Assembly (NCBI RefSeq): GCF_040907265.1
Contig: NZ_JBFOHP010000002.1
Span: forward strand, 2,256,501-2,320,500
DNA: 64,000 nucleotides
Direction: 5' to 3'
Source: Streptomyces sclerotialus
GTDB taxonomy: Bacteria > Actinomycetota > Actinomycetes > Streptomycetales > Streptomycetaceae
The position numbers and the translations under genes were made by a program. Of the stretch, positions 1 through 64,000 are shown piece after piece; positions within the stretch are counted from its first letter, which is position 1, and every line of letters starts with the position of its first letter. The notes beneath the pieces are model-generated. The model was not told the DNA's origin. It was given only the letters and a program-made list of their open reading frames with translations, and made no database searches.

Positions 1-1157
<1,157 letters not shown>

Positions 1158-2147
1158 TCAGCCGACCATGCCCTCGGCGAGGTCATCGGCGAGATTGGAT
1201 TCGGTACCGGGGATGCCGAGATCCTGCGCACGCTTGTCGGCCATCGCGAGCAGCCGGCGGATCCGGCCCGCGACCGCGTCCTTGGTCAGCGGCGGGTCGG
1301 CGAGCGCGCCCAGCTCCTCCAGGGAGGCCTGCTTGTGCTCCATCCGCAGCCGACCGGCCGCCGCGAGGTGCTCCGGCACCTCCTCGCCGAGGATCTCCAG
1401 CGCGCGCTGCACACGGGCGCCCGCGGCGACCGCGGCCCGCGCCGAGCGGCGGAGGTTGGCGTCGTCGAAGTTGGCGAGGCGGTTGGCGGTGGCCCGCACC
1501 TCGCGGCGCATTCTGCGCTCCTCCCAGGCCAGCACCGACTCGTGCGCGCCGAGCCGGGTCAACAGCGCGCCGATCGCGTCACCGTCACGGACCACCACCC
1601 GGTCCACGCCGCGCACCTCGCGGGCCTTCGCCGCGATGCCGAGCCGACGGGCCGCGCCGACCAGCGCGAGCGCCGCCTCCGGGCCCGGGCAGGTCACCTC
1701 CAGCGAGGAGGAGCGGCCGGGCTCGGTGAGCGAGCCGTGCGCCAGGAAGGCGCCGCGCCAGGCGGCCTCCGCGTCGCAGGTGGCCCCCGAGACCACCTGC
1801 GGAGGCAGGCCGCGGATGGGCCGGCCACGGCCGTCGACCAGGCCGGTCTGGCGCGCGAGCTGGTCGCCGCCGGCCACCACCCGGACGACGTACCGGCTGC
1901 CGCGGCGCAGTCCGCCCGGGGCCATCACCACCAGGTCCGAGGAGTGTCCGAAGATCTCCAGGATGTCCTTGCGGAGCCGCCGGGCCGCGATGCCCGTGTC
2001 CAGCTCGGCCTCGATCACGATCCGCCCGCTGACCAGGTGCAACCCGCCCGCGAACCGAAGGATCGACGAGACCTCCGACTTCCGGCAGCAGGTCCGGGTG
2101 ACGGGGAGCCGGGAGATTTCGTCCTTCACCGCTGCCGTCATCGCCAT
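1158..2147 (-). CDS. whiA: Sporulation regulator / DNA-binding protein WhiA
   Basis: WhiA is the transcription factor that, with WhiB, switches Streptomyces aerial hyphae into sporulation septation (ftsZ, ftsK and others). The 329-residue product has the family layout: an N-terminal region related to LAGLIDADG endonucleases without the catalytic acids, then a C-terminal helix-turn-helix near residues 280-315. The ATG at 2147 has GGAAGGAT six bases upstream and overlaps the end of yvcK by 10 bases. A second in-frame ATG at 2141 would give an ATGA overlap with the yvcK stop but sits farther from the SD. Last gene of the uvrC-rapZ-yvcK-whiA run, so translation is probably coupled to yvcK. Confidence 0.97.
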
Positions 2148-3193
2148 GGGCCGATCCTTCCATGCATCCGAAAAATACGGTCGTACGCGGCGGCCAGCAG
2201 CTCGGGGTCGTGCCGAGGGGAGCCGCCCCCGGGCTTCGCCTGGGTGGCTCCCCCTTGAGCGGCCACGGCCGCCAGCTCGACCTCGCTGCCGAACAGCTCC
2301 TTGGCCACTCCGGTCAGACCGTCCCGGTCGGGCACGGCGTCCTGATCGGCCAGCACCACGTCGAAGGCGAGTTTAGGGGCGTGTCGGGCCAAAACCTCCA
2401 AATGACGCTGCGGGGAAAACCCGTCCGTCTCCCCCGGCTGGGGTGCGAGGTTCAACGAGAGAACCTTACGTGCCTTGGTCTCCTCCAGCGCCTCGCACAG
2501 CTGTGGCACCAGCAGATGCGGGATCACGGAGGAGAACCAGGACCCGGGGCCGAGCACCACCCAGTCGGCGTCCCGGACCGCCTCGACGGCCTCCGGGACG
2601 GCCGGCGGGGCCTCGGGGACGACGTGCACGGACTGCACCTCGCCGGGGGTGAGCGCGACCGTGGCCTGGCCACGGACGGTGGAGATCTCGTCCGGCCGGT
2701 CCGTGTCGTGGCCCTTGACCAGGGCCTGGAGCTCCAGCGGTACGGCGGACATCGGGAGCACCCGGCCGTGTGCGCCCAGCAGCTTGCCGACCAGGTCGAG
2801 CGCCTGGACGTGGTCACCCAGCTGTTCCCACAGGGCGACGATCAGGAGATTTCCCACGGCGTGGTCGTGCAGCTCGCCGCCGCTGATGAAGCGGTGCTGG
2901 ATGACCCGGGCCCAGGTCTGGCCCCAGTCGTCGTCGCCGCACAGCGCCGCGAGGGCCTTGCGCAGGTCGCCGGGGGGCAGGACGCCCAGCTCGTCGCGGA
3001 GCCGGCCGCTGGAGCCGCCGTCGTCGGCGACGGTGACCACGGCGGTCAGGTCGCGCGTGATGCGGCGCAGCGCGGCGAGCGAGGCGGACAGGCCCATGCC
3101 GCCGCCCAGAGCGACGACCTTCGGGGTGGCACCCTTCGTGCTGCCCCGTACGAGCCGGCGTACGCGGCGCATCCGGGGCGTGCGGCTGGTCAC
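2138..3193 (-). CDS. yvcK: YvcK/CofD-like UDP-GlcNAc-binding regulator
   Basis: YvcK-family proteins bind UDP-N-acetylglucosamine and act in central carbon and cell-wall precursor control; they are related to the 2-phospholactate transferase CofD. The 351-residue product has the glycine-rich nucleotide-binding motif [11 protein letters not shown] near residues 25-36, followed by a conserved [12 protein letters not shown] segment. The GTG start at 3193 overlaps the rapZ stop as GTGA, the sign of translational coupling. The rapZ-yvcK-whiA order is conserved from Firmicutes to actinobacteria. Family assignment is firm; the precise role in this organism is inferred from homologues. Confidence 0.93.
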
Positions 3194-4137
3194 TCGCGCC
3201 CCATGTCCCGGTGGACGACGACCGTCTCGACTCCTTCGGAGACCAGGCGGCGGGCGAGCTTCTCCGACATGGCGACGCTGCGGTGCTTGCCGCCCGTACA
3301 GCCGACCGCGATGGTCACGTACCGCTTGCCCTCGCGGCGGTACCCCTCGGCGACGATGCGCAGCAGCTCGGCGTAGCCGTCCAGGAACTCCTTGGACCCG
3401 GGCTGGCTGAAGACGTAGTTGGACACCTCTTCGTTCAGCCCCGTGTACGGGCGCAGCTCCGGGACCCAGTGCGGGTTCGGGATGAAGCGGCAGTCCACCA
3501 CGAGGTCGGCGTCGACCGGCAGGCCGTACTTGAAGCCGAAGGACATCACCGTGGCCCGCAGCTCGGGAACCTCCTCGCCGGCGAACTGGGCGTCCATCTT
3601 GGCGCGCAGCTCGTGGACGTTCAGGCTGGAGGTGTCGATCACCAGGTCGGCATCGCCGCGCAGCTCGCGCAGCAGGTCGCGCTCGGCGGCGATGCCGTCG
3701 ACGATCCGGCCGTCGCCCTGCAGCGGATGCGGGCGGCGCACCGACTCGAAGCGGCGGACCAGGGCCTCGTCGGAGGACTCCAGGAAGACGATCCGGCGCT
3801 TGACGTGCGCGGCGTCCAGCGCGGCCAGGGACTCCTTGAGGTTGTCGAAGAAGCGGCGGCCGCGGACGTCGACGACCACCGCGATACGGGCGACGTTGCC
3901 CTGGGAGCGGGCGCCGAGGTCGACCATCGGCGGGATGAGCTCGGGCGGGATGTTGTCGACCACGAACCAGCCCAGGTCCTCCAGGCACTTCGCGGCCGTG
4001 CTCCGCCCGGCCCCCGACATCCCGGAGATGATCACCAGCTCGGGGATCGCGGGGCTGCGGTCCTGGTCGTCGCGGATCGGCGCCGCACTCGGCGCGCCTT
4101 CTCTCTCGGTCTGCTGCTCGGGGCTGCTGTCGCTCAT
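3190..4137 (-). CDS. rapZ: RapZ/YvcJ family nucleotide-binding protein
   Basis: P-loop protein of the RapZ (RNase adapter, YvcJ, UPF0042) family. In enterobacteria RapZ senses glucosamine-6-phosphate and steers RNase E to a small RNA; in actinobacteria the target is not established, so only nucleotide and small-RNA-linked signalling can be inferred. The 315-residue protein has a Walker A motif GMSGAGRS at residues 39-46 and the conserved C-terminal block with [12 protein letters not shown], typical of the family. The ATG start overlaps the uvrC stop as ATGA. A charged, Ser/Glu-rich N-terminal leader of about 30 residues precedes the P-loop domain. Confidence 0.93.
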
Positions 4138-6230
4138 CGTTCCTGTCCCTGTTCCGAAGGCAGCGCAGCTTGCGGTGCCCCCTCATCTTCAATGATCTCT
4201 CCGGTGGCGGTGTTCACCGCCGGGGCGGCCGGAGCGGCCTGGGCCAGGGTCGCCGCGACGGTCTCGGCGGTCTTGCGGCCGACGCCGGGCACCTCGCAGA
4301 TCTCCTCGATCGTCGCGGCCCTGAGTTTCTTCAGGGACCCGAAGTGCTTCAGGAGGGCCTGGCGGCGACTCTCGCCGAGGCCCGGCACGGTGTCCAGGGG
4401 GCCGGCCGTCAGCCGCTTGCCGCGCTTGTTGCGCTGGTAGGCGATGGCGAAGCGGTGCGCCTCGTCACGGACGCGCTGGAGGATGTACAGCCCCTCGCTC
4501 GTCCGGGGCAGTACGACCGGGTCCTCCTCGCCGGGCAGCCAGACCTCCTCCAGGCGCTTGGCCAGCCCGCAGACCGCGACGTCGTCGATGCCCAGCTCGT
4601 CCAGGGCCCGCTGCGCCGCGGCGACCTGCGGCCGGCCGCCGTCGACGACCACCAGCTGCGGCGGGTACGCGAAGCGCTTGGGGCGGCCCTCCTCGTCCTT
4701 CGGGCCCGGCGCGGGCCCGGAGAGGTCGCCCGGCTCCGGTACGGGCCCGGAGAGGTCCGCGGGACCCGGCGCGGGCCCGGAGACCGGTCCGCCGGTGTCC
4801 GGTCCGGCCTCCTCCCACTCGCCGGTCCGCTGCTTCTCCGCCAGGTACCGCTTGAAGCGGCGGGAGATCACCTCGTGCATCGACCGGACGTCGTCCTGGC
4901 CGGCGAAGGACTTGATCTGGAAGCGCCGGTACTCGCTCTTGCGGGCCAGCCCGTCCTCGAAGACGACCATGGACGCCACCACGTCGTCGCCCTGGAGGTG
5001 GGAGATGTCGAAGCACTCGATGCGCAGCGGCACCGAGTCCAGGTCCAGCGCCTCGGCGATCTCCTCCAGCGCCCGGGAGCGGGTCGTCAGGTCCGAGGCG
5101 CGCTTGGTCTTGTGCAGCGCGAGGGCCTGCTGGGCGTTGCGCTGGACCGTGGCCATCAGGTCCTTCTTGTCGCCGCGCTGCGGGATGCGCAGCGAGACGT
5201 TCGCCCCGCGGCGCTCGGACAGCCACTGCTGGACCGGCTCGACGGGGTCGGGCAGCGCCGGGACCAGGACCTCCTTGGGCACGGCGTCGCCGCGCTCCTC
5301 GCCGTAGAGCTGCTGGAGGGCGTGCTCCACGAGGGCCGCGGTGTCGACGTTCTCGACCTTGTCGGTGACCCAGCCGCGCTGGCCGCGCACCCGGCCGCCG
5401 CGCACGTGGAAGATCTGGACCGCGGCCTCCAGCTCGTCCTCGGCGAGCGCGATGAGGTCGGCGTCCGTGGCGTCGGCGAGCACCACGGCGTTCTTCTCCA
5501 TGGCGCGCTTGAGCGCCTCTATGTCGTCGCGCAGCCGGGCCGCTCTCTCGTACTCCATCTCCTCGGCGGCCTCGGCCATCAGCCGCTCCAGGCGGCGGAT
5601 GTACGCGCCCGTGCGGCCCGCCATGAAGTCGCAGAACTCCTCGGCCAGTTCGCGGTGCTCCTCGGCCGAGACCCGGTCGACGCAGGGCGCCGAGCACTTG
5701 CCGATGTAGCCCAGCAGGCAGGGGCGGCCGATCTGGCGGGAGCGCTTGAAGACCCCGGCGGAGCAGGTGCGGACGGGGAAGACCCGCAGCATCAGGTCGA
5801 CGGTCTCGCGGATGGCCCAGGCGTGCGCGTACGGACCGAAGTAGCGCACGCCCTTCTTCTTGGCGCCGCGCATGACCTGGACCCGCGGGAACTCCTCGTC
5901 GAGGGTGACCGCGAGGTACGGGTAGCTCTTGTCGTCGCGGTACTTGACGTTGAACCGCGGGTCGAACTCCTTGATCCAGCTGTACTCCAGCTGGAGCGCC
6001 TCGACCTCGGTGGAGACGACGGTCCACTCCACGGCCGCCGCGGTGGTGACCATCGTGCGCGTACGCGGATGGAGGTTGGCCAGGTCCTGGAAGTAGTTCG
6101 ACAGGCGCTGGCGCAGGCTCTTGGCCTTGCCGACGTAGATCACCCGTCGGTGCTCGTCCCGGAACTTGTAGACCCCCGGCGAGTCGGGGATCTGTCCCGG
6201 CTTGGGTCGATAGCTGCTGGGGTCTGCCAT
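4134..6230 (-). CDS. uvrC: Excinuclease ABC subunit C
   Basis: UvrC makes both incisions flanking a DNA lesion in the UvrABC nucleotide excision repair complex. The 698-residue product shows the GIY-YIG nuclease domain at the N-terminus (SPGVYKFRD, then [14 protein letters not shown]), a UVR motif near residues 205-245, the RNase H-like 5' nuclease domain ([12 protein letters not shown]), and C-terminal helix-hairpin-helix repeats ([18 protein letters not shown]). Within the nuclease half, about residues 474-510, lies a Gly/Pro-rich insertion with repeated SGPAPGP-type units. The ATG at 6230 sits 7 bases after a damage-inducible -10 box, so I chose it over upstream codons. First gene of the operon running to whiA. 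Confidence 0.97.
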
Positions 6231-6237
6231 GTCCGCC

Positions 6238-6260
6238 ACCCTACTGGTGACCACTGACAA
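6238..6260 (-). promoter_or_regulatory. RecA-NDp/PafBC-type promoter of uvrC
   Basis: Reading the minus strand: TTGTCAGTGGT, six bases, TAGGGT, then seven bases and the uvrC ATG. This matches the actinobacterial LexA-independent DNA-damage promoter (TTGTCAGTGGC-N6-TAGGGT), known to be used by PafBC. The distance from the -10 box to the ATG puts the transcription start on or next to the start codon, predicting a leaderless mRNA; there is no proper SD. Confidence 0.85.
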
Positions 6261-6299
6261 CCCGGGCACAGGTGAGCACACCGGCCGGCGCATGTGGAG

Positions 6300-6341
6300 G
6301 GCCCCGGCCCGCGGCGGGATGCGTCGCAGGGGGCCGGGGCC
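6300..6341 (-). terminator. Hairpin downstream of the protease/membrane-protein operon
   Basis: An 11-bp perfect inverted repeat (GGCCCCGGCCC at 6300-6310 with its complement at 6331-6341, 20-nt loop) lies between the end of the 6402-7872 operon and the uvrC promoter. It has no T run, which is common for Streptomyces terminators. The function is inferred from position. Confidence 0.5.
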
Positions 6342-6401
6342 GGTACGGGGGTGGCGCCGGAGCCGCTCACGGAAGCCGGTACGGGCGGCTGCCGGGCGCG
6401 G

Positions 6402-7250
6402 TCAGCGGCGCAGACTGCGGGAGACGAGCGCGCCGCCGACGGCCAGCACGACCACGGTGCCCAGCGCGGTCAGCACCGCGACGAGCGGCCCGCTGTCCCC
6501 GGTGGTGGCCGCCGCGACCGGCTGGGCTGCCGGCGCCGCGGCCGGACGGTCCGCAGCGGCGCCGGAGGCCCCGGTGGTCTTCCCGTAGCCGCCGGCCTCC
6601 CCGCGCCGGTCGTACGCCGAGCCGGGGAGCTTGTCGCCGTACGCGGCGTGCACCCGCTTCTGGTACGCGGCGACCGTCGTCCCGGACGCGCCGACCGCCC
6701 GCTTCGCGTCCGCGTCCAGCGGCAGGACGCGGTCCCCGCGCTGGGCGTACCAGGCGTCGATCTGCGGCTCGCGGAAGAGCGTGCCGCCCACGGCCCTGGC
6801 CTTGGCCGCGTACGCCGTCTCGTCGGCGCCGGTGGCGATGTTCACCACCCGCCAGGCGTCCGCGCCCCGCGGCCGTACGGTCCACACCGACGCCTCCCGG
6901 CCGTCGGTGGAGACGGCCTTGCTGGCGAGGAAGCCGAGCTTCGCGACCGGGGCGCCGGAGCGGCCGCGCACGAAGTCCGGCGACAGCACGTAGACGGGTA
7001 CGGTGGCGCCTTCGATGCGCGGCGCTGCCGCCTTGACGCCCGCCTTGCCGTCGCGGGCGAAGAAGCGCGCGAGGGTCTCCAGCGTGTCCGGCGCGGTAGC
7101 CGCCTCGTGGGCCGCGGCCACGCTCGCCGCGGCCGGCGCCCTGGGCGGTGCGGGGGTGTCGGCGGCCAGGGCGGCCTGCGGCGCGAGGGCGGCGAGTGCG
7201 GTGGCCAGCGCCGCGGTGACGGCGCCCCGCTTCACGTTCCGGTGCGTCAT
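6402..7250 (-). CDS. Secreted protein with C-terminal membrane anchor, partner of the adjacent protease
   Basis: I do not recognise a named family. The 282-residue protein starts with a Sec signal peptide (charged MTHRNVKRG, hydrophobic core, cleavage near ALA-A at residues 28-30). It has an Ala-rich extracytoplasmic domain and ends in an Ala/Pro-rich linker and one hydrophobic segment (about residues 253-275) followed by SRSLRR, so it is probably tethered to the outer face of the membrane. It starts 4 bases after the stop of the upstream papain-like protease gene and must be cotranscribed with it. The pairing suggests a substrate, docking or propeptide-like partner, which is inference only. 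Confidence 0.8.
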   Translation of the reverse strand: MTHRNVKRGAVTAALATALAALAPQAALAADTPAPPRAPAAASVAAAHEAATAPDTLETLARFFARDGKAGVKAAAPRIEGATVPVYVLSPDFVRGRSGAPVAKLGFLASKAVSTDGREASVWTVRPRGADAWRVVNIATGADETAYAAKARAVGGTLFREPQIDAWYAQRGDRVLPLDADAKRAVGASGTTVAAYQKRVHAAYGDKLPGSAYDRRGEAGGYGKTTGASGAAADRPAAAPAAQPVAAATTGDSGPLVAVLTALGTVVVLAVGGALVSRSLRR

Positions 7251-7254
7251 CGCC

Positions 7255-7872
7255 TCAGGCTCCGATCCGGTAGAGGGAGTGCGTCCAGGAGAACTCGCTG
7301 CCGTTGACGTAGTAGCGGTAATCGCCCCAGTTGTAGCGGTTGTTGTCGGGCCAGGGGTCGCCCCAGTACACCCAGTTGTCCGCGGTGTCGAAGCCGTACA
7401 GGACGTGCATGTGGCCGCCCCCGGAGGACCACCGGATGCGGGTCTCCACGGGCCTGTTGGCGTTGATCTCGCTCTGTACGGTGCTGTACTTCAGGTAGCC
7501 GCTGACGTAGCTGCCGGGGTTGATGCCGGCCCAGTCGAGGCCGTTCTGCACGTCTCCCAGCGTGGCCTGGCTGTTGGGACAGGTGGTGCCTTGCTGCCGC
7601 CCGAAGGAGGCGTTGCAGAACTGGTTCTGGCTGTAGTTCCGGCCGAACCAGGCGGCGATGGTGTTGCCGGAGGCCGCCCAGCACCAGTTGCTGTTCTGCT
7701 GGGCCTGCATCGTGATGTTCAGCTTCTTGCTGCCGAGCGCGGTGTCGGGGGCGGCCGTCGCCGTCGCGGCGGGGAAGCCGGTGAGGACGGCGGCGACGGC
7801 CGCGATCAGGGGCCATCTGCGGCGCGTTGCGCGGGTACGGCACGAGCGTGTGCGGCGGGACGGGCGGTGCAT
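7255..7872 (-). CDS. Secreted papain-like cysteine protease (AvrRpt2/C39-like)
   Basis: A 205-residue exported protease of the papain-like clan. An Arg-rich n-region and hydrophobic stretch (residues 20-40, ending ATATA-AP) form a signal peptide. The catalytic Cys is in QQNSNWCWAASG (Cys64), the His in SGGGHMHVLYGFD (His154), and the Asp in WGDPWP (Asp172), in the order and spacing of the Papain_like_cys_pep/AvrRpt2 group. Two further cysteines (Cys86, Cys98) could form a disulphide. First gene of a two-gene operon with the membrane-anchored protein 4 bases downstream. Substrate unknown. Confidence 0.85.
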   Translation of the reverse strand: MHRPSRRTRSCRTRATRRRWPLIAAVAAVLTGFPAATATAAPDTALGSKKLNITMQAQQNSNWCWAASGNTIAAWFGRNYSQNQFCNASFGRQQGTTCPNSQATLGDVQNGLDWAGINPGSYVSGYLKYSTVQSEINANRPVETRIRWSSGGGHMHVLYGFDTADNWVYWGDPWPDNNRYNWGDYRYYVNGSEFSWTHSLYRIGA

Positions 7873-8076
7873 GGCGGTCCTCCCGAGGGGGGTGGGAAGA
7901 GGGAGAGGAACGCATCCGGATGATGCTGAGGAGCATCAGGTGTTGTCCGGGGCAGGTCAACACGCTTCAATGCGAGATGACGCGGGGGTGTGGACGGACG
8001 GGCCCTGATGTGAACGTCCCCTGCCCGGCGATCTGCGAGGAACGGACAGCGCCAGCGGGACGTGTGAACTCCGGTT

Positions 8077-8088
8077 GTGAACGTTCAC
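8077..8088. promoter_or_regulatory. Palindromic operator candidate GTGAACGTTCAC
   Basis: A perfect 12-bp palindrome 22 bases before the start codon of the downstream HTH-like gene. The half-site TGTGAAC occurs three times in the same direction, at 8009-8015, 8063-8069 and 8076-8082. This looks like an autoregulatory site, but the link to the adjacent protein is inferred. Confidence 0.5.
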
Positions 8089-8110
8089 CCCGCGCACCGG
8101 AGGGTTGGCA

Positions 8111-9049
8111 ATGGCACAGGACACCGCCGCATCGGACGGGCTGGCGCAGGTGCTGCGCACCGGGCCGTTCCACCTGGCCCTCCGGGTCGCGCTCGCCGAA
8201 CGCGGGCTCGCCCTGCACCGCGTGCAGTACAAGCTCGCGCAGCGCGGCATCAAGGTCGGCGTCACCAGCCTCAGTTACTGGCAGCAGGGCGCCCGCCGCC
8301 CGCAGCGCCCCGAGTCGCTGCGCGCGGTGACCGCGCTGGAAGAGGTGCTGGAGCTGCCGGACGGCGCGCTGACCCGGCTGCTGGAGTCGCAGACCCCGGT
8401 GTACCCGGACGTGGAGCGCCCCACGGGCCGGTCGTACCGCACCCTGACCGAGGACTCCGAGGTGGTGCGCAAACTCCTCGCCGACCTGGGCGCCCCCACG
8501 GACGGCGGGCTGCACACCGTGGGGCAGTCGGAGCGGGTACGCATCGGCGCGCGGCGCGAGCTGCTGGACCGCGAGTCGCAGCACGTGGTGCGCGCGCACC
8601 GGGACGGCATCGACCGGTACGTCGCCATCCACTGCGGCGACGAGGGCGCCGACCCGGCCCGGATGGCCGTCCGGGCCACGGAGAACTGCCGGGTGGGCCG
8701 GGTGCGGTACGTCCCCGAAGCGCCGCTCGTGGTCGCCGAGCTGCTCTTCGACACCCGGCTGCGGGCCGGCGACACGTACGTCTTCTCCTACGGGTTCCGC
8801 GACGGCACCGCCGGCGAGAGCACGGAGTACCTGCGCGGCTTCCCCTTCCCCGGCGGGCAGTACGTCCTCCAGGTCCGCTTCGACGAGGCGGCGCTCCCCG
8901 TACGCTGCGGCCGCTTCGCCCAGGCGACGACGGCCGCGCCCCGTACGGCCCGCCAGGACCTGACCCTCACGGGTCAGCACCGCGCCGTCCACCTGGTCGA
9001 CCAGTCGGTACGCCCGGGCCTGCTCGGCATCGAATGGGACTGGGGCTGA
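8111..9049 (+). CDS. HTH-like DNA-binding protein with C-terminal sensor-like domain
   Basis: A 312-residue protein common in streptomycetes without an experimentally assigned role, as far as I know. Residues about 20-75 resemble an XRE-type helix-turn-helix (ALAERGLALHRVQYKLAQRG, then SLSYWQQGARRPQRPES). The rest is a beta-rich region that may bind a ligand or partner. The ATG at 8111 has GGAGGG six bases upstream and is preferred over the TTG at 8105. The palindrome just upstream fits autoregulation. It is divergent from the secreted protease operon, so it could regulate that operon as well. Confidence 0.75.
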   Translation: MAQDTAASDGLAQVLRTGPFHLALRVALAERGLALHRVQYKLAQRGIKVGVTSLSYWQQGARRPQRPESLRAVTALEEVLELPDGALTRLLESQTPVYPDVERPTGRSYRTLTEDSEVVRKLLADLGAPTDGGLHTVGQSERVRIGARRELLDRESQHVVRAHRDGIDRYVAIHCGDEGADPARMAVRATENCRVGRVRYVPEAPLVVAELLFDTRLRAGDTYVFSYGFRDGTAGESTEYLRGFPFPGGQYVLQVRFDEAALPVRCGRFAQATTAAPRTARQDLTLTGQHRAVHLVDQSVRPGLLGIEWDWG

Positions 9050-9135
9050 GCCCTTCGGGGCGGGCGCGGCCTTCGGGTGCTGCGGGCCACGCCTTCGGGA
9101 CGCGTGCGGCTCAGCCCTTCGGGGCGGGCGCGGGC

Positions 9136-9564
9136 TCAACCCGCGATCAGCTTGCCGCCCTCGACCTTCACCGGCACCTCTTCCAGCGGCGTGGTCGCCG
9201 GGCCGTGCACCGGCTTGCCGGTGGCCACGTCGAACCGGCTCCCGTGCAACGGGCAGGTCGCCACTTCCTTGTCGAGCGCGTTCAGGACCGCGCCCGCGTG
9301 CGTGCACACCGAGCTGAAGCACTTGAACTCGCCCTTCGCAGGCTGCGAGACGACCAGCTTCTCCTCGGGGTAGAGCTTGGCGCCGCCCACCGGTACGTCG
9401 GCGGCGGCGCCCAGCTCCGTCTCCTGGGTGGGCGCCTTCGGGACCGAGCCCGACCCCGACCCCGACCCCGAGCCGCCCGTGGAGCACGCGGCGGCGCCGA
9501 CGCACGCGATGCCCGCGAGCGCGGCCCCTCGCAGCACGGTACGGCGGTGGAGGGGCTCACTCAT
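9136..9564 (-). CDS. Rieske (2Fe-2S) lipoprotein
   Basis: A small exported iron-sulphur protein of 142 residues. The N-terminus has a twin-arginine-like motif (HRRTVLRG, residues 6-13) and a lipobox-like GAAAC with Cys27, followed by a Gly/Ser-repeat linker. It is therefore probably folded in the cytosol, exported by Tat and lipid-anchored. The Rieske ligands are CTHAG (Cys87, His89) and CPLHGS (Cys104, His107). I chose the ATG at 9564 because AGGAG lies 8 bases upstream; the ATG at 9570 is too close. Electron partner unknown; it stands alone here. Confidence 0.9.
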   Translation of the reverse strand: MSEPLHRRTVLRGAALAGIACVGAAACSTGGSGSGSGSGSVPKAPTQETELGAAADVPVGGAKLYPEEKLVVSQPAKGEFKCFSSVCTHAGAVLNALDKEVATCPLHGSRFDVATGKPVHGPATTPLEEVPVKVEGGKLIAG

Positions 9565-9637
9565 GGTCATGACTCCTGCGTTCCGAAGGCGGGATGCCTC
9601 CCCCGGGGTGCGCGCCCCTCACGGGACGCGCGCGCTC

Positions 9638-11062
9638 TCAGGGGCCGGCGCTGCTTCCCGACGATACCGGGACGGAATCCGCGCCCCCGGCCAGGTCCGC
9701 CTTACCCCGCAGCAGGTCCTGCTCGATCGCCTCCAGACTGCGCCCCTTGGTCTCCGGGAGCAGCTTCCGCACGAACACGAAGGCGAGGAAGGTCATCACC
9801 GCGAAGAAGAGGAAGTTGGCGCCCGCCCCGAAGGTGTCCAGGAGCGAGGGGAACGCCAGCGCGACCACCATGTTGAACAGCCAGTTGAAGATCACGCACA
9901 GGCTGACCGCCGCGGCCCGCAGCCGCATGGGGAACAGCTCGGGCAGCATCACCCACTGCACCGGCCCCCAGGAGACGGCGAACGACGCGATGTAGAGGCC
10001 GATGCCGAAGAGCGTGAGGGTGGACAGCAGCGCACCGTAGCCCAGCCCGCTCAGGTTGGTGACGGCCAGCAGCACCATCGCGGCACACATGCCCAGCGCG
10101 CCCCAGAGGAGCAGCGGCTTGCGCCCCCTGTGGTCGATCAGCCGCATGGCGGGCAGCGTCATCAGCATGTTCAGCGCGCCCACCCCCATGGTGGCGATGA
10201 TCGCGCCGCTGTCCCCGAAGCCGACGTTGGTCAGCAGCCGCGGCGCGTAGTAGATGATCGTGTTGATGCCGACGAAGTTCTGGAAGAACACCAGCAGCAT
10301 CCCGACCACGAACACCGGCCGCAGCCTCGGCGACAGCAGATGCCTGAAGGTGAGGCTCTCGGTCTGCTCGCGCTCGGTCCGTACGGTCTCCTCGATCTCC
10401 GCCAGTTCGGCCCGGGCCGCATCGCCCTCCCCGCGCAGCTGGAACAGCACCCGCCGCGCCTCGTCGCCGCGTCCCTTGCCGACCAGCCAGCGCGGGCTCT
10501 CCGGCTGCGTGATGATGCCGACCGCCAGCACCGCCGCCGGCACGACGCCGAGCCCGATCATCCAGCGCCAGGCGCCGGAGTCGTGGAAGAGGTAGTCGGT
10601 GAGGTACGCGAGGAAGATGCCGACCGTGACCAGCAGCTGCATCAGCGAGGCCAGCCCGCCGCGTACGTGCTTGGGCGCCAGCTCGGTCAGGTACAGCGGG
10701 ACGACGACGGACGCGATGCCGACGCCGATGCCGAGGACGAACCGGAAGACGATCAGCGCCCAGACGTGCGTGGCGAGCGCCGCGCCGAGCGTGCCGAGGA
10801 TGAAGACCCCGGAGGCCGCGAGGATCAGCCGCCGGCGGCCCCAGGAGTCCGACAGCCGCCCGGACAGGCCCGCGCCCAGCATCGCGCCGACCAGCAGCCC
10901 GGAGACGACCATGCCCTCCAGCAGCGGGGTCATGGGGATGTCACGCTTGATGTAGAGCAGCGCCCCGGAGATCACGCCCGTGTCGTAACCCCACAGGATG
11001 CCGCCGAGCGCGCCGAAGACCCAGATCAGCGCGTTCTTGAGGCGGGTCGACACGGCGCTCAC
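9638..11062 (-). CDS. MFS sugar porter family transporter
   Basis: A 474-residue major facilitator permease with 12 predicted membrane segments and the sugar-porter signatures: GRLSDSWGRRR between TM2 and TM3, PESPRWL before the central loop, and a C-terminal PETKGRSLE. It likely imports a monosaccharide or polyol by proton symport. The GTG start overlaps the stop of the upstream dehydrogenase gene as GTGA, so both are translated from one mRNA. With the divergent LacI repressor and PfkB kinase it makes a sugar or polyol uptake and catabolism module; the substrate cannot be read from the sequence. Confidence 0.92.
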   Translation of the reverse strand: MSAVSTRLKNALIWVFGALGGILWGYDTGVISGALLYIKRDIPMTPLLEGMVVSGLLVGAMLGAGLSGRLSDSWGRRRLILAASGVFILGTLGAALATHVWALIVFRFVLGIGVGIASVVVPLYLTELAPKHVRGGLASLMQLLVTVGIFLAYLTDYLFHDSGAWRWMIGLGVVPAAVLAVGIITQPESPRWLVGKGRGDEARRVLFQLRGEGDAARAELAEIEETVRTEREQTESLTFRHLLSPRLRPVFVVGMLLVFFQNFVGINTIIYYAPRLLTNVGFGDSGAIIATMGVGALNMLMTLPAMRLIDHRGRKPLLLWGALGMCAAMVLLAVTNLSGLGYGALLSTLTLFGIGLYIASFAVSWGPVQWVMLPELFPMRLRAAAVSLCVIFNWLFNMVVALAFPSLLDTFGAGANFLFFAVMTFLAFVFVRKLLPETKGRSLEAIEQDLLRGKADLAGGADSVPVSSGSSAGP

Positions 11063-12066
11063 CCCTTCTTCTGCGGAGCGATGTGGATCTTGCGGCCGGT
11101 ACCGGCCTTGAAGCGGGCGACGGCCTCGTCGAAGTCCTCCAGCCCGAAGACGTCGCTGACCAGCGGGTCGAGGTCGAGCCCGGAGGCGAGTACGTCGATG
11201 GCGGGCTGGAAGCTGTTGTGCACGGCCATCGACCCGATGATGTCGATCTCGCTGTTGTAGACGAGGTACGGCGAGAACGCGGCCTTACGGGACGGGTCCG
11301 TCACACCAAACTGCAGGAACGTTCCGCCCTTGCGGACGCGTCCCAGCCCGTCCTCGATGGCGGGCACCGCCCCCGTGGCGTCGACCACCACCTCGAAGCC
11401 CGGCCCCTTGCCCAGCGCGAGCTTGTCCGCGCTGGTCACAGCCGCGTCCAGGCCGAACGACTCGGCGAACGCCAGCCGCTCCTCGTTCAGGTCCACCACC
11501 GAGACGGAGGCGGCGCCCGCGGTCCGTACGAGCGCGGCCATCATCAGGCCCATCGTGCCCGCACCGTAGATCAGGTAGTGCTCACCGGGGCGGCGCGGCA
11601 GCCGGTTCAGCCCGTGCACCGCGCAGGAGAGCGGCTCGATCAGACCCGCCGCCGCCTCGGAGAAGGACGCCGGGATCACGTAGCAGCAGCGCGCCGGGAC
11701 GGCCACCCGCTCGGCGAAGCCGCCGGCCTGGGTGACACCGATCGCCCGGTAGTCCTCGCAGAGGTTGCCGCGGCCGATGCGGCAGTAATGACAGGCGCCA
11801 CAGGGCATGTTCGGGTCCACCGCGACCCGGTCACCGACGGCCGGCACGGCGACGCCCTCGCCGACCGCGACGACCTCACCGGTCAGCTCGTGGCCGGGGA
11901 TCACCGGGTACGTCACGGGCGGCAGCTCACCGCCGAGGATGTGCATGTCCGTCCCGCACAGGCCGCACGAGGAGACGCGGACGACGACCTCGCCGGGTTC
12001 AGGCCGGGGGTCCGGCACGTCGGCCGGGGCGGCTCGGCCCGGCTCGGTGACCACGACAGCGCGCAT
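11059..12066 (-). CDS. Zinc-dependent medium-chain dehydrogenase (polyol/sugar dehydrogenase type)
   Basis: A 335-residue medium-chain dehydrogenase that probably oxidises a polyol or sugar alcohol to a ketose with NAD(P). Catalytic zinc ligands are visible as Cys37 (SCGLCGTD) and His59-Glu60 (PGHE). The structural zinc site has the four cysteines 89, 92, 95 and 103 (CGACHYCRIGRGNLC). A Rossmann motif (YGAGTMGLM) follows near residue 167. It overlaps the downstream sugar porter by 4 bases. It closely resembles arabinitol, sorbitol or xylitol dehydrogenases; the exact substrate is uncertain. Confidence 0.9.
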   Translation of the reverse strand: MRAVVVTEPGRAAPADVPDPRPEPGEVVVRVSSCGLCGTDMHILGGELPPVTYPVIPGHELTGEVVAVGEGVAVPAVGDRVAVDPNMPCGACHYCRIGRGNLCEDYRAIGVTQAGGFAERVAVPARCCYVIPASFSEAAAGLIEPLSCAVHGLNRLPRRPGEHYLIYGAGTMGLMMAALVRTAGAASVSVVDLNEERLAFAESFGLDAAVTSADKLALGKGPGFEVVVDATGAVPAIEDGLGRVRKGGTFLQFGVTDPSRKAAFSPYLVYNSEIDIIGSMAVHNSFQPAIDVLASGLDLDPLVSDVFGLEDFDEAVARFKAGTGRKIHIAPQKKG

Positions 12067-12292
12067 ATCGCGCCTCCACTTCGTTGTGCTGCGGCTTCTG
12101 GGTGCTGCGGGCCCCCGGTGCTGCGGCTGCGCCGCGTCCCGCCCGAGGGCCCGTACCGGAACCCCTGCCGGGGCTCCGTACCAAGGCTTTCAGCCGGGGC
12201 TCCGTACCAGGGCTCCGTCGCACCCGGTCATCGGGAGCTCCGTCGCCCCCGGTGACGGAGAGTCCCCTCGCGCCTCGGCTCGCGGGCGGGTA

Positions 12293-12344
12293 CTTCGTCG
12301 CACCTCGGTTGCGGGGAGCTTCGTCGCACCTCGGTTGCCGGGAG
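12293..12344. repeat. Tandem 26-bp direct repeat in the dehydrogenase-lacI intergenic region
   Basis: Two back-to-back 26-bp units (12293-12318 and 12319-12344), beginning CTTCGTCGCACCTCGGTTGC and differing at one base. Looser related repeats (GGGGCTCCGTACC) occur around 12170-12230. They lie between the divergent dehydrogenase and lacI genes, just upstream of the LacI operator. Confidence 0.8.
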
Positions 12345-12355
12345 GCTAGCCCGCA

Positions 12356-12381
12356 CGTAAACGCTTACGCAAGCGTTTACG
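12356..12381. promoter_or_regulatory. LacI-family operator
   Basis: A 26-bp inverted repeat, CGTAAACGCTT ... AAGCGTTTACG, with one mismatched pair near the centre. The arms contain the AANCGNTT-type core usual for LacI-family repressors. It lies 83 bases before the lacI start, in the region shared with the divergent dehydrogenase-transporter operon, so it can serve autoregulation and repression of both directions. Confidence 0.85.
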
Positions 12382-12463
12382 CCACGCTTCTCATGCGTTA
12401 CGGTTTCCCCACAATCACGCACGCCGTCGGACACGTCGGCCACGTCGGGGAGGACGGCATCGC

Positions 12464-13462
12464 ATGGCGACGATGGTGGATGTCGCACGTCGCGCGGGGG
12501 TTTCCGTCGCGACGGTCTCGCACGTCCTGAACGAGACCCGCCCCGTACGCCCCGACACCCGCAAGTCCGTCCTGGATGCGATCGACGAGCTGGGTTACAC
12601 CCACAACACCCTCGCCCGCTCCCTGGTGACCGCGCGCACCCGCTCCATCGGCCTCGCGGTCTCCGCCATCAGCAACCCGTACTTCACCGAGATCCTCCAG
12701 GGCGTCGAGGCGGGCGCGCTGGAGGCCGGGTACAGCCTGCTGATCGCCGACCCGCACGACGACCCGGCGCACGAGCGCAAGGTCGTCCAGCTGCTGCACG
12801 AACGCCGCGTGGACGGCATGATCGTCGCCCCCTCCGCCGAACCCGCCGAGCTCGTCGAGTACGTCACCAAGCGCGAGGTCCCCACCGTCTTCCTGGACCG
12901 CCTGGTCGGCGACGCGCACGACCAGGTGTGCGCCGAGAACACGGCCCCCGTACGGCAACTGGTCGAGCACCTGGCCGACCTGGGCCACACCCGCATCGGT
13001 CTGATCGCCGGCCTCCCCGGCCTCAGCACGACCACCGAACGCGTCGCGGGCTACCGCGAGGGGCTGCGCTCCCGTGGCCTGCCGTTCGCGCCGGAGCTGC
13101 TCGCGGGCGGCAACTCCGAGGCCGAGGGCGCCGAGGACGCCACCCGGCACCTCCTCGCGGCGCCCGAACCGCCCACCGCTGTGATCACCGCTAACAACGC
13201 CATGACCATCGGCGCCCTGAAGGCCCTCGGCGAACTGGGCCTCCGGGTACCGGGCGACATCGCCCTCGCCTGCTTCGACGACTTCTCCTGGGCGGATCTC
13301 TTCTCCCCCCGCCTCACCGTGATCTCCCAGCCCAGCCGCGAGATCGGCGCCGCGGCCGTCCAGCTCCTCCTGGACCGCCTCGAAACCCCCGCCCGTCCCC
13401 CACGCACCATCCGCCTCCCCTGCACTTTCATCCACCGCACGTCCTGCGGGTGCGGGGAATGA
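12464..13462 (+). CDS. LacI family transcriptional repressor
   Basis: A 332-residue sugar-responsive repressor. The N-terminal helix-turn-helix and hinge are clear (MVDVARRAGVSVATVSHVLN at about residues 4-23, then the GYTHNTLARSL hinge), followed by a periplasmic-binding-protein-like ligand domain ending near CTFIHRTSCG. It is divergent from the dehydrogenase and MFS genes, with a strong palindromic operator between them, and is followed by the PfkB kinase on its own strand. It most likely represses the module until the imported sugar or polyol binds. Confidence 0.93.
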   Translation: MATMVDVARRAGVSVATVSHVLNETRPVRPDTRKSVLDAIDELGYTHNTLARSLVTARTRSIGLAVSAISNPYFTEILQGVEAGALEAGYSLLIADPHDDPAHERKVVQLLHERRVDGMIVAPSAEPAELVEYVTKREVPTVFLDRLVGDAHDQVCAENTAPVRQLVEHLADLGHTRIGLIAGLPGLSTTTERVAGYREGLRSRGLPFAPELLAGGNSEAEGAEDATRHLLAAPEPPTAVITANNAMTIGALKALGELGLRVPGDIALACFDDFSWADLFSPRLTVISQPSREIGAAAVQLLLDRLETPARPPRTIRLPCTFIHRTSCGCGE

Positions 13463-13560
13463 GATGCGGAGGATGAGATGCGGGGAGCGACGGGCGGCGG
13501 GATGCCGGGGCGCGGTGCGGTACCGGGGCGCGTTGCGGTACCGGGGTGCGGGAGCGCGTC

Positions 13561-13664
13561 GGGGCGCCGGGGCGCGGGAGCGCGTCGGGGCGCCGGGGCG
13601 CGGGAGCGCGTCGGGGCGCCGGGGCGCGGGAGCGCGTCGGGGCGCCGGGGCGCGGGAGCGCGTC
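13561..13664. repeat. Four perfect 26-bp GC-only tandem repeats
   Basis: Four identical, contiguous 26-bp units (13561-13586, 13587-13612, 13613-13638, 13639-13664), starting GGGGCGCCGGGGCGCGGGAG, with partial copies on both sides (from about 13543 and to about 13680). The array lies between lacI and the kinase gene. The units are perfectly conserved, unlike the older arrays elsewhere in the window. Confidence 0.95.
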
Positions 13665-13896
13665 GGGGCCTCGGAGCACGCCGCCTCTCCCCTCTCATGG
13701 GGCGGCGTGTCTCATGCGAGGGCAGGCCTCCGCATGACGCGCTCCCCGTGACGCGGGAGCGGCCTGCCGTATGACACTCGCCCGTACCGCCCGTACCGCC
13801 CATATCGCCCGACTCGACTGCCTCACCCGTCTCGCCCGTACCGCTCCCGCGCATCCCACCCCCCGTACACCGGACCGGCCCCGGAAAGGACCCCTC

Positions 13897-14880
13897 GTGA
13901 TCGTCGTCGCCGGCGAAGCCCTCATCGACCTCGTTCCCGCGAGCGCAGCGGACGGCGAGCGCGCCTCCGCCGACAGCGCGGCGCCGCCGCTGCCCGCGCT
14001 GTCACCACGGCGGGGCGGCGGGCCGTACAACACCGCGGTCGCGCTCGGACGGCTCGGCTCGCCGGCTGCCTTCTGCTCGCGGGTCTCGACCGACTCCTTC
14101 GGCGCGTCCCTGCTGGACGGCCTGCGGACGGCAGGCGTCGACACCTCTCTGGTCCAGCGGGGCGCGGAGCCCACCACTCTCGCCCTGGCGGACATCAGCC
14201 CCGACGGCTCGGCCGGCTACGGCTTCTACGTCGAGGGCACCGCCGACCGCCTCTTCACCCTGCCGCCCGCCCTCCCCGACGGCGTACGCGCCCTCTCCCT
14301 GGGCACCTGCTCCCTGGTCCTGGAACCGGGCGCGAGCGCGTACGAGGCGCTGATGCGGCGCGAGGCGGCCCGCGGCGTCTTCACGGCGCTCGACCCGAAC
14401 ATCCGCGCCGGTCTGATCCCCGACCCGGACGCCTACCGCGCCCGCTTCCACTCCTGGCTCCCGCACGTCGCCCTGCTCAAGCTCTCGGAGGAGGACGCCC
14501 GCTGGCTGGCCGACGCGGACGGCCTGCCGGAGGAGGCAGCAGCCGACGCGGTGGCCGGCGCCGTGAAGGAGTGGCTGGCAGCAGGCCCGGCGGCGGTCGT
14601 ACTCACCCGGGGCGGCGACGGCCTGACCGTCGCGACCGCGGGCGGCGAGGTCTCCGTACCGGGCGAACGCGTCGAGGTCGTGGACACCATCGGCGCGGGC
14701 GACACGGTCAACGCCGCGCTCCTGCACCGCCTGGACGCGCATCAGGCGCTCTCCCCCGCGGCACTGGCGGCCCTGGACGAGAACGCCTGGCGCGACATCC
14801 TCGCCTACGCCGCCCGAGCCGCAGCCCTCACCTGCTCCCGCCCGGGCGCGGAACCCCCGTACGCCTCCGAACTCGCCTGA
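13897..14880 (+). CDS. PfkB family carbohydrate kinase
   Basis: A ribokinase-fold sugar kinase of 327 residues, probably phosphorylating the ketose made by the dehydrogenase (fructokinase-like) or a keto-deoxy sugar acid. The first PfkB signature region (PRRGGGPYNTAVALGRLG) and the second (DTIGAGDTVNAALL, with the catalytic Asp in GAGD) are intact. The GTG at 13897 is chosen because GGAAAGGA lies about 8 bases upstream; longer reading frames to 13771 begin in repetitive, non-conserved sequence. It lies 434 bases beyond lacI, with a repeat array between. Confidence 0.9.
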   Translation: MIVVAGEALIDLVPASAADGERASADSAAPPLPALSPRRGGGPYNTAVALGRLGSPAAFCSRVSTDSFGASLLDGLRTAGVDTSLVQRGAEPTTLALADISPDGSAGYGFYVEGTADRLFTLPPALPDGVRALSLGTCSLVLEPGASAYEALMRREAARGVFTALDPNIRAGLIPDPDAYRARFHSWLPHVALLKLSEEDARWLADADGLPEEAAADAVAGAVKEWLAAGPAAVVLTRGGDGLTVATAGGEVSVPGERVEVVDTIGAGDTVNAALLHRLDAHQALSPAALAALDENAWRDILAYAARAAALTCSRPGAEPPYASELA

Positions 14881-14985
14881 GCCCGAGGGCCGCCCGTCCG
14901 ACGGGGCCTTCGGACGTACAGCCGACGGCGTCCCGGCGGAGGTGTCGTGGCGGAGGTGTCCTGGCGGAGGTGTCCTGGCGGCGGC

Positions 14986-15408
<423 letters not shown>

Positions 15409-15570
15409 CTACGACACGTGAACGGCCCGGCCCTGTCCCGAAAGCCCGGGCCGCAAGATCGTCCGCCGTCCCGACCCAACACCCGGAGCCCCAGGCCGCC
15501 CGGGCCGCTCAGCCACGAAGCTCACTTGTGCCCCACCCCCGGACACCGCCTCCGAGGGCCCCACCAGAAC

Positions 15571-15808
15571 AAGCCGGACTCCTTGACGAGCCTCGCTCCC
15601 TGACAGGCCAGGCCCTCTGACGGGCCGTCCTCCTTGACGAGCCAGGCCCTCTGACGAGCAGGGCTTTTTTTACGGGCCGCGCTCCCTGACGGGCCAGGCC
15701 CTCTAATGGGCAGGGCTCTCTGACGGGCCGCACTCCTTGACGAGCCGGGCTCCCTGACAGGCCGCGCTCCTTGACGGCAGGGCTCTCTGACGGGCCGCGC
15801 TCCTTGAC
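15571..15808. repeat. Degenerate array of fourteen 17-bp units
   Basis: Fourteen contiguous units, twelve of exactly 17 bp, one of 18 (15656-15673) and one of 16 (15776-15791), all but two ending in TGAC. The consensus is close to GGGCCGCGCTCCTTGAC, with a second type GGGCCAGGCCCTCTGAC, and several AGGCCAGGCCCT-like units are self-complementary. The array lies between the CstR-like gene and the 3' end of uvrA. The rest of 15296-15956 holds no supported gene. Confidence 0.9.
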
Positions 15809-15956
15809 GGGCGGGGCCCCTCCCCGCCCGAGCGCGCCCTCACCGGCGCACTGCCTCAGGCTGAGGTTGGCCCTCACCCCACCGGAGCGGGCCGGTCGGG
15901 CCCGCCCCGTCGGGCCCGACCTCACTTCACTTCTCCCCCCAACCGCTGTCCGGCCG

Positions 15957-19064
<3,108 letters not shown>

Positions 19065-19634
19065 GCCGGTCGGCACCTTTCGTGAGAGGGGCGGGGTGCC
19101 GCGCACCCCCGCCCCAGGGTATGGGGGCCGCCGCGGCAATGTCTGTTCAATGTCGTTTCGATGCCACACACGAGCCTATAGCACGTGCATTCGATTTACG
19201 GTCTCCGCCGACCGGGTTCACCCGAAGGTGTGGCCGAACGGCGCGCCACTGACGCGAAGGCGTCGGTGGCTCCGGCGCACGGGCACCGGGCGGCCTGCTG
19301 CACAGTGGATCCGGCCGCCTGGCGACGCCCTGCCGAACACCCGGTCACGACCGCGCCGGACGCCGGAACCCACCGCGCCATTCACCGTAACTCCGGGGTC
19401 TGACAACGCCGGGTCCCGAACCGCTCGCACCGCCGATGACCTGCACATACGCTCCCGACCCCTGGAGCACGTCCCGACCTGGAGGACGCCTGACCCCCGG
19501 CTCCGACGTCCTCCCCCTCAACACCGCGGGCGGCCCGTCCCTTCCCCTCGGCGCGTGCCCGGACCGCTGCGCGCTCCCGGCTGCCGACGCGCGCCGACTC
19601 CCGCTGCAACGTCGGCGGCGCTAGCTTCGGTCCC
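19065..19634. other. uvrA-isomerase divergent intergenic region
   Basis: 570 bases without a convincing gene. It should hold the uvrA promoter (minus) and the promoter of the 19635 gene (plus). On the plus strand TAGCTT ends 7 bases before the ATG at 19635, which would allow a leaderless start, but I see no good -35. I found no clear LexA box or damage-promoter motif for uvrA here. Confidence 0.4.
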
Positions 19635-20363
19635 ATGACCGACATCGCACAGGAATTCGCGTACGACGCGGCAGCCGTCCACGCCGCCACCGACCGTCTC
19701 CTGGTCTCCGTGGCCAAGCTCGACGACGAGGCCGTCGGCGAGCCCTCCCTACTGCCCGACTGGACCCGCGGCCATGTGCTCGCCCACCTCGCGCGCAACG
19801 CCGACGCCCTCGCCAACCTGCTCACGTGGGCGCGTACGGGCACCCGCACGCCCATGTACGCCTCCCCCGCTGCCCGCGACGCCGACATCGAGCGCGATGC
19901 CGGCCGCCCGCTGGCCGCTCACGTCGAGGACCTGCGGTCCAGCGCCGAACGCTGGGAGACGGCCTGCTCGGCCCTGGGCCCCGAGGGCCTGTCGTACGAG
20001 GTCGAGATGCGGAACGGCGTCATCGAGCAGGCCGGCCGGCTGCCCTTCCGCCGCCTCGCCGAGGTCGAGCTGCACCACGTGGACCTCGGCGTCGGCTACA
20101 CGGTCGACCACCTGGCGCCGGAGTACGTGGACGCCGAGCTGGCCTTCCTGGCGGAGCGGCGGCTGAAGGACGACGCGGAGGTCGCCGCGCTGGAGCTGCG
20201 TACCGACGACGGGCGGAGCTGGCGGACGGGCCGCGCGGACGGCACCCCGCTCACCGTCAGCGGCTCTCCGACCGCGCTCGTGGGCTGGCTCACCGGCCGC
20301 ACGGCAGGTGCCGGCCTCGTCACCGGCGGCGGCGCCCGTCTGCCGGAGCTGCCGGACCGCTGA
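19635..20363 (+). CDS. Maleylpyruvate isomerase family mycothiol-dependent enzyme (DinB-like fold)
   Basis: A 242-residue protein of the DinB/mycothiol-dependent maleylpyruvate isomerase family. The zinc-site residues of the family are visible: His47 (WTRGHVLAHLARN) and the Glu/His cluster at 143-148 (RLAEVELHHVDLG). The family couples mycothiol, the actinobacterial thiol, to isomerase or S-transferase chemistry; the true substrate here is unknown. A C-terminal SCP2-like region covers residues 150-240. It sits upstream of the MBL hydrolase on the same strand with an 88-base gap. Confidence 0.85.
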   Translation: MTDIAQEFAYDAAAVHAATDRLLVSVAKLDDEAVGEPSLLPDWTRGHVLAHLARNADALANLLTWARTGTRTPMYASPAARDADIERDAGRPLAAHVEDLRSSAERWETACSALGPEGLSYEVEMRNGVIEQAGRLPFRRLAEVELHHVDLGVGYTVDHLAPEYVDAELAFLAERRLKDDAEVAALELRTDDGRSWRTGRADGTPLTVSGSPTALVGWLTGRTAGAGLVTGGGARLPELPDR

Positions 20364-20451
20364 CCGCGACACCGTGCCCCCTTCCGGGCACCGGGACGGT
20401 ACGTGGCCCCGCACGGAGTGCCTCCCGGAACCCGGCCAGTAGGCTGCGGGC

Positions 20452-21108
20452 ATGGCGTACACCGGAGCAGTAAAGGTCGGCGGACCGGCCGACGTACACG
20501 AGCTGACCGACCTCATCATCTCCAAGATCGCGGTCGGTCCGATGGACAACAACGCCTACCTGTTGCGCTGTCGCGCGACCGATACGCAGGTACTGATCGA
20601 CGCCGCCGCCGAGCCGCAGTCGCTCCTCGGGCTGATCGGCGAGAGCGGCATCTCCTCGGTCGTCACCACGCACCGGCACCAGGACCACTGGGGGGCACTG
20701 GCGGAGGTGGTCGGAGCGACCGGCGCACGGACCTTCGCCGGCCGCCACGACGCCGAGGGAATCCCCGTACCGACGGACGTCCTGGTCGACGACGGCGACA
20801 CCATCAGCGTCGGACGGGTCACGCTCACCGCCCGCCACCTGGTCGGCCACACTCCCGGCAGCATCGCCCTGGTCTACGACGACCCGCACGGCCATCCGCA
20901 TCTCTTCACGGGCGACTGCCTCTTCCCCGGCGGGGTCGGTAACACCCGCGGCAACGCGAAGGACTTCGCCAGCCTCATCGACGACGTGGAGAGCAAGCTC
21001 TTCGCACAGCTGCCGGACGAGACCTGGGTCTACCCGGGCCACGGCGCGGACACCACCCTCGGCGCCGAGCGCCCGCACCTCGCGGAGTGGCGCGAGCGCG
21101 GCTGGTAG
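20452..21108 (+). CDS. MBL-fold metallo-hydrolase (glyoxalase II-like)
   Basis: A 218-residue metallo-beta-lactamase-fold hydrolase. The metal site HxHxDH is present as THRHQDHWG (His74, His76, Asp78, His79), with later ligands in GHTPGS, TGDCLF and the C-terminal PGHG. The arrangement fits glyoxalase II or other thioester hydrolases; a role in thiol metabolism is plausible next to a mycothiol-dependent enzyme but is inferred. TAGGCT ends 6 bases before the ATG, the same spacing as at ogt, so its mRNA may be leaderless. A strong hairpin follows. Confidence 0.9.
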   Translation: MAYTGAVKVGGPADVHELTDLIISKIAVGPMDNNAYLLRCRATDTQVLIDAAAEPQSLLGLIGESGISSVVTTHRHQDHWGALAEVVGATGARTFAGRHDAEGIPVPTDVLVDDGDTISVGRVTLTARHLVGHTPGSIALVYDDPHGHPHLFTGDCLFPGGVGNTRGNAKDFASLIDDVESKLFAQLPDETWVYPGHGADTTLGAERPHLAEWRERGW

Positions 21109-21123
21109 GCCGCGGGAAGCGAC

Positions 21124-21164
21124 GAGCGCGCGGTGTACGGGTGAGGCCCGTACACCGCGCGCTC
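21124..21164. terminator. Perfect 18-bp stem terminator between convergent genes
   Basis: An 18-bp perfect stem (left arm starting GAGCGCGCGGTGTACGGG, loop TGAGG, right arm 21147-21164) followed on the plus strand by TTCAT. It lies between the MBL hydrolase (plus) and terC (minus) and can serve both directions. Confidence 0.9.
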
Positions 21165-21207
21165 TTCATGCCTCAGGCGCCCGCGCAGCCCGGACGCCGT
21201 CCGGCGG

Positions 21208-22212
21208 TCAGACGTCTATGGAGCTCTTGTCCTTGCCTTCCGGGGCACCGGCGGCCGCCTCGGCCTGCGCCTGCTTCTTCGAGGCGCGCAGGCTGGTGAT
21301 CGTCGTGACGATCAGCACGGCGCAGATGACGCCCAGCGAGACCGGGATGCTGATCTCCGGGACGTGCACACCCGACTCGTGCAGCGCGTGCAGCACCAGC
21401 TTCACGCCGATGAAGCCGAGGATGACCGACAGGCCGTACGAGAGGTGGACCAGCTTCTTCAGCAGTCCGCCGATGAGGAAGTACAGCTGCCGCAGGCCCA
21501 TCAGGGCGAAGGCGTTGGCGGTGAAGACGATGTACGGGTCCTGGGTGAGGCCGAAGATCGCGGGGATCGAGTCCAGCGCGAAGAGGACGTCGGTGGTGCC
21601 GATCGCCAGCATGACGATCAGCATCGGCGTCATCAGGCGCTTGCCGTTCTCCACGATGAACAGCTTCGTGCCGTGGTACTTGTCGGTCGACGGGAAGCGC
21701 CGCTCGACCATCTTCAGGAAGCGGTTCTCCTCGAACTCCTCGTCCTGCTCCTCGGCCCGCGCCTCCTGGATGAGCTTCCAGGCCGTCCAGATGAGGAAGG
21801 CGCCGAAGATGTAGAAGACCCAGGAGAAGTTGGCGATGATCGCCGCGCCGGCACCGATGAAGACGGCCCGCAGCACGAGCGCTATCAGCACGCCGACCAT
21901 CAGCACCCGCTGCTGGTATATCGACGGCACCGAGAACTTCGCCATGATCAGGACGAAGACGAAGAGGTTGTCGACGCTCAGCGACTTCTCGGTGATGAAG
22001 CCGGCGAAGAACTCACCGGCCGGCTGTCCGCCGCCGAACACGAGAAGTCCGAGCCCGAAGAGGGCGGCGAGCGCGATCCATACACCGGTCCACAGACCGG
22101 CTTCCTTGATCGACACATCGTGCGGCTTGCGGCCGCCGATGAAGAAATCGGCGGCGATGAGTGCGCACAGACCAAGAATGGTCAGCACCCACACGTTCAG
22201 GGAAACGTCCAC
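21208..22212 (-). CDS. TerC family integral membrane protein
   Basis: A 334-residue TerC/Alx-family membrane protein with about 8-9 transmembrane helices and the conserved acidic motifs SVDNLFVF and ALDSIPAIFG, which line a cation path. Homologues (Alx, MeeF/MeeY) export manganese and supply it to secreted metalloproteins. An acidic loop (EEQDEEFEENRF) lies mid-protein and a charged Ala/Lys-rich tail ends it. The GTG at 22212 has GGAGGAG three bases upstream and begins the first helix; longer frames start inside the riboswitch. The leader carries a probable manganese riboswitch, which supports the manganese role. Confidence 0.92.
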   Translation of the reverse strand: MDVSLNVWVLTILGLCALIAADFFIGGRKPHDVSIKEAGLWTGVWIALAALFGLGLLVFGGGQPAGEFFAGFITEKSLSVDNLFVFVLIMAKFSVPSIYQQRVLMVGVLIALVLRAVFIGAGAAIIANFSWVFYIFGAFLIWTAWKLIQEARAEEQDEEFEENRFLKMVERRFPSTDKYHGTKLFIVENGKRLMTPMLIVMLAIGTTDVLFALDSIPAIFGLTQDPYIVFTANAFALMGLRQLYFLIGGLLKKLVHLSYGLSVILGFIGVKLVLHALHESGVHVPEISIPVSLGVICAVLIVTTITSLRASKKQAQAEAAAGAPEGKDKSSIDV

Positions 22213-22216
22213 TGCT

Positions 22217-22263
22217 CCTCCGGCAGGTTCGTAACAACACAACAGCGTCGTCGCTGCCGGAGG
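22217..22263 (-). promoter_or_regulatory. terC expression platform: SD sequestrator
   Basis: On the minus strand CCTCCGGCAG (22263-22254), which includes the 3' strand of aptamer stem P1, is an exact 10-nt complement of CTGCCGGAGG (22226-22217), which contains the terC Shine-Dalgarno core GGAGG. P1 formation and SD pairing are mutually exclusive: with P1 closed the SD is free, with P1 open it is buried. Confidence 0.75.
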
Positions 22264-22379
22264 TCTCTTCCGCCCCGAGATCGCGCGCTGTGCTCCGCGA
22301 CGCTGAGTGGGCCGACGCCCCGGGATCTCCATCCGATCCGTGATGACGGGTACGCCGCAGCAGGGAATACTCCCCTCCG
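22258..22379 (-). promoter_or_regulatory. yybP-ykoY (manganese) riboswitch aptamer upstream of terC
   Basis: The 122-nt leader has the hallmarks of the family: CGGAGG (22379-22374) followed by GGGGAGTA (its first two G shared with P1), the loop motif CCGTCATCACGG, then GGAAGAGA leading into CCTCCG (22263-22258), which closes stem P1 with the first element over 6 perfect base pairs. yybP-ykoY RNAs bind Mn2+ and usually turn on terC/alx or mntP-type exporters, which is what lies downstream here. A covariance-model match is the missing proof. Confidence 0.8.
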
Positions 22380-22387
22380 CGCAATCG

Positions 22388-22416
22388 AGAGTAAAGGAAC
22401 CCCATAAAAAAGTAAA
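22388..22416 (-). promoter_or_regulatory. terC leader promoter TTTACT-N17-TACTCT
   Basis: On the minus strand, TTTACT (22416-22411), a 17-base spacer and TACTCT (22393-22388) give a housekeeping-type promoter. The expected transcription start about 7 bases later lies directly before the first strand of riboswitch stem P1, so promoter and aptamer positions fit each other. Confidence 0.6.
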
Positions 22417-22480
22417 GAGTTAGGCAAAAGCGCTGGTCAGGGCAGATGCAAAGGGCTGACCCGCCTTCCTCTCGACATGC

Positions 22481-22515
22481 CGGTGGGCGCACGGGCAACG
22501 CCCGTACGCCCACCG
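22481..22515 (-). terminator. uvrB terminator hairpin
   Basis: A stem of 9 bp plus 6 bp with one mismatch (CGGTGGGCG...ACGGGC, loop AAC, GCCCGT...CGCCCACCG). It begins 19 bases after the uvrB stop codon on the minus strand. No T run follows. Confidence 0.75.
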
Positions 22516-22533
22516 TTCTCCCCGTTTCCCCGC

Positions 22534-24675
22534 CTACTTCAGCCCTGCTTCCCTCATCTGGCGCAGCTCCTTCTTCAGCTCGCCGACCTCGTCGCGCAGC
22601 CGGGCGGCGACCTCGAACTGCAGCTCAGCGGCGGCCGCCCGCATGCGGTCGGTCATCTCCTCGATCATCTCGGCGAGCTCGGCGGCGGGCCGGTCCGTCG
22701 GCACGGCGCCGCCCTTGCCCTTCGCCCCCTTGCCGGCCTTCTCCGCCGCGCCGCCCAGCGCGGGCACCGGCGCCTTGCCCTTGGCGTCCTTCCCGTCGGC
22801 CGCCTTGCGGTACCCGGTGCCCAGCAGCTCCTGCGTGTCGACCTCTTCACGCGCGATCGTCGCGACGATGTCGTTGATCTTCTTCCGGAGCGGCTGCGGG
22901 TCGATGCCGTGCTCCTTGTTGTACGCGAGCTGCTTCTCGCGGCGCCGGTTGGTCTCGTCGATGGCCTTGGCCATCGCCGGGGTGACCTTGTCGGCGTACA
23001 TGTGCACCTGGCCCGAGACGTTACGCGCCGCGCGGCCGATCGTCTGGATCAGGGACGTACCGGACCGCAGGAAGCCCTCCTTGTCGGCGTCGAGGATCGC
23101 CACCAGGGAGACCTCGGGGAGGTCCAGGCCCTCCCGGAGGAGGTTGATGCCGACCAGGACGTCGTACTCGCCGGCCCGCAGCTCGCGCAGCAGCTCCACG
23201 CGGCGCAGCGTGTCCACGTCGCTGTGGAGGTAGCGCACCTGGATGCCGAGCTCCAGGAAGTAGTCCGTGAGGTCCTCGGCCATCTTCTTGGTGAGCGTCG
23301 TCACCAGGACGCGCTCGTCCTTCTCGGTGCGCGTACGGATCTCGTGGACCAGGTCGTCGATCTGCCCGTCGGTGGGCTTGACCACGACCTCCGGGTCGAC
23401 CAGGCCGGTCGGGCGGATGATCTGCTCGACGTGGCCGTCGGCGCGCGAGAGCTCGTACTGACCCGGTGTCGCGGAGAGGTAGACGGCCTGTCCGATCCGC
23501 TCCTGGAACTCCTCCCACTTCAGCGGCCGGTTGTCCAGCGCCGACGGCAGCCGGAAACCGTGGTCGACCAGGGTCCGCTTACGGGAGGCGTCGCCCTCGT
23601 ACATCGCGCCGATCTGCGGCACGGTGACGTGCGACTCGTCGATGACCAGGAGAAAGTCCTCGGGGAAGTAGTCGAGGAGGGTGTTCGGCGCCGTGCCGGG
23701 CGCGCGGCCGTCGATGTGCAGCGAGTAGTTCTCGATGCCGGAGCAGGTGCCGATCTGGCGCATCATCTCGATGTCGTACGTCGTACGCATCCGGAGCCGC
23801 TGCGCCTCCAGCAGCTTGCCCTGCTTCTCCATCGTGGCGAGCTGGTCGGCGAGCTCGGCCTCGATGCCGGCGATCGCCTTCTCCATGCGCTCGGGGCCCG
23901 CCACGTAGTGGCTCGCGGGGAAGACGTACAGCTGCTGGTCGTCGCTGATGACCTCGCCGGTGAGCGGGTGGAGGGTCGACAGCGCCTCGATCTCGTCGCC
24001 GAACATCTCGATGCGGACGGCCAGCTCTTCGTAGACCGGGAAGATCTCGATGGTGTCGCCGCGCACCCGGAAGGTGCCGCGGGTGAACGCCATGTCGTTC
24101 CGTGTGTACTGGATGTCCACGAAGCGGCGCAGCAGCTGGTCGCGGTCGATCTCCTCGCCGACCTTCAGGGGGACCATCCGGTCGACGTACTCCTGGGGCG
24201 TGCCCAGGCCGTAGATGCAGGAGACGGACGAGACCACGACCACGTCCCGCCGGGTGAGCAGCGAATTGGTCGCGGAGTGGCGCAGCCGCTCGACCTCTTC
24301 GTTGATCGAGGAGTCCTTCTCGATGTACGTGTCGGACTGCGGGACGTACGCCTCGGGCTGGTAGTAGTCGTAGTACGAGACGAAGTACTCGACGGCGTTG
24401 TTCGGCAGCAGCTCGCGGAATTCGTTGGCGAGCTGGGCCGCGAGGGTCTTGTTGGGCGCCATGACGAGGGTCGGGCGCTGCAGCTTCTCGATCATCCACG
24501 CGGTCGTCGCCGACTTGCCGGTGCCGGTCGCGCCCAGCAGGACGACGTCCTTCTCACCGCCGCGGATGCGCTGCTCCAGCTCGGCGATGGCCGCCGGCTG
24601 GTCGCCGCTGGGCTGATACGGGCTGACGACCTCGAAGGGCGCCACCGTGCGTTCGATCTGGGAAACGGGCCGCAT
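22534..24675 (-). CDS. uvrB: Excinuclease ABC subunit B
   Basis: The helicase-like subunit that verifies the lesion and recruits UvrC. The 713-residue protein has Walker A GATGTGKS at residues 48-55, the beta-hairpin region with YYQPEAYVP, the DESH motif ([11 protein letters not shown]), helicase motifs V/VI (QTIGRAARN) and a C-terminal UVR motif that contacts UvrC. Before the UVR motif lies a Lys/Ala/Gly-rich linker of about 40 residues (KGAKGKGG), longer than usual. The ATG at 24675 follows the -10 box of a damage-inducible promoter by 7 bases, so it should be translated from a leaderless mRNA; no SD is present. Confidence 0.97.
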
Positions 24676-24682
24676 GGCATCA

Positions 24683-24705
24683 ACCGTACGACCCGCCACT
24701 GACAA
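24683..24705 (-). promoter_or_regulatory. RecA-NDp/PafBC-type promoter of uvrB
   Basis: On the minus strand TTGTCAGTGGC, six bases, TACGGT, seven bases, then the uvrB ATG. The upstream element is identical to the published consensus of the LexA-independent damage promoter. The -10 to ATG distance predicts a leaderless transcript. Confidence 0.85.
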
Positions 24706-25104
24706 CGGAGGTCCGTAACGCCGACAGCGACGCGGCGGATACGTCCGGCCACACGGCGTCACGCCTCGTCGCCCTCCACAGCCTCCCGTCCGCCACTCCC
24801 GTCACCTCTAGGGGAGCCGGCGGCGGCACGTAAGGGATGAACAAGCCAAAGCCGCCGTTCGGCGAAGAGGCGACGATCTGCCACCAGGCGCCCTTGAACG
24901 CTGGTCAAGCGGCGGTTTCCCGGCTCCGGCAAGGGCCTTCGTTGCACGGGGCACACCACACAAAACGCCCCCGGACGGTCCCAAACCCAGGACACACGAC
25001 ACTTCTCGTTCAATTTATGTCTATCTCTGACCTATCTTCCAGTACACCGCCGCTGGGAACCTGCCGCCGACCACCCCCGCCGACGACGATCCCGAGGAGT
25101 CCGT
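24706..25104. other. uvrB-GDPD divergent intergenic region
   Basis: About 400 bases with no supported gene. The segment near 25008-25040 is AT-rich for this genome (TTCAATTTATGTCTATCTCTG) and probably holds the GDPD promoter, but I cannot assign -35 and -10 boxes with confidence. No clear PHO box (repeated GTTCACC) is seen. Confidence 0.4.
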
Positions 25105-26001
25105 ATGCACATTCGGCCTGTTGCCGCCGCTACCGGCGTGCTGATGGGGCTGACGGTGTTCAGCCTCCCCGCTGCCGCCGCCCAGGCCGCGGACCGCCCG
25201 AACAGACCGGTCACCGTCGCGCACCGAGGGGCCTCGGCCTACGCCCCCGAGAACACCATTGCCGCGGTCGACGCGGCGCGCCGCATGGGCATCGACTGGG
25301 TGGAGAACGACGTCCAGCGCACCAAGGACGGCAAGTTGATCGTCATGCACGACACGACGCTCAACCGCACCACCAACGTCGAGGAGCTGTACCCGGACCG
25401 CGCCCCGTGGAAGGTCTCCGACTTCACCCTCGGCGAGATCCGGAAGCTGGACGCGGGCAGCTGGTTCGGCGCGAAGTTCAAGGGGCAGCGGGTCCCCACG
25501 CTCGACCGCTACATGGACGCGGTCCGCCACAACCACCAGAAGCTGCTGCTGGAACTGAAGGCCCCCGAGCTCTACCCCGGTATCGAAGCGCAGACCATCA
25601 AGGAACTGCGGCGCGAGGGCTGGACGGACCGGCAGCACGTGAAGCACCGGCTGATCATCCAGAGTTTCAACGCTGACTCGGTCAAGAAGGTCCACGAGCT
25701 GCGCCCTGACATCAAGACGGGCTTCCTGGGCAACCCGGCCGTCGCCGACCTGCCCGAGTACGCGAAGTTCGCCGACCAGATCAACCCCAGTCACAAAAAG
25801 CTGAGCATGGCGTACGTGGCCGCCGTGCACGCCTTCGAGGGGCCGCACGGGCGCCCCCTGGAGGTCTACACGTGGACCGTCGACGACGCGGCCACGGCGA
25901 AGAAGGTCGCGGGCTGGGGCGTGGACGGCATCATCACCAACAAGCCGGACGTCGTACGGGACGCCGTGAAGGACGCCGGATTCTCGGTTCCGGCCGCGTG
26001 A
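25105..26001 (+). CDS. Secreted glycerophosphodiester phosphodiesterase
   Basis: Hydrolyses glycerophosphodiesters to glycerol-3-phosphate and an alcohol, probably outside the cell to recover phosphate and carbon. It has 298 residues with a Sec signal peptide (residues 1-29, AAAAQAAD). The TIM-barrel active site has the His40-Arg41 pair (AHRGASAYAPENT, with Glu49), the metal ligands in WVENDVQ and the second catalytic His in VMHDTTLNRTT. GAGGAG lies 6 bases before the ATG. It stands next to ogt but is probably a separate unit, since ogt has its own promoter. Confidence 0.93.
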   Translation: MHIRPVAAATGVLMGLTVFSLPAAAAQAADRPNRPVTVAHRGASAYAPENTIAAVDAARRMGIDWVENDVQRTKDGKLIVMHDTTLNRTTNVEELYPDRAPWKVSDFTLGEIRKLDAGSWFGAKFKGQRVPTLDRYMDAVRHNHQKLLLELKAPELYPGIEAQTIKELRREGWTDRQHVKHRLIIQSFNADSVKKVHELRPDIKTGFLGNPAVADLPEYAKFADQINPSHKKLSMAYVAAVHAFEGPHGRPLEVYTWTVDDAATAKKVAGWGVDGIITNKPDVVRDAVKDAGFSVPAA

Positions 26002-26075
26002 GGCCGAGCCGTCTCATCGGGGCCACGGGCCCTGCCGTCGGGAGCGGTAGCCGGACTCTCCGCTCCCCACGGCGA

Positions 26076-26098
26076 TTGTCAGTGGGCGGTCCTAGGCT
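26076..26098 (+). promoter_or_regulatory. RecA-NDp/PafBC-type promoter of ogt
   Basis: TTGTCAGTGGG, six bases (CGGTCC), TAGGCT, six bases, then the GTG of ogt at 26105. It has the same architecture as the uvrB, uvrC and polA promoters and again predicts a leaderless mRNA. Confidence 0.85.
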
Positions 26099-26104
26099 GA
26101 AGCC

Positions 26105-26737
26105 GTGACGATTTCCGAGGAACGCGAAATCCCCGCGGCGACCGCCGCCGAGGGCGGCGGGACGGCCCCGGCGACCACGGGCGAGGTTCCGCAGGCGCCG
26201 GCCCGGCCGCCGCGCGACTGGGCCTGGCGGATGCTGGACTCCCCCATCGGTCCGCTCCTGCTCGCGGGCACCGGCACCGGCCTGGCCCTGGTCGTCTTCC
26301 ACGCCGACGAGCGGGCCCGGGCCCGCTCGCTCGCCCGGCTGCGCGGCGCGTTCGGCCCCGAGCCGGTTTCCGCGATACCGGCGGTGGACACGGCAGCCGT
26401 GGAGCTCGTCGCGTACTTCGCGGGTGAACTGCGGGACTTCACGGTGCCGCTGGACTGGTCGCTGTCCTCGGGGTTCAACGAGCGGGTGCTCCGCGAGCTC
26501 GCCACCCATGTCCCGTACGGCACGGTCGTCGGCTATCAGGATTTGGCGGACCGGGTCGGCGAGCCGGGGGCCGCTCGTGCGGTCGGCGCCGCCATGGGCT
26601 CCAATCCCCTGCCGGTCGTCGTGCCGTGTCACCGCGTCGTCGAGAGCGGCGGCGGACTCGGCGGCTTCGGCGGCGGCCTGGAGACGAAGCGGCAGCTCCT
26701 CGCGCTGGAAGGAGTGCTCCCTCAGCCGCTGTTCTGA
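26105..26737 (+). CDS. ogt: Methylated-DNA--protein-cysteine methyltransferase
   Basis: A suicide enzyme that removes methyl groups from O6-methylguanine in DNA onto its own cysteine. It has 210 residues; the acceptor motif VVPCHRVV has Cys175, the recognition helix FNERVLRELATHVPYGTVV precedes it, and GSNPLP and GLGGFGGGLETKRQLL complete the family pattern. A Pro/Ala/Gly-rich leader of about 37 residues precedes the conserved domain. The GTG at 26105 is the position predicted by the damage-inducible promoter 6 bases upstream. Confidence 0.94.
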   Translation: MTISEEREIPAATAAEGGGTAPATTGEVPQAPARPPRDWAWRMLDSPIGPLLLAGTGTGLALVVFHADERARARSLARLRGAFGPEPVSAIPAVDTAAVELVAYFAGELRDFTVPLDWSLSSGFNERVLRELATHVPYGTVVGYQDLADRVGEPGAARAVGAAMGSNPLPVVVPCHRVVESGGGLGGFGGGLETKRQLLALEGVLPQPLF

Positions 26738-26843
26738 GGCGCGGCTGCGCGCCTCCGCCGTCGCCCGGCGCCCGGTGAAGCGGCGGGATGTGCCGCTCGG
26801 CCGCCGTCACGTCCGTACGTTCGTCCAGCGAAAGGCCCCGCTC

Positions 26844-27392
26844 ATGCCCCGCCAGGTCGCCCTCCTCCGCGGAATCAACGTCGGAGGGCACAAGAAGTTC
26901 TCCATGGCGCAGCAGCGCGCGCTGACGGCGGAGCTGGGCTTCCAGGACGTCACCGTCCTCCTCCAGACCGGCAACATCGTCTTCGCCGACCCGGGGACGC
27001 CTCCGGAGGAGACCGCACGCACTCTGGAGGCCGGCTTCGCGGCCGCGCTGGGCGTTCCCGTACCGGTCATGGTCCGCACCCGCGACGACCTCGCCGCCGC
27101 GGTCGCGGCCAATCCTTTCCCGCAGGCGGTGGCGGAGCCCAAGACGCTGCACCTCACGTTCCTGTCGGAGCCGCCTGCCGACACGGCCCCGCTGGACGTC
27201 CTGGACCCGGCCGTGTACGAGCCCGACGTCTTCCGGCTGCTCGGCCGCGACCTGTACCTCTGGTGTCCGGACGGCGTCGGTCGCTCGCGGCTGGCCACGG
27301 CCGTCACCGCGGCGTCCGTCAAGCTGGGCGTCACCGCCACCGCCCGCAACTGGAACACCGTCCTCAAGATCCTGGCCGCGGCCGACGCATGA
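26844..27392 (+). CDS. DUF1697 family protein
   Basis: A 182-residue member of the DUF1697 family, common and structurally characterised but functionally unassigned. The diagnostic N-terminus VALLRGINVGGHKKFSM and the later QTGNIVF motif are present, and the C-terminal TARNWNTVLKI segment is typical. The ATG at 26844 is supported by AAAGG upstream and by the start of the conserved block. It follows ogt by 106 bases and may be read through from it. Confidence 0.9.
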   Translation: MPRQVALLRGINVGGHKKFSMAQQRALTAELGFQDVTVLLQTGNIVFADPGTPPEETARTLEAGFAAALGVPVPVMVRTRDDLAAAVAANPFPQAVAEPKTLHLTFLSEPPADTAPLDVLDPAVYEPDVFRLLGRDLYLWCPDGVGRSRLATAVTAASVKLGVTATARNWNTVLKILAAADA

Positions 27393-27461
27393 CGCTCCGG
27401 GGCCGGGTGACCGGTCCGGAACCGGGTGACCGGCCTCGCCGGTCCGCCCCGCGCCGTCCGC

Positions 27462-27914
27462 TCAGCGCCAGCCGTACCGCTCCCGCAGCCTGTTCACGAC
27501 GAGGTTGAACCGGCCCCGGTCCAGCGCGCAGGCCTCCCGCCGCATGCCCTCCGGATGCACCCGCAGCACCCGGTCCAGATCGATCCACGACGGCCGTCCG
27601 GCCCGGTCCCAGGGCCCCGAGCCGATCGCCACCCACTCGCGGTCGTCGTGCCGCTTGCTGGACAGCTGCACGGCGAGCAGCGTGCCCGCCCGTTCCCGGG
27701 CGACGACCAGTACGGGCCGGTCCTTGCCGCGCCCGTCGTTCTCCTCGTACGGCACCCAGGTCCACACGATCTCGCCGGGGTCGGGGTCACCGTCGTGGTC
27801 CGGCGCGTACACGGTCCTGACCGCACCGACCGACCGCGGCCACGCCTCCACGGTCGCCGTCGCCCCGGTCCTGCCCGGCAGCGTCGCCGGCTCGCCCATC
27901 TCGTCGATTGCCAT
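27462..27914 (-). CDS. PemK/MazF-like protein without an adjacent antitoxin
   Basis: A 150-residue protein with a PemK/MazF-type core: GEIVWTWVPYEENDGRGKDRPVLVV near residues 45-70, followed by AVQLSSK. MazF enzymes are ribonucleases that cut single-stranded mRNA, usually restrained by a small antitoxin encoded upstream. No antitoxin gene is seen on either side; a 17-bp repeat array occupies the upstream region. The protein has an extra 40-residue N-terminal segment compared with minimal MazF. The ATG at 27914 is preferred; a GTG at 27923 is the alternative. Housekeeping PemK-like proteins occur in many streptomycetes, so it may not be a toxin. Confidence 0.75.
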   Translation of the reverse strand: MAIDEMGEPATLPGRTGATATVEAWPRSVGAVRTVYAPDHDGDPDPGEIVWTWVPYEENDGRGKDRPVLVVARERAGTLLAVQLSSKRHDDREWVAIGSGPWDRAGRPSWIDLDRVLRVHPEGMRREACALDRGRFNLVVNRLRERYGWR

Positions 27915-27968
27915 GGCCCTCACGCTATCGGGCAGTGGATCTTGGATGAGTGCGGGAGGCGGGCAGGG

Positions 27969-28066
27969 CGATCACTTGAGGTTGGCGATCCCGTGAGGTA
28001 GGCGATTGGGGTAGGCGATCACCTGAGGTAGGCGATCACCTGAGGTAGGCGATCACTTGAGGTTCG
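27969..28066. repeat. Array of six 17-bp units with ACCT-G-AGGT palindromes
   Basis: Six contiguous units with the consensus CGATCACCTGAGGTAGG: five of 17 bp (27969, 27986, 28016, 28033, 28050) and one of 13 bp (28003-28015). The units at 28016 and 28033 are identical. Those two units contain the short palindrome ACCTGAGGT. The array fills the gap between the PemK-like gene start and the end of the kinase-like gene. Confidence 0.92.
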
Positions 28067-28073
28067 CGACAAG

Positions 28074-28727
28074 TCAGGCGCCGCCGGGCCGCCCGATGCC
28101 GCTCCATGCGGGGCGCCGCGGATCGTCGGCCCGTACGACCACGTCGGCCGTCTCCTGGGGCGCGACCTCCGCCTCGTACCGCTCGAACGCCGGCAGCGTC
28201 CACCGCTCGCTCGCGTCCGTCCGCCGCTCCAGCGCGCCCGGCGAGAGGGCGAGGTGCACGGTCAGGTCGAACGGGAACCACTGTCCGAGCAGCAGCGGCC
28301 CGTGCAGCAGCAGTACGCCGCCGGGCGGCAGCTGGACATACGGGCTGCGCGTCGCACGGTCCCGCTCGGGGTCCCACAGGTCGGGGAGGACGCGGCCGCT
28401 GCCCCCGGCCTCCAGCGGGTTGAAGACCTCCCGCCACAGTGCCTGCCGGTCGAACCACTCGCCGTAGTACGCGTCCGGGTCGTGCCGCCCGTACTCCAGG
28501 CGCAGCGACGCCGGCCGCAGGAACCCGTAGGTGCCGCTCTTCTGCACGGACCGGCCGCGCAGCCGCAGCGCGTCGGCGAGCCGTCCGGCCAGCTCTCCGG
28601 GGCGCGCGGCCGGGGCCGCGTCGATACCCACGCGCAGCCACGGACTGCCGTCCTGTGCCGTCCTGCCCGCCGCCTCCTCGGCGAGCGCGTCGGTCAGCCG
28701 TTCCCATGTGATCGCTTCCAGCCGCAC
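28074..28727 (-). CDS. Uridine kinase-like P-loop protein with degenerate Walker A
   Basis: A 217-residue protein resembling the uridine kinase-like ORFs of streptomycetes. The order of elements fits a nucleoside kinase fold: a P-loop position at VGIDAAPAARPGELA (residues 33-47), a YGFLRPASLRLEYGRHDPDAYYGEWFD segment where the substrate lid would be, and LLLHGPLLL before the final domain. The P-loop lacks the GKS/GKT lysine and hydroxyl residue (PAARPGE instead), so kinase activity is doubtful. GTG start at 28727. The neighbouring array and PemK-like gene are on the same strand but separated by repeats. Confidence 0.7.
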   Translation of the reverse strand: MRLEAITWERLTDALAEEAAGRTAQDGSPWLRVGIDAAPAARPGELAGRLADALRLRGRSVQKSGTYGFLRPASLRLEYGRHDPDAYYGEWFDRQALWREVFNPLEAGGSGRVLPDLWDPERDRATRSPYVQLPPGGVLLLHGPLLLGQWFPFDLTVHLALSPGALERRTDASERWTLPAFERYEAEVAPQETADVVVRADDPRRPAWSGIGRPGGA

Positions 28728-28916
28728 CCCGCCATTCTGCCGCCGCGGTACTCCTTACGTCATCGACCTGCGGGAACGGGGCGGGTGACGTCCGCCGTTG
28801 ACCTCCCGCCACACGTAGTTGATCATGAGACGGGAGGCTCTCCGGCCGTACGGACAGCCGGCCGGAGGGTTTCCTCCCCGCACTCCGTCACTGTTGCCGA
28901 CAGCTGCCCTCGCAGC

Positions 28917-30839
28917 TCACCCCTGCGCCGGCTCCTGCTGGTGGCCCAGGAGGGACCGGGCCACGGCGAGGTGGTCGGTGGGCTTCCGCAGCGGCGCCTG
29001 ACTGCGGTGGGTGGGAGCGCGTTCGACGACGGTCGTACCGGTCTCGGCTTCGAGCGCCGGGGCGTAACCGGCCGCACGCAGGGCGTCGAGCGTAGGACCG
29101 GGCTCCTGCGCGCTGACGAGCACGGTCGGCGCGATCGCCCGCAATCCAAGATCCCGCAGCGCCCGGTGCGCCGTCAGTTCGTGCAGCAGCGCGGCGTCGT
29201 CGGAACGGATGCAGCAGCCGGCGCGTACGACCCGTATGCGCCCGTACGTACGCGCCGTGTCCTTGATCAGGTATGTGAGCGGGTGCGGCAGCGGGCCGGT
29301 GGCGGACACCGCGGTGAGGTCGTCGATCAGCGCGTCCGCGGTACGGCCCGCGTCCAGTGCCCGGCGGACGGAGGCGCCGCTGAACCGCCATGCGGTGGCG
29401 TTGTCGTCGGACTCGCGGTCGGCGGCGAGGGCGAGCAGCGCGGACAGCTCGGTGGACGGCGGGCCGGGCACGATGGCCGTCAGGTCACCCTGGAACAGCG
29501 CCTGTTCGAGCGGTGGCGGGAGGAGCGACCGCAGGGCCGTGCGTAGCGGAGCAGGGTCGACGGCCGTCTCCGCGCGGACGAAAGCCCGGCCGAGGGGCGT
29601 GAGCGTGCCGTACGCGACGAGCCCGAGGAAGGCGGCCTCGTCGAGCGTGTGGGCGGTGCGTTCCAGGATGAGCGGCTCGTCGGCGACGGCCAGCGGGCGG
29701 TGCCAGGCGGCGACCGCGACCAGAGGGCGCAGCGCCTCCAGGGAAGGGGCGTCCGGGGCCGGGATCGGTACACCGGGGCCGGGCTCGCCCTCGGTGTCGG
29801 CCCCGGTGGCGGTGGCGAGCGCGGCGAGCACTCCCTGGCGCAGGGCGGGCGCACGGCGGTCGTCCCCGCGCTCCAGGGCCGTCGGGGTCTCCCCGAACGG
29901 CGTCCACGTCGCGATCGCCCAGTGCCCGGCCCACGCGGTGAGGACCGGCAGCAGCCGCTCACCGGGCGGCAGCCCGAGCCAGTCGTCGTAACCGCTGGTG
30001 GGCAACGCGATGGTGCCGGTGGGCGTGCGGGTCAGGGCGATCAGGTCGGCCGCGAGCAGCAGGTCGAGGAGGAGCCGGGTGCGCGGCTCGGAGATGCCGG
30101 CCGCCTTGGCCAGCCGCTTGATCTCCCGTACGGCGGGCCCGCCCGACCTGCGCAGCGCCGCGGGCTGCACGGCCAGCGCTCCGAGCAGCCGCTCCAGCGC
30201 CCCGGCGAGCGCGGCGGCCGCCGCCTGCGACTCGGCGGTCAGGGCGTCCTCGTCGGCAGGGGCGGAGCGCCCGTCCGCATCGGCGTACGCGTCCGTCGCG
30301 GTGCGGGGCGAGGGCGCGAAGGCACCGAGGTCTTGGCCGCCGATCAGCTGCGCCGTCCGTGGGGGTACGACGACCCGGCCGTCCCCCGTCGGCGCGGCGA
30401 GCCCCGTCTCGTACAGCGCTTCCAGCGCCGCCCCGACGGCCTCCTGATCCGCGGCGCCGCCGTGCCCCGCCGCCTCCAGGGCGGCATGCACGTCCGCCAC
30501 CGGCACCGGCTCCGCCGCGAGATCCGGGAACGCCAGGCGATGGGCCATGAGGGACTGGTAGCCGGCTCCCGGGTCGGGGGCCGCCGGCCCGTGCGCGGCC
30601 TCCCGCGCACGCTCCTGGCTGAGCCGGGCGGTCACGGCCAGCACCTGAAGGCCCGGCTTGTCGAGCCCGAGCACCACTTGGTGGAGCGTTTCGTACGACC
30701 ACAGAGAAGCGGCCAGTTCACGAAGTCGTGCCGGAGCCGGACGGCGCGACAGCGGCTCGGCGTGCCGGGTGAGGAGCGCGGCGAGCTCTTCGGGCGTACG
30801 CCGCGCCAGGGCGTTGGTGAGTGTGTCGAGGCCTTCCAC
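28917..30839 (-). CDS. Helicase C-terminal (Helicase_C_3/XPB-associated) domain protein
   Basis: A 640-residue protein of the actinobacterial family carrying the helicase-associated Helicase_C_3 domain but no ATPase core. It has an N-terminal winged-helix-like region (LTNALARRTPEELAALLTRH), a helical middle with Ala-rich linkers, and a C-terminal conserved domain containing GPPSTELSALLALAADRES, WRFSGASVRRALDAG and GAGYAP-like blocks (LRAAGYAPALEAETG). In many actinobacteria the family lies beside an XPB-type DNA helicase. Here it follows the SWIM gene by 9 bases, making it the third gene of the SNF2-SWIM operon. The partner ATPase in this organism may therefore be the SNF2 protein; that is inference. 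Confidence 0.82.
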   Translation of the reverse strand: MEGLDTLTNALARRTPEELAALLTRHAEPLSRRPAPARLRELAASLWSYETLHQVVLGLDKPGLQVLAVTARLSQERAREAAHGPAAPDPGAGYQSLMAHRLAFPDLAAEPVPVADVHAALEAAGHGGAADQEAVGAALEALYETGLAAPTGDGRVVVPPRTAQLIGGQDLGAFAPSPRTATDAYADADGRSAPADEDALTAESQAAAAALAGALERLLGALAVQPAALRRSGGPAVREIKRLAKAAGISEPRTRLLLDLLLAADLIALTRTPTGTIALPTSGYDDWLGLPPGERLLPVLTAWAGHWAIATWTPFGETPTALERGDDRRAPALRQGVLAALATATGADTEGEPGPGVPIPAPDAPSLEALRPLVAVAAWHRPLAVADEPLILERTAHTLDEAAFLGLVAYGTLTPLGRAFVRAETAVDPAPLRTALRSLLPPPLEQALFQGDLTAIVPGPPSTELSALLALAADRESDDNATAWRFSGASVRRALDAGRTADALIDDLTAVSATGPLPHPLTYLIKDTARTYGRIRVVRAGCCIRSDDAALLHELTAHRALRDLGLRAIAPTVLVSAQEPGPTLDALRAAGYAPALEAETGTTVVERAPTHRSQAPLRKPTDHLAVARSLLGHQQEPAQG

Positions 30840-30848
30840 GGGGTGACT

Positions 30849-33347
30849 CTATTCAGTCGCGAGCAGTGGGGTGAGGGCGCCCACGGGGTCGGCGTCGGCG
30901 CGACCGGTGGGCCACCAGTCCTCCGCCCCGGGGTCGGATTCGTACGGATACCAGCGGCCGTCGTGGCCGAAGCGGAGCTGTATGCCGCGGTCGGCGTCCG
31001 TGAGGTGGTTGTGCCGGGGACGCATCGCGGGCAGGTCCGCGGCCGACAGGGCACTGCGGGCACGGTCGAAGTCACCGGCCGGCGGGTCCCACGTCGTCTC
31101 CAGGAGGCTGAGACCTTCACGGCCGCCCTGCCGCCAGGCGGCCACGGCCCGCGCGACGTCGTTCACCGGCCGGCCGGTGGCCTCGGCGACGCCGCGGTAG
31201 ATCTCCCGCGTGCTGGCGGTCAGCCCGGAGGTGGGGTGCGCCCCGGCGACCAGCCGGATCGCGTCCTCCCAGAGCGTATGCGCGGGGAACGGCGAAGGCA
31301 CGTGCCCTGTGGGCGCTGCGCCGGAGGCCGCCGTCGTGCCGGAGACCGCGGTGGCGGCTGCCTGGGCGGCGGCCAGGCAGGCCCGGGCCCGAGCGGCGGC
31401 GTCGGCGGCCAGCAGTTCGACGGCGGCCGGGTCGATGGCGGGATCGTCGGCCGTCGGCAGCACCGGGGGCGTGCCGGGGTGCTCCGGTACGGGCAACGGG
31501 GGCGGCAGCGGTGGGAGTTCCCGTACGTGCAGCGCGGCGCGGGCCGGTACCACGGGCAGCGCCGCGCGGGCCGCTCGCTCGCTGTGGGCGCTGTGCGTGG
31601 CGTTGCGGCGCGAAAGGTCGTCGAGCAGCTCACGCTCGTCGCGCCCGCGCATGAGGAGCAGGACGAACGGGTCCGCGTCCAGGAGACGGGCAGCCTGGAA
31701 ACAGAGCGCCGCGGCATGCTTGCAGGGATGCCCGCGGTCGGGGCACGAACAGCGCGGTACGAGGTCCCCGGGGCCCGGCAGCAGCCGTACCCCCGCCGCG
31801 TCCCTGCGCTCGGCCAGCGCCCGCGGCAGGGTTCTGCCCAGCAGCGCGGCAAGGTGGGCGGGCCGGGCGGCAACGCCGTCGAGGAAGGTTTCCCACACGG
31901 CGTCCGGGAAGGGCCGCAGGCGGAGTTCGGCTCGGTAGGGGTACGGCCGGCTGCCCGTCACGGGTGCGGAGATGCGCCCCGGCGCCACGGTGATCCGGCC
32001 GACGTGGCCACCGCTCGCGTAGTCCCGGCCGCGCGCGAGCCGCGCCGTGTCGAGCGCCGTGCTCTCCAGGGCGTCGAGCCACGCCCGTCCCCACCAGGTC
32101 TCCGCGAACTCCTCGCCGTTCCCGCCGCCGGCCGCCACCGCGGGGAACACCCGGGCCCGCCCCGCGACCCGGCCGGCCTCCGCAGCGCCGTCGTCCACCG
32201 CCTGCCCGGCGCCTCGCGCCCCCTCCGACGCGTTCTCCACACGCCCGAGACCCGGTCCCGGCCTCGGCCCCGCAGGCTTCGGCGCCGACGACCGCCTCAG
32301 CCGCACTTCACGGGCGGCACCGCGCCCTTCCGTATCGGCCGACGCGTCCTCCGGGGCAGGAGCGGGCGCGACCGGACCGCCGCTGTGATTCGCACCGGTA
32401 CGTGTCGCGTGAGAGCGCTTCGTATGGGGGTGTTGGTCGTCCGGGTGCTTGTCGTCCGGGCGCTGCGCGTCCAGGTGCTGCCGATCTGGGTGCTGCACGT
32501 CCGCGTGCTGCGCGTCCGGGCGCTGCCGATCTGGGTGCTGCACGTCCGGATGCTGCGCGGCTGGATGCTTCGTACTGGGGTCCTCATCGGCGTGGTTGCC
32601 GCCGGTAGGACGCTCTTCGGCACAGTTCTCGTCAGCATCAGCACGGTTGTCGCCAGCACCGTGCTCGTCGGCGCGCGTCTTGGTCCGTCCGGTCCGGACC
32701 ACCGCTTGGCGGGCTCGCTCCGCGGCTGCGCTTCGGCGCACGGCCGATCGCTCCGCGCCCTCCCCGGCCGTTCCCTGCTCCGCCTCCCGGGCCTGCGGCC
32801 GGGACGCCTCCTCCCGGGCACGCCTCGCTTCCGGAGCCGCCCGTTTCAACGCCTGCCGGGCCCGCTCCGCTCCCCGGCTCCGGCCTTCGCCCTCTCCACC
32901 GGTCGCCGCTGCCGGCCGTTCGACGTTTGCTGCGGCGGCCTCCGACGGCGCCGTCTCCTCGCCCTCACGGATGGCGTTCGCCAGCCTCTGCCCCGTACGT
33001 CGCACTGCTCGTCGCGCACGCTCTGCGGCCTCGCTCCGCCGCCCCGCACCGGGTTCCCGGCCGGCCGCGCGCTCCTCGGCCACATCGGCTCGCTCCGTAC
33101 GCGCCTCCGTACCCTCGCCCGCACTGCGCCCTGTGCCTTCCTCCTCCGTACCGTCAGCGCCCTCGGGCGCGCCCTCGGCCTCCCGGGCACGGCTCGCCTC
33201 CACTGCGGCCTCACGTGCCCGCGCCATGGCCCGTCCGCGCTCCAGTTCCCGACGGACCCTCTCCAGCCCGTCGCCCATCGCCGCCGGCTCCTGCTCCTCG
33301 TCGTGCCGGCCGCGCTGCTCCTGTCCATCGTGTGCGTGGCCGGTCAT
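30849..33347 (-). CDS. SWIM zinc-finger protein with ~400-residue repeat-rich N-terminal extension
   Basis: An 832-residue protein. The conserved SWIM-family core begins near residue 413 (EEFAETWWGRAWLDALE), and the zinc motif is CSCPDRGHPCKH with Cys533, Cys535, Cys542 and His544. Such proteins commonly accompany SNF2 ATPases and bind DNA or proteins. The first 400 residues are unlike the usual family: three copies of an AERARxAVxRTG-type basic helix (around 108, 160 and 209), Glu/Ala/Arg-rich coiled-coil-like stretches, and ten tandem pentapeptides of HPDxQ type at residues 261-310. The ATG overlaps the SNF2 stop as ATGA. The function of the extension is unknown. Confidence 0.88.
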   Translation of the reverse strand: MTGHAHDGQEQRGRHDEEQEPAAMGDGLERVRRELERGRAMARAREAAVEASRAREAEGAPEGADGTEEEGTGRSAGEGTEARTERADVAEERAAGREPGAGRRSEAAERARRAVRRTGQRLANAIREGEETAPSEAAAANVERPAAATGGEGEGRSRGAERARQALKRAAPEARRAREEASRPQAREAEQGTAGEGAERSAVRRSAAAERARQAVVRTGRTKTRADEHGAGDNRADADENCAEERPTGGNHADEDPSTKHPAAQHPDVQHPDRQRPDAQHADVQHPDRQHLDAQRPDDKHPDDQHPHTKRSHATRTGANHSGGPVAPAPAPEDASADTEGRGAAREVRLRRSSAPKPAGPRPGPGLGRVENASEGARGAGQAVDDGAAEAGRVAGRARVFPAVAAGGGNGEEFAETWWGRAWLDALESTALDTARLARGRDYASGGHVGRITVAPGRISAPVTGSRPYPYRAELRLRPFPDAVWETFLDGVAARPAHLAALLGRTLPRALAERRDAAGVRLLPGPGDLVPRCSCPDRGHPCKHAAALCFQAARLLDADPFVLLLMRGRDERELLDDLSRRNATHSAHSERAARAALPVVPARAALHVRELPPLPPPLPVPEHPGTPPVLPTADDPAIDPAAVELLAADAAARARACLAAAQAAATAVSGTTAASGAAPTGHVPSPFPAHTLWEDAIRLVAGAHPTSGLTASTREIYRGVAEATGRPVNDVARAVAAWRQGGREGLSLLETTWDPPAGDFDRARSALSAADLPAMRPRHNHLTDADRGIQLRFGHDGRWYPYESDPGAEDWWPTGRADADPVGALTPLLATE
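32420..32575 (-). repeat. 15-bp coding repeats (HPDxQ pentapeptides) in the SWIM gene
   Basis: Ten in-frame 15-bp units encode HPAAQ, HPDVQ, HPDRQ, RPDAQ, HADVQ, HPDRQ, HLDAQ, RPDDK, HPDDQ and HPHTK. A 15-residue higher-order unit is nearly duplicated inside, indicating growth by unequal exchange or slippage. The length may vary between strains. Confidence 0.9.
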
Positions 33348-36300
33348 GCCGCCCTCCTCAGCGTGACCAGGTCGGCGAGCTCCGCGTCGGTGAGTTCGGT
33401 CAGGGCCGCTTCGCCGCCGGTGAGCACGGCCTCGGCCAAGGAACGCTTCGCGGTGAGCAGTTCGGCGATGCGGTCCTCCACCGTCCCCTCCGTGACCAGC
33501 CGGTGCACCTGGACGGGCTGCGTCTGTCCGATGCGGTAGGCCCGGTCCGTCGCCTGCTCCTCGACGGCCGGATTCCACCAGCGGTCGTAATGGATCACAT
33601 GCCCGGCCCGGGTGAGGTTCAGCCCCGTGCCCGCCGCCTTCAACGACAGCAGGAACACCGGCACTTCCCCTGCCTGGAAGCGGTCGACCATCGCCTCCCG
33701 CTGGGCGACGGGTGTCCCCCCGTGCAGCAACTGGGTGGGGATGCCGCGCGCGCCGAGGTGCTCTTCGAGAAGGCGCGCCATCTCCACGTACTGCGTGAAG
33801 ATCAGCGTCGCGCCGTCCTCCGCGAGGATCGTGTCCAGCAGTTCGTCGAGCAGTTCGAGCTTTCCGGAGCGCGCGGTGAGACCGGGCGCGGCCTCCTTGA
33901 GGTACTGCGCGGGGTGGTTGCAGATCTGCTTGAGCTCGGTGAGCAGCTTCATCACCAGGCCGCGCCGCGCCATGCCGTCAGCCGCCTCGATACGGGCGAG
34001 CGTCTCGCGCACGGCCGCTTCGTACAGCGCCACCTGCTCCCGGCCGAGCGGCACCGGATGGTCGGTCTCCGTCTTCGGCGGCAGTTCGGGGGCGATGCCG
34101 GGGTCGGACTTCTTCCGGCGGAGGATGAAGGGCCGGACGAGCCGGGCGAGGCGCTCCGCTGCACCGGGCACCTCCCCGCCTTCGATGTCGCGCGCGTGCA
34201 GTGCCCGGAAGGTCTTGAGCGGCCCGAGCAGTCCGGGGGTCGTCCAGTCGAGCAGGGCCCACAGCTCGGAGAGGTTGTTCTCCACGGGCGTGCCGGTGAG
34301 CGCCACCCGGGCGGGTGCCTTGATCGTGCGCAGCGCCTTGGCCGTGGACGACTGCGGATTCTTCACGTGCTGCGCCTCGTCGGCGACGACCAGCCCCCAG
34401 GAACACTCGGCCAGCCTCTTGGCGCTGCTGCGCATGGTGCCGTACGTGGTGAGGACGAAGCCGCCCTTCTGCAGGTCCTCCAGAGTGCGGCCGGTGCCGT
34501 GGAAGCGCCGTACGTGCACGCCGGGGGCGAACCGCTCGATCTCCCGCTGCCAGTTCCCGAGCAACGAGGCCGGGCAGACCACGAGGGTGGGGTCGGGACG
34601 GTCCCGATGGAGGTGCAGGGCGATGGTGGTGACGGTCTTGCCCAGGCCCATGTCGTCGGCGAGGCAGCCACCGAGCCCAAGTGCGGTCATGCGGTCCAGC
34701 CAGGCCAGACCGCGCAGCTGGTAGTCGCGGAGGGTGGCCTGCAGCGCGGCGGGCTTCTCCAGGGGCGCGGCATCGGAGGTGAGGCGCGTACGGAGGGCGG
34801 CGAGCGCTCCGAGCGGTACGACCTCGACGCTCTCCCCGTCGACCTCGGTCTCCCCGGCGAGCGTCACGGCGAGCGCTTCGGTGGGGTCGAGGTACCCCAG
34901 CTCCCGTTTCCGGGCCTTGCGTACGAGTGCGGGGTCCACCAGTACCCACTGGTCACGCAGCCGTACGAGGGGCCGGTGCGCCTCGGCGAGCACGCTCATC
35001 TCCGCGTCACTCAAGGGGGAGCCGCCGAGCGCCAACTGCCATTCGAAACGCAGCAGCCGTTCGGCATCGAAGAACCCGAACCCGTCGGCCGCCGACCCCG
35101 GCGCGGGCCGCAGGACAGCGCTCGCGGTCAGCCCCCGCGCCAGCTCCTTGGGCCAGTGGACGGCGACACCCGCTGCCTTCAGGCGCGGCGCCGCGTCACC
35201 CAGCAGTTCGTACAGCTCTTCCTCGTCCAGTGACAGCACATCGGGGACAGGCCGGTCCAGGAGCCGGCCCAGCGGCGGCCAGACCCGGGCCGCCCGGCGG
35301 AGTGCGAGCAGCGTGTCCACCTGGGCGCGCGGCCCGAAACCGTCGGGCGCCTCCCCGTCCCACAGCTGCCGCGCATCCGCGACCAGCGTCGGATCGGTGA
35401 GATGGCTGACCTGGAGCACCGCCGCCGCGGCCCCGGCCCTGCCGCTCTCCCCGTGGGCGTTCGTCCCGCTCTCCGCTTCCCTCTCCGCGTCCGTCCCGTC
35501 GTCAGCATCCGTGGCGCCATCAGCGCCCGTGGGCCCGTCCGCCTCCTTGGACCCGTCCGCGTCCGTGGTCCCCTCGTCCGTCTCTTTCTCCGCGTCCACC
35601 GAGAGGTCGAACAGTTCGTGCGCGGCCAGGTCCAGCCGCAGCGAGATCCGCACCCCGCTGTCCACGCCCACGGCGACCTCCGCCGCCCAGTCCCGCGCGC
35701 CGGGCAACCGCTGCGGCTCCGCTGCGGCGAACGGCGCGCCCGCCACATGTGCTGCTGCCGGCGTGCGCGGCAGGGCGTCGACGACGGCGTCGATGAAGGC
35801 GCGGACCAGTGCGTTCGGCGCATGCAGCTGAAGGGGCTTACTGCCGGGTACCGGGACGGCGTAAGCCTCCGCGGGCATGGCGGCAGCGATCGCCCGCAGC
35901 TGGGCGGCATCCTCGGCATCCAGCGGACCGGCGCGCCAGGCATCCAGATCCCCGGCGGTGAGCCCCGGAAGCATGCGACCGCGCGCCACGAGGTGCAGCG
36001 CCTGCCAAGCGGCCGCTCCCCAGCAAGCGGTGGCCGGGTGCGCCGCCCGGTCGTGCCGGGCCTGCACCAGCAACGGCAAGGCGTCGGCGACGGACATCCG
36101 CAGCGCGGGAACCGTACGGCTGCGGACGGAGTTGCCGTGCCGCCGCACGACCTTCAGCTCCGTGGCTTCCACCGCTCCGACGGCCTCGGGCAACGGCAAG
36201 CCGTCCGGACTCCAGAAAGCGATCGTCCCGGCCCGCGGCAGCTCGTCCGGCAGGAACACCGCTGCATGCCGAGCGACTGCCGCCGTCCCCACGGGCCGGC

Positions 36301-36448
36301 TCGCCAGGGCGCCGAGGAACGGACCTGACGGCGCGGCGCCGGTGGACCGGAACTCCCCGGCCTCATCCCCCGCGCTCATCTCCCACCGTCTCGCCATGCC
36401 GTTCCGTTCATGTCGTGCTCCGACTCGTGAGTCTACGGTCGCCCTCAT
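33344..36448 (-). CDS. SNF2-family DEAD/DEAH-type ATPase
   Basis: A 1034-residue SWI2/SNF2-class DNA translocase. The ATPase core lies in the C-terminal half: Walker A DDMGLGKT, DEAQ box (VVADEAQHVKN), TGTPVENNLSELW, and the C-lobe motifs SLKAAGTGLNLTRA and DRAYRIGQTQPVQVHRL. The N-terminal half is the family's SNF2-associated domain. An acidic Asp/Ala/Gly-rich insertion (TDADGSKEADGPTGADG type, residues about 285-335) interrupts it. ATG 36448 has the best SD (GGAAGGGGGG); ATGs at 36397 and 36379 are alternatives. It overlaps the SWIM gene by 4 bases and leads the three-gene operon. Confidence 0.92.
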   Translation of the reverse strand: MRATVDSRVGARHERNGMARRWEMSAGDEAGEFRSTGAAPSGPFLGALASRPVGTAAVARHAAVFLPDELPRAGTIAFWSPDGLPLPEAVGAVEATELKVVRRHGNSVRSRTVPALRMSVADALPLLVQARHDRAAHPATACWGAAAWQALHLVARGRMLPGLTAGDLDAWRAGPLDAEDAAQLRAIAAAMPAEAYAVPVPGSKPLQLHAPNALVRAFIDAVVDALPRTPAAAHVAGAPFAAAEPQRLPGARDWAAEVAVGVDSGVRISLRLDLAAHELFDLSVDAEKETDEGTTDADGSKEADGPTGADGATDADDGTDAEREAESGTNAHGESGRAGAAAAVLQVSHLTDPTLVADARQLWDGEAPDGFGPRAQVDTLLALRRAARVWPPLGRLLDRPVPDVLSLDEEELYELLGDAAPRLKAAGVAVHWPKELARGLTASAVLRPAPGSAADGFGFFDAERLLRFEWQLALGGSPLSDAEMSVLAEAHRPLVRLRDQWVLVDPALVRKARKRELGYLDPTEALAVTLAGETEVDGESVEVVPLGALAALRTRLTSDAAPLEKPAALQATLRDYQLRGLAWLDRMTALGLGGCLADDMGLGKTVTTIALHLHRDRPDPTLVVCPASLLGNWQREIERFAPGVHVRRFHGTGRTLEDLQKGGFVLTTYGTMRSSAKRLAECSWGLVVADEAQHVKNPQSSTAKALRTIKAPARVALTGTPVENNLSELWALLDWTTPGLLGPLKTFRALHARDIEGGEVPGAAERLARLVRPFILRRKKSDPGIAPELPPKTETDHPVPLGREQVALYEAAVRETLARIEAADGMARRGLVMKLLTELKQICNHPAQYLKEAAPGLTARSGKLELLDELLDTILAEDGATLIFTQYVEMARLLEEHLGARGIPTQLLHGGTPVAQREAMVDRFQAGEVPVFLLSLKAAGTGLNLTRAGHVIHYDRWWNPAVEEQATDRAYRIGQTQPVQVHRLVTEGTVEDRIAELLTAKRSLAEAVLTGGEAALTELTDAELADLVTLRRAA

Positions 36449-36805
36449 CCGGCCCCCCTTCCCGTCCGCCGGACGATCACAGCGGCAATGCCGCGACCGA
36501 GCGTGAGATTCATGGAAACAGACGGCACTGACATCGCCCGCCGAGCGGCCCGGCCGGACAGTTATCCACAGGCATAACCGCTGGTCAAAGAATAATCGCC
36601 CGCAGCTTCTCGCGATCCGCTAATGTTCGACCGTCAGTAACTCTCCGTAGTTCACAGAACGCGGCGGGGAAGCATCCACGGCTCTGCCGAGCCCCCGCCG
36701 ATCACGTTCGCCACTCGTCACCCCGGCACTCGGTACTTGCTGCCTGCTGCCTGCTGCCTGCTGCTCAGCGCTCGCCCCTCATGGACTTCCTCGGGAGGTA
36801 TTTCC
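36449..36805. other. SNF2-UvrD-like divergent intergenic region
   Basis: 357 bases holding the promoters of both helicase genes. It contains one DnaA-type 9-mer, TTATCCACA at 36562-36570 (plus strand). On the plus strand CCGTCAGTAAC...TAGTTC near 36631-36650 is a weak resemblance to the damage promoter. Just before the UvrD-like gene there is a CCTGCTG repeat (GCTGCCTGCTGCCTGCTGCC, about 36740). Confidence 0.45.
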
Positions 36806-38455
36806 GTGTCCGACCAGCCCTGCTCCCTCACAGCCCCGTCCTCCGTCCTCGCTGCCTCAGCCAGGCCCAGGACGGAGCCCCGCACACCGCGGAACCGAAG
36901 CCGCCCACCCGACACACATCCCTCCCACGGCCCGAACCGGCCTACTCACCACTCCCCCACCACGGAGCAGCTGGCCGCCGCCGACGCCTTTCACGCGGGC
37001 AGCCATCTCGTGATCCAGGCCGGAGCCGGCACAGGCAAGACGACAACACTGACCATGCTGGCCCGCAGCACCCGCCGTCCCGGCCGCTACCTCGCCTTCA
37101 ACAAGGCCATCGCCCAGGACGCGGCCCGGCGCTTCCCCGCAAACGTGACATGCAATACGCCGCACTCTTTGGCATACGCGGCCGTCGGCCACCGATTTCG
37201 CCGACGGATGAGCGCACCTCGCCAGGCAGCCTGGCGGACGGGGGCCGCCCTGGGCATCGACGCGGGCTTCCGGCTCCGCATCGGCACACGGACAGTGACC
37301 GGCAGAGCGCTCTCGTACACCGTCCTGGGCACCGTCACCAGTTTCTGTCGCTCCGCCGATCCAGCGCTGACCGCTGCCCACGTCCCTCGCCTGCGCGGTG
37401 CCGAATCGGACGTGCTGCACGACCAGCTCGCCCAGGCCGCCCTCCCATACGCCCGCAAGGCGTGGGCCGATCTCCAGAACCCCGACCGCGGCACCGTCCG
37501 CTTCGAGCACGATCACTACCTCAAGATGTGGGCACTGAGCGCCCCGGTCATCGAGACCGACGTCCTGCTCCTGGACGAGGCCCAGGACACCAACCCCGTG
37601 ATCGAGCAGGTCTTCAGTGCCCAGCGCGCCCACGCGCAGCTCGTGCTCGTCGGTGACTCCGCACAGGCCATCTACGGCTGGCGGGGCGCACGCGATGTGA
37701 TGACCGGCTTCCGCGGCAGACAGCTCACGCTCTCCCGCTCGTTCCGGTTCGGGCCCGCGCTCGCGGCAGAAGCGAACCGCTGGCTGGCGATCGTCGACGC
37801 CCCTGTCCGACTGACCGGCTCGCCGCTGCTCGACACCGAACTGGGCCCGGTCCCCCGTCCTGATGCCGTGCTCTGCCGCTCCAACGCCGGAGCGATGGCA
37901 GAGGTCATAAGACTGCTGTCGGACGGACGCAGAGTCGCACTGGCAGGCGGCGGTGAGTCGCTGACGGCGCTGGCCCGGGCTGCGCACGAACTCCAGAGCG
38001 GCAACCGCACGACCCACCCTGAGCTAATGCTGTTCGAGTCCTGGGAAGAGCTGCGGGAGTACGCCACCGCCGATCCGTCGGGGCGGGATCTGCTGCCACT
38101 CGTCGAACTGCTCGACGAGCACAGCGCGGAGAACGTCCTCCGTGCGCTGCGCTGCCTGTCGAGTGAGGAGACAGCCGAGATCACGGTGTCCACCGCCCAT
38201 CGCGCGAAGGGCCGCGAGTGGCCGAGCGTGCGTATCGCTGCGGATTTCACGGAGCCGGACGAGCTGGAGGAGACCGGCGAGGACGGCGAACCACTCCCCG
38301 GCCCCGTCGACCTCTCCGAAGCACGGCTGGCGTACGTGGCGGTCACCCGGGCACGGAAGCGGCTCGACCTCGGCGGACTGGCCTGGATCAACAGCCACCC
38401 GGCCGGCGACGCCAGGATCATCGCCGACCACCTTCGACCACACAACGGACAGTAG
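36806..38455 (+). CDS. UvrD/PcrA-like ATP-dependent DNA helicase
   Basis: A 549-residue superfamily 1 helicase, shorter than full UvrD or PcrA (about 720-770 residues) because the 1B/2B accessory regions are reduced. Walker A QAGAGTGKTTT lies near residue 70, motif II LLLDEAQDTNP, motif III GDSAQAIYGWRGA, motif V/VI VSTAHRAKGREWP and YVAVTRARKRL. The GTG at 36806 follows GGGAGG by about 8 bases; the upstream frame begins in repetitive sequence. It has a Pro/Arg-rich N-terminal leader of about 55 residues. Divergent from the SNF2 operon. A role in repair or recombination is likely from the family only. Confidence 0.9.
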   Translation: MSDQPCSLTAPSSVLAASARPRTEPRTPRNRSRPPDTHPSHGPNRPTHHSPTTEQLAAADAFHAGSHLVIQAGAGTGKTTTLTMLARSTRRPGRYLAFNKAIAQDAARRFPANVTCNTPHSLAYAAVGHRFRRRMSAPRQAAWRTGAALGIDAGFRLRIGTRTVTGRALSYTVLGTVTSFCRSADPALTAAHVPRLRGAESDVLHDQLAQAALPYARKAWADLQNPDRGTVRFEHDHYLKMWALSAPVIETDVLLLDEAQDTNPVIEQVFSAQRAHAQLVLVGDSAQAIYGWRGARDVMTGFRGRQLTLSRSFRFGPALAAEANRWLAIVDAPVRLTGSPLLDTELGPVPRPDAVLCRSNAGAMAEVIRLLSDGRRVALAGGGESLTALARAAHELQSGNRTTHPELMLFESWEELREYATADPSGRDLLPLVELLDEHSAENVLRALRCLSSEETAEITVSTAHRAKGREWPSVRIAADFTEPDELEETGEDGEPLPGPVDLSEARLAYVAVTRARKRLDLGGLAWINSHPAGDARIIADHLRPHNGQ

Positions 38456-38504
38456 CGGCCTGCCCGCGAGGCACCCCTTTTCGCCCTCCCTCGCCCTTCT
38501 TCAG

Positions 38505-38529
38505 TTGTCCACAGGTTCAGTTGTCCACA
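38505..38529 (+). promoter_or_regulatory. Two tandem DnaA boxes (TTGTCCACA)
   Basis: Two perfect Streptomyces-type DnaA boxes at 38505-38513 and 38521-38529, in direct orientation with a 16-bp period, inside a repeated TCAGTTGTCCACAGG. They lie between the UvrD-like gene and the DUF6343 gene, far from any recognisable origin. Confidence 0.75.
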
Positions 38530-38695
38530 GGCTGAGCCGAAGGCGTGACGGACAGACCGGCCCGGAGGATCCTTGAGGAGAGGAAGAGAACGGAGGAGGA
38601 GTAATCCCAGATCAGCGAGCCTGAGCGGTCAGGAGCCGGCGCGGTGACGAGCCAAGGCTGCCGATGGACCGAGGCAGGGTGAGTGGTGAGTACAG

Positions 38696-38998
38696 ATGCG
38701 TACGGGCAGTGAGCCCACAGAGGCAAGGAGTCCACTGAGGACGCGTCGGGCGCTGGCCCTGTGGGGGCTGGTGTGGGCCGCGGCCGGAGCCGTCCTCTTC
38801 GCAATGGCCGATCGTCCTGGCTGGGCTGCCGGATGCGCGGTGGTCGCAGCGGTGGCCGCCACGGACCTTGCGATCGTATGCCGGCACATACGTCAGGGTC
38901 CGCACTATCAGCCGGGCAAGGACGTACCACCGTACGAACCGGACCGCGGCCGGAACGTCGGGGGCGGCCGGAACGTCGGACGCGGCCACGACCGGTGA
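38696..38998 (+). CDS. DUF6343 family small membrane protein
   Basis: A 100-residue protein typical of Streptomyces (DUF6343). It has a short N-terminus (MRTGSEPTEARSPLRTRR), two hydrophobic helices (about residues 20-38 and 44-60) and the conserved tail RHIRQGPHYQPGKDVPPYEP. Seven residues of Gly/Arg/Asn-rich repeat (GRNVGGGRNVGRG) extend the C-terminus beyond the usual end. Function unknown. It converges on the TPR gene, with a G-rich tract between them. Confidence 0.82.
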   Translation: MRTGSEPTEARSPLRTRRALALWGLVWAAAGAVLFAMADRPGWAAGCAVVAAVAATDLAIVCRHIRQGPHYQPGKDVPPYEPDRGRNVGGGRNVGRGHDR

Positions 38999-39060
38999 GA
39001 CGCGAATCGGCAGTCAACCCGGCAGCGAACCGGCAGCTGACAAATGACGAACCGGCAAGA

Positions 39061-39085
39061 GGGGGAGGGGGCGGGGGCGGGGGGG
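39061..39085 (+). other. Very strong G-quadruplex-forming tract
   Basis: Four G runs of 5, 5, 5 and 7 bases separated by single bases (A, C, C). It lies in the 154-bp gap between the convergent DUF6343 and TPR genes. Single-base loops make this about the most stable type of G4 motif on paper. Confidence 0.85.
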
Positions 39086-39152
39086 CGGCCCCCGGGGAGG
39101 CGAGGCAAGGTACCCGCGCTTACCCCGCCCAGCACCACCCCCCACCCCGCCC

Positions 39153-39536
39153 TCACTCCCCCAAGTCGCCCGGTGCCAGTGGGAACCGTGCTGCTTCGAT
39201 GAAGTCCGGGCGGGGGTCCAGTGCCGCGGCCAGGCGGAAGTGACGCATCGCCTCGTCCGGACGGGCGGCGCGCTGGAGGGTGCGGCCCAGGGCGAAGTGA
39301 GCGAAGGCGTTGTCGGGCTCGCGTTCCAGTACGACCTGGAATTCCGTTTCAGCAGACCGCAGTTGGGCGGCCAGGAAGAAGGCGCGGGCCCGGAGCAGCC
39401 GGGCCGCGGTGTTCTCCGGGTGGGCGGCGATGACCGGGTCCAGTAGCTGCACCGCGCCCCTCGGGTCGCGCGCGGCCAGCAGTTGTTCGGCTGCGCGGAA
39501 GTCGATGACATGCGTCTCGGGGGTGCGCTCGGTCAC
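39153..39536 (-). CDS. Tetratricopeptide repeat protein
   Basis: A 127-residue protein built from about three TPR units (AEQLLAARDPRGAVQLLDPVIAAHPEN; ARLLRARAFFLAAQLRSAETEFQ; FAHFALGRTLQRAARPDEAMRHF). It is probably a cytosolic protein-protein adaptor; such short TPR proteins are common in streptomycetes. The GTG at 39536 has GGAGAGGAG upstream. Partner unknown. Confidence 0.85.
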   Translation of the reverse strand: MTERTPETHVIDFRAAEQLLAARDPRGAVQLLDPVIAAHPENTAARLLRARAFFLAAQLRSAETEFQVVLEREPDNAFAHFALGRTLQRAARPDEAMRHFRLAAALDPRPDFIEAARFPLAPGDLGE

Positions 39537-39705
39537 GGCCGTCTCCTCTCCGACACGTACGGGTAACTCACCTCATACGTACGGGCAGCCCGCCTCGTGC
39601 CGACGACTGCCCCGTTCAGGCGGCTCGCCGCCTGTAGGCAGCACACTGCGCCGACCGCCCGGTCGCTACGTCGATCCCAACAAGCCCGGTCGCCACAGCA
39701 TTCCC

Positions 39706-39859
39706 GACTCCCGTAGGCCATGTTTCCGGCCCCCGCATCGCCGACTCCCGTAGGCCATGTTTCCGGCCCCCATATCGCCGACTCCCGATGGCCGGGTTTT
39801 CCGGCTTCCGTATCCCCGACTCCCGACGGTTGGGTTTTCCGACTCCCGCATGCCCCGGC
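39706..39859. repeat. 37-bp tandem repeat array
   Basis: Units start with GACTCCCG: 39706-39742 (37 bp), 39743-39779 (37 bp, two mismatches), 39780-39817 (38 bp, diverged), 39818-39840 (shortened), and a further partial unit from 39841. The array lies in the 483-bp gap between the TPR and cupin genes, which otherwise shows no supported gene. Confidence 0.88.
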
Positions 39860-40019
39860 TTCCACCCGCCCCCCGGCCCGGCGCCCTCGCGCCGACCCCG
39901 CCCCCACCCCCCGGGCCCGCCTCGGCGTCCTCATCCCAGCACTGGTCCCGGCACCGGCACCCCCAGCTCCCGCTCCCCGGCCCGGCGCCCTCGTCCGGTC
40001 TTCGGCCTACCAGCCACCC

Positions 40020-40391
40020 CTACGAACTGATGTGGTAAGCCTTCCGAAGCGTCTCGTGCACCGTCCACCGGGTCCGGTCGCCCTCGCGCAGAAAGCATGC
40101 GTCGCCAGGGCCCACCTCGAGGACCGAACCGCCCTCGACCTCGATGGTGGCGCGGCCGGACACGACCACGAAGAGTTCGTTGGCCTCGACATCCGTGACG
40201 ACGCCCGGCGTGATCTGCCAGATGCCGCGGATCTGCTTGCCGTCCGGAGACTCCCAGTACACCTTGCCGGTGACGACCGGGTCGCCGGAGACGATCTGGT
40301 CCGGTTCCAGCGGCTCGGGCTCCAGTTCGGCGTCCGGGACGCCAGGTATGTTGACGACGAACGAGCCGGGGTCAAGATCGGTAGCAGTCAT
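40020..40391 (-). CDS. Cupin domain protein
   Basis: A 123-residue single-domain cupin. The beta-barrel motifs are visible as GIWQITPGVVTDVEANELFVVVSGRATIE and GPGDACFLREGDRTRWTVHE; the classic HxH metal pair is replaced, as in the Cupin_3 (DUF861) group. The family ranges from enzymes to sugar-binding regulators, so no reaction is assigned. The ATG at 40391 begins the conserved region. It is followed by coaE upstream on the same strand (22-base gap), so the genes may be cotranscribed. Confidence 0.82.
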   Translation of the reverse strand: MTATDLDPGSFVVNIPGVPDAELEPEPLEPDQIVSGDPVVTGKVYWESPDGKQIRGIWQITPGVVTDVEANELFVVVSGRATIEVEGGSVLEVGPGDACFLREGDRTRWTVHETLRKAYHISS

Positions 40392-40413
40392 GGCGGGAGG
40401 TTACCGCCTGGTT

Positions 40414-41004
40414 TCAGCGGGCCTGCAGTCGTTCCCAGACCTCACGTACTTGCGGCTCCAGGGCTTCGAGCGGGCCGTCGTTGTCGATCACGAGGTCCGC
40501 GATCGCGAGGCGCTGCTCCCGGTCGGCCTGGGCGCTCATCCGGGCCTTCGCCTCGTCCTCGGTCATGCCGCGCAGTGCCACCAGGCGGCGCAGCTGCGTC
40601 TCAGGGGCGGCGTCGACCACGACGATCACGTCGTACAGAGGCGCGAGGCCGTTCTCGGTCAGCAGGGGCACGTCATGGACGACGACCGCGTCTTCACCGG
40701 CCGCGGCTTCCAGTTCGGCGGAGCGGGTCCCGACGAGGGGGTGCACGATGGCGTTGAGCGCCTTGAGCTTGTCGGGGTCGGCGAAGACTAGGGCACCCAG
40801 TGCGGGCCGGTCCAGGGTGCCGTCCGGGGTCAGTACGTCCGTACCGAAGGCTTCGACGACGGCGGCGAGGCCGGGTGTGCCCGGCTCGACGACCTCTCGT
40901 GCGATCTTGTCCGCGTCCACGATCACCGCGCCGTACGACGCGAGCAGCCGTGACACCTCGCTCTTCCCCGCACCGATGCCGCCCGTGAGGCCCACCTTCA
41001 CCAT
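40414..41004 (-). CDS. coaE: Dephospho-CoA kinase
   Basis: Catalyses the last step of coenzyme A synthesis, ATP-dependent 3'-phosphorylation of dephospho-CoA. It has 196 residues; the Walker A motif [10 protein letters not shown] lies at residues 6-15, [10 protein letters not shown] gives the substrate-binding Asp, and HPLV and [13 protein letters not shown] follow as in the family. The ATG at 41004 was chosen since the conserved MVKVGLTGG begins there; a longer frame upstream is not conserved. It lies downstream of the PAC2 gene on the same strand. Confidence 0.95.
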
Positions 41005-41062
41005 GCGTTCCACGCTATACGGCGGCCTGGTCCCCGCACAGAGCCGGGTCGGCCCGCGGGGC

Positions 41063-42016
41063 TCAGGCGCTCCCCTCTCCCAGGTCGCGCTCGCGGTCGG
41101 CCAGGAAGCGTTCCAGTTCACGGCCGATCTCTTCGGCGGAGGGGAGCTCGGCCGGTTCGGCCACGAGGTTGCCGCGGGTCTCGGCTCCGGCCACCGCGTC
41201 GTACTGGTGCTCAAGCCCGCTGACCAGCGCGACCAGTTCCTCGTCGCCTTCCGAGATCTGCCGTTCGATCTCTTCCTGGGTGCGCAGCGCTTCGGTACGC
41301 AGCGTGTGCGCGGCGCCCGGGAGGACCAGTCCGGTCGCGGCGGTGACCGCTTCCAGCGCGGTGAGCGCGGCGTCGGGGTAGGCGGAGCGTGCGATGTAGT
41401 GCGGTACGTGCGCGGCGACGCCCAGTACGTCGTGTCCGGCTTCCGCGAGCCGGTATTCGATCAGTGCCTCGACGCTGCCGGGGACCTGCGCCTGTTCGAA
41501 GAGGTCGCGGTGGCCCGGGGTCAGGTCGGTGCGGTTGCCGTGCGGGGTGATGCCGACGGGGCGGGTGTGCGGTACGCCCATGGGGATGCCGTGGAAGCTG
41601 ACCGAGAGGCGTACGTTCAGCCGCTCGACCATCTCGCGTACCGCTGCCGTGAAGCGTTCCCACTCCACGTCCGGCTCGGGCCCGGAGAGCAGCAGGAAAG
41701 GCGCGCCGGTGGCGTCGCGGATCAGGCGCAGTTCGATGCTGGGCGTCTCGTAGGAGGTCCAGCGGCCGCGGTCGAAGGTGAGCATCGGGCGGCGGGCGCG
41801 GTAGTCCACGAGACGGTCGTGGTCGAAGCGGGCGACGACCTGGTGCGGCAGTCCGTCCAGAAGGGTTTCGACGATCTGGTCGCCGGTCTCGCCGGCGTCG
41901 ATGTAGCCGTCGAGGTGGTACAGCAGCACCAGCCCGGCGGAGTCGCGGGAGGCGATCGCGTCGACCGCCGCGAGCCCGCTCGGCTCCCATTCGTACAAAC
42001 CCTGGGGATCCAACAC
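41063..42016 (-). CDS. PAC2 (proteasome assembly chaperone-like) family protein
   Basis: A 317-residue actinobacterial PAC2-family protein, related to eukaryotic proteasome assembly chaperone 2 and to archaeal homologues. Diagnostic segments are [10 protein letters not shown] at the start, [19 protein letters not shown], the [13 protein letters not shown] motif and [18 protein letters not shown]. Actinobacteria possess a 20S proteasome, but a link to it is not shown here. The GTG at 42016 has GGAGGAG about 8 bases upstream. The acidic C-terminus ([17 protein letters not shown]) is probably helical. Confidence 0.87.
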
Positions 42017-42275
42017 AGTGACCGCTCCTCCTCGATGTCCGCCCCGCACAACGCGGTGCGGGGCGCGGGCATTCCCGGCCCGCGCCCCGTCATCCGCGCT
42101 TGCGGGCGGTGAAGGCCCGGAAAAGTTCTCGTCAGTTGACCGGACGGTGATGAACGTCCCTCACCTGACCGGTAATTACCGATGACGGCCCCGTCTTCCG
42201 GCGCAGAAACCCGCCGGGTGGGCTGCGGGGCCGCCACGGTGGGCACTCGGTCGTCGGGGAAGGCGTCCCGATGGG

Positions 42276-42304
42276 TTGACGGTCGTCACATCCGCCTCTA
42301 CGTT
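42276..42304 (+). promoter_or_regulatory. Promoter candidate TTGACG-N17-TACGTT
   Basis: A housekeeping-like promoter with exact 17-base spacing, about 138 bases upstream of the beta-helix gene. The leader between contains several imperfect GTTCACGT and CTCAG direct repeats. The rest of 42017-42442 shows no gene. Confidence 0.5.
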
Positions 42305-42442
42305 CACGACAGCTCAGGGCATTCACGTAGGCACTCAGCGTTCACGTACACGTTCAGCTGACGCATCGGCCAGCTCAGTGCAGCACCTCAGCCTCAGCAC
42401 ATCGCTCCGTCTTCCCTCCCCCACTCACAGGAAGGCTCCAGG

Positions 42443-43486
42443 ATGCGCACCCCCCGACCTCTCCTGGCACTTCATGCCCGTCCGCTGCTCTGCCTGCCGG
42501 TCGCCGCTGCGGTCGCGGCAGGGACGCTGTTCGCCGTCTCCGCCACCGCGGACGCCACCCCGGCGCGCACCCCCGCGTCCGCGCCCATGCCGGCGGCCGG
42601 ACACGCGCGCGCCGTCATCGACGTCTCCACGGCCGCCCAGCTCAAGGACGCACTGGGCGCCGCTCGCCCCGGGGACACGATTCAGCTCGCGGACGGTACG
42701 TACCAGGGCAACTTCAAGGCCTCCGTCGCCGGCAGCGCCTCGTCGCGCATCACCCTGACCGGCTCCTCGAAGGCGGTACTGACCGCGAGCGGGGGCTACG
42801 GGCTCCACCTGGACGGCGCGTCGTACTGGACGGTCAAAGGGATCACCGTCACCGGCGGGCAGAAAGGAATCATGACGGACGCCGCCCGTGGCGTCGTCCT
42901 GGACTCCGTCACCGTGCACGGCCTCGACATGGAGGGCGTCCACTTCCGCCACTCCAGCAGGGACGGTGTGATCAGGAATTCCCGGATCTACGACACCGGC
43001 AGGGACGGCCGGGGCATGGGCGAGGGCGTGTACGTGGGCGGGGCGGGTGATCTCGGCGACAACAGCGACAACGTCGAGATCCGCGGCAACACGATCGGGC
43101 CCGGTGTCGGCGGCGAGAACATCGACATCAAGGAAGGCACGACGGGCGCGAAGATCATCGGCAACACGTTCGACGGAAGCGGACTCACCGGCGCCCATTA
43201 CGACGACTCGTGGGTCGACGTGAAGGGCAACGACGTCGTGGTCGAGAACAACACTGGTACGCACACGACCAACAACGGCTACGAGACGCACACTCAGCAG
43301 TCGGGATGGGGCTGCGGAACGGTCTTCCGTGGCAATAAATCCGACCTGAGCGGTGCTTCGGGGTCCGGCCGCTACGGGTTCAACGTCACCAACTACGACG
43401 CGGCGGACTGCCCGGTCACGATCACCGGCGACAACACGGTCACGAACGGCCGCGGAATCGCCAATCCGGGCGTACCCGTGGGCTGA
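42443..43486 (+). CDS. Secreted right-handed parallel beta-helix protein (polysaccharide-lyase-like)
   Basis: A 347-residue exported protein. Residues 1-38 form a signal peptide (charged start, hydrophobic core, ATADA). The mature part shows the repeating coils of a right-handed parallel beta-helix: AARPGDTIQLADGTYQGNF (a chondroitinase/pectate-lyase-like N-terminal block), then turns such as YWTVKGITVTGG, GVVLDSVTVHGLD, GVIRNSRIYDTG, NVEIRGNTIG and KIIGNTFDG. Two cysteines (CGTVF, CPVTI) may form a disulphide. The fold suggests a polysaccharide lyase or related carbohydrate-active enzyme; no specific family can be fixed by eye. Confidence 0.85.
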   Translation: MRTPRPLLALHARPLLCLPVAAAVAAGTLFAVSATADATPARTPASAPMPAAGHARAVIDVSTAAQLKDALGAARPGDTIQLADGTYQGNFKASVAGSASSRITLTGSSKAVLTASGGYGLHLDGASYWTVKGITVTGGQKGIMTDAARGVVLDSVTVHGLDMEGVHFRHSSRDGVIRNSRIYDTGRDGRGMGEGVYVGGAGDLGDNSDNVEIRGNTIGPGVGGENIDIKEGTTGAKIIGNTFDGSGLTGAHYDDSWVDVKGNDVVVENNTGTHTTNNGYETHTQQSGWGCGTVFRGNKSDLSGASGSGRYGFNVTNYDAADCPVTITGDNTVTNGRGIANPGVPVG

Positions 43487-43580
43487 CCCCTCGCGCCCGC
43501 CTTCGTGCCGGGACAACAGCTGCCAGCCACAGCCGCAACCGCGCAACCGCAACCGTCGCAAAAGACCCCTACACACAGCC

Positions 43581-43612
43581 CGAAGGCCCGCCCCCAAGGG
43601 GGCGGGCCTTCG
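43581..43612. terminator. Perfect 15-bp stem bidirectional terminator
   Basis: A 15-bp perfect stem (CGAAGGCCCGCCCCC, loop AA, complement at 43598-43612) between the beta-helix gene (plus) and rpsA (minus). It probably terminates both. Confidence 0.88.
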
Positions 43613-43645
43613 TCGCTATCGGCTAGCGCCTAGCGGTGAGCTTGG

Positions 43646-45157
43646 TCAGCTCTGGCCGCCGGCGAGCTTCTCGCGGAGCGCGGCCAGCGCCTCGTCCGAC
43701 GCCAGGGCGCCGGAGTTGTCCGCCGACTCCGAGCTGTACGAGCCGCCGGAGACGTTGCCGCCGCCGCCCTGGCCACCGGCCGCCGGCGCCGCAGCGCCCT
43801 CGGCCGCAGCCTGCTCGTCGGCCTCGCGGGACTTGATGACCTGCGCCTGGTGCTGCTCGAAGCGCTGCTGGGCCTCGGCGTACTGGTTCTCCCAGGCCTC
43901 GCGCTGGGCCTCGTAGCCCTCCAGCCAGTCGTTGGTCTCCGGGTCGAAGCCCTCGGGGTAGATGTAGTTGCCCTGGTCGTCGTAGGACGCGGCCATGCCG
44001 TACAGGGTCGGGTCGAACTCGACCGCCGTCGGGTCGGCACCGAAGGACTCGTTGGCCTGCTTCAGCGAGAGGCTGATGCGGCGGCGCTCGAGGTCGATGT
44101 CGATGACCTTGACGAAGATCTCGTCGTTGACCTGGACGACCTGCTCCGGGATCTCCACGTGGCGCTCGGCCAGCTCGGAGATGTGGACCAGACCCTCGAT
44201 GCCCTCGTCGACGCGGACGAACGCACCGAACGGAACGAGCTTGGTGACCTTACCCGGGACGACCTGGCCGATCTGGTGGGTCCGGGCGAACTGCTGCCAC
44301 GGGTCTTCCTGGGTCGCCTTGAGCGACAGGGACACGCGCTCGCGGTCCATGTCGACGTCCAGGACCTCGACCGTGACCTCCTGGCCGACCTCGACGACCT
44401 CGGACGGGTGGTCGATGTGCTTCCAGGACAGCTCGGAGACGTGAACCAGACCGTCGACGCCACCCAGGTCCACGAAGGCACCGAAGTTGACGATGGAGGA
44501 GACGACGCCGGAGCGCACCTGGCCCTTCTGGAGGGTGGTGAGGAAGGTCTGGCGGACCTCGCTCTGGGTCTGCTCCAGCCAGGCACGGCGGGACAGGACC
44601 ACGTTGTTGCGGTTCTTGTCCAGCTCGATGATCTTGGCCTCGAGCTCCTTGCCCACGTAGGGCTGCAGGTCGCGGACGCGGCGCATCTCGACCAGGGAGG
44701 CGGGGAGGAAGCCGCGGAGGCCGATGTCGAGGATGAGACCACCCTTGACGACCTCGATGACGGTACCGGTGACGATCCCGTCCTCTTCCTTGATCTTCTC
44801 GATGGTGCCCCAGGCACGCTCGTACTGGGCGCGCTTCTTCGAGAGGATCAGGCGGCCTTCCTTGTCCTCCTTCTGGAGAACCAGGGCCTCGATCTCGTCA
44901 CCAACCGCGACGACCTCGTTCGGGTCGACGTCGTGCTTGATGGAGAGCTCGCGGCTCGGGATGACGCCTTCGGTCTTGTAACCGATGTCGAGCAGGACCT
45001 CGTCCCGGTCGACCTTCACGATGACGCCGTCGACGATGTCGCCGTCGTTGAAGTACTTGATCGTCTCGTCGATCGCGGCGAGGAAGGCTTCCTCGTTACC
45101 GATGTCGTTGACCGCTACCTGCGGGGTGGTGGCGGTGGTCTCGGTGCTGCTCGTCAT
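43646..45157 (-). CDS. rpsA: 30S ribosomal protein S1
   Basis: Binds mRNA and helps its docking on the small ribosomal subunit. The 503-residue actinobacterial form has four S1 (OB-fold) domains, recognisable by GDIVDGVIVKV, GIVTGTVIEVV, GQVRSGVVSSIVNFGAFVDLGG and GQVVPGKVTKLVPFGAFVRVDEG. An acidic, Gln/Ala/Gly-rich C-terminal tail (EQHQAQVIKSREADEQAAAEG, then GGQGGGGN) follows. ATG 45157 begins the MTSSTETTA leader and has only GGAG about 11 bases upstream. The 5' leader from the promoter at 45365 is about 200 nt long. Confidence 0.97.
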   Translation of the reverse strand: MTSSTETTATTPQVAVNDIGNEEAFLAAIDETIKYFNDGDIVDGVIVKVDRDEVLLDIGYKTEGVIPSRELSIKHDVDPNEVVAVGDEIEALVLQKEDKEGRLILSKKRAQYERAWGTIEKIKEEDGIVTGTVIEVVKGGLILDIGLRGFLPASLVEMRRVRDLQPYVGKELEAKIIELDKNRNNVVLSRRAWLEQTQSEVRQTFLTTLQKGQVRSGVVSSIVNFGAFVDLGGVDGLVHVSELSWKHIDHPSEVVEVGQEVTVEVLDVDMDRERVSLSLKATQEDPWQQFARTHQIGQVVPGKVTKLVPFGAFVRVDEGIEGLVHISELAERHVEIPEQVVQVNDEIFVKVIDIDLERRRISLSLKQANESFGADPTAVEFDPTLYGMAASYDDQGNYIYPEGFDPETNDWLEGYEAQREAWENQYAEAQQRFEQHQAQVIKSREADEQAAAEGAAAPAAGGQGGGGNVSGGSYSSESADNSGALASDEALAALREKLAGGQS

Positions 45158-45364
45158 GTGGGAAAGGGCTCCGGTACGGACATTGAAGTCGTAGGTACTG
45201 CTACGCCGAGAGCCTTTATCGCTTCTGCAGAAGTCGGACAGCCATGAGGCGCGCCCTCCGGAACTCCGGAGAATCCGGTCAGCGCCTCGAAACCGAGGGG
45301 ACATGCAACAGATGCGAGCGCGACCTGCTCCGTCTGAGGTGCGCAGGCCCGCAGCGCAACTTGT

Positions 45365-45393
45365 AGCATACGGGGGCAGCCGGACACGGTCAA
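45365..45393 (-). promoter_or_regulatory. rpsA promoter TTGACC-N17-TATGCT
   Basis: On the minus strand TTGACC (45393-45388), 17 bases and TATGCT (45370-45365) make a near-consensus housekeeping promoter. The start would lie near 45358, leaving a 200-nt untranslated leader before rpsA. No other gene lies in 45158-45588. Confidence 0.8.
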
Positions 45394-45588
45394 TGCGCGA
45401 AGGCGCACACCGCGGGCGGATCGCCCCATAACCGGCACACGCCGGGCACGAGAGAGCCGCACAGCCTTGCCGTCGCAGGCCACAAGGGCCCGACCAAGAT
45501 CCACCGCGGGGCTGTGACCAGCTAGGACCAGCAGCCACGCGAACCTCAGAAACTACAAGCTCCGACGAAGAATACGACGACGGGCGCG

Positions 45589-46479
45589 ATGAACCAACAC
45601 GACGACTCCGCAGCCACCGGCACAGGGGCCGACACCGGCTCCGAAACCTGGGACGACGACTCCGTGGCCGCACGGCGCAGCGCCGGGGACGCGGAGAGCA
45701 GCCGGGCCAGCCGTGGCTGGTGGGACCGGAACGCCGACGAGTACCAGAGCGAGCACGGCGCGTTCCTGGGGGACGACCGCTTCGTATGGGGGCCGGAGGG
45801 GCTGGACGAGGCCGACGCCGGACTGCTGGGGCCGGTGGCCGACCTGAAGGGCCGGCGCGTCCTGGAGATCGGTGCGGGCGCGGCGCAGTGTGCGCGCTGG
45901 CTGGCGGCGCAGGGCGCGCATCCGGTGGCGCTGGACCTCTCGCACCGGCAGCTGCAGCACGCCCTTCGGATCGGCGCCGACATCCAGGCGCGGGGGGCCG
46001 AGGGCCCGGGGGTGGCGCTGGTGGAGGCGGACGCCGGGGTGCTGCCGTTCGCGGACGGCAGTTTCGATCTGGCGTGCTCGGCGTACGGTGCGGTGCCTTT
46101 CGTCGCCGATCCGGTACGGGTCTTCCGTGAGGTGCACCGGGTGCTGCGGCCGGGCGGCCGCTGGGTCTTCTCGGTGACGCATCCGATCCGCTGGGCCTTC
46201 CCCGACGAGCCCGGCCCCGAGGGCCTGTCGGTCGCGGCGTCCTACTTCGACCGCGTGCCCTACGTGGAGCAGGACGAGCGGGGCGAGGCAGTGTACGTGG
46301 AGCACCACCGCACCCTGGGGGACCGCGTGCGTGACGTGGTGGCCGCGGGCTTCCGGCTGGAGGATCTGGTGGAGCCGGAGTGGCCCGCGTGGAACACGCA
46401 GGAGTGGGGCGGCTGGTCGCCGCTACGGGGCGGGCTGATCCCCGGTACGGCGATCTTCGTGTGCCGCCGGGACCCGTAG
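45589..46479 (+). CDS. Class I SAM-dependent methyltransferase
   Basis: A 296-residue methyltransferase. Motif I is VLEIGAGAAQCARWLAAQG (residues about 91-109), motif II VALDLSH, and the motif LPFADGSFDLACSAYGAVPF with VLRPGGRWVFSV completes the Methyltransf_11-type fold. A 45-residue acidic, Ser/Thr-rich N-terminal leader precedes WWDRNADEYQSEH. The C-terminal WGGWSPLRGGLIPGTAIFVC block is conserved in the streptomycete orthologues. Substrate unknown. Divergent from rpsA and followed 108 bases later by hrpB. Confidence 0.9.
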   Translation: MNQHDDSAATGTGADTGSETWDDDSVAARRSAGDAESSRASRGWWDRNADEYQSEHGAFLGDDRFVWGPEGLDEADAGLLGPVADLKGRRVLEIGAGAAQCARWLAAQGAHPVALDLSHRQLQHALRIGADIQARGAEGPGVALVEADAGVLPFADGSFDLACSAYGAVPFVADPVRVFREVHRVLRPGGRWVFSVTHPIRWAFPDEPGPEGLSVAASYFDRVPYVEQDERGEAVYVEHHRTLGDRVRDVVAAGFRLEDLVEPEWPAWNTQEWGGWSPLRGGLIPGTAIFVCRRDP

Positions 46480-46587
46480 ACGGCGCCCCTGTCGCCGCCC
46501 GGTGGCCGAGCGGCGCCCCGGGGTGCTGCGGTGCGTACGCCGGTGTCCCTTACGAGGCGGCCGGTGCGCCCACGAGAGACTGGGCGG

Positions 46588-49296
46588 GTGATCCGCCGCG
46601 ATGAACTCGACGCTCTGCCCGTACGGTCCGCGCTGCCCGCGCTCCAGGAGGCGCTGGAGGGCGCCGGGACGGCTGTCCTGTGCGCGCCTCCGGGCACCGG
46701 CAAGACGACTCTCGTACCGCTGGCGCTGGCAGGGCTGACGGAGGACGGTGCGCCCGTACGGAAGGTGATCGTCGCGGAGCCGCGGCGGATCGCGGCGCGT
46801 GCGGCGGCCCGGCGGATGGCGTGGTTGCTCGGGGAGCGCGTGGGTGAGCGTGTGGGATTCACCGTGCGCGGGGAGCGCGCGGTGGGGGCGCGCACCGTCG
46901 TGGAGGTGGTGACGACGGGCGTGCTGCTCCAGCGGCTCCAGCGTGATCAGGAACTCCCCGGCGTGGAGACCGTTGTACTGGACGAGTGCCACGAGCGGCA
47001 TCTGGACGCGGACACGACGGCGGCGTTCCTGCTGGATGTGCGGGAGGCGCTGCGTCCGGAACTGCGCCTGGTGGCGGCGTCGGCGACGACGGACGCGGAG
47101 GGCTGGTCGCGGCTGCTGGGGGACGCGCCGGTGGTGGCGGCGCAGGGGGTGTCGCATCCGGTGGAGACGGTGTGGGCGCCGCCGGAGCGGCCGGTGCGTC
47201 CGGCGCACGGGATGCGGGTGGATCCGGCGTTGCTGTCGCATGTGGCGTCGGTCGTGCGGCGGGCGCTGCGTGAGCGCGAGGGGGATGTGCTGTGTTTCCT
47301 GCCGGGTGTAGGGGAGATCGCCCGGGTGGCGGGACAGCTGGCGGATCAGGGGGCTGCCGGGGTCGAGGTGCTGCAGGTGCACGGCCGGGCGCCGGCGGCG
47401 GTGCAGGACGCGGTGCTGGCCGGTGCGGGCGACCGGCGGCGGGTGGTGCTGGCGACGTCCGTGGCGGAGTCGAGCCTGACGGTTCCCGGGGTGCGGGTGG
47501 TGGTCGACTGCGGCCTGGCGCGGGAGCCGCGGATGGATCACGCGCGGGGGCTGAGTGCGCTGACGACGGTACGGGCCTCGCAGGCGGCGGCGCGGCAGCG
47601 GGCCGGCCGTGCGGGGCGTGAGGCCCCGGGGGTGGTCTACCGCTGCTGGTCGGAGGGCGAGGACGGCCGGCTGCCGCGCTTCCCCTCCCCCGAGATCAAG
47701 ATCGCTGACCTGACGGCGTTCGCGCTGCAGGCCGCGTGCTGGGGTGATCCGGACGCCTCGGGCCTGGCGCTGCTGGACGCGCCGCCGGGCGGGGCGATGG
47801 CGGCGGCGCGGGACGTCCTGGGGGCGGTGGGCGCGGTGGACGCGGCCGGGCGGGCGACGGAGCGGGGCGTACGGATGGCCCGGCTCGGTCTGCATCCGCG
47901 GCTGGCGCGTGCCCTGCTGGACGGCGCGGCGCAGGTCGGTGCGCGGCGGGCGGCGGAGGTCGTGGCGTTGCTGAGCGAGGAGCCGCCGCGTGAGTACGGC
48001 GACGATCTCGCCGACGCCTGGCGTACCGCCCGCCGGGGCCGGGACGCGTACGCCGGGCGGTGGCGGCAGGAGGCCCGTCGGCTGGCCTCTGCCTTGCCCG
48101 GCGGCGCGGGCACGGCGGGCGGGCCGGAGGGGGCCGCGCCCGCCACGGTCGGCGGCGGCGCGCAGCACAGCGGCGCGTCGCCGCACGGCGGTGACGCGGC
48201 CGCCCCGGTCGACGGCACGTCCGCCACCGCCACTGCCACCGCCGGCAGCGCGTCGGCCTCCGGTGGCGGCGGGTCCGCTTCCCGGTCGGCCGCCGCGTCG
48301 GCACATGGCGAGAGCGACGACGTCGTGGCCGGGATCGTGGCGGCGCTGGCCTTCCCCGAGCGGGTGGCCCGCCGGCGCGGCGAGGGCGTGTACGTGATGG
48401 CGTCGGGAACGGGTGCGGAGGTCGGCGGCGGGTCGCGGCTGCGGAGTGCCGAGTGGCTGGCGGTGGCGGTGGCGGACCGGCCGGTGACGGCGGCGTCCGC
48501 GCGGGTGCGGCTGGCGGCCGTGATCGACGAGGAGACGGCGCGGTCGGCGGCGGGGGCGCTGTACGCCGAGGCCGAGGAGGTCGGCTGGGCGGACGGGGAC
48601 GTGGTCGCGCGGAGCGTGGCGCGGCTCGGCGCAATCGAGCTGGTGGTGCGGCCGTTGCGGGACGCGGATCCGGCGCTCGTACGCGAGGCGCTGGTGGACG
48701 GCCTGCGCAGGGAGGGGCTCGGGCTGCTGCGCTGGTCGGACGGCGCGCGCTCGCTCCGGGAACGGATGGCGTTCCTGCACCGGGAGCTGGGCGCTCCGTG
48801 GGCGGACGTCGGGGACGAGGCGCTGCTGGTGCGCCGGGACGAGTGGCTGGAGCCGGAGCTGGGCCGGGCGCGGCGGCGGGCGGATCTGGCGCGGATCGAC
48901 GCGGGCCAGGCGCTGTCGCGGCTGCTGCCGTGGGCGAGCGGTGAGTCGGCGCGCTTCGACGAACTCGCGCCGGAGCGCATCGAGGTGCCGAGCGGCTCGC
49001 GGATCCGGGTGGACTACGCCGGTGACCAGCCGGTGCTGGCGGTGAAGCTGCAGGAGATGTTCGGGCTGCGGGAGTCGCCGCGGGTGGCGGGCGGCCGGGT
49101 ACCGGTGCTGGTCCATCTGCTGTCGCCCGCCGGGCGTCCCGCTGCCGTCACCGCCGACCTCGCCTCCTTCTGGCGCGACGGCTACCGCTCCGTACGGGCG
49201 GAGCTGCGCGGCCGGTATCCGAAGCATCCGTGGCCCGAGGACCCGGCCACGGCCGAGCCGACACGCCATACGACGGCCCGGATGCGACGGGGCTGA
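46588..49296 (+). CDS. hrpB: ATP-dependent helicase HrpB
   Basis: A DEAH-type RNA helicase-like protein of 902 residues; enterobacterial HrpB is about 820. Walker A APPGTGKT lies at residues 33-40 and the DEAH-box variant DECHERH near 131. Motif VI is QRAGRAGREAPGVVYR. The C-terminal HrpB domain ends with PVLVHLLSPAGRPAAVTADLASFW and RGRYPKHPWPEDP. Between the core and the C-terminal domain, residues about 504-577 are an Ala/Gly/Ser/Thr-rich insertion (TATATAGSASASGGGGS type). The GTG at 46588 begins the conserved IRRDELDALPV. Cellular role in actinobacteria is unclear. Confidence 0.94.
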   Translation: MIRRDELDALPVRSALPALQEALEGAGTAVLCAPPGTGKTTLVPLALAGLTEDGAPVRKVIVAEPRRIAARAAARRMAWLLGERVGERVGFTVRGERAVGARTVVEVVTTGVLLQRLQRDQELPGVETVVLDECHERHLDADTTAAFLLDVREALRPELRLVAASATTDAEGWSRLLGDAPVVAAQGVSHPVETVWAPPERPVRPAHGMRVDPALLSHVASVVRRALREREGDVLCFLPGVGEIARVAGQLADQGAAGVEVLQVHGRAPAAVQDAVLAGAGDRRRVVLATSVAESSLTVPGVRVVVDCGLAREPRMDHARGLSALTTVRASQAAARQRAGRAGREAPGVVYRCWSEGEDGRLPRFPSPEIKIADLTAFALQAACWGDPDASGLALLDAPPGGAMAAARDVLGAVGAVDAAGRATERGVRMARLGLHPRLARALLDGAAQVGARRAAEVVALLSEEPPREYGDDLADAWRTARRGRDAYAGRWRQEARRLASALPGGAGTAGGPEGAAPATVGGGAQHSGASPHGGDAAAPVDGTSATATATAGSASASGGGGSASRSAAASAHGESDDVVAGIVAALAFPERVARRRGEGVYVMASGTGAEVGGGSRLRSAEWLAVAVADRPVTAASARVRLAAVIDEETARSAAGALYAEAEEVGWADGDVVARSVARLGAIELVVRPLRDADPALVREALVDGLRREGLGLLRWSDGARSLRERMAFLHRELGAPWADVGDEALLVRRDEWLEPELGRARRRADLARIDAGQALSRLLPWASGESARFDELAPERIEVPSGSRIRVDYAGDQPVLAVKLQEMFGLRESPRVAGGRVPVLVHLLSPAGRPAAVTADLASFWRDGYRSVRAELRGRYPKHPWPEDPATAEPTRHTTARMRRG

Positions 49297-49384
49297 CTGC
49301 GGTGCGGCGGGGCTGACTACGGTGCGGCGGGGCTGACCGCGCGCCGGGCACGCACGGACCGCGCCTCTCGGGTCCTGTCGCCGT

Positions 49385-50114
49385 TCAGGGAGCCGTCGTC
49401 GGCTCGTGGGCCGGGCGTGGACCGGGCGCGGTCGCCGTCCGGCCCGTGCCCCGCCCGGGCGCCGGCCGCGGGCCTCCAGGTACAGGCTCAGGGCCGGCAG
49501 GACGGCGCCCGCGTCGAGGAAGGCCCACGGCAGGTCCGTGGTGAGCAGCAGGATCAGTGTGCGCTGGGAGGAGACCAGGTCGACCGTGGCGTCGAGGCAG
49601 TCGGGGCGCATCTTCACGTGTCCGGCGAAGGCGGTGACCTTGCCGCCGCCGGGCAGCAGGTCGCCGCCGCGCAGTTCCTCCTTGTGGAGCTCTTCGCCGT
49701 TGACGGGCGCGCCGGTGACCGGGTCGACCCAGAACATCCGCTTGGTGGTGTACCAGCGGGCGGTGCCCATCTTTTCGACGGCTTCCAGGGTGACGCCCTT
49801 GACCGGCATCTTCTTGGGGAGCGGGGCCTTGGTCCAGGGGTTGGTCTGTTCGAAGTAGTAGACGTCCAGGCCGCGGAAGCGGCGGGTGCCCTTGTAGTGG
49901 ATGGGTGCCGAGATGTGGGTCTGGGCGTCGAAGTAGGTGTAGTCGCGCTTCTCGATGAGGAAAGGCCACTTGTACTCGATGCCGTCGCGGCGGACCGGCT
50001 CGCCGTCGACGGATTCACCCTCGGCGTGTACGGGTTCCTGGGTGTGCGCGTCGAAGATGCAGCGCTCGGGGACCTCGGAGACCATCTTGCCGTCGGGTCC
50101 GGCCCTACGGCGCA
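49385..50114 (-). pseudogene. Truncated, frameshifted DUF3068-like gene
   Basis: The frame starting at ATG 50114 (GGGAGG eight bases upstream) encodes the middle and C-terminal part of a DUF3068 membrane protein: VDGEPVRRDGIEYKWPF, KGTRRFRGLDVYYFEQT, RMFWVDPVTGAPVNGEELHK and the last membrane helix near LILLLTTDLPWAFLDAG. The N-terminal anchor and about 100-120 residues usual in the family are absent, and nothing upstream supplies them. After LEARGRRPGG the frame runs on without a stop far into hrpB antisense. The neighbouring frame ends naturally with GPRPAHEPTTAP and a stop at 49385, so a frameshift in the GC-rich stretch near 49445-49470 is likely. Genuine decay or a sequence error cannot be separated here. 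Confidence 0.55.
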
Positions 50115-50162
50115 TGGCGGCGGCCTCCCTCAGGGTGCGTCGGTGACGTGGTCGGCGGTCCC

Positions 50163-50298
50163 TCAGGGGTGCTCCGGGACGGTGGTCAGCAGCAGTTCGG
50201 GGGACGTGCGTCCTTCGGGACGCGCCGACGGCCGTGACAGCGAGGACCAGGGCGAGGGCGGCGGCCAGTCCGATGGCGGCTGCTGTGAGGGCACGCAT
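50163..50298 (-). pseudogene. SPW_0924-like small membrane peptide with a probable one-base frameshift
   Basis: ATG 50298 has GGGAGG six bases upstream and opens with a hydrophobic segment (MRALTAAAIGLAAALALVLA, then VTAVGA). In frame the sequence turns into Arg/His-rich text, but the next frame reads PEGRTSPELLLTTVPEHP and a stop at 50163, the kind of tail I recall for the short SPW_0924 family of Streptomyces. Removing the single T (an A on the plus strand near 50220) would join the two parts. The family identification rests on memory of its sequence and needs a search. Confidence 0.5.
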
Positions 50299-50454
50299 GC
50301 TCGGCCTCCCGTTCGACTGCGGTGATTCTCCACCGACCTGACGACGCGTCAGCGGCCCGGGCCGGTGCACCGTAGCAACGGGCGGCAGAGATGAGAACAC
50401 CTTGCGCCGACGAGGACGCCGGACCCGGCACGAAGACGCGAGGACCGGCATACG

Positions 50455-50488
50455 GAAGGGGCGCGACGGCTTCCCGTCGCGCCCCTTC
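50455..50488 (-). terminator. 15-bp stem terminator of the transglycosylase gene
   Basis: A perfect 15-bp stem (GAAGGGGCGCGACGG, 4-base loop, complement at 50474-50488) begins 20 bases beyond the stop codon of the lytic transglycosylase on the minus strand. Confidence 0.85.
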
Positions 50489-50508
50489 GCTGCTTACCGG
50501 TGCGGGGG

Positions 50509-52353
50509 TCAGCCCACCTTCAGGTCCACCAGGAGCACGGCCCCGCCGGCCGTGGTGAGCCGGAGCTTGTACGTCCCGGGGTGGTCGTCGGTGAAGATCT
50601 CGGGCAGCTTCAGCAGGCCGTCGGCATCGGTCTTCAGGCCGGCGAGAGTGCGCAGCGGCGCCCCCTTGGCGTCCTTGAAGTACGGGCCTTCGGTGCTCTG
50701 TTCCGCCTTCGCGGGGTCCGCCGCGTCTCCGGCGATCACCGTCGCGGTGACGGCCACGCCTGCCGCGGCCTTGCCCTGGTAGGTCGCCTTCACCTCGACG
50801 GCGTCGGCGTAGGAGGCTTCGGCCGCTGCCTGCAGCTGCTTGTCGGAGGTGCGGGCGAGGGCGTCGGCCTGCGGCCTGGCCTTGACGGTGACGGTGAAGT
50901 CGGTGGCCGGTACGGCGCGGCCCACGGCCGTCGCGCGGACGGTGTACGTCCCGGCCTTCTCGCCGGCGGTCAGGGCGGGCGCGGTGGCGATGCCTTCCTT
51001 GTCGGTGGTGACGGTGACCTTGGCGGCGCCGCCCTCGAAGCGGGTGTCGCCGTCGCCGCGTATCTCGTACTGCACCTTCACGCCGGAGACCGTGCGGTCC
51101 GCGGTGTTCTCCGCGCGGACCTGGAGCGGGTCGGCGAACGTCTCGCCGGCGGTCGCGCTCCGCTCCTTGGCACCGAGGCGTTCCAGGGAGGCGAGCGGTG
51201 CGGGCGGGGTGGGCGCGGGGGGCTTCGTGGGCGTCTCGTTGTTGCCGCCCGGCGTCGTGCCGGGGGACGAGCCGTCGTCCGTGCCGCTGCCGGGCTCGGA
51301 GCCCGGGGAGGAGCCGCCGGTGCCTGGCTCGGGACTGGGGCCGGGCTTCGTACCGCCGTCGGAGCCGGATCCGCCGCCGGACTGCGCGTCTTCGCCGTCC
51401 TTTCCGGAGTCGGTGTCCTTCCCCGGGGTGGTGCCCTTCCCGGCGCTCTCCCGGTCCTTGGTCCTGTCCGCTGCGTCGCCGGTCTTCCGGTTGCCGGAGC
51501 CGCTGCCGGAACCACCGTTCCCACCGCCCGAGTCGTTCGTGCGCGGCCCGGTCGGCAGGACGCCGGCGCCGTCGGGCACCTCGTGCGTGCCCTTGCGGTA
51601 GAACTCGTACCAGGACAGCACCGTGCGCAGGTATTCCTCGGAGTGGTTGTAGCCGAGGATCGCGCGGTTCAGGTCTGCCGGTACCGACAGGTCGCGGTCG
51701 GCGGCGCAGAGGTAACGGCCGGCCGAGAGGGCCGCGTCGTAGATGTTGTCGGGGTCGCTCGCGCCGTCGCCGTTGGCGTCCGTGCCCCACACCGCCCAGG
51801 TGGACGGGATGAACTGCATCGGGCCGACCGCACGGTCGTGCGTGGTGTCGTTGTCGAAACGGCCGCCGTCGGTGTCGGTGATCCGGGCGAAGCCGTTGCC
51901 GTTGAGCTGGGGGCCGAGGATGGGTTGCAGGGTCGTGCCGTTCGCGTCGACCGCGCCGCCGCGGGCCTGCCCGGACTCGACCTTGCCGATCGCGGCGAGC
52001 AGCTGCCAGGGCAGCTTGCAGCCGGGGTGGGTCTGCGCGAGGGAGGCCTCGGCCTGCTTGTACGCGGCGAGCACGGTCGCCGGTATGCCGGACTCCATGG
52101 GGCCGGTGGCTAGGGGGCCGTCCCCGCCCTTCCCCTTGCCGGGCGGCTGCGGACTGCCGAGCGGGGGCAGGTCGGTGAAGTACGAGGAGCCGCCGTCGAT
52201 CGGGGTGTCGCCCCGAGGGGCGTCCCGGGAACTGCTGCCCGCGGCCTCGGCGGCGTCCGGCGCCTGGGAGGCGGTGAGCGCGGCGAGGGCCAGCGCCGCC
52301 ACCACACTGGAGGCCGCTCCTCTGCGGAGCCGTCGGCCGAACTTGGCTGCCAT
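50509..52353 (-). CDS. Secreted lytic transglycosylase with C-terminal Ig-like domains
   Basis: A 614-residue exported enzyme that cleaves peptidoglycan glycan strands. It has a signal peptide (RRLRRGAASS, hydrophobic core, AEAAG, residues 1-36) and an SLT catalytic domain near residues 80-260 with catalytic Glu in IGKVESGQARGG. The substrate-site motifs RAVGPMQFIPSTWAVWG and ILGYNHSEEYL follow. A Gly/Ser/Asp/Pro-rich linker of about 120 residues (TDSGKDGEDAQSGGGSGSDG type) leads to two bacterial Ig-like or invasin-like domains that resemble wall-binding modules. ATG 52353 has GGAGTAGGA upstream. Own terminator at 50455. Confidence 0.92.
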   Translation of the reverse strand: MAAKFGRRLRRGAASSVVAALALAALTASQAPDAAEAAGSSSRDAPRGDTPIDGGSSYFTDLPPLGSPQPPGKGKGGDGPLATGPMESGIPATVLAAYKQAEASLAQTHPGCKLPWQLLAAIGKVESGQARGGAVDANGTTLQPILGPQLNGNGFARITDTDGGRFDNDTTHDRAVGPMQFIPSTWAVWGTDANGDGASDPDNIYDAALSAGRYLCAADRDLSVPADLNRAILGYNHSEEYLRTVLSWYEFYRKGTHEVPDGAGVLPTGPRTNDSGGGNGGSGSGSGNRKTGDAADRTKDRESAGKGTTPGKDTDSGKDGEDAQSGGGSGSDGGTKPGPSPEPGTGGSSPGSEPGSGTDDGSSPGTTPGGNNETPTKPPAPTPPAPLASLERLGAKERSATAGETFADPLQVRAENTADRTVSGVKVQYEIRGDGDTRFEGGAAKVTVTTDKEGIATAPALTAGEKAGTYTVRATAVGRAVPATDFTVTVKARPQADALARTSDKQLQAAAEASYADAVEVKATYQGKAAAGVAVTATVIAGDAADPAKAEQSTEGPYFKDAKGAPLRTLAGLKTDADGLLKLPEIFTDDHPGTYKLRLTTAGGAVLLVDLKVG

Positions 52354-52560
52354 ACGTCCTACTCCCCCTCCGCGTTGACCCACCGCGCTGGATGCACGGT
52401 GTCGCGCTCTCGGCGCTCCAACGCACGCGACACTACGACAACTCCCCCCGCGCAGCTACCGTTCCCGGCTGGCCGTCACCGTCTGCGCACATCCGGCATA
52501 CTGCCTCGAACCGATCACTCGATCATGCACAGCGGTCGGGGGTCGGTCAGGAGGGGGATC

Positions 52561-53412
52561 ATGCCGTTCACACTCAGTCATGCCGCGGCGGTGCTGCCTG
52601 CCCTACGCCGCGACGGTACGGCACGCGGGCCGCTGCTGGCGTCCGCTCTCGTCGCCGGTTCCTTCGCGCCGGATCTGACGTACTTCGCGGACACGGCGGT
52701 GCCGGGCGCGATGGCGTTCGGAGAATTCACGCACACGCCGGCCGGTGTTCTCACCGTGGACACGCTCTGCGCCGCGCTGCTGGTCGGAGTCTGGCTCCTG
52801 CTGCGCGGTCCGCTGCTCGCGCTGTTGCCGGCGGCGTGGCAGCAGCGCGGTTGGGCGCTGGTGCGCGGCCGGGACTGGCGCAGCCTGTCACGCGGGCAGC
52901 TCGCGGTCCGCTTCTGGTGTTCCGCGGTGCTGGGCGCGCTCACGCACATCGTGTGGGACGCGTTCACGCACCCCGGGCGCTGGGGCGTCCGGCTGCTGCC
53001 CGTACTGCAGGAGTACGCCGGCGGATGGCCGGTGTACGCCTACGTGCAGTACGGCACTTCGGCGGTGGCGCTGGTGGCCCTGGCCTGGTTCGTACGCTCC
53101 GCGCTCCGCCGGGCACCGCGCGCCACCGCGCCCGCAGCGCTGCCCGTGCTCGGCCATCGGGCGCGGCTGTGGTGCGGCGGGCTGCTGACGCTGTGCGTAC
53201 TGCTGGGCGCCGGACATCGGGTGCTGCGGGCGCACGCGGTGTACGGCGGGTCGGCGACGTGGTTCGACTACGTGCCGACGGTGCTCTTCGGTGCGGGCGC
53301 CGGGCTGGGGGCGGGGCTTCCGGTGTGGGCGGCGGCGGTCCACCTCCGCGACCGCCGGCGCCGCCGTACGCAGGCCGCCGCTCCGGCGGAGGAGACGGCG
53401 GCCGGGGGCTGA
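52561..53412 (+). CDS. DUF4184 family membrane protein
   Basis: A 283-residue integral membrane protein of the DUF4184 family. The conserved opening MPFTLSHAAAVLPALRRDG, the FAPDLTYF motif and the histidine-containing GALTHIVWDAFTH resemble the metal-dependent hydrolase-like membrane proteins of the YdjM/LexA-regulated type. Five to six hydrophobic helices are visible. GGAGGGG lies 4 bases before the ATG. It converges on polA. Function not established. Confidence 0.88.
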   Translation: MPFTLSHAAAVLPALRRDGTARGPLLASALVAGSFAPDLTYFADTAVPGAMAFGEFTHTPAGVLTVDTLCAALLVGVWLLLRGPLLALLPAAWQQRGWALVRGRDWRSLSRGQLAVRFWCSAVLGALTHIVWDAFTHPGRWGVRLLPVLQEYAGGWPVYAYVQYGTSAVALVALAWFVRSALRRAPRATAPAALPVLGHRARLWCGGLLTLCVLLGAGHRVLRAHAVYGGSATWFDYVPTVLFGAGAGLGAGLPVWAAAVHLRDRRRRRTQAAAPAEETAAGG

Positions 53413-53500
53413 TCCGGACACGCTCGTCCGGACCGGTCCCCGGCCGCCTTCCGCAGTCGCTGCGCCACGGCGCCTTACGCGATCAGTGCGCGTGACGCGC

Positions 53501-56236
53501 TCAGTGCGCCGCGGACTCCCAGTCCCCGCCCGAGCCGACGGAGACGTCCAGCGGGGCACGGAGCTCCACGGCGCCGGCCATCTCGCGCCGCACCAGCTCC
53601 TCGACCTGCTTCTGCTCGCCGGGCGACACCTCGACCACGATTTCGTCGTGGACCTGGAGCAGCATCCGGGAGCTGAGCCCGGCGGCGGTCAGCGCCTCGT
53701 CGACGCGCAGCATCGCGATCTTGACGATGTCCGCCGCGGTGCCCTGGATCGGGGCGTTCAGCGCCATCCGCTCGGCCATCTCGCGACGCTGGCGGTTGTC
53801 GCTGTTGAGGTCGGGGAGGTAGCGACGACGCCCGAGCATGGTCTCGGTGTAGCCCGTGGCCCGGGCCCGGTCGACGACCTCCTGGAGGTAGTCCCGCACG
53901 CCGCCGAAGCGCTCGAAGAAGTTGTCCATGAGCTTGCGGGCCTCGTCCGGGCTGATGCCCAGCTGCTGGGACAGGCCGAACGCGGACAGGCCGTACGCCA
54001 GCCCGTACGACATCGCCTTGATCTTGCGGCGCATCTCGGGGTCGACCTCGGTCTTGGGCACCGAGAAGACGTGCGAGGCGACGGTGGTGTGCAGGTCCTC
54101 ACCGGAGGTGAACGCCTCGATGAGGCCCTCGTCCTCCGAGAGGTGCGCCATGACGCGCAGCTCGATCTGGCTGTAGTCCGCGGTCAGCAGCGTCTGGTAG
54201 CCCTCACCGACCACGAAGCCGCGGCGGATGGCGCGGCCCTCGTCGGTCCGCACGGGGATGTTCTGCAGGTTGGGGTCCGTGGAGGACAGCCGGCCGGTCG
54301 CCGCCACCGTCTGGTTGAAGGTGGTGTGGATGCGGCCGTCCGCGGCGATGGTCTTGATCAGGCCCTCGACCGTCGTGCGCAGCTTGGCCTGCTCACGGTG
54401 GCGCAGCATGATCACGGGCAGTTCGTTGTCGGTCTGCGCCGCGAGCCAGGCGAGGGCGTCCGCGTCGGTGGTGTAGCCGGTCTTGGTCTTCTTGGTCTTC
54501 GGCAGGCCCAGCTCGTTGAAGAGGACTTCCTGGAGCTGCTTGGGCGAGCCGAGGTTGAACTCGTGTCCCGCGGCGGCGTGCGCCTCGGTGACGGCCTGCT
54601 GGACCGCGGCGGCGAACTGCTGCTCGATGCGCTCCAGCCAGCCGCGGTCGGCGGCGATGCCGGAGCGCTCCATACGGGCCAGCAGCGCGCTGGTGGGCAG
54701 CTCGATGTCGCGCAGCAGGTCGGCGGCGCCGACCTCCTCCAGGCGCGTCTCGAAGGCGGCACCGAGGTCGAGGACCGTACGGGCCTTGGTCATCAGGGCC
54801 TCGGCCTCGGCCTGCTCGTCGGCGCCGAAGGCCAGCTGTCCGTCACCGGCCGCGACGGGGGCCAGGTCACGGCCGAGGTACTCCACGGAGAGCGCGTCGA
54901 GGGCGAAGGAGCGCCGGCCGGGCTTGACCAGATAGGCGGCGAGGGCGGTGTCCATGGTGACGCCGTCGATGTGCCAACCGTGCTCGGGGAAGATCCGCAT
55001 CAGGCCCTTGGCGTTGTGCATCACCTTGGGGCGCTGCGGGTCCGCGATCCACTCGGCGAAGGCCCGGTCGTCGGCCTCGTCGAGCTGGGTCGGGTCGAAC
55101 CAGACGGCGGGGCCCGCGGTGGTCGCCAGCGCGACCTCGGCGGCCGAGCCGCTGCCCAGCTTCCAGGAGTCGACCGTGGCGACGCCGAGGAGGCTGCTGC
55201 CGTGCTCGGCGAGCCAGGGAGCGAGCTGCCCAGCGCCCGCGACGAGGCCGTCGATCTCGACGCCCGGCAGCGGCTCCTCGGTGACCGTGTCCTCCGCTCC
55301 GGGGTCGACGGCCAGCAGGCGGTCGCGCAGGCCCTGGTTACGGATCTCCAGTCCCTCCAGGAACACCGTGAGGGCCTGCCGGTCGTAGCCCTCGCGCACC
55401 AGCTCGGCGGGGCCGCAGGGCAGCTCGACGTCGCGGACCATCTCGGTCAGGCGGCGGTTGAGCCGCACGGCCTCCAGGTGGTCGCGGAAGTTCTGCCCGG
55501 CCTTGCCCTTGACCTCCTCGGCGCGCTCGCACAGCTCCTGGAAGGAACCGAACTGGTTGATCCACTTCGCGGCGGTCTTCTCGCCGACACCGGGGATGCC
55601 GGGGAGGTTGTCCGACGGGTCGCCGCGCAGGGCGGCGTAGTCCGGGTACTGGGCGGGGGTGAGGCCGTACTTCTCGAACACCTTCTCCGGGGTGAAGCGG
55701 GTCAGCTCGGAGACGCCCTTGGTGGGGTAGAGCACCGTGACATGCTCGCTGACCAGCTGGAAGGCGTCCCGGTCGCCGGTGACGATGGACACCTCGAAGC
55801 CCTGCTCGGTGGCCTGCGTGGCGAGCGTGGCGATGATGTCGTCCGCCTCGAAGCCGTCGGTCGCGAACCGCTTCACGTGCATGGCGTCCAGCAGCTCACC
55901 GATCAGCTCCACCTGCCCCTTGAACTCGTCCGGGGTCTTGGAACGATTGGCCTTGTAGTCGGGGAACTCCTCCGACCGCCAGGTCTTGCGCGAGACGTCG
56001 AAGGCCACCGCGAAATGGGTGGGCGCCTCGTCGCGCAGGGTGTTCGCCAGCATCGAGGCGAAGCCGTACACGGCATTCGTCGGTTGCCCCGTGGCGGTCG
56101 TGAAATTCTCCGCGGGCAGGGCGAAGAACGCCCGGTACGCCATGGAGTGCCCGTCCATCAGGAGCAGCCGGGGACGCCCTCCCCCCGCCGTCTCGCTGCC
56201 GGTCGTTTCGCTCTTCTTCGCTGCCTTTGCTGCCAC
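53501..56236 (-). CDS. polA: DNA polymerase I
   Basis: Fills gaps in repair and removes RNA primers. The 911-residue protein has the N-terminal 5' nuclease (DGHSMAYRAFFALP, DEAPTHFAVAFD, GFEADDIIATLA), a middle 3'-5' exonuclease-like domain, and the family A polymerase with motif A ADYSQIELRVMAHLS, motif B MSYGLAYGLSAFGL and motif C LLQVHDEIVVE. The exonuclease domain lacks the metal-binding Asp-x-Glu of motif I (VATVDSWKLG instead), as in other actinobacteria, so proofreading is presumably absent. The GTG at 56236 lies 7 bases after the -10 box of a damage-type promoter and is preferred over ATG 56266. Confidence 0.97.
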   Translation of the reverse strand: MAAKAAKKSETTGSETAGGGRPRLLLMDGHSMAYRAFFALPAENFTTATGQPTNAVYGFASMLANTLRDEAPTHFAVAFDVSRKTWRSEEFPDYKANRSKTPDEFKGQVELIGELLDAMHVKRFATDGFEADDIIATLATQATEQGFEVSIVTGDRDAFQLVSEHVTVLYPTKGVSELTRFTPEKVFEKYGLTPAQYPDYAALRGDPSDNLPGIPGVGEKTAAKWINQFGSFQELCERAEEVKGKAGQNFRDHLEAVRLNRRLTEMVRDVELPCGPAELVREGYDRQALTVFLEGLEIRNQGLRDRLLAVDPGAEDTVTEEPLPGVEIDGLVAGAGQLAPWLAEHGSSLLGVATVDSWKLGSGSAAEVALATTAGPAVWFDPTQLDEADDRAFAEWIADPQRPKVMHNAKGLMRIFPEHGWHIDGVTMDTALAAYLVKPGRRSFALDALSVEYLGRDLAPVAAGDGQLAFGADEQAEAEALMTKARTVLDLGAAFETRLEEVGAADLLRDIELPTSALLARMERSGIAADRGWLERIEQQFAAAVQQAVTEAHAAAGHEFNLGSPKQLQEVLFNELGLPKTKKTKTGYTTDADALAWLAAQTDNELPVIMLRHREQAKLRTTVEGLIKTIAADGRIHTTFNQTVAATGRLSSTDPNLQNIPVRTDEGRAIRRGFVVGEGYQTLLTADYSQIELRVMAHLSEDEGLIEAFTSGEDLHTTVASHVFSVPKTEVDPEMRRKIKAMSYGLAYGLSAFGLSQQLGISPDEARKLMDNFFERFGGVRDYLQEVVDRARATGYTETMLGRRRYLPDLNSDNRQRREMAERMALNAPIQGTAADIVKIAMLRVDEALTAAGLSSRMLLQVHDEIVVEVSPGEQKQVEELVRREMAGAVELRAPLDVSVGSGGDWESAAH

Positions 56237-56243
56237 GCCCCCG

Positions 56244-56266
56244 ATCCTGCCACGCCCCACTGACAT
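56244..56266 (-). promoter_or_regulatory. RecA-NDp/PafBC-type promoter of polA
   Basis: On the minus strand ATGTCAGTGGG, six bases, CAGGAT, seven bases, then the polA GTG. It is slightly weaker than the uvrB, uvrC and ogt copies (A for T at the first base, CAGGAT for TAGGNT) but has identical spacing, including the leaderless arrangement. Confidence 0.75.
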
Positions 56267-56305
56267 TCCCCGACGCGACGGCCGCGTGACCGCCCGCGCG
56301 CTGCC

Positions 56306-56314
56306 TGTGGACAA
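56306..56314 (-). promoter_or_regulatory. DnaA box upstream of polA
   Basis: A perfect TTGTCCACA on the minus strand, 40 bases upstream of the polA damage-type promoter in the polA/YdeP-like divergent region. A related CTGTGGACG occurs near 56339. It could couple polA expression to DnaA, which is inference. Confidence 0.6.
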
Positions 56315-56504
56315 CGTCGTCACCCGTGTCATCACGCCCTGTGGACGGCCCGTCGACGGCCGGTGGCCCGTGACAGGATCGGTGGCGACCGGAAGGACGG
56401 TGCAGGGGACTGTTCCATGCATGACCCAGATGGCTGAATGGTGATATACAGAACGGCTGCTCGCGCAGGGCAGTACAGCAGCAACGGCACCCAGGGAGAC
56501 CGCC

Positions 56505-58787
56505 ATGGCAGGCAAAGCACCCGAGTCGGATCCGGTACAGGACGCACCCGAGGTCAGCAGCCCCAAGCACTCGGCCGTCGGGCTGCCCGCCATCACCAAC
56601 GCCCTGCGCATCTCCCGGCAGCAGATGGGCGTGAAGCGCACGGCGCTGACGCTGCTGCGCGTCAACCAGAAGGAAGGCTTCGACTGCCCCGGCTGCGCCT
56701 GGCCCGACCCGGACCACCGGCACGCCGCGGAGTTCTGCGAGAACGGCGCCAAGGCCGTCGCCGAGGAAGCCACCCTGCGGCGCGTCACGCCCGCCTTCTT
56801 CGCCGCCCACTCCGTCGCCGACCTCGCGAAGCGCAGCGGCTACTGGCTCGGCCAGCAGGGCCGCCTCACCCAGCCCATGTACCTCGCCGAGGGCGCCACC
56901 CACTACGCCCCGGTGTCCTGGGACCGCGCCTTCGACATCGTCGCCGAGGAGCTGACCGGCCTCTCCTCTCCCGACGAGGCCGTCTTCTACACCTCCGGGC
57001 GTACGAGCAATGAGGCCGCGTTCCTGTACCAGCTCTTCGCCCGCGAGTTCGGTACGAACAACCTCCCCGACTGCTCGAACATGTGCCACGAGTCCTCCGG
57101 CTCGGCCCTCACCGAGACCATCGGCATCGGCAAGGGCAGCGTCTCCCTGGAGGACCTCCACAAGGCCGACCTGATCATCGTCGCCGGTCAGAACCCGGGC
57201 ACGAACCACCCCCGCCAGCTCAGCGCCCTGGAGAAGGCCAAGACGAACGGCGCGAAGATCATCTCGGTCAATCCGCTGCCCGAAGCCGGCCTGGAACGCT
57301 TCAAGAACCCCCAGACCCCGCGCGGCCTGGCCGGCGGCGGCACCTCCCTCACCGACCTCTTCCTCCAGATCCGCCTCGGCGGTGACCAGGCCCTCTTCCG
57401 GGCGCTGAACCACCTGCTCCTCACGACCGACGGCGCGCTCGACGAGGACTTCATCCGGGAGCACACGCACGGCTTCGAGGAGTTCGCCACCGCCGCGCGA
57501 GACGGCCTGGACTGGGACGAGACCCTGCGGGCCACGGGCCTGACCCGCGCCGAGATCGACCAGGCGCTGCGCATGGTCCTCGCCTCGAAGCGGACGATCG
57601 TGTGCTGGGCGATGGGCCTCACCCAGCACAAGCACTCCGTCCCCACCATCCGCGAGGTGGTCAACTTCCTGCTGCTGCGCGGCAACATCGGCCGCCCCGG
57701 CGCCGGCGTCTGCCCCGTACGCGGCCACAGCAACGTCCAGGGTGACCGCACCATGGGCATCTTCGAGCGTCCCGCGCCCGCCTTCCTGGACGCCCTGGAG
57801 AAGGAGTTCGGCTTCGCGCCGCCCCGCGAGCACGGCTACGACGTCGTACGGGCCATCCGGGCGCTGCGCGACGGGCAGGCCAAGGTCTTCTTCGCCATGG
57901 GCGGCAACTTCGTCTCCGCCACCCCCGACACCGAGGTCACCGAGGCCGCCGTACGCCGGGCGAACCTCACCGTCCACGTCTCCACGAAGCTCAACCGCTC
58001 GCACGCCGTCACCGGCGCCCGCGCGCTGATCCTGCCCACCCTCGGCCGTACCGAGAAGGACGTGCAGAGCAGTGGCGAGCAGTTCGTCACCGTCGAGGAC
58101 TCCATGGGCATGGTGCACGCCTCCCGCGGCCGCCTGGCGCCCGCGAGCCCGCACCTGCTGTCCGAGCCGGCCATCGTCTGCCGCCTCGCCCGCCGGGTCC
58201 TCGGCAAGGACAGCCGCATACCGTGGGAGGAGTTCGAGCAGGACTACGCCACGATCCGCGACCGCATCGCGCGCGTCGTCCCCGGCTTCGAGGACTTCAA
58301 CGCCCGCGTCGCGAGCCCGGACGGCTTCGCCCTGCCGCACGCGCCCCGGGACGACCGCCGCTTCCCCACCGTCACCGGCAAGGCCAACTTCACCGCGGCA
58401 CCGGTGGAGTACCCGGACGCCCCTGAGGGCCGGCTGCTGCTGCAGACGCTGCGCTCGCACGACCAGTACAACACCACGATCTACGGCCTGGACGACCGCT
58501 ACCGCGGCATCAGGAACGGCCGCCGCGTGGTCCTGGTCCACCCCGAGGACGCCCGTGTGCTCGGCTTCGCCGACGGTGCCTACGCCGACCTCGTCAGCGA
58601 GTGGACCGACGGCAGCGAGCGCCGCGCGCCCGGCTTCCGCGTCGTCCACTACCCCACCTCGCGCGGCTGCGCCGCCGCCTACTACCCGGAGACCAATGTC
58701 CTGATCCCCCTGGACCACACGGCCGACACCAGCAACACCCCGGCCTCGAAGTCGGTGGTGGTCAGGCTGGAGCCGACCGCGTCCTGA
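56505..58787 (+). CDS. FdhF/YdeP family molybdopterin oxidoreductase
   Basis: A 760-residue molybdopterin-guanine-dinucleotide oxidoreductase of the YdeP (formate dehydrogenase H-like) group. Family features include a Cys pair FDCPGCAWPDPDH near residue 62, the cofactor-binding FYTSGRTSNEAAFLYQLF and SNMCHESSG segments, VAGQNPGTNHPRQ, MGLTQHKHSV, RGNIGRPGAGVCPVRGHSNVQGDR, and a C-terminal beta-barrel with LQTLRSHDQYNTTIYG. E. coli YdeP is linked to acid resistance; the physiological substrate is unknown. The ATG at 56505 has AGGGAG upstream. Divergent from polA. Confidence 0.92.
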   Translation: MAGKAPESDPVQDAPEVSSPKHSAVGLPAITNALRISRQQMGVKRTALTLLRVNQKEGFDCPGCAWPDPDHRHAAEFCENGAKAVAEEATLRRVTPAFFAAHSVADLAKRSGYWLGQQGRLTQPMYLAEGATHYAPVSWDRAFDIVAEELTGLSSPDEAVFYTSGRTSNEAAFLYQLFAREFGTNNLPDCSNMCHESSGSALTETIGIGKGSVSLEDLHKADLIIVAGQNPGTNHPRQLSALEKAKTNGAKIISVNPLPEAGLERFKNPQTPRGLAGGGTSLTDLFLQIRLGGDQALFRALNHLLLTTDGALDEDFIREHTHGFEEFATAARDGLDWDETLRATGLTRAEIDQALRMVLASKRTIVCWAMGLTQHKHSVPTIREVVNFLLLRGNIGRPGAGVCPVRGHSNVQGDRTMGIFERPAPAFLDALEKEFGFAPPREHGYDVVRAIRALRDGQAKVFFAMGGNFVSATPDTEVTEAAVRRANLTVHVSTKLNRSHAVTGARALILPTLGRTEKDVQSSGEQFVTVEDSMGMVHASRGRLAPASPHLLSEPAIVCRLARRVLGKDSRIPWEEFEQDYATIRDRIARVVPGFEDFNARVASPDGFALPHAPRDDRRFPTVTGKANFTAAPVEYPDAPEGRLLLQTLRSHDQYNTTIYGLDDRYRGIRNGRRVVLVHPEDARVLGFADGAYADLVSEWTDGSERRAPGFRVVHYPTSRGCAAAYYPETNVLIPLDHTADTSNTPASKSVVVRLEPTAS

Positions 58788-59028
58788 CCCCCGGGTGCGG
58801 CGGGCCGGGCCCCGCCGCACCACGCCCCACGCCGCCCAACCGGGCGCGCACCCGCCCCTGCCCCGGCGCGTGCGCCCCGCGCCCGGCCCCGCGGTCTCCT
58901 CGCCCCGCCACGCCCGTGGCCCGCGCCCGCGCCCCGCCGTGGGCCGACGCCCGCTGCCCCAGGCCGCACGCTACCCAGCACCCGCCCGCGCCCCGCAGTG
59001 ACGAGCCGCACAGCTGTCCGCACCCCGA

Positions 59029-59046
59029 ACTGAGCGCTCGCTCAGT
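59029..59046. promoter_or_regulatory. TetR-type operator ACTGAGCG-CT-CGCTCAGT
   Basis: A perfect 8-2-8 inverted repeat of the TGAGCG...CGCTCA form used by many TetR-family repressors. It lies 139 bases upstream of the thioesterase gene. No TetR gene is in the window. The remaining sequence from 58788 to 59184 is GC-rich and shows no gene. Confidence 0.65.
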
Positions 59047-59184
59047 AGCCTGTGGTCGGCACGACGCCCCGCTGCGGCCCGCGGCCCATATCGCCGCCCC
59101 GTACGCGTACGGCCACGACGGACACCGCACACCACGACGAACAGCGATCACGACGAGCAGCGCGAGCGAACGGAGCCGCACGCC

Positions 59185-59658
59185 ATGGGCGAGCAGACCA
59201 CGACCACGTTCCCCCAGGAAGTCCTCGACCAGTGGGCCGGCCAGGGGCTGGACCTGCCTTCCCTGTTCTCCGCCGGCCACCTCGGCACGCGGATGAGCGT
59301 GCAGGTCGTGGAGGCCTCCCCGGAGCGGGTCGTCGGCACCATGCCCGTCGAAGGCAACACCCAGCCCTACGGCCTGCTGCACGGCGGCGCCTCCGCCGTG
59401 CTCGCCGAGACCCTCGGCTCGGTCGGCGCCATGCTCCACGGCGGCCCCGGCAAGCTCGCCGTCGGCGTGGACCTGAACTGCACCCACCACCGTGGCGTGC
59501 GCACCGGCCTGGTCACCGGCGTGGCCACGCCCGTGCACCGCGGCCGCTCCACCGCCACGTACGAGATCGCCATCACCGACGAGCAGGGCAAGCGCGTCTG
59601 CAGCGCCCGCCTGACCTGCCTGCTGCGCGCCGCCGAGGCCCCGGGGCAGCCCTCCTGA
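59185..59658 (+). CDS. PaaI-type hotdog-fold thioesterase
   Basis: A 157-residue hotdog thioesterase of the PaaI/MenI group that hydrolyses acyl-CoA thioesters. The signature NTQPYGLLHGGASAVLAETLGS holds the HGG motif and the catalytic acidic residue, followed by VGVDLNCTHHRGVRTG and GRSTATYEIAITDEQGKRVCSARLTCL. The substrate may be an aromatic acyl-CoA such as phenylacetyl-CoA intermediates or dihydroxynaphthoyl-CoA; sequence does not decide. GGAG lies 9 bases before the ATG. A TetR-type palindrome upstream suggests acyl-CoA-responsive control. Confidence 0.88.
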   Translation: MGEQTTTTFPQEVLDQWAGQGLDLPSLFSAGHLGTRMSVQVVEASPERVVGTMPVEGNTQPYGLLHGGASAVLAETLGSVGAMLHGGPGKLAVGVDLNCTHHRGVRTGLVTGVATPVHRGRSTATYEIAITDEQGKRVCSARLTCLLRAAEAPGQPS

Positions 59659-59680
59659 CCTGGCGCGTTCAGTTCGCAGG

Positions 59681-59713
59681 CGGCCCCGCTCCGGACCATC
59701 CGGAGCGGGGCCG
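59681..59713 (+). terminator. 15-bp stem terminator after the thioesterase gene
   Basis: A perfect 15-bp stem (CGGCCCCGCTCCGGA, loop CCA, complement at 59699-59713), 22 bases after the stop codon. No T run. Confidence 0.88.
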
Positions 59714-60182
59714 TCGTGCGTCCCGGCCCGGCACGTCCGGGACGCGTGCACCACGGTTCCGGACGGACGGTCGCCCGCGCCACGCGCCGCCCTAACGCTG
59801 TGTAACACACACGCAATATGCCTCCGCCGCACTTCTCCCCAGGCCGCGGCGCCGCCGCTCCCGCACCGCCGCCCGCACCGCATTCCGGACACATCAGGGA
59901 CGCCGCGCGGCAAACTCCCTTGTGGAAGTGCAAGTTGGCGCTCCGCCTGGCGTACACGCACCTGCTGTAAGGACCATCAGTACTAAACGCTCATCGCAGG
60001 TCATAACAAGAGCGTCACATCCTCGTCGGCGCCACTGACCCGGCCGACGAGACCGCTCTACCATCACCGCCAGTCACCGCGCCGCCGGGCGCGCTGTACC
60101 AGCACGGCCTGTACCACCCCGTACAGCCCGGCGCGCGAACGGTCACGCAGTGGCGTGGCCGCGCCAGGGGAAAGGACTGATC
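59714..60182. other. Leader and promoter region of the liv operon
   Basis: About 470 bases without a gene. It probably holds the promoter of the branched-chain amino acid transporter; AT-richer stretches occur at 59795-59820 (TGTGTAACACACACGCAATA) and 59968-60012. A CTGTAC...GTACAG inverted repeat lies at about 60094-60125, just before the first gene, and might be an operator. I cannot fix a promoter. Confidence 0.4.
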
Positions 60183-61418
60183 GTGCGTCACCGTTCCTTG
60201 CTGATACTCACCACCACGGTAGCCGCCGGCGCCCTCACGCTCTCCGCGTGCGGCTCCCGCGGTGAAGACAAGAGCGGCGACGGCTCCAAGGCCACCGTCG
60301 TCATCGGCCTCGACGCCCCGCTCACCGGCGAACTCTCCGCCCTGGGCCAGGGCATCAAGAACTCCGCCGACCTCGCCGTGAAGATCGCCAACAAACAGAA
60401 CGAGGTCGAAGGAGTCACCTTCGAGCTGCGGCCCCTCGACGACAAGGCACTGCCCAACGCCGGCCAGCAGAACGCCACCAAGCTCGCCGGTGACAAGGAA
60501 GTGCTCGGCATCGTCGGCCCGCTGAACTCCGGCGTCGCCCAGTCGATGCAGCAGGTCGCCCAGTCCAACGGCGTCACCCTCATCTCCCCGGCCAACACCA
60601 CGCCCGACCTCTCCCAGGGCAAGAACTGGAAGAAGAACGAGCGCAAGCGCCAGTTCTCCACCTACTTCCGCACCGCCACCACCGACGAGGTCCAGGGCGC
60701 GTTCGACGGCCAGTACGCCTTCGAGAAGATGAAGGTCAAGACCGCCTACGTCATCGACGACCAGAAGACCTACGGCGTCGGCCTCGCCTCCTCCTTCAAG
60801 GACCAGTTCACCAAGCTCGGCGGCAAGATCGTCGGCACCGAGCACGTCAGCCCCGACGACCGTGACTTCAAGGCCGTCGTCGCCAAGGCCAAGAGCGCCG
60901 ACCCCGACCTCGTCTTCTACGGCGGCGAGTACCCGGCCTCCGGCCCCCTCAGCCAGCAGCTCAAGGACGGCGGCGTCAACGTACCTCTCATGGGCGGCGA
61001 CGGCATGTACAGCGCCGACTACATCGAACTGAACAAGAAGGCGCAGGGCGACTACGCGTCCTCCGTCGGCAAGCCCGTCGAGCAGCTGGAATCCGCCAAG
61101 AAGTTCATCGCCGACTACAAGGCCGCCGGCTACAAGGACGCCTACGAGGCCTACGGCGGCTCCACCTACGACGCCACCTGGGCCCTCATCCAGGCCGTCA
61201 AGCAGGTCGTCGCCGACAACAACGGCAAGCTGCCCGAGGACGCCCGCAAGAAGGTCGTCGACGCCATGAACAAGGTCTCCTTCGACGGCGTCACCGGCAA
61301 GGTCGCCTTCGACAAGTACGGCGACACCACCAACACCATGATCACGGCCTACCAGGTCGACGACAAGCAGTGGAAGGCGCGCTTCAGCGCCGAGTTCAAG
61401 AAGTTCGACAAGAGCTGA
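60183..61418 (+). CDS. Branched-chain amino acid ABC transporter substrate-binding lipoprotein
   Basis: A 411-residue lipid-anchored receptor for the LIV-type transporter. The lipobox LSAC has Cys23 after a short signal peptide. The mature protein is a type I periplasmic-binding fold with IGLDAPLTGELSALGQGIKNSA, GIVGPLNSGVAQSMQQVA, VSPANTTPDLSQG-like and YVIDDQKTYGVGLASSF blocks, as in LivJ/LivK. Lys-rich surface segments are notable. The GTG at 60183 has AAAGGA six bases upstream. First gene of the livJ-livH-livM order. Confidence 0.93.
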   Translation: MRHRSLLILTTTVAAGALTLSACGSRGEDKSGDGSKATVVIGLDAPLTGELSALGQGIKNSADLAVKIANKQNEVEGVTFELRPLDDKALPNAGQQNATKLAGDKEVLGIVGPLNSGVAQSMQQVAQSNGVTLISPANTTPDLSQGKNWKKNERKRQFSTYFRTATTDEVQGAFDGQYAFEKMKVKTAYVIDDQKTYGVGLASSFKDQFTKLGGKIVGTEHVSPDDRDFKAVVAKAKSADPDLVFYGGEYPASGPLSQQLKDGGVNVPLMGGDGMYSADYIELNKKAQGDYASSVGKPVEQLESAKKFIADYKAAGYKDAYEAYGGSTYDATWALIQAVKQVVADNNGKLPEDARKKVVDAMNKVSFDGVTGKVAFDKYGDTTNTMITAYQVDDKQWKARFSAEFKKFDKS

Positions 61419-61549
61419 CCCGGCACCATCACCGCCCCCACCGGGCCGCGCCGACAGGACACCCCAGCCCCGGCGCGGCCCGCGGCACACCGGCACACCC
61501 CCCGCCTGCCCGGCCCACCGGCACCTTCCCACCCCACGGAGGCCCTGCG

Positions 61550-62479
61550 GTGAACGAACTGCCGCAACAGCTGGCCAACGGACTCATCCTCGGCGCGATG
61601 TACGGACTCATCGCGATCGGCTACACGATGGTCTACGGCATCGTCCAGCTCATCAACTTCGCCCACGGCGAGATCTTCATGGTCGGCGGCTTCGGCGCGC
61701 TGACCGTCTACCTCGCCCTTCCCCCCGGTATGTCCCTGATGCTGGCCCTTCCCTTCATGCTCATCGGCGGCATCGTCGTGTCGGTGCTCGTCGGCGTAGC
61801 AGCGGAACGATTCGCCTATCGGCCCCTGCGCGGCGCGCCCCGCCTCGCCCCCCTCATCACCGCCATCGGCCTGTCCATCGCACTCCAGCAGGCCGTCTGG
61901 AAGTGGTACCCCGACGCCAAGAAGGCCCGGGTCTTCCCCCAGTTCAAGGGCGACGCCTTCGACGTCCTGGGCGCCACCGTCCAGCGCGGCGACCTCTTCG
62001 TCCTCATCGCCGCCCCGCTCTGCATGATCGCCCTCGGCTTCTTCGTCTCCAAAACCCGCAGTGGCCGCGCCATGCAGGCCACCGCCCAGGACCGCGACAC
62101 CGCGGCACTCATGGGCATCAACACCGACCGCATCATCGTCCTCGCCTTCGCCATCGGCGCGGCCTTCGCCGGCGTCGCCGCGGTCGCCTACGGACTGCGC
62201 ACCGGCGAGGTCCAGTTCCGCATGGGCTTCATCATGGGCCTGAAGGCGTTCACCGCGGCCGTACTCGGCGGCATCGGCAACATCTACGGCGCCATGCTCG
62301 GCGGCGTCGTCCTCGGCATCGCCGAAGCCCTCGCCACCGCCTACGTCGAATTCATCCCCGGCATGACCCAGTTCGGCGGCGGAGCCTGGAAAGACGTCTG
62401 GGCCTTCGTCCTCCTCATCCTCGTACTCCTCCTGCGGCCACAAGGCCTCCTGGGCGAACGCGTCGCGGATCGGGCGTGA
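61550..62479 (+). CDS. livH: Branched-chain amino acid ABC transporter permease LivH
   Basis: A 309-residue membrane permease with about eight helices. The N-terminal LPQQLANGLILGAMYGLIAIGYTMVYG and the later GRAMQATAQDRDTAALMGI, the cytoplasmic coupling helix region, identify LivH. The GTG at 61550 has GGAGG 8 bases upstream. It lies 131 bases after the binding-protein gene and 5 bases before livM, so the operon is tight. Confidence 0.95.
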   Translation: MNELPQQLANGLILGAMYGLIAIGYTMVYGIVQLINFAHGEIFMVGGFGALTVYLALPPGMSLMLALPFMLIGGIVVSVLVGVAAERFAYRPLRGAPRLAPLITAIGLSIALQQAVWKWYPDAKKARVFPQFKGDAFDVLGATVQRGDLFVLIAAPLCMIALGFFVSKTRSGRAMQATAQDRDTAALMGINTDRIIVLAFAIGAAFAGVAAVAYGLRTGEVQFRMGFIMGLKAFTAAVLGGIGNIYGAMLGGVVLGIAEALATAYVEFIPGMTQFGGGAWKDVWAFVLLILVLLLRPQGLLGERVADRA

Positions 62480-62484
62480 TAGCG

Positions 62485-64000
62485 ATGACCACCACACCCA
62501 CCCCGAAGACAGCCGCCAAGACCGGCCTCACCACCACTGCGGGGCTCCTTCCCCTCCCCGCCCGCGCCGCCCGCGTCATCACCGCGGCCGGAGCCCTCGC
62601 CACCGCCGCCTCCACCGGCCTCTCCTGGACCTGGAGCAGCGAATTCCCCGGCGACCTCACCTACTACGGATCCCCCGCCGGACTCCAGCTCATCACCCTC
62701 ATCGGCGCCCTCCTCACCCTCGCCTTCGCCCTCGCCGGCCTCGGCGTCCGCGGCCTGACCGCACTCACCCCCGGCGGCCGCAACGCCCCCGCCCTCTTCG
62801 CCGCCCTCGGCACCTTCACCGCCACGTGGTTCACCCTCGGCGCCATCGCCGTACAACTCGGCGGCCTGATCAACCTCGAACCCGGCGGCTTCCTCGCCGG
62901 CATCACCGCACTGATCACCCTCATCGGCGCCCTGGGCCTCCCCGCCGACCACACCCCCGGCACACCACCGCGCGGTCCCTGGCAACGCTTCACCAACAGC
63001 TGCGCCGCCGTCCCCACCCCACGGCCCGCCAGGCAACTCCCCTCCTGGGCCGAGATCCTCCTCATCGCCGTCGCCTTCGGCATCGCCCTCTACGCCTTCA
63101 CCTACGGGATCGACGCCGAGGACGGGCCCCCCTTCGTCGGCTACCTCCTCTTCGTCGGCTTCGCCGTCCCCGCACTCCACCGCGCAGGCCTGATCAGCCG
63201 CCTCACCGCACTCACCCGCAAACACCGCGGCATCGCACTCGCCGCCGCCTTCATCTCCGCGGCAGCCTTCCCCTTCACCCAGGAGACCGATGAGTACACG
63301 ATCATCGGCGCCAACATCCTGATCTTCGCGACCGTCGCCCTCGGCCTGAACGTCGTCGTCGGCCTCGCCGGCCTCCTCGACCTCGGATACGTCGCCTTCC
63401 TCGGCGTCGGCGCCTACGCAGCCGCCCTCGTCTCCGGCTCCCCCGAATCCCCCTTCGGCATCCAATTCCCCTTCTGGGCCGCCCTGCTGACGGGAGCCGC
63501 CGCCTCACTCCTCTTCGGCGTACTGATCGGCGCCCCCACCCTGCGGCTCCGCGGCGACTACCTCGCCATCGTCACCCTCGGCTTCGGCGAGATCTTCCGC
63601 ATCGCCATGCTCAACCTCAACGGCACCACAGGGCCCGACGTCACCAACGGCGCCATGGGCATCCCCAACATCCCCAACCTGGAGATCTTCGGCTTCAACT
63701 TCGGCGAACCCCACACCATCCTCGGCGTCCCCATCGCCACCTACGGCAACTACTACCTCCTCATGATCCTCGTGACGGCCTTCGTCGTCCTCGTCTTCCG
63801 CCGCGCCGCCGCCTCCCGCATCGGCCGCGCCTGGATCGCCATCCGCGAGGACGAGACCGCCGCCATCGCCATGGGCATCAACTCCTTCCGGCTCCGCCTC
63901 CTCGCCTTCGCACTCGGCGCCGCCCTGGCAGGACTCGCCGGAACCGTCCATGCACACGTAGTAACGACCGTCACACCCGAGCAGTTCCAGTTCGCCGGAC
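62485..64000 (+). CDS. livM: Branched-chain amino acid ABC transporter permease LivM, 3' end beyond window
   Basis: The second permease of the LIV system. 505 residues are visible and the frame is open at the window end. An unusually long N-terminal part (about 270 residues) with five or six extra hydrophobic helices precedes the standard LivM core, which starts near ANILIFATVALGLNVVVGLAGLLDLG. It continues with LRGDYLAIVTLGFGEIFRI and the coupling segment SRIGRAWIAIREDETAAIAMGI. The ATG at 62485 lies 5 bases after the livH stop. Genes for the two ATPases (livG, livF) are expected just outside. Confidence 0.94.
   Translation, partial: MTTTPTPKTAAKTGLTTTAGLLPLPARAARVITAAGALATAASTGLSWTWSSEFPGDLTYYGSPAGLQLITLIGALLTLAFALAGLGVRGLTALTPGGRNAPALFAALGTFTATWFTLGAIAVQLGGLINLEPGGFLAGITALITLIGALGLPADHTPGTPPRGPWQRFTNSCAAVPTPRPARQLPSWAEILLIAVAFGIALYAFTYGIDAEDGPPFVGYLLFVGFAVPALHRAGLISRLTALTRKHRGIALAAAFISAAAFPFTQETDEYTIIGANILIFATVALGLNVVVGLAGLLDLGYVAFLGVGAYAAALVSGSPESPFGIQFPFWAALLTGAAASLLFGVLIGAPTLRLRGDYLAIVTLGFGEIFRIAMLNLNGTTGPDVTNGAMGIPNIPNLEIFGFNFGEPHTILGVPIATYGNYYLLMILVTAFVVLVFRRAAASRIGRAWIAIREDETAAIAMGINSFRLRLLAFALGAALAGLAGTVHAHVVTTVTPEQFQFAG

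Follow-up and report, generated by a model that had tools for sequence, protein, structure and literature searches.

Four repair genes with a promoter unit that ends at the start codon

In a 64-kb stretch of the Streptomyces sclerotialus genome (the window, meaning the whole of the DNA analysed), the repair genes uvrC, uvrB, ogt and polA each appear to carry a PafBC-type promoter core fused directly to the gene, such that the RNA would start on the start codon itself, a reading to which we assign a probability of roughly three in four. That the four genes share one promoter unit was borne out by direct reading of the DNA: all four sites consist of TGTCAGTGG, 7 nt, a -10 hexamer, 6 or 7 nt, and the start codon (Table 1). 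The layout is TTGTCAGTGG-N7-TAGGGT-N7-ATG at uvrC, TTGTCAGTGG-N7-TACGGT-N7-ATG at uvrB and ATGTCAGTGG-N7-CAGGAT-N7-GTG at polA, with a C at -10 position 1, all on the reverse strand, and TTGTCAGTGG-N7-TAGGCT-N6-GTG at ogt on the forward strand. The base at -1, directly before the start codon, is C in all four cases. The original prediction had the coordinates and the gaps of 7, 7, 6 and 7 nt right, its N6 counted after GGN being the same as N7 after GG, and its gene identities agree with the NCBIfam matches. Its description of the -10 as TAGGNT-like is loose: a hexamer is present at every site, and those of uvrB and polA depart from this pattern.

Table 1 Promoter elements, hexamers and coding sequences in the window
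Feature	Positions	Strand	Basis or remark
uvrC PafBC/RecA-NDp-type element TTGTCAGTGG	6251..6260	-	direct reading, window and genome pattern scans
uvrC -10 hexamer TAGGGT	6238..6243	-	7 nt to ATG 6228-6230
uvrC CDS, predicted leaderless	4134..6230	-	NCBIfam NF001824, 1123 bits, from residue 1
uvrB element TTGTCAGTGG	24696..24705	-	direct reading, genome pattern scan
uvrB -10 hexamer TACGGT	24683..24688	-	7 nt to ATG 24673-24675
uvrB CDS, predicted leaderless	22534..24675	-	NCBIfam match and spacing in class loci
ogt element TTGTCAGTGG	26076..26085	+	direct reading, window pattern scan
ogt -10 hexamer TAGGCT	26093..26098	+	6 nt to GTG 26105-26107
ogt CDS, predicted leaderless	26105..26737	+	NCBIfam TIGR00589
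polA element ATGTCAGTGG	56257..56266	-	direct reading, genome pattern scan
polA -10 hexamer CAGGAT	56244..56249	-	7 nt to GTG 56234-56236
polA CDS, predicted leaderless	53501..56236	-	NCBIfam NF004397
uvrA CDS, leadered counter-example	15957..19064, GTG 19062-19064	-	SD-like GAAAGG upstream

The exact 9-mer occurs in the window at the four repair-gene sites only, and the strict pattern with a TAKNNT -10 matches twice, at uvrC and ogt, compared to 0 matches in 100 shuffles. With one mismatch allowed, the 9-mer by itself shows no enrichment there (12 occurrences against 11.3 expected). Genome-wide, the looser 22-mer TGTCAGTGG-N7-NANNNT gives 52 matches, against 1 for the reversed pattern, and TGTCAGTGG-N7-TANNNT gives 9 to 35 matches per genome in six genomes of the genus including S. 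sclerotialus, with 0 for its reverse. The latter numbers bear on S. venezuelae, a species outside our set of six, where an initial search reportedly gave no sign that the PafBC motif of M. smegmatis is conserved (PMC9380542), a result that counts against our reading. An Rfam search of three motif loci (L012, L043 and L041) returned no match.

Assignment to the PafBC class

The four promoters match the RecA-NDp class, in which a TGTC(A/G)GTGG-type element is followed, after some 7 nt, by a -10 of the TANNNT type. The genome encodes a PafC-type protein (HTH domain PF19187, 107 bits) and, adjoining it, a second WYL/WCX protein, which we take to be PafB. The window holds a single exact GAACN4GTTC box, at 51509, and the search for this exact form (degenerate forms aside) found no LexA/SOS box close to any of the four promoters. 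With the element and the PafC-type and WYL genes present, and the exact SOS box absent nearby, the proposed RecA-NDp/PafBC-type, LexA-independent class is supported. At two sites of small-genome relatives (L071, L073) a start codon falls within a LexA-type box that follows the -10, an arrangement first read as leaderless; L073 and one G021 site lie about 200 nt before recA, which makes this look like an ordinary SOS box, and the leaderless reading was dropped.

Sigma adaptation by PafBC is known from mycobacteria, and initiation on a 5' terminal AUG or GUG is common in actinobacteria. In the mechanism that we propose, DNA damage would activate PafBC, and its binding would allow the housekeeping holoenzyme to use a promoter that has TGTC/GTGG where a good -35 would otherwise stand; RNA polymerase would then start on the first base of the initiator codon, A or G, yielding an mRNA without leader, on whose 5' terminal AUG or GUG the ribosome would begin without Shine-Dalgarno pairing. 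The suggestion in the original prediction that repair mRNAs are translated in this leaderless way under damage is an inference. If the RNA does start at the codon, as predicted, the mRNA has no Shine-Dalgarno sequence upstream. The leaderless call is a prediction from the -10 spacing, calibrated on mapped starts in S. lividans, for which the distance from -10 to transcription start is given as 6.3 nt on average, with 88.7% within 5-7 nt (PMC8079986).

Start-codon geometry across the genome

Counting start codons that open a frame of at least 50 codons and lie 6-7 nt after the -10, we find this geometry at 27 of the 52 PafBC-type sites in the S. sclerotialus genome. The published shares of leaderless transcripts among those mapped in Streptomyces range from 17 to 21% (PMC8079986, PMC4895711), and the observed fraction exceeds both the upper and the lower value (binomial p 9e-7 against 21%, 9e-9 against 17%). 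Two other promoter classes were scanned in the same genome with the same filter. A sigma-HrdB-like pattern, TTGACA-N17-TANNNT, has a framed start at 6-7 nt at 0 of 8 sites, a weak control, with 8 matches against 4 for the reversed pattern, so that up to half may be chance. A sigma-R-like pattern (19 matches, reversed 0) has 2 of 19 at 6-7 nt and, since it ends one base past GTT and its gaps are shifted by one, also 2 at 5-6 nt; widening the range to 4-8 nt gives 3 of 19, as compared to 32 of 52 for the PafBC-type sites. Pooled, the controls reach 2 of 27, against 27 of 52 (Fisher p 7e-5).

The geometry is far from universal. It is absent from 25 of the 52 sites, two of the 27 that have it (L032, L048) have doubtful frames, and in one other genome (G016) it is seen at 5 of 18 sites only. 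ruvC and a uracil-DNA-glycosylase-like gene have a PafBC-type element and are yet leadered. Upstream of uvrA there is no PafBC-type -10; the closest sequence resembling the element, CGTCAGTGG at 19246-19254, lacks a -10 at the required spacing. The fixed leaderless geometry that had been proposed for the repair genes is found in the four genes of the window and recurs in the genome scan, and does not extend to the whole regulon; uvrA, in the same window, is leadered.

Conservation and alternative explanations

Among orthologues, S. sclerotialus included in each case, the uvrB loci of the class retain the spacing in 27 of 30 cases, through 27 different gap sequences. At family level, 22 of 30 polA loci retain it, as do 24 of 30 uvrC loci, in which the -10 stands 6-7 nt before the start. 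The uvrB loci are the best 30 of 58 genomes with a match; those of polA and uvrC are 30 of 31. For ogt the motif is recognisable in 9 of 23 homologous loci, of which 8 have an in-frame start at 6-7 nt. Selection appears to act on the length of the spacer rather than on its letters.

The uvrC loci also supply an argument for a different account, possible in our view though unlikely, in which leaderless core promoters belong to the genes themselves and PafBC elements come and go before them: a full motif score of at least 9 of 12 is reached in only 14 of the 30 loci. Leaderlessness is therefore not strictly tied to PafBC, since the uvrC spacing is kept in many relatives with a degraded element, and the general share of leaderless transcripts in Streptomyces cited above points the same way. 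Against this account, the spacing is also found before quite unlike genes, namely those for a ferrochelatase and an ABC transporter and, at 7-8 nt, for IrrE-like phage proteases, and it is lacking in the two other promoter classes, albeit in small sets.

It is improbable that transcription instead begins at promoters further upstream, with the AGG or GGG within the -10, about 9 nt before the start, acting as a Shine-Dalgarno sequence; the distance would suit this in uvrC, ogt and polA, whereas uvrB has TACGGT, and several such sites read TACTCT, CACACT or TAAAGT, without any Shine-Dalgarno sequence. Moreover, the base at -1 is C or T at 50 of 56 pooled sites with the geometry, compared to 227 of 479 before other ATG or GTG codons (p 5e-10), and a pyrimidine here fits an initiation site and is not required by a Shine-Dalgarno sequence. 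Start codons are common in GC-rich DNA, and yet the 118 pooled sites have 21 framed starts at position 6 and 35 at position 7 over a background of 2.7 per position (56 against 5.4 expected from the other positions), which, with the shuffles, reversed patterns and orthologue conservation, leaves a negligible probability that the pattern is random or a product of how start codons were picked. The gap counts use one site per other class genome and omit L061 and L095 (less than 200 nt downstream), one duplicate, 9 of 29 listed G063 sites, and G035, G050 and G076 altogether.

A promoter core fused to the gene remains our preferred reading. The predicted leaderless start at the codon is well supported by the place of the codon at the expected +1, the pyrimidine at -1 and the orthologue spacing, and as a general statement it covers about half of the PafBC-type sites.

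recA and phage genes

In Streptomycetaceae recA, an in-frame start codon lies 7-8 nt after the -10 in 30 of 30 loci, which predicts a RecA 12-13 residues longer than that from the MAGTD start. The recA scoring covered 54 of 80 genome-contig loci (all except L378-L399 and L401-L404), 7 of the 54 being without a recognisable RecA start; the codon test left out 3 of 40 loci, which had another length.

The same unit of element, -10 and start stands before a gene for an IrrE-like protease in 21 of 22 sampled actinophages, a sample that takes in 16 spread matches except H31, H32 and H46, and 9 of the 30 best-listed matches. The units are in temperate phages of Mycobacterium and Gordonia, and the protease gene is often beside the immunity repressor. 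IMG/VR contigs hold at least 122 motif instances; a start at 6-7 nt is present in just 16 of those listed, and many of the remaining instances are probably due to chance. A PafBC unit before the phage protease gene suggests a LexA-independent prophage induction. One could further speculate, at somewhat less than even odds, that the unit is a portable device for expression under damage, which sets protein starts (in Streptomyces RecA 12-13 residues upstream of MAGTD, with a basic MKR or VKR beginning) and which phages have captured before an IrrE/ImmA-like protease, so that damage sensed by PafBC would lead to LexA-free repressor cleavage and induction.

Discussion

PafBC promoters and leaderless mRNAs are both known; joining them means that, where the geometry holds, the promoter marks the protein start. 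Such a rule would allow start codons to be predicted; it implies an extended RecA for Streptomyces, possibly also for Micromonospora, and a way in which prophages could sense damage to the host independently of LexA.

Known RecA-NDp/PafBC promoters of actinobacteria resemble our four sites in the element, in its spacing to the -10 and in their association with repair genes, recA, uvrA and uvrC among them, and the available parts of these texts contain no mention of start codons at +1 (PMC8223512, PMC6789036). The RecA-NDp promoter of M. tuberculosis Rv1955 is reported as mapped 49-50 nt before the start codon (PMC2897130), an observation that counts against the start-at-+1 reading. Conversely, the UV-inducible RecA-NDp promoter of the S. 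coelicolor macrodomain gene SCO6735 has, as we read the printed primer, the same unit with the -10 6 nt before the ATG; that study concerns one gene, and the word leaderless occurs 0 times in its text (PMC5087735). Leaderless Streptomyces transcripts are described with a TANNNT -10 mostly 5-7 nt before a purine and the start codon at +1, as here (PMC8079986, PMC4895711). In the portions available, one such study names membrane and TetR-type regulator genes and another no GO group, and the term DNA repair is absent from both texts (PMC4895711, PMC4681348).

For the phage genes, the nearest parallels are Deinococcus, where IrrE is described as cleaving the repressor DdrO after radiation (PMC5552922), and ICEBs1, with its ImmR/ImmA tandem (PMC8960796). 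Unlike in IrrE/DdrO and ImmA/ImmR, the protease gene of these phages is itself preceded by a PafBC-type promoter and has its start codon near +1.

Promoters of four repair genes

It had been proposed that uvrC, uvrB, ogt and polA share a LexA-independent, leaderless damage promoter, and a direct reading of the sequence agrees exactly with the positions claimed for all four. The element is TTGTCAGTGG in uvrC, uvrB and ogt and ATGTCAGTGG in polA, followed by 7 nt and a -10 hexamer (TAGGGT in uvrC, TACGGT in uvrB, TAGGCT in ogt, CAGGAT in polA), and the gap between this hexamer and the start codon is, as claimed, 7 nt for uvrC (ATG), 7 for uvrB (ATG), 6 for ogt (GTG) and 7 for polA (GTG), with C as the base before the codon in every case. 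NCBIfam likewise identifies the products as UvrC, UvrB, Ogt and DNA polymerase I, and the single exact GAACN4GTTC box in the window lies far from all four promoters. All four belong to an established promoter class, the PafBC-type (RecA-NDp) promoters, and are ordinary representatives of it; their geometry is commoner than in two other promoter classes tested, and it is kept in orthologues.

The genome, whose RecA is at most 95% identical to that of named Streptomyces, has seven WYL-domain matches, two of them adjoining, one of this pair with a PafC HTH domain (PF19187, 107 bits). In mycobacteria, damage is reported to activate PafBC, which is located between its own element and region 4 of the sigma factor (PMC6789036, PMC8223512, PMC11804915, PMC10936776). 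At L071, L073 (both from small-genome relatives), L074 and L076 the -10 of a PafBC-type promoter is followed, immediately or after a short distance, by a LexA-type box (CGAACAGATGTTCG); L073 lies about 220 nt ahead of recA, and dual control is possible at these loci.

Spacing of the start codon across the genome

The pattern TGTCAGTGG-N7-NANNNT has 52 matches in the 8.28-Mb genome and its reverse has one. We took the flanks of all 52 sites and scored each ATG or GTG that opens a reading frame of 50 codons or more. In 27 of the 52 a start lies 6 or 7 nt past the -10 (two, L032 and L048, with doubtful frames). When pooled with 28 sites from the class (one per genome), 18 from G016 and 20 from G063, two other genomes of the genus, the 118 sites have 21 starts at gap 6, 35 at gap 7 and 10 at gap 8, compared with a background of about 2.7 at each of the other positions; gaps 6 and 7 occur in 14/28 class sites, 5/18 in G016 and 10/20 in G063. 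Further repair-type genes at these gaps encode DNA polymerase IV, exonuclease VII, an Lhr-type helicase and an AlkZ-like glycosylase, with a DNA polymerase III delta-like protein at 8 nt and a DinG/YoaA-type helicase at 9 nt. Ferrochelatase, an ABC transporter and mycothiol enzymes are also found at gaps 6–7, and we know of no tie of these to repair.

With the same genome and filter, starts at 6–7 nt were found for none of eight sigma-HrdB consensus promoters, a weak set whose reversed pattern gave four matches, and for two of 19 sigma-R-like promoters (27/52 against 2/27 control sites, Fisher p = 7e-5); at 4–8 nt the comparison was 32/52 against 3/19 for sigma-R-like promoters. The published share of leaderless transcripts is 21.0% for S. 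coelicolor (PMC4895711). For S. lividans it is 17%; there the distance from -10 to transcript start averages 6.3 nt (5–7 nt in 88.7%), and 97.1% of leaderless starts have a purine as their first base (PMC8079986). Given these S. lividans distances, a gap of 6–7 nt is predicted to put the transcript start on or beside the start codon. A pyrimidine (C or T) directly precedes the codon in 50 of 56 leaderless-type sites, compared with 227 of 479 other ATG/GTG triplets 12–150 nt downstream. Transcription initiation favours a pyrimidine before the start base, and the excess at these codons is an independent sign for the predicted start of transcription there.

The geometry is not universal. The window's uvrA lacks such a promoter and is preceded by a leader that contains an SD-like GAAAGG; ruvC (L012) and a uracil-DNA-glycosylase-like gene (L007) are leadered too, even with the element in front of them. 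For M. tuberculosis Rv1955, a RecA-NDp start has been mapped 49–50 nt ahead of the start codon (PMC2897130). The PafBC-type promoters of ruvC and of L043, a site that precedes a thymidine-kinase-like frame, are followed by similar GC-rich leaders, which begin GCTGAGCAGGGG and have no Rfam match.

Conservation in orthologues

For each orthologue we located the motif that matched best close to the gene start, counting the source genome for uvrB, polA and uvrC. An in-frame start lies 6–7 nt past the -10 in 27/30 uvrB loci (class; best 30 of 58 matching genomes), with 27 distinct gap sequences, and in 22/30 polA and 24/30 uvrC loci (family; 30 of 31 genomes each). Mean motif scores (of 12) were 9.8, 10.4 and 8.5 for uvrB, polA and uvrC, against 6.9, 6.9 and 7.1 in upstream control stretches. 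Among 23 ogt homologue matches the motif is recognisable in nine, eight of which have the in-frame start at 6–7 nt, and absent from 14. uvrC calls for caution: about half of its loci have a poor PafBC element yet keep the spacing from -10 to ATG. The predicted leaderlessness of this gene predates PafBC control or outweighs it.

A predicted longer RecA

Each of the 30 recA loci from Streptomycetaceae (30 of 31 genomes matched at the cut-off) has an in-frame ATG or GTG 7 or 8 nt past the -10, with no stop before the RecA body. Its distance to the downstream ATG is 36 nt in 28 and 39 nt in three of 31 loci (the 30 plus one of the genus). The 36-nt form encodes [M/V]KR..Q..[R/K] in all 16 distinct peptides, followed by VE in 12. 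Of the codon differences among 18 distinct sequences, which represent 37 of 40 loci, 38% are synonymous when read in the RecA frame, compared with 10% and 8% for the two remaining frames. On this sequence evidence RecA is predicted to be 12–13 residues longer than the form beginning MAGTD, which we take to be the annotated Streptomyces start.

Class-wide, an in-frame start at 6–8 nt occurs in 10 of 28 recA loci. Among 54 named or labelled loci scored, all 11 from Streptomyces have one near the -10, as do all three from Micromonospora and one from Actinocatenispora, these four with weak motif scores (8–9 of 12). One record from Propionibacteriaceae, where the gap is 5 nt, is doubtful. Leaders are apparent in 26, including Gordonia, Nocardia and one of two Mycobacterium records; five, including the second Mycobacterium record, have no clear motif, and seven could not be placed.

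Loci with PafBC-type promoters
Feature	Locus	Remark
Predicted recA extension, source genome	L041:2462-2500	in-frame start 7–8 nt past PafBC-type -10
Other recA loci	L244-L274, L325-L332, L367, L376, L400	in-frame start 7–8 nt past -10
Divergent PafBC-type sites, ~60 bp apart	L034, G000:C2:4981413-4981494	one 7 nt before unnamed protein with weak SWIM match, the other 64 nt before AAA ATPase
Mycobacterium and Gordonia phage loci, IrrE-like protease	L525-L546	22 sampled records, PafBC-type unit in 21
Further IrrE-like HExxH protease loci	L419, L426, L490, L499, L522	
YqaJ-like recombinase genes	L413 (Pfam match), L456, L475	PafBC-type unit, ATG at 6–7 nt
Small unnamed protein, low-GC viral contigs	L425, L450, L453, L462, L482, L508, L524	PafBC-type unit, ATG at 6–7 nt

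Phage protease genes

The motif in IMG/VR contigs led to small HExxH proteins, which in named phage records (263, of which 220 are Gordonia phages) are annotated as IrrE-like protein, peptidase or metalloprotease, and sometimes as helix-turn-helix or hypothetical protein. Because neither Pfam (two proteins scanned) nor NCBIfam (two from named phages) gave a match, the family name rests on these annotations and the HExxH motif. In a sample of 22 records (nine from a best list and 13 from a spread list; 33–74% protein identity to the query), which are related and give 18 distinct upstream stretches, the gene carries a PafBC-type unit with an in-frame start codon in all but GMA4. The gap is 7 nt in 13 and 8 nt in eight, the latter slightly exceeding the commonest host gaps, and motif scores average 10.0 of 12, compared with 6.6 for control stretches, with TACGAA replacing the full -10 in three records. 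The annotated start is the predicted codon in 18 of 21 and lies elsewhere in dwieneke, Confidence and ZiggyZoo. An immunity or transcriptional repressor is annotated just upstream of the protease gene in nine of the 22 records, and an integrase lies inside the fetched stretch in 15.

The strongest new content of this analysis is the start-codon rule with its two predictions, a longer RecA and a possible LexA-independent route of prophage induction. A literature search, with subscription papers largely outside its coverage, found no link between PafBC and a phage protease. By analogy with IrrE/DdrO and ImmA/ImmR, we infer that PafBC may induce the phage protease, which would in turn cleave the repressor.
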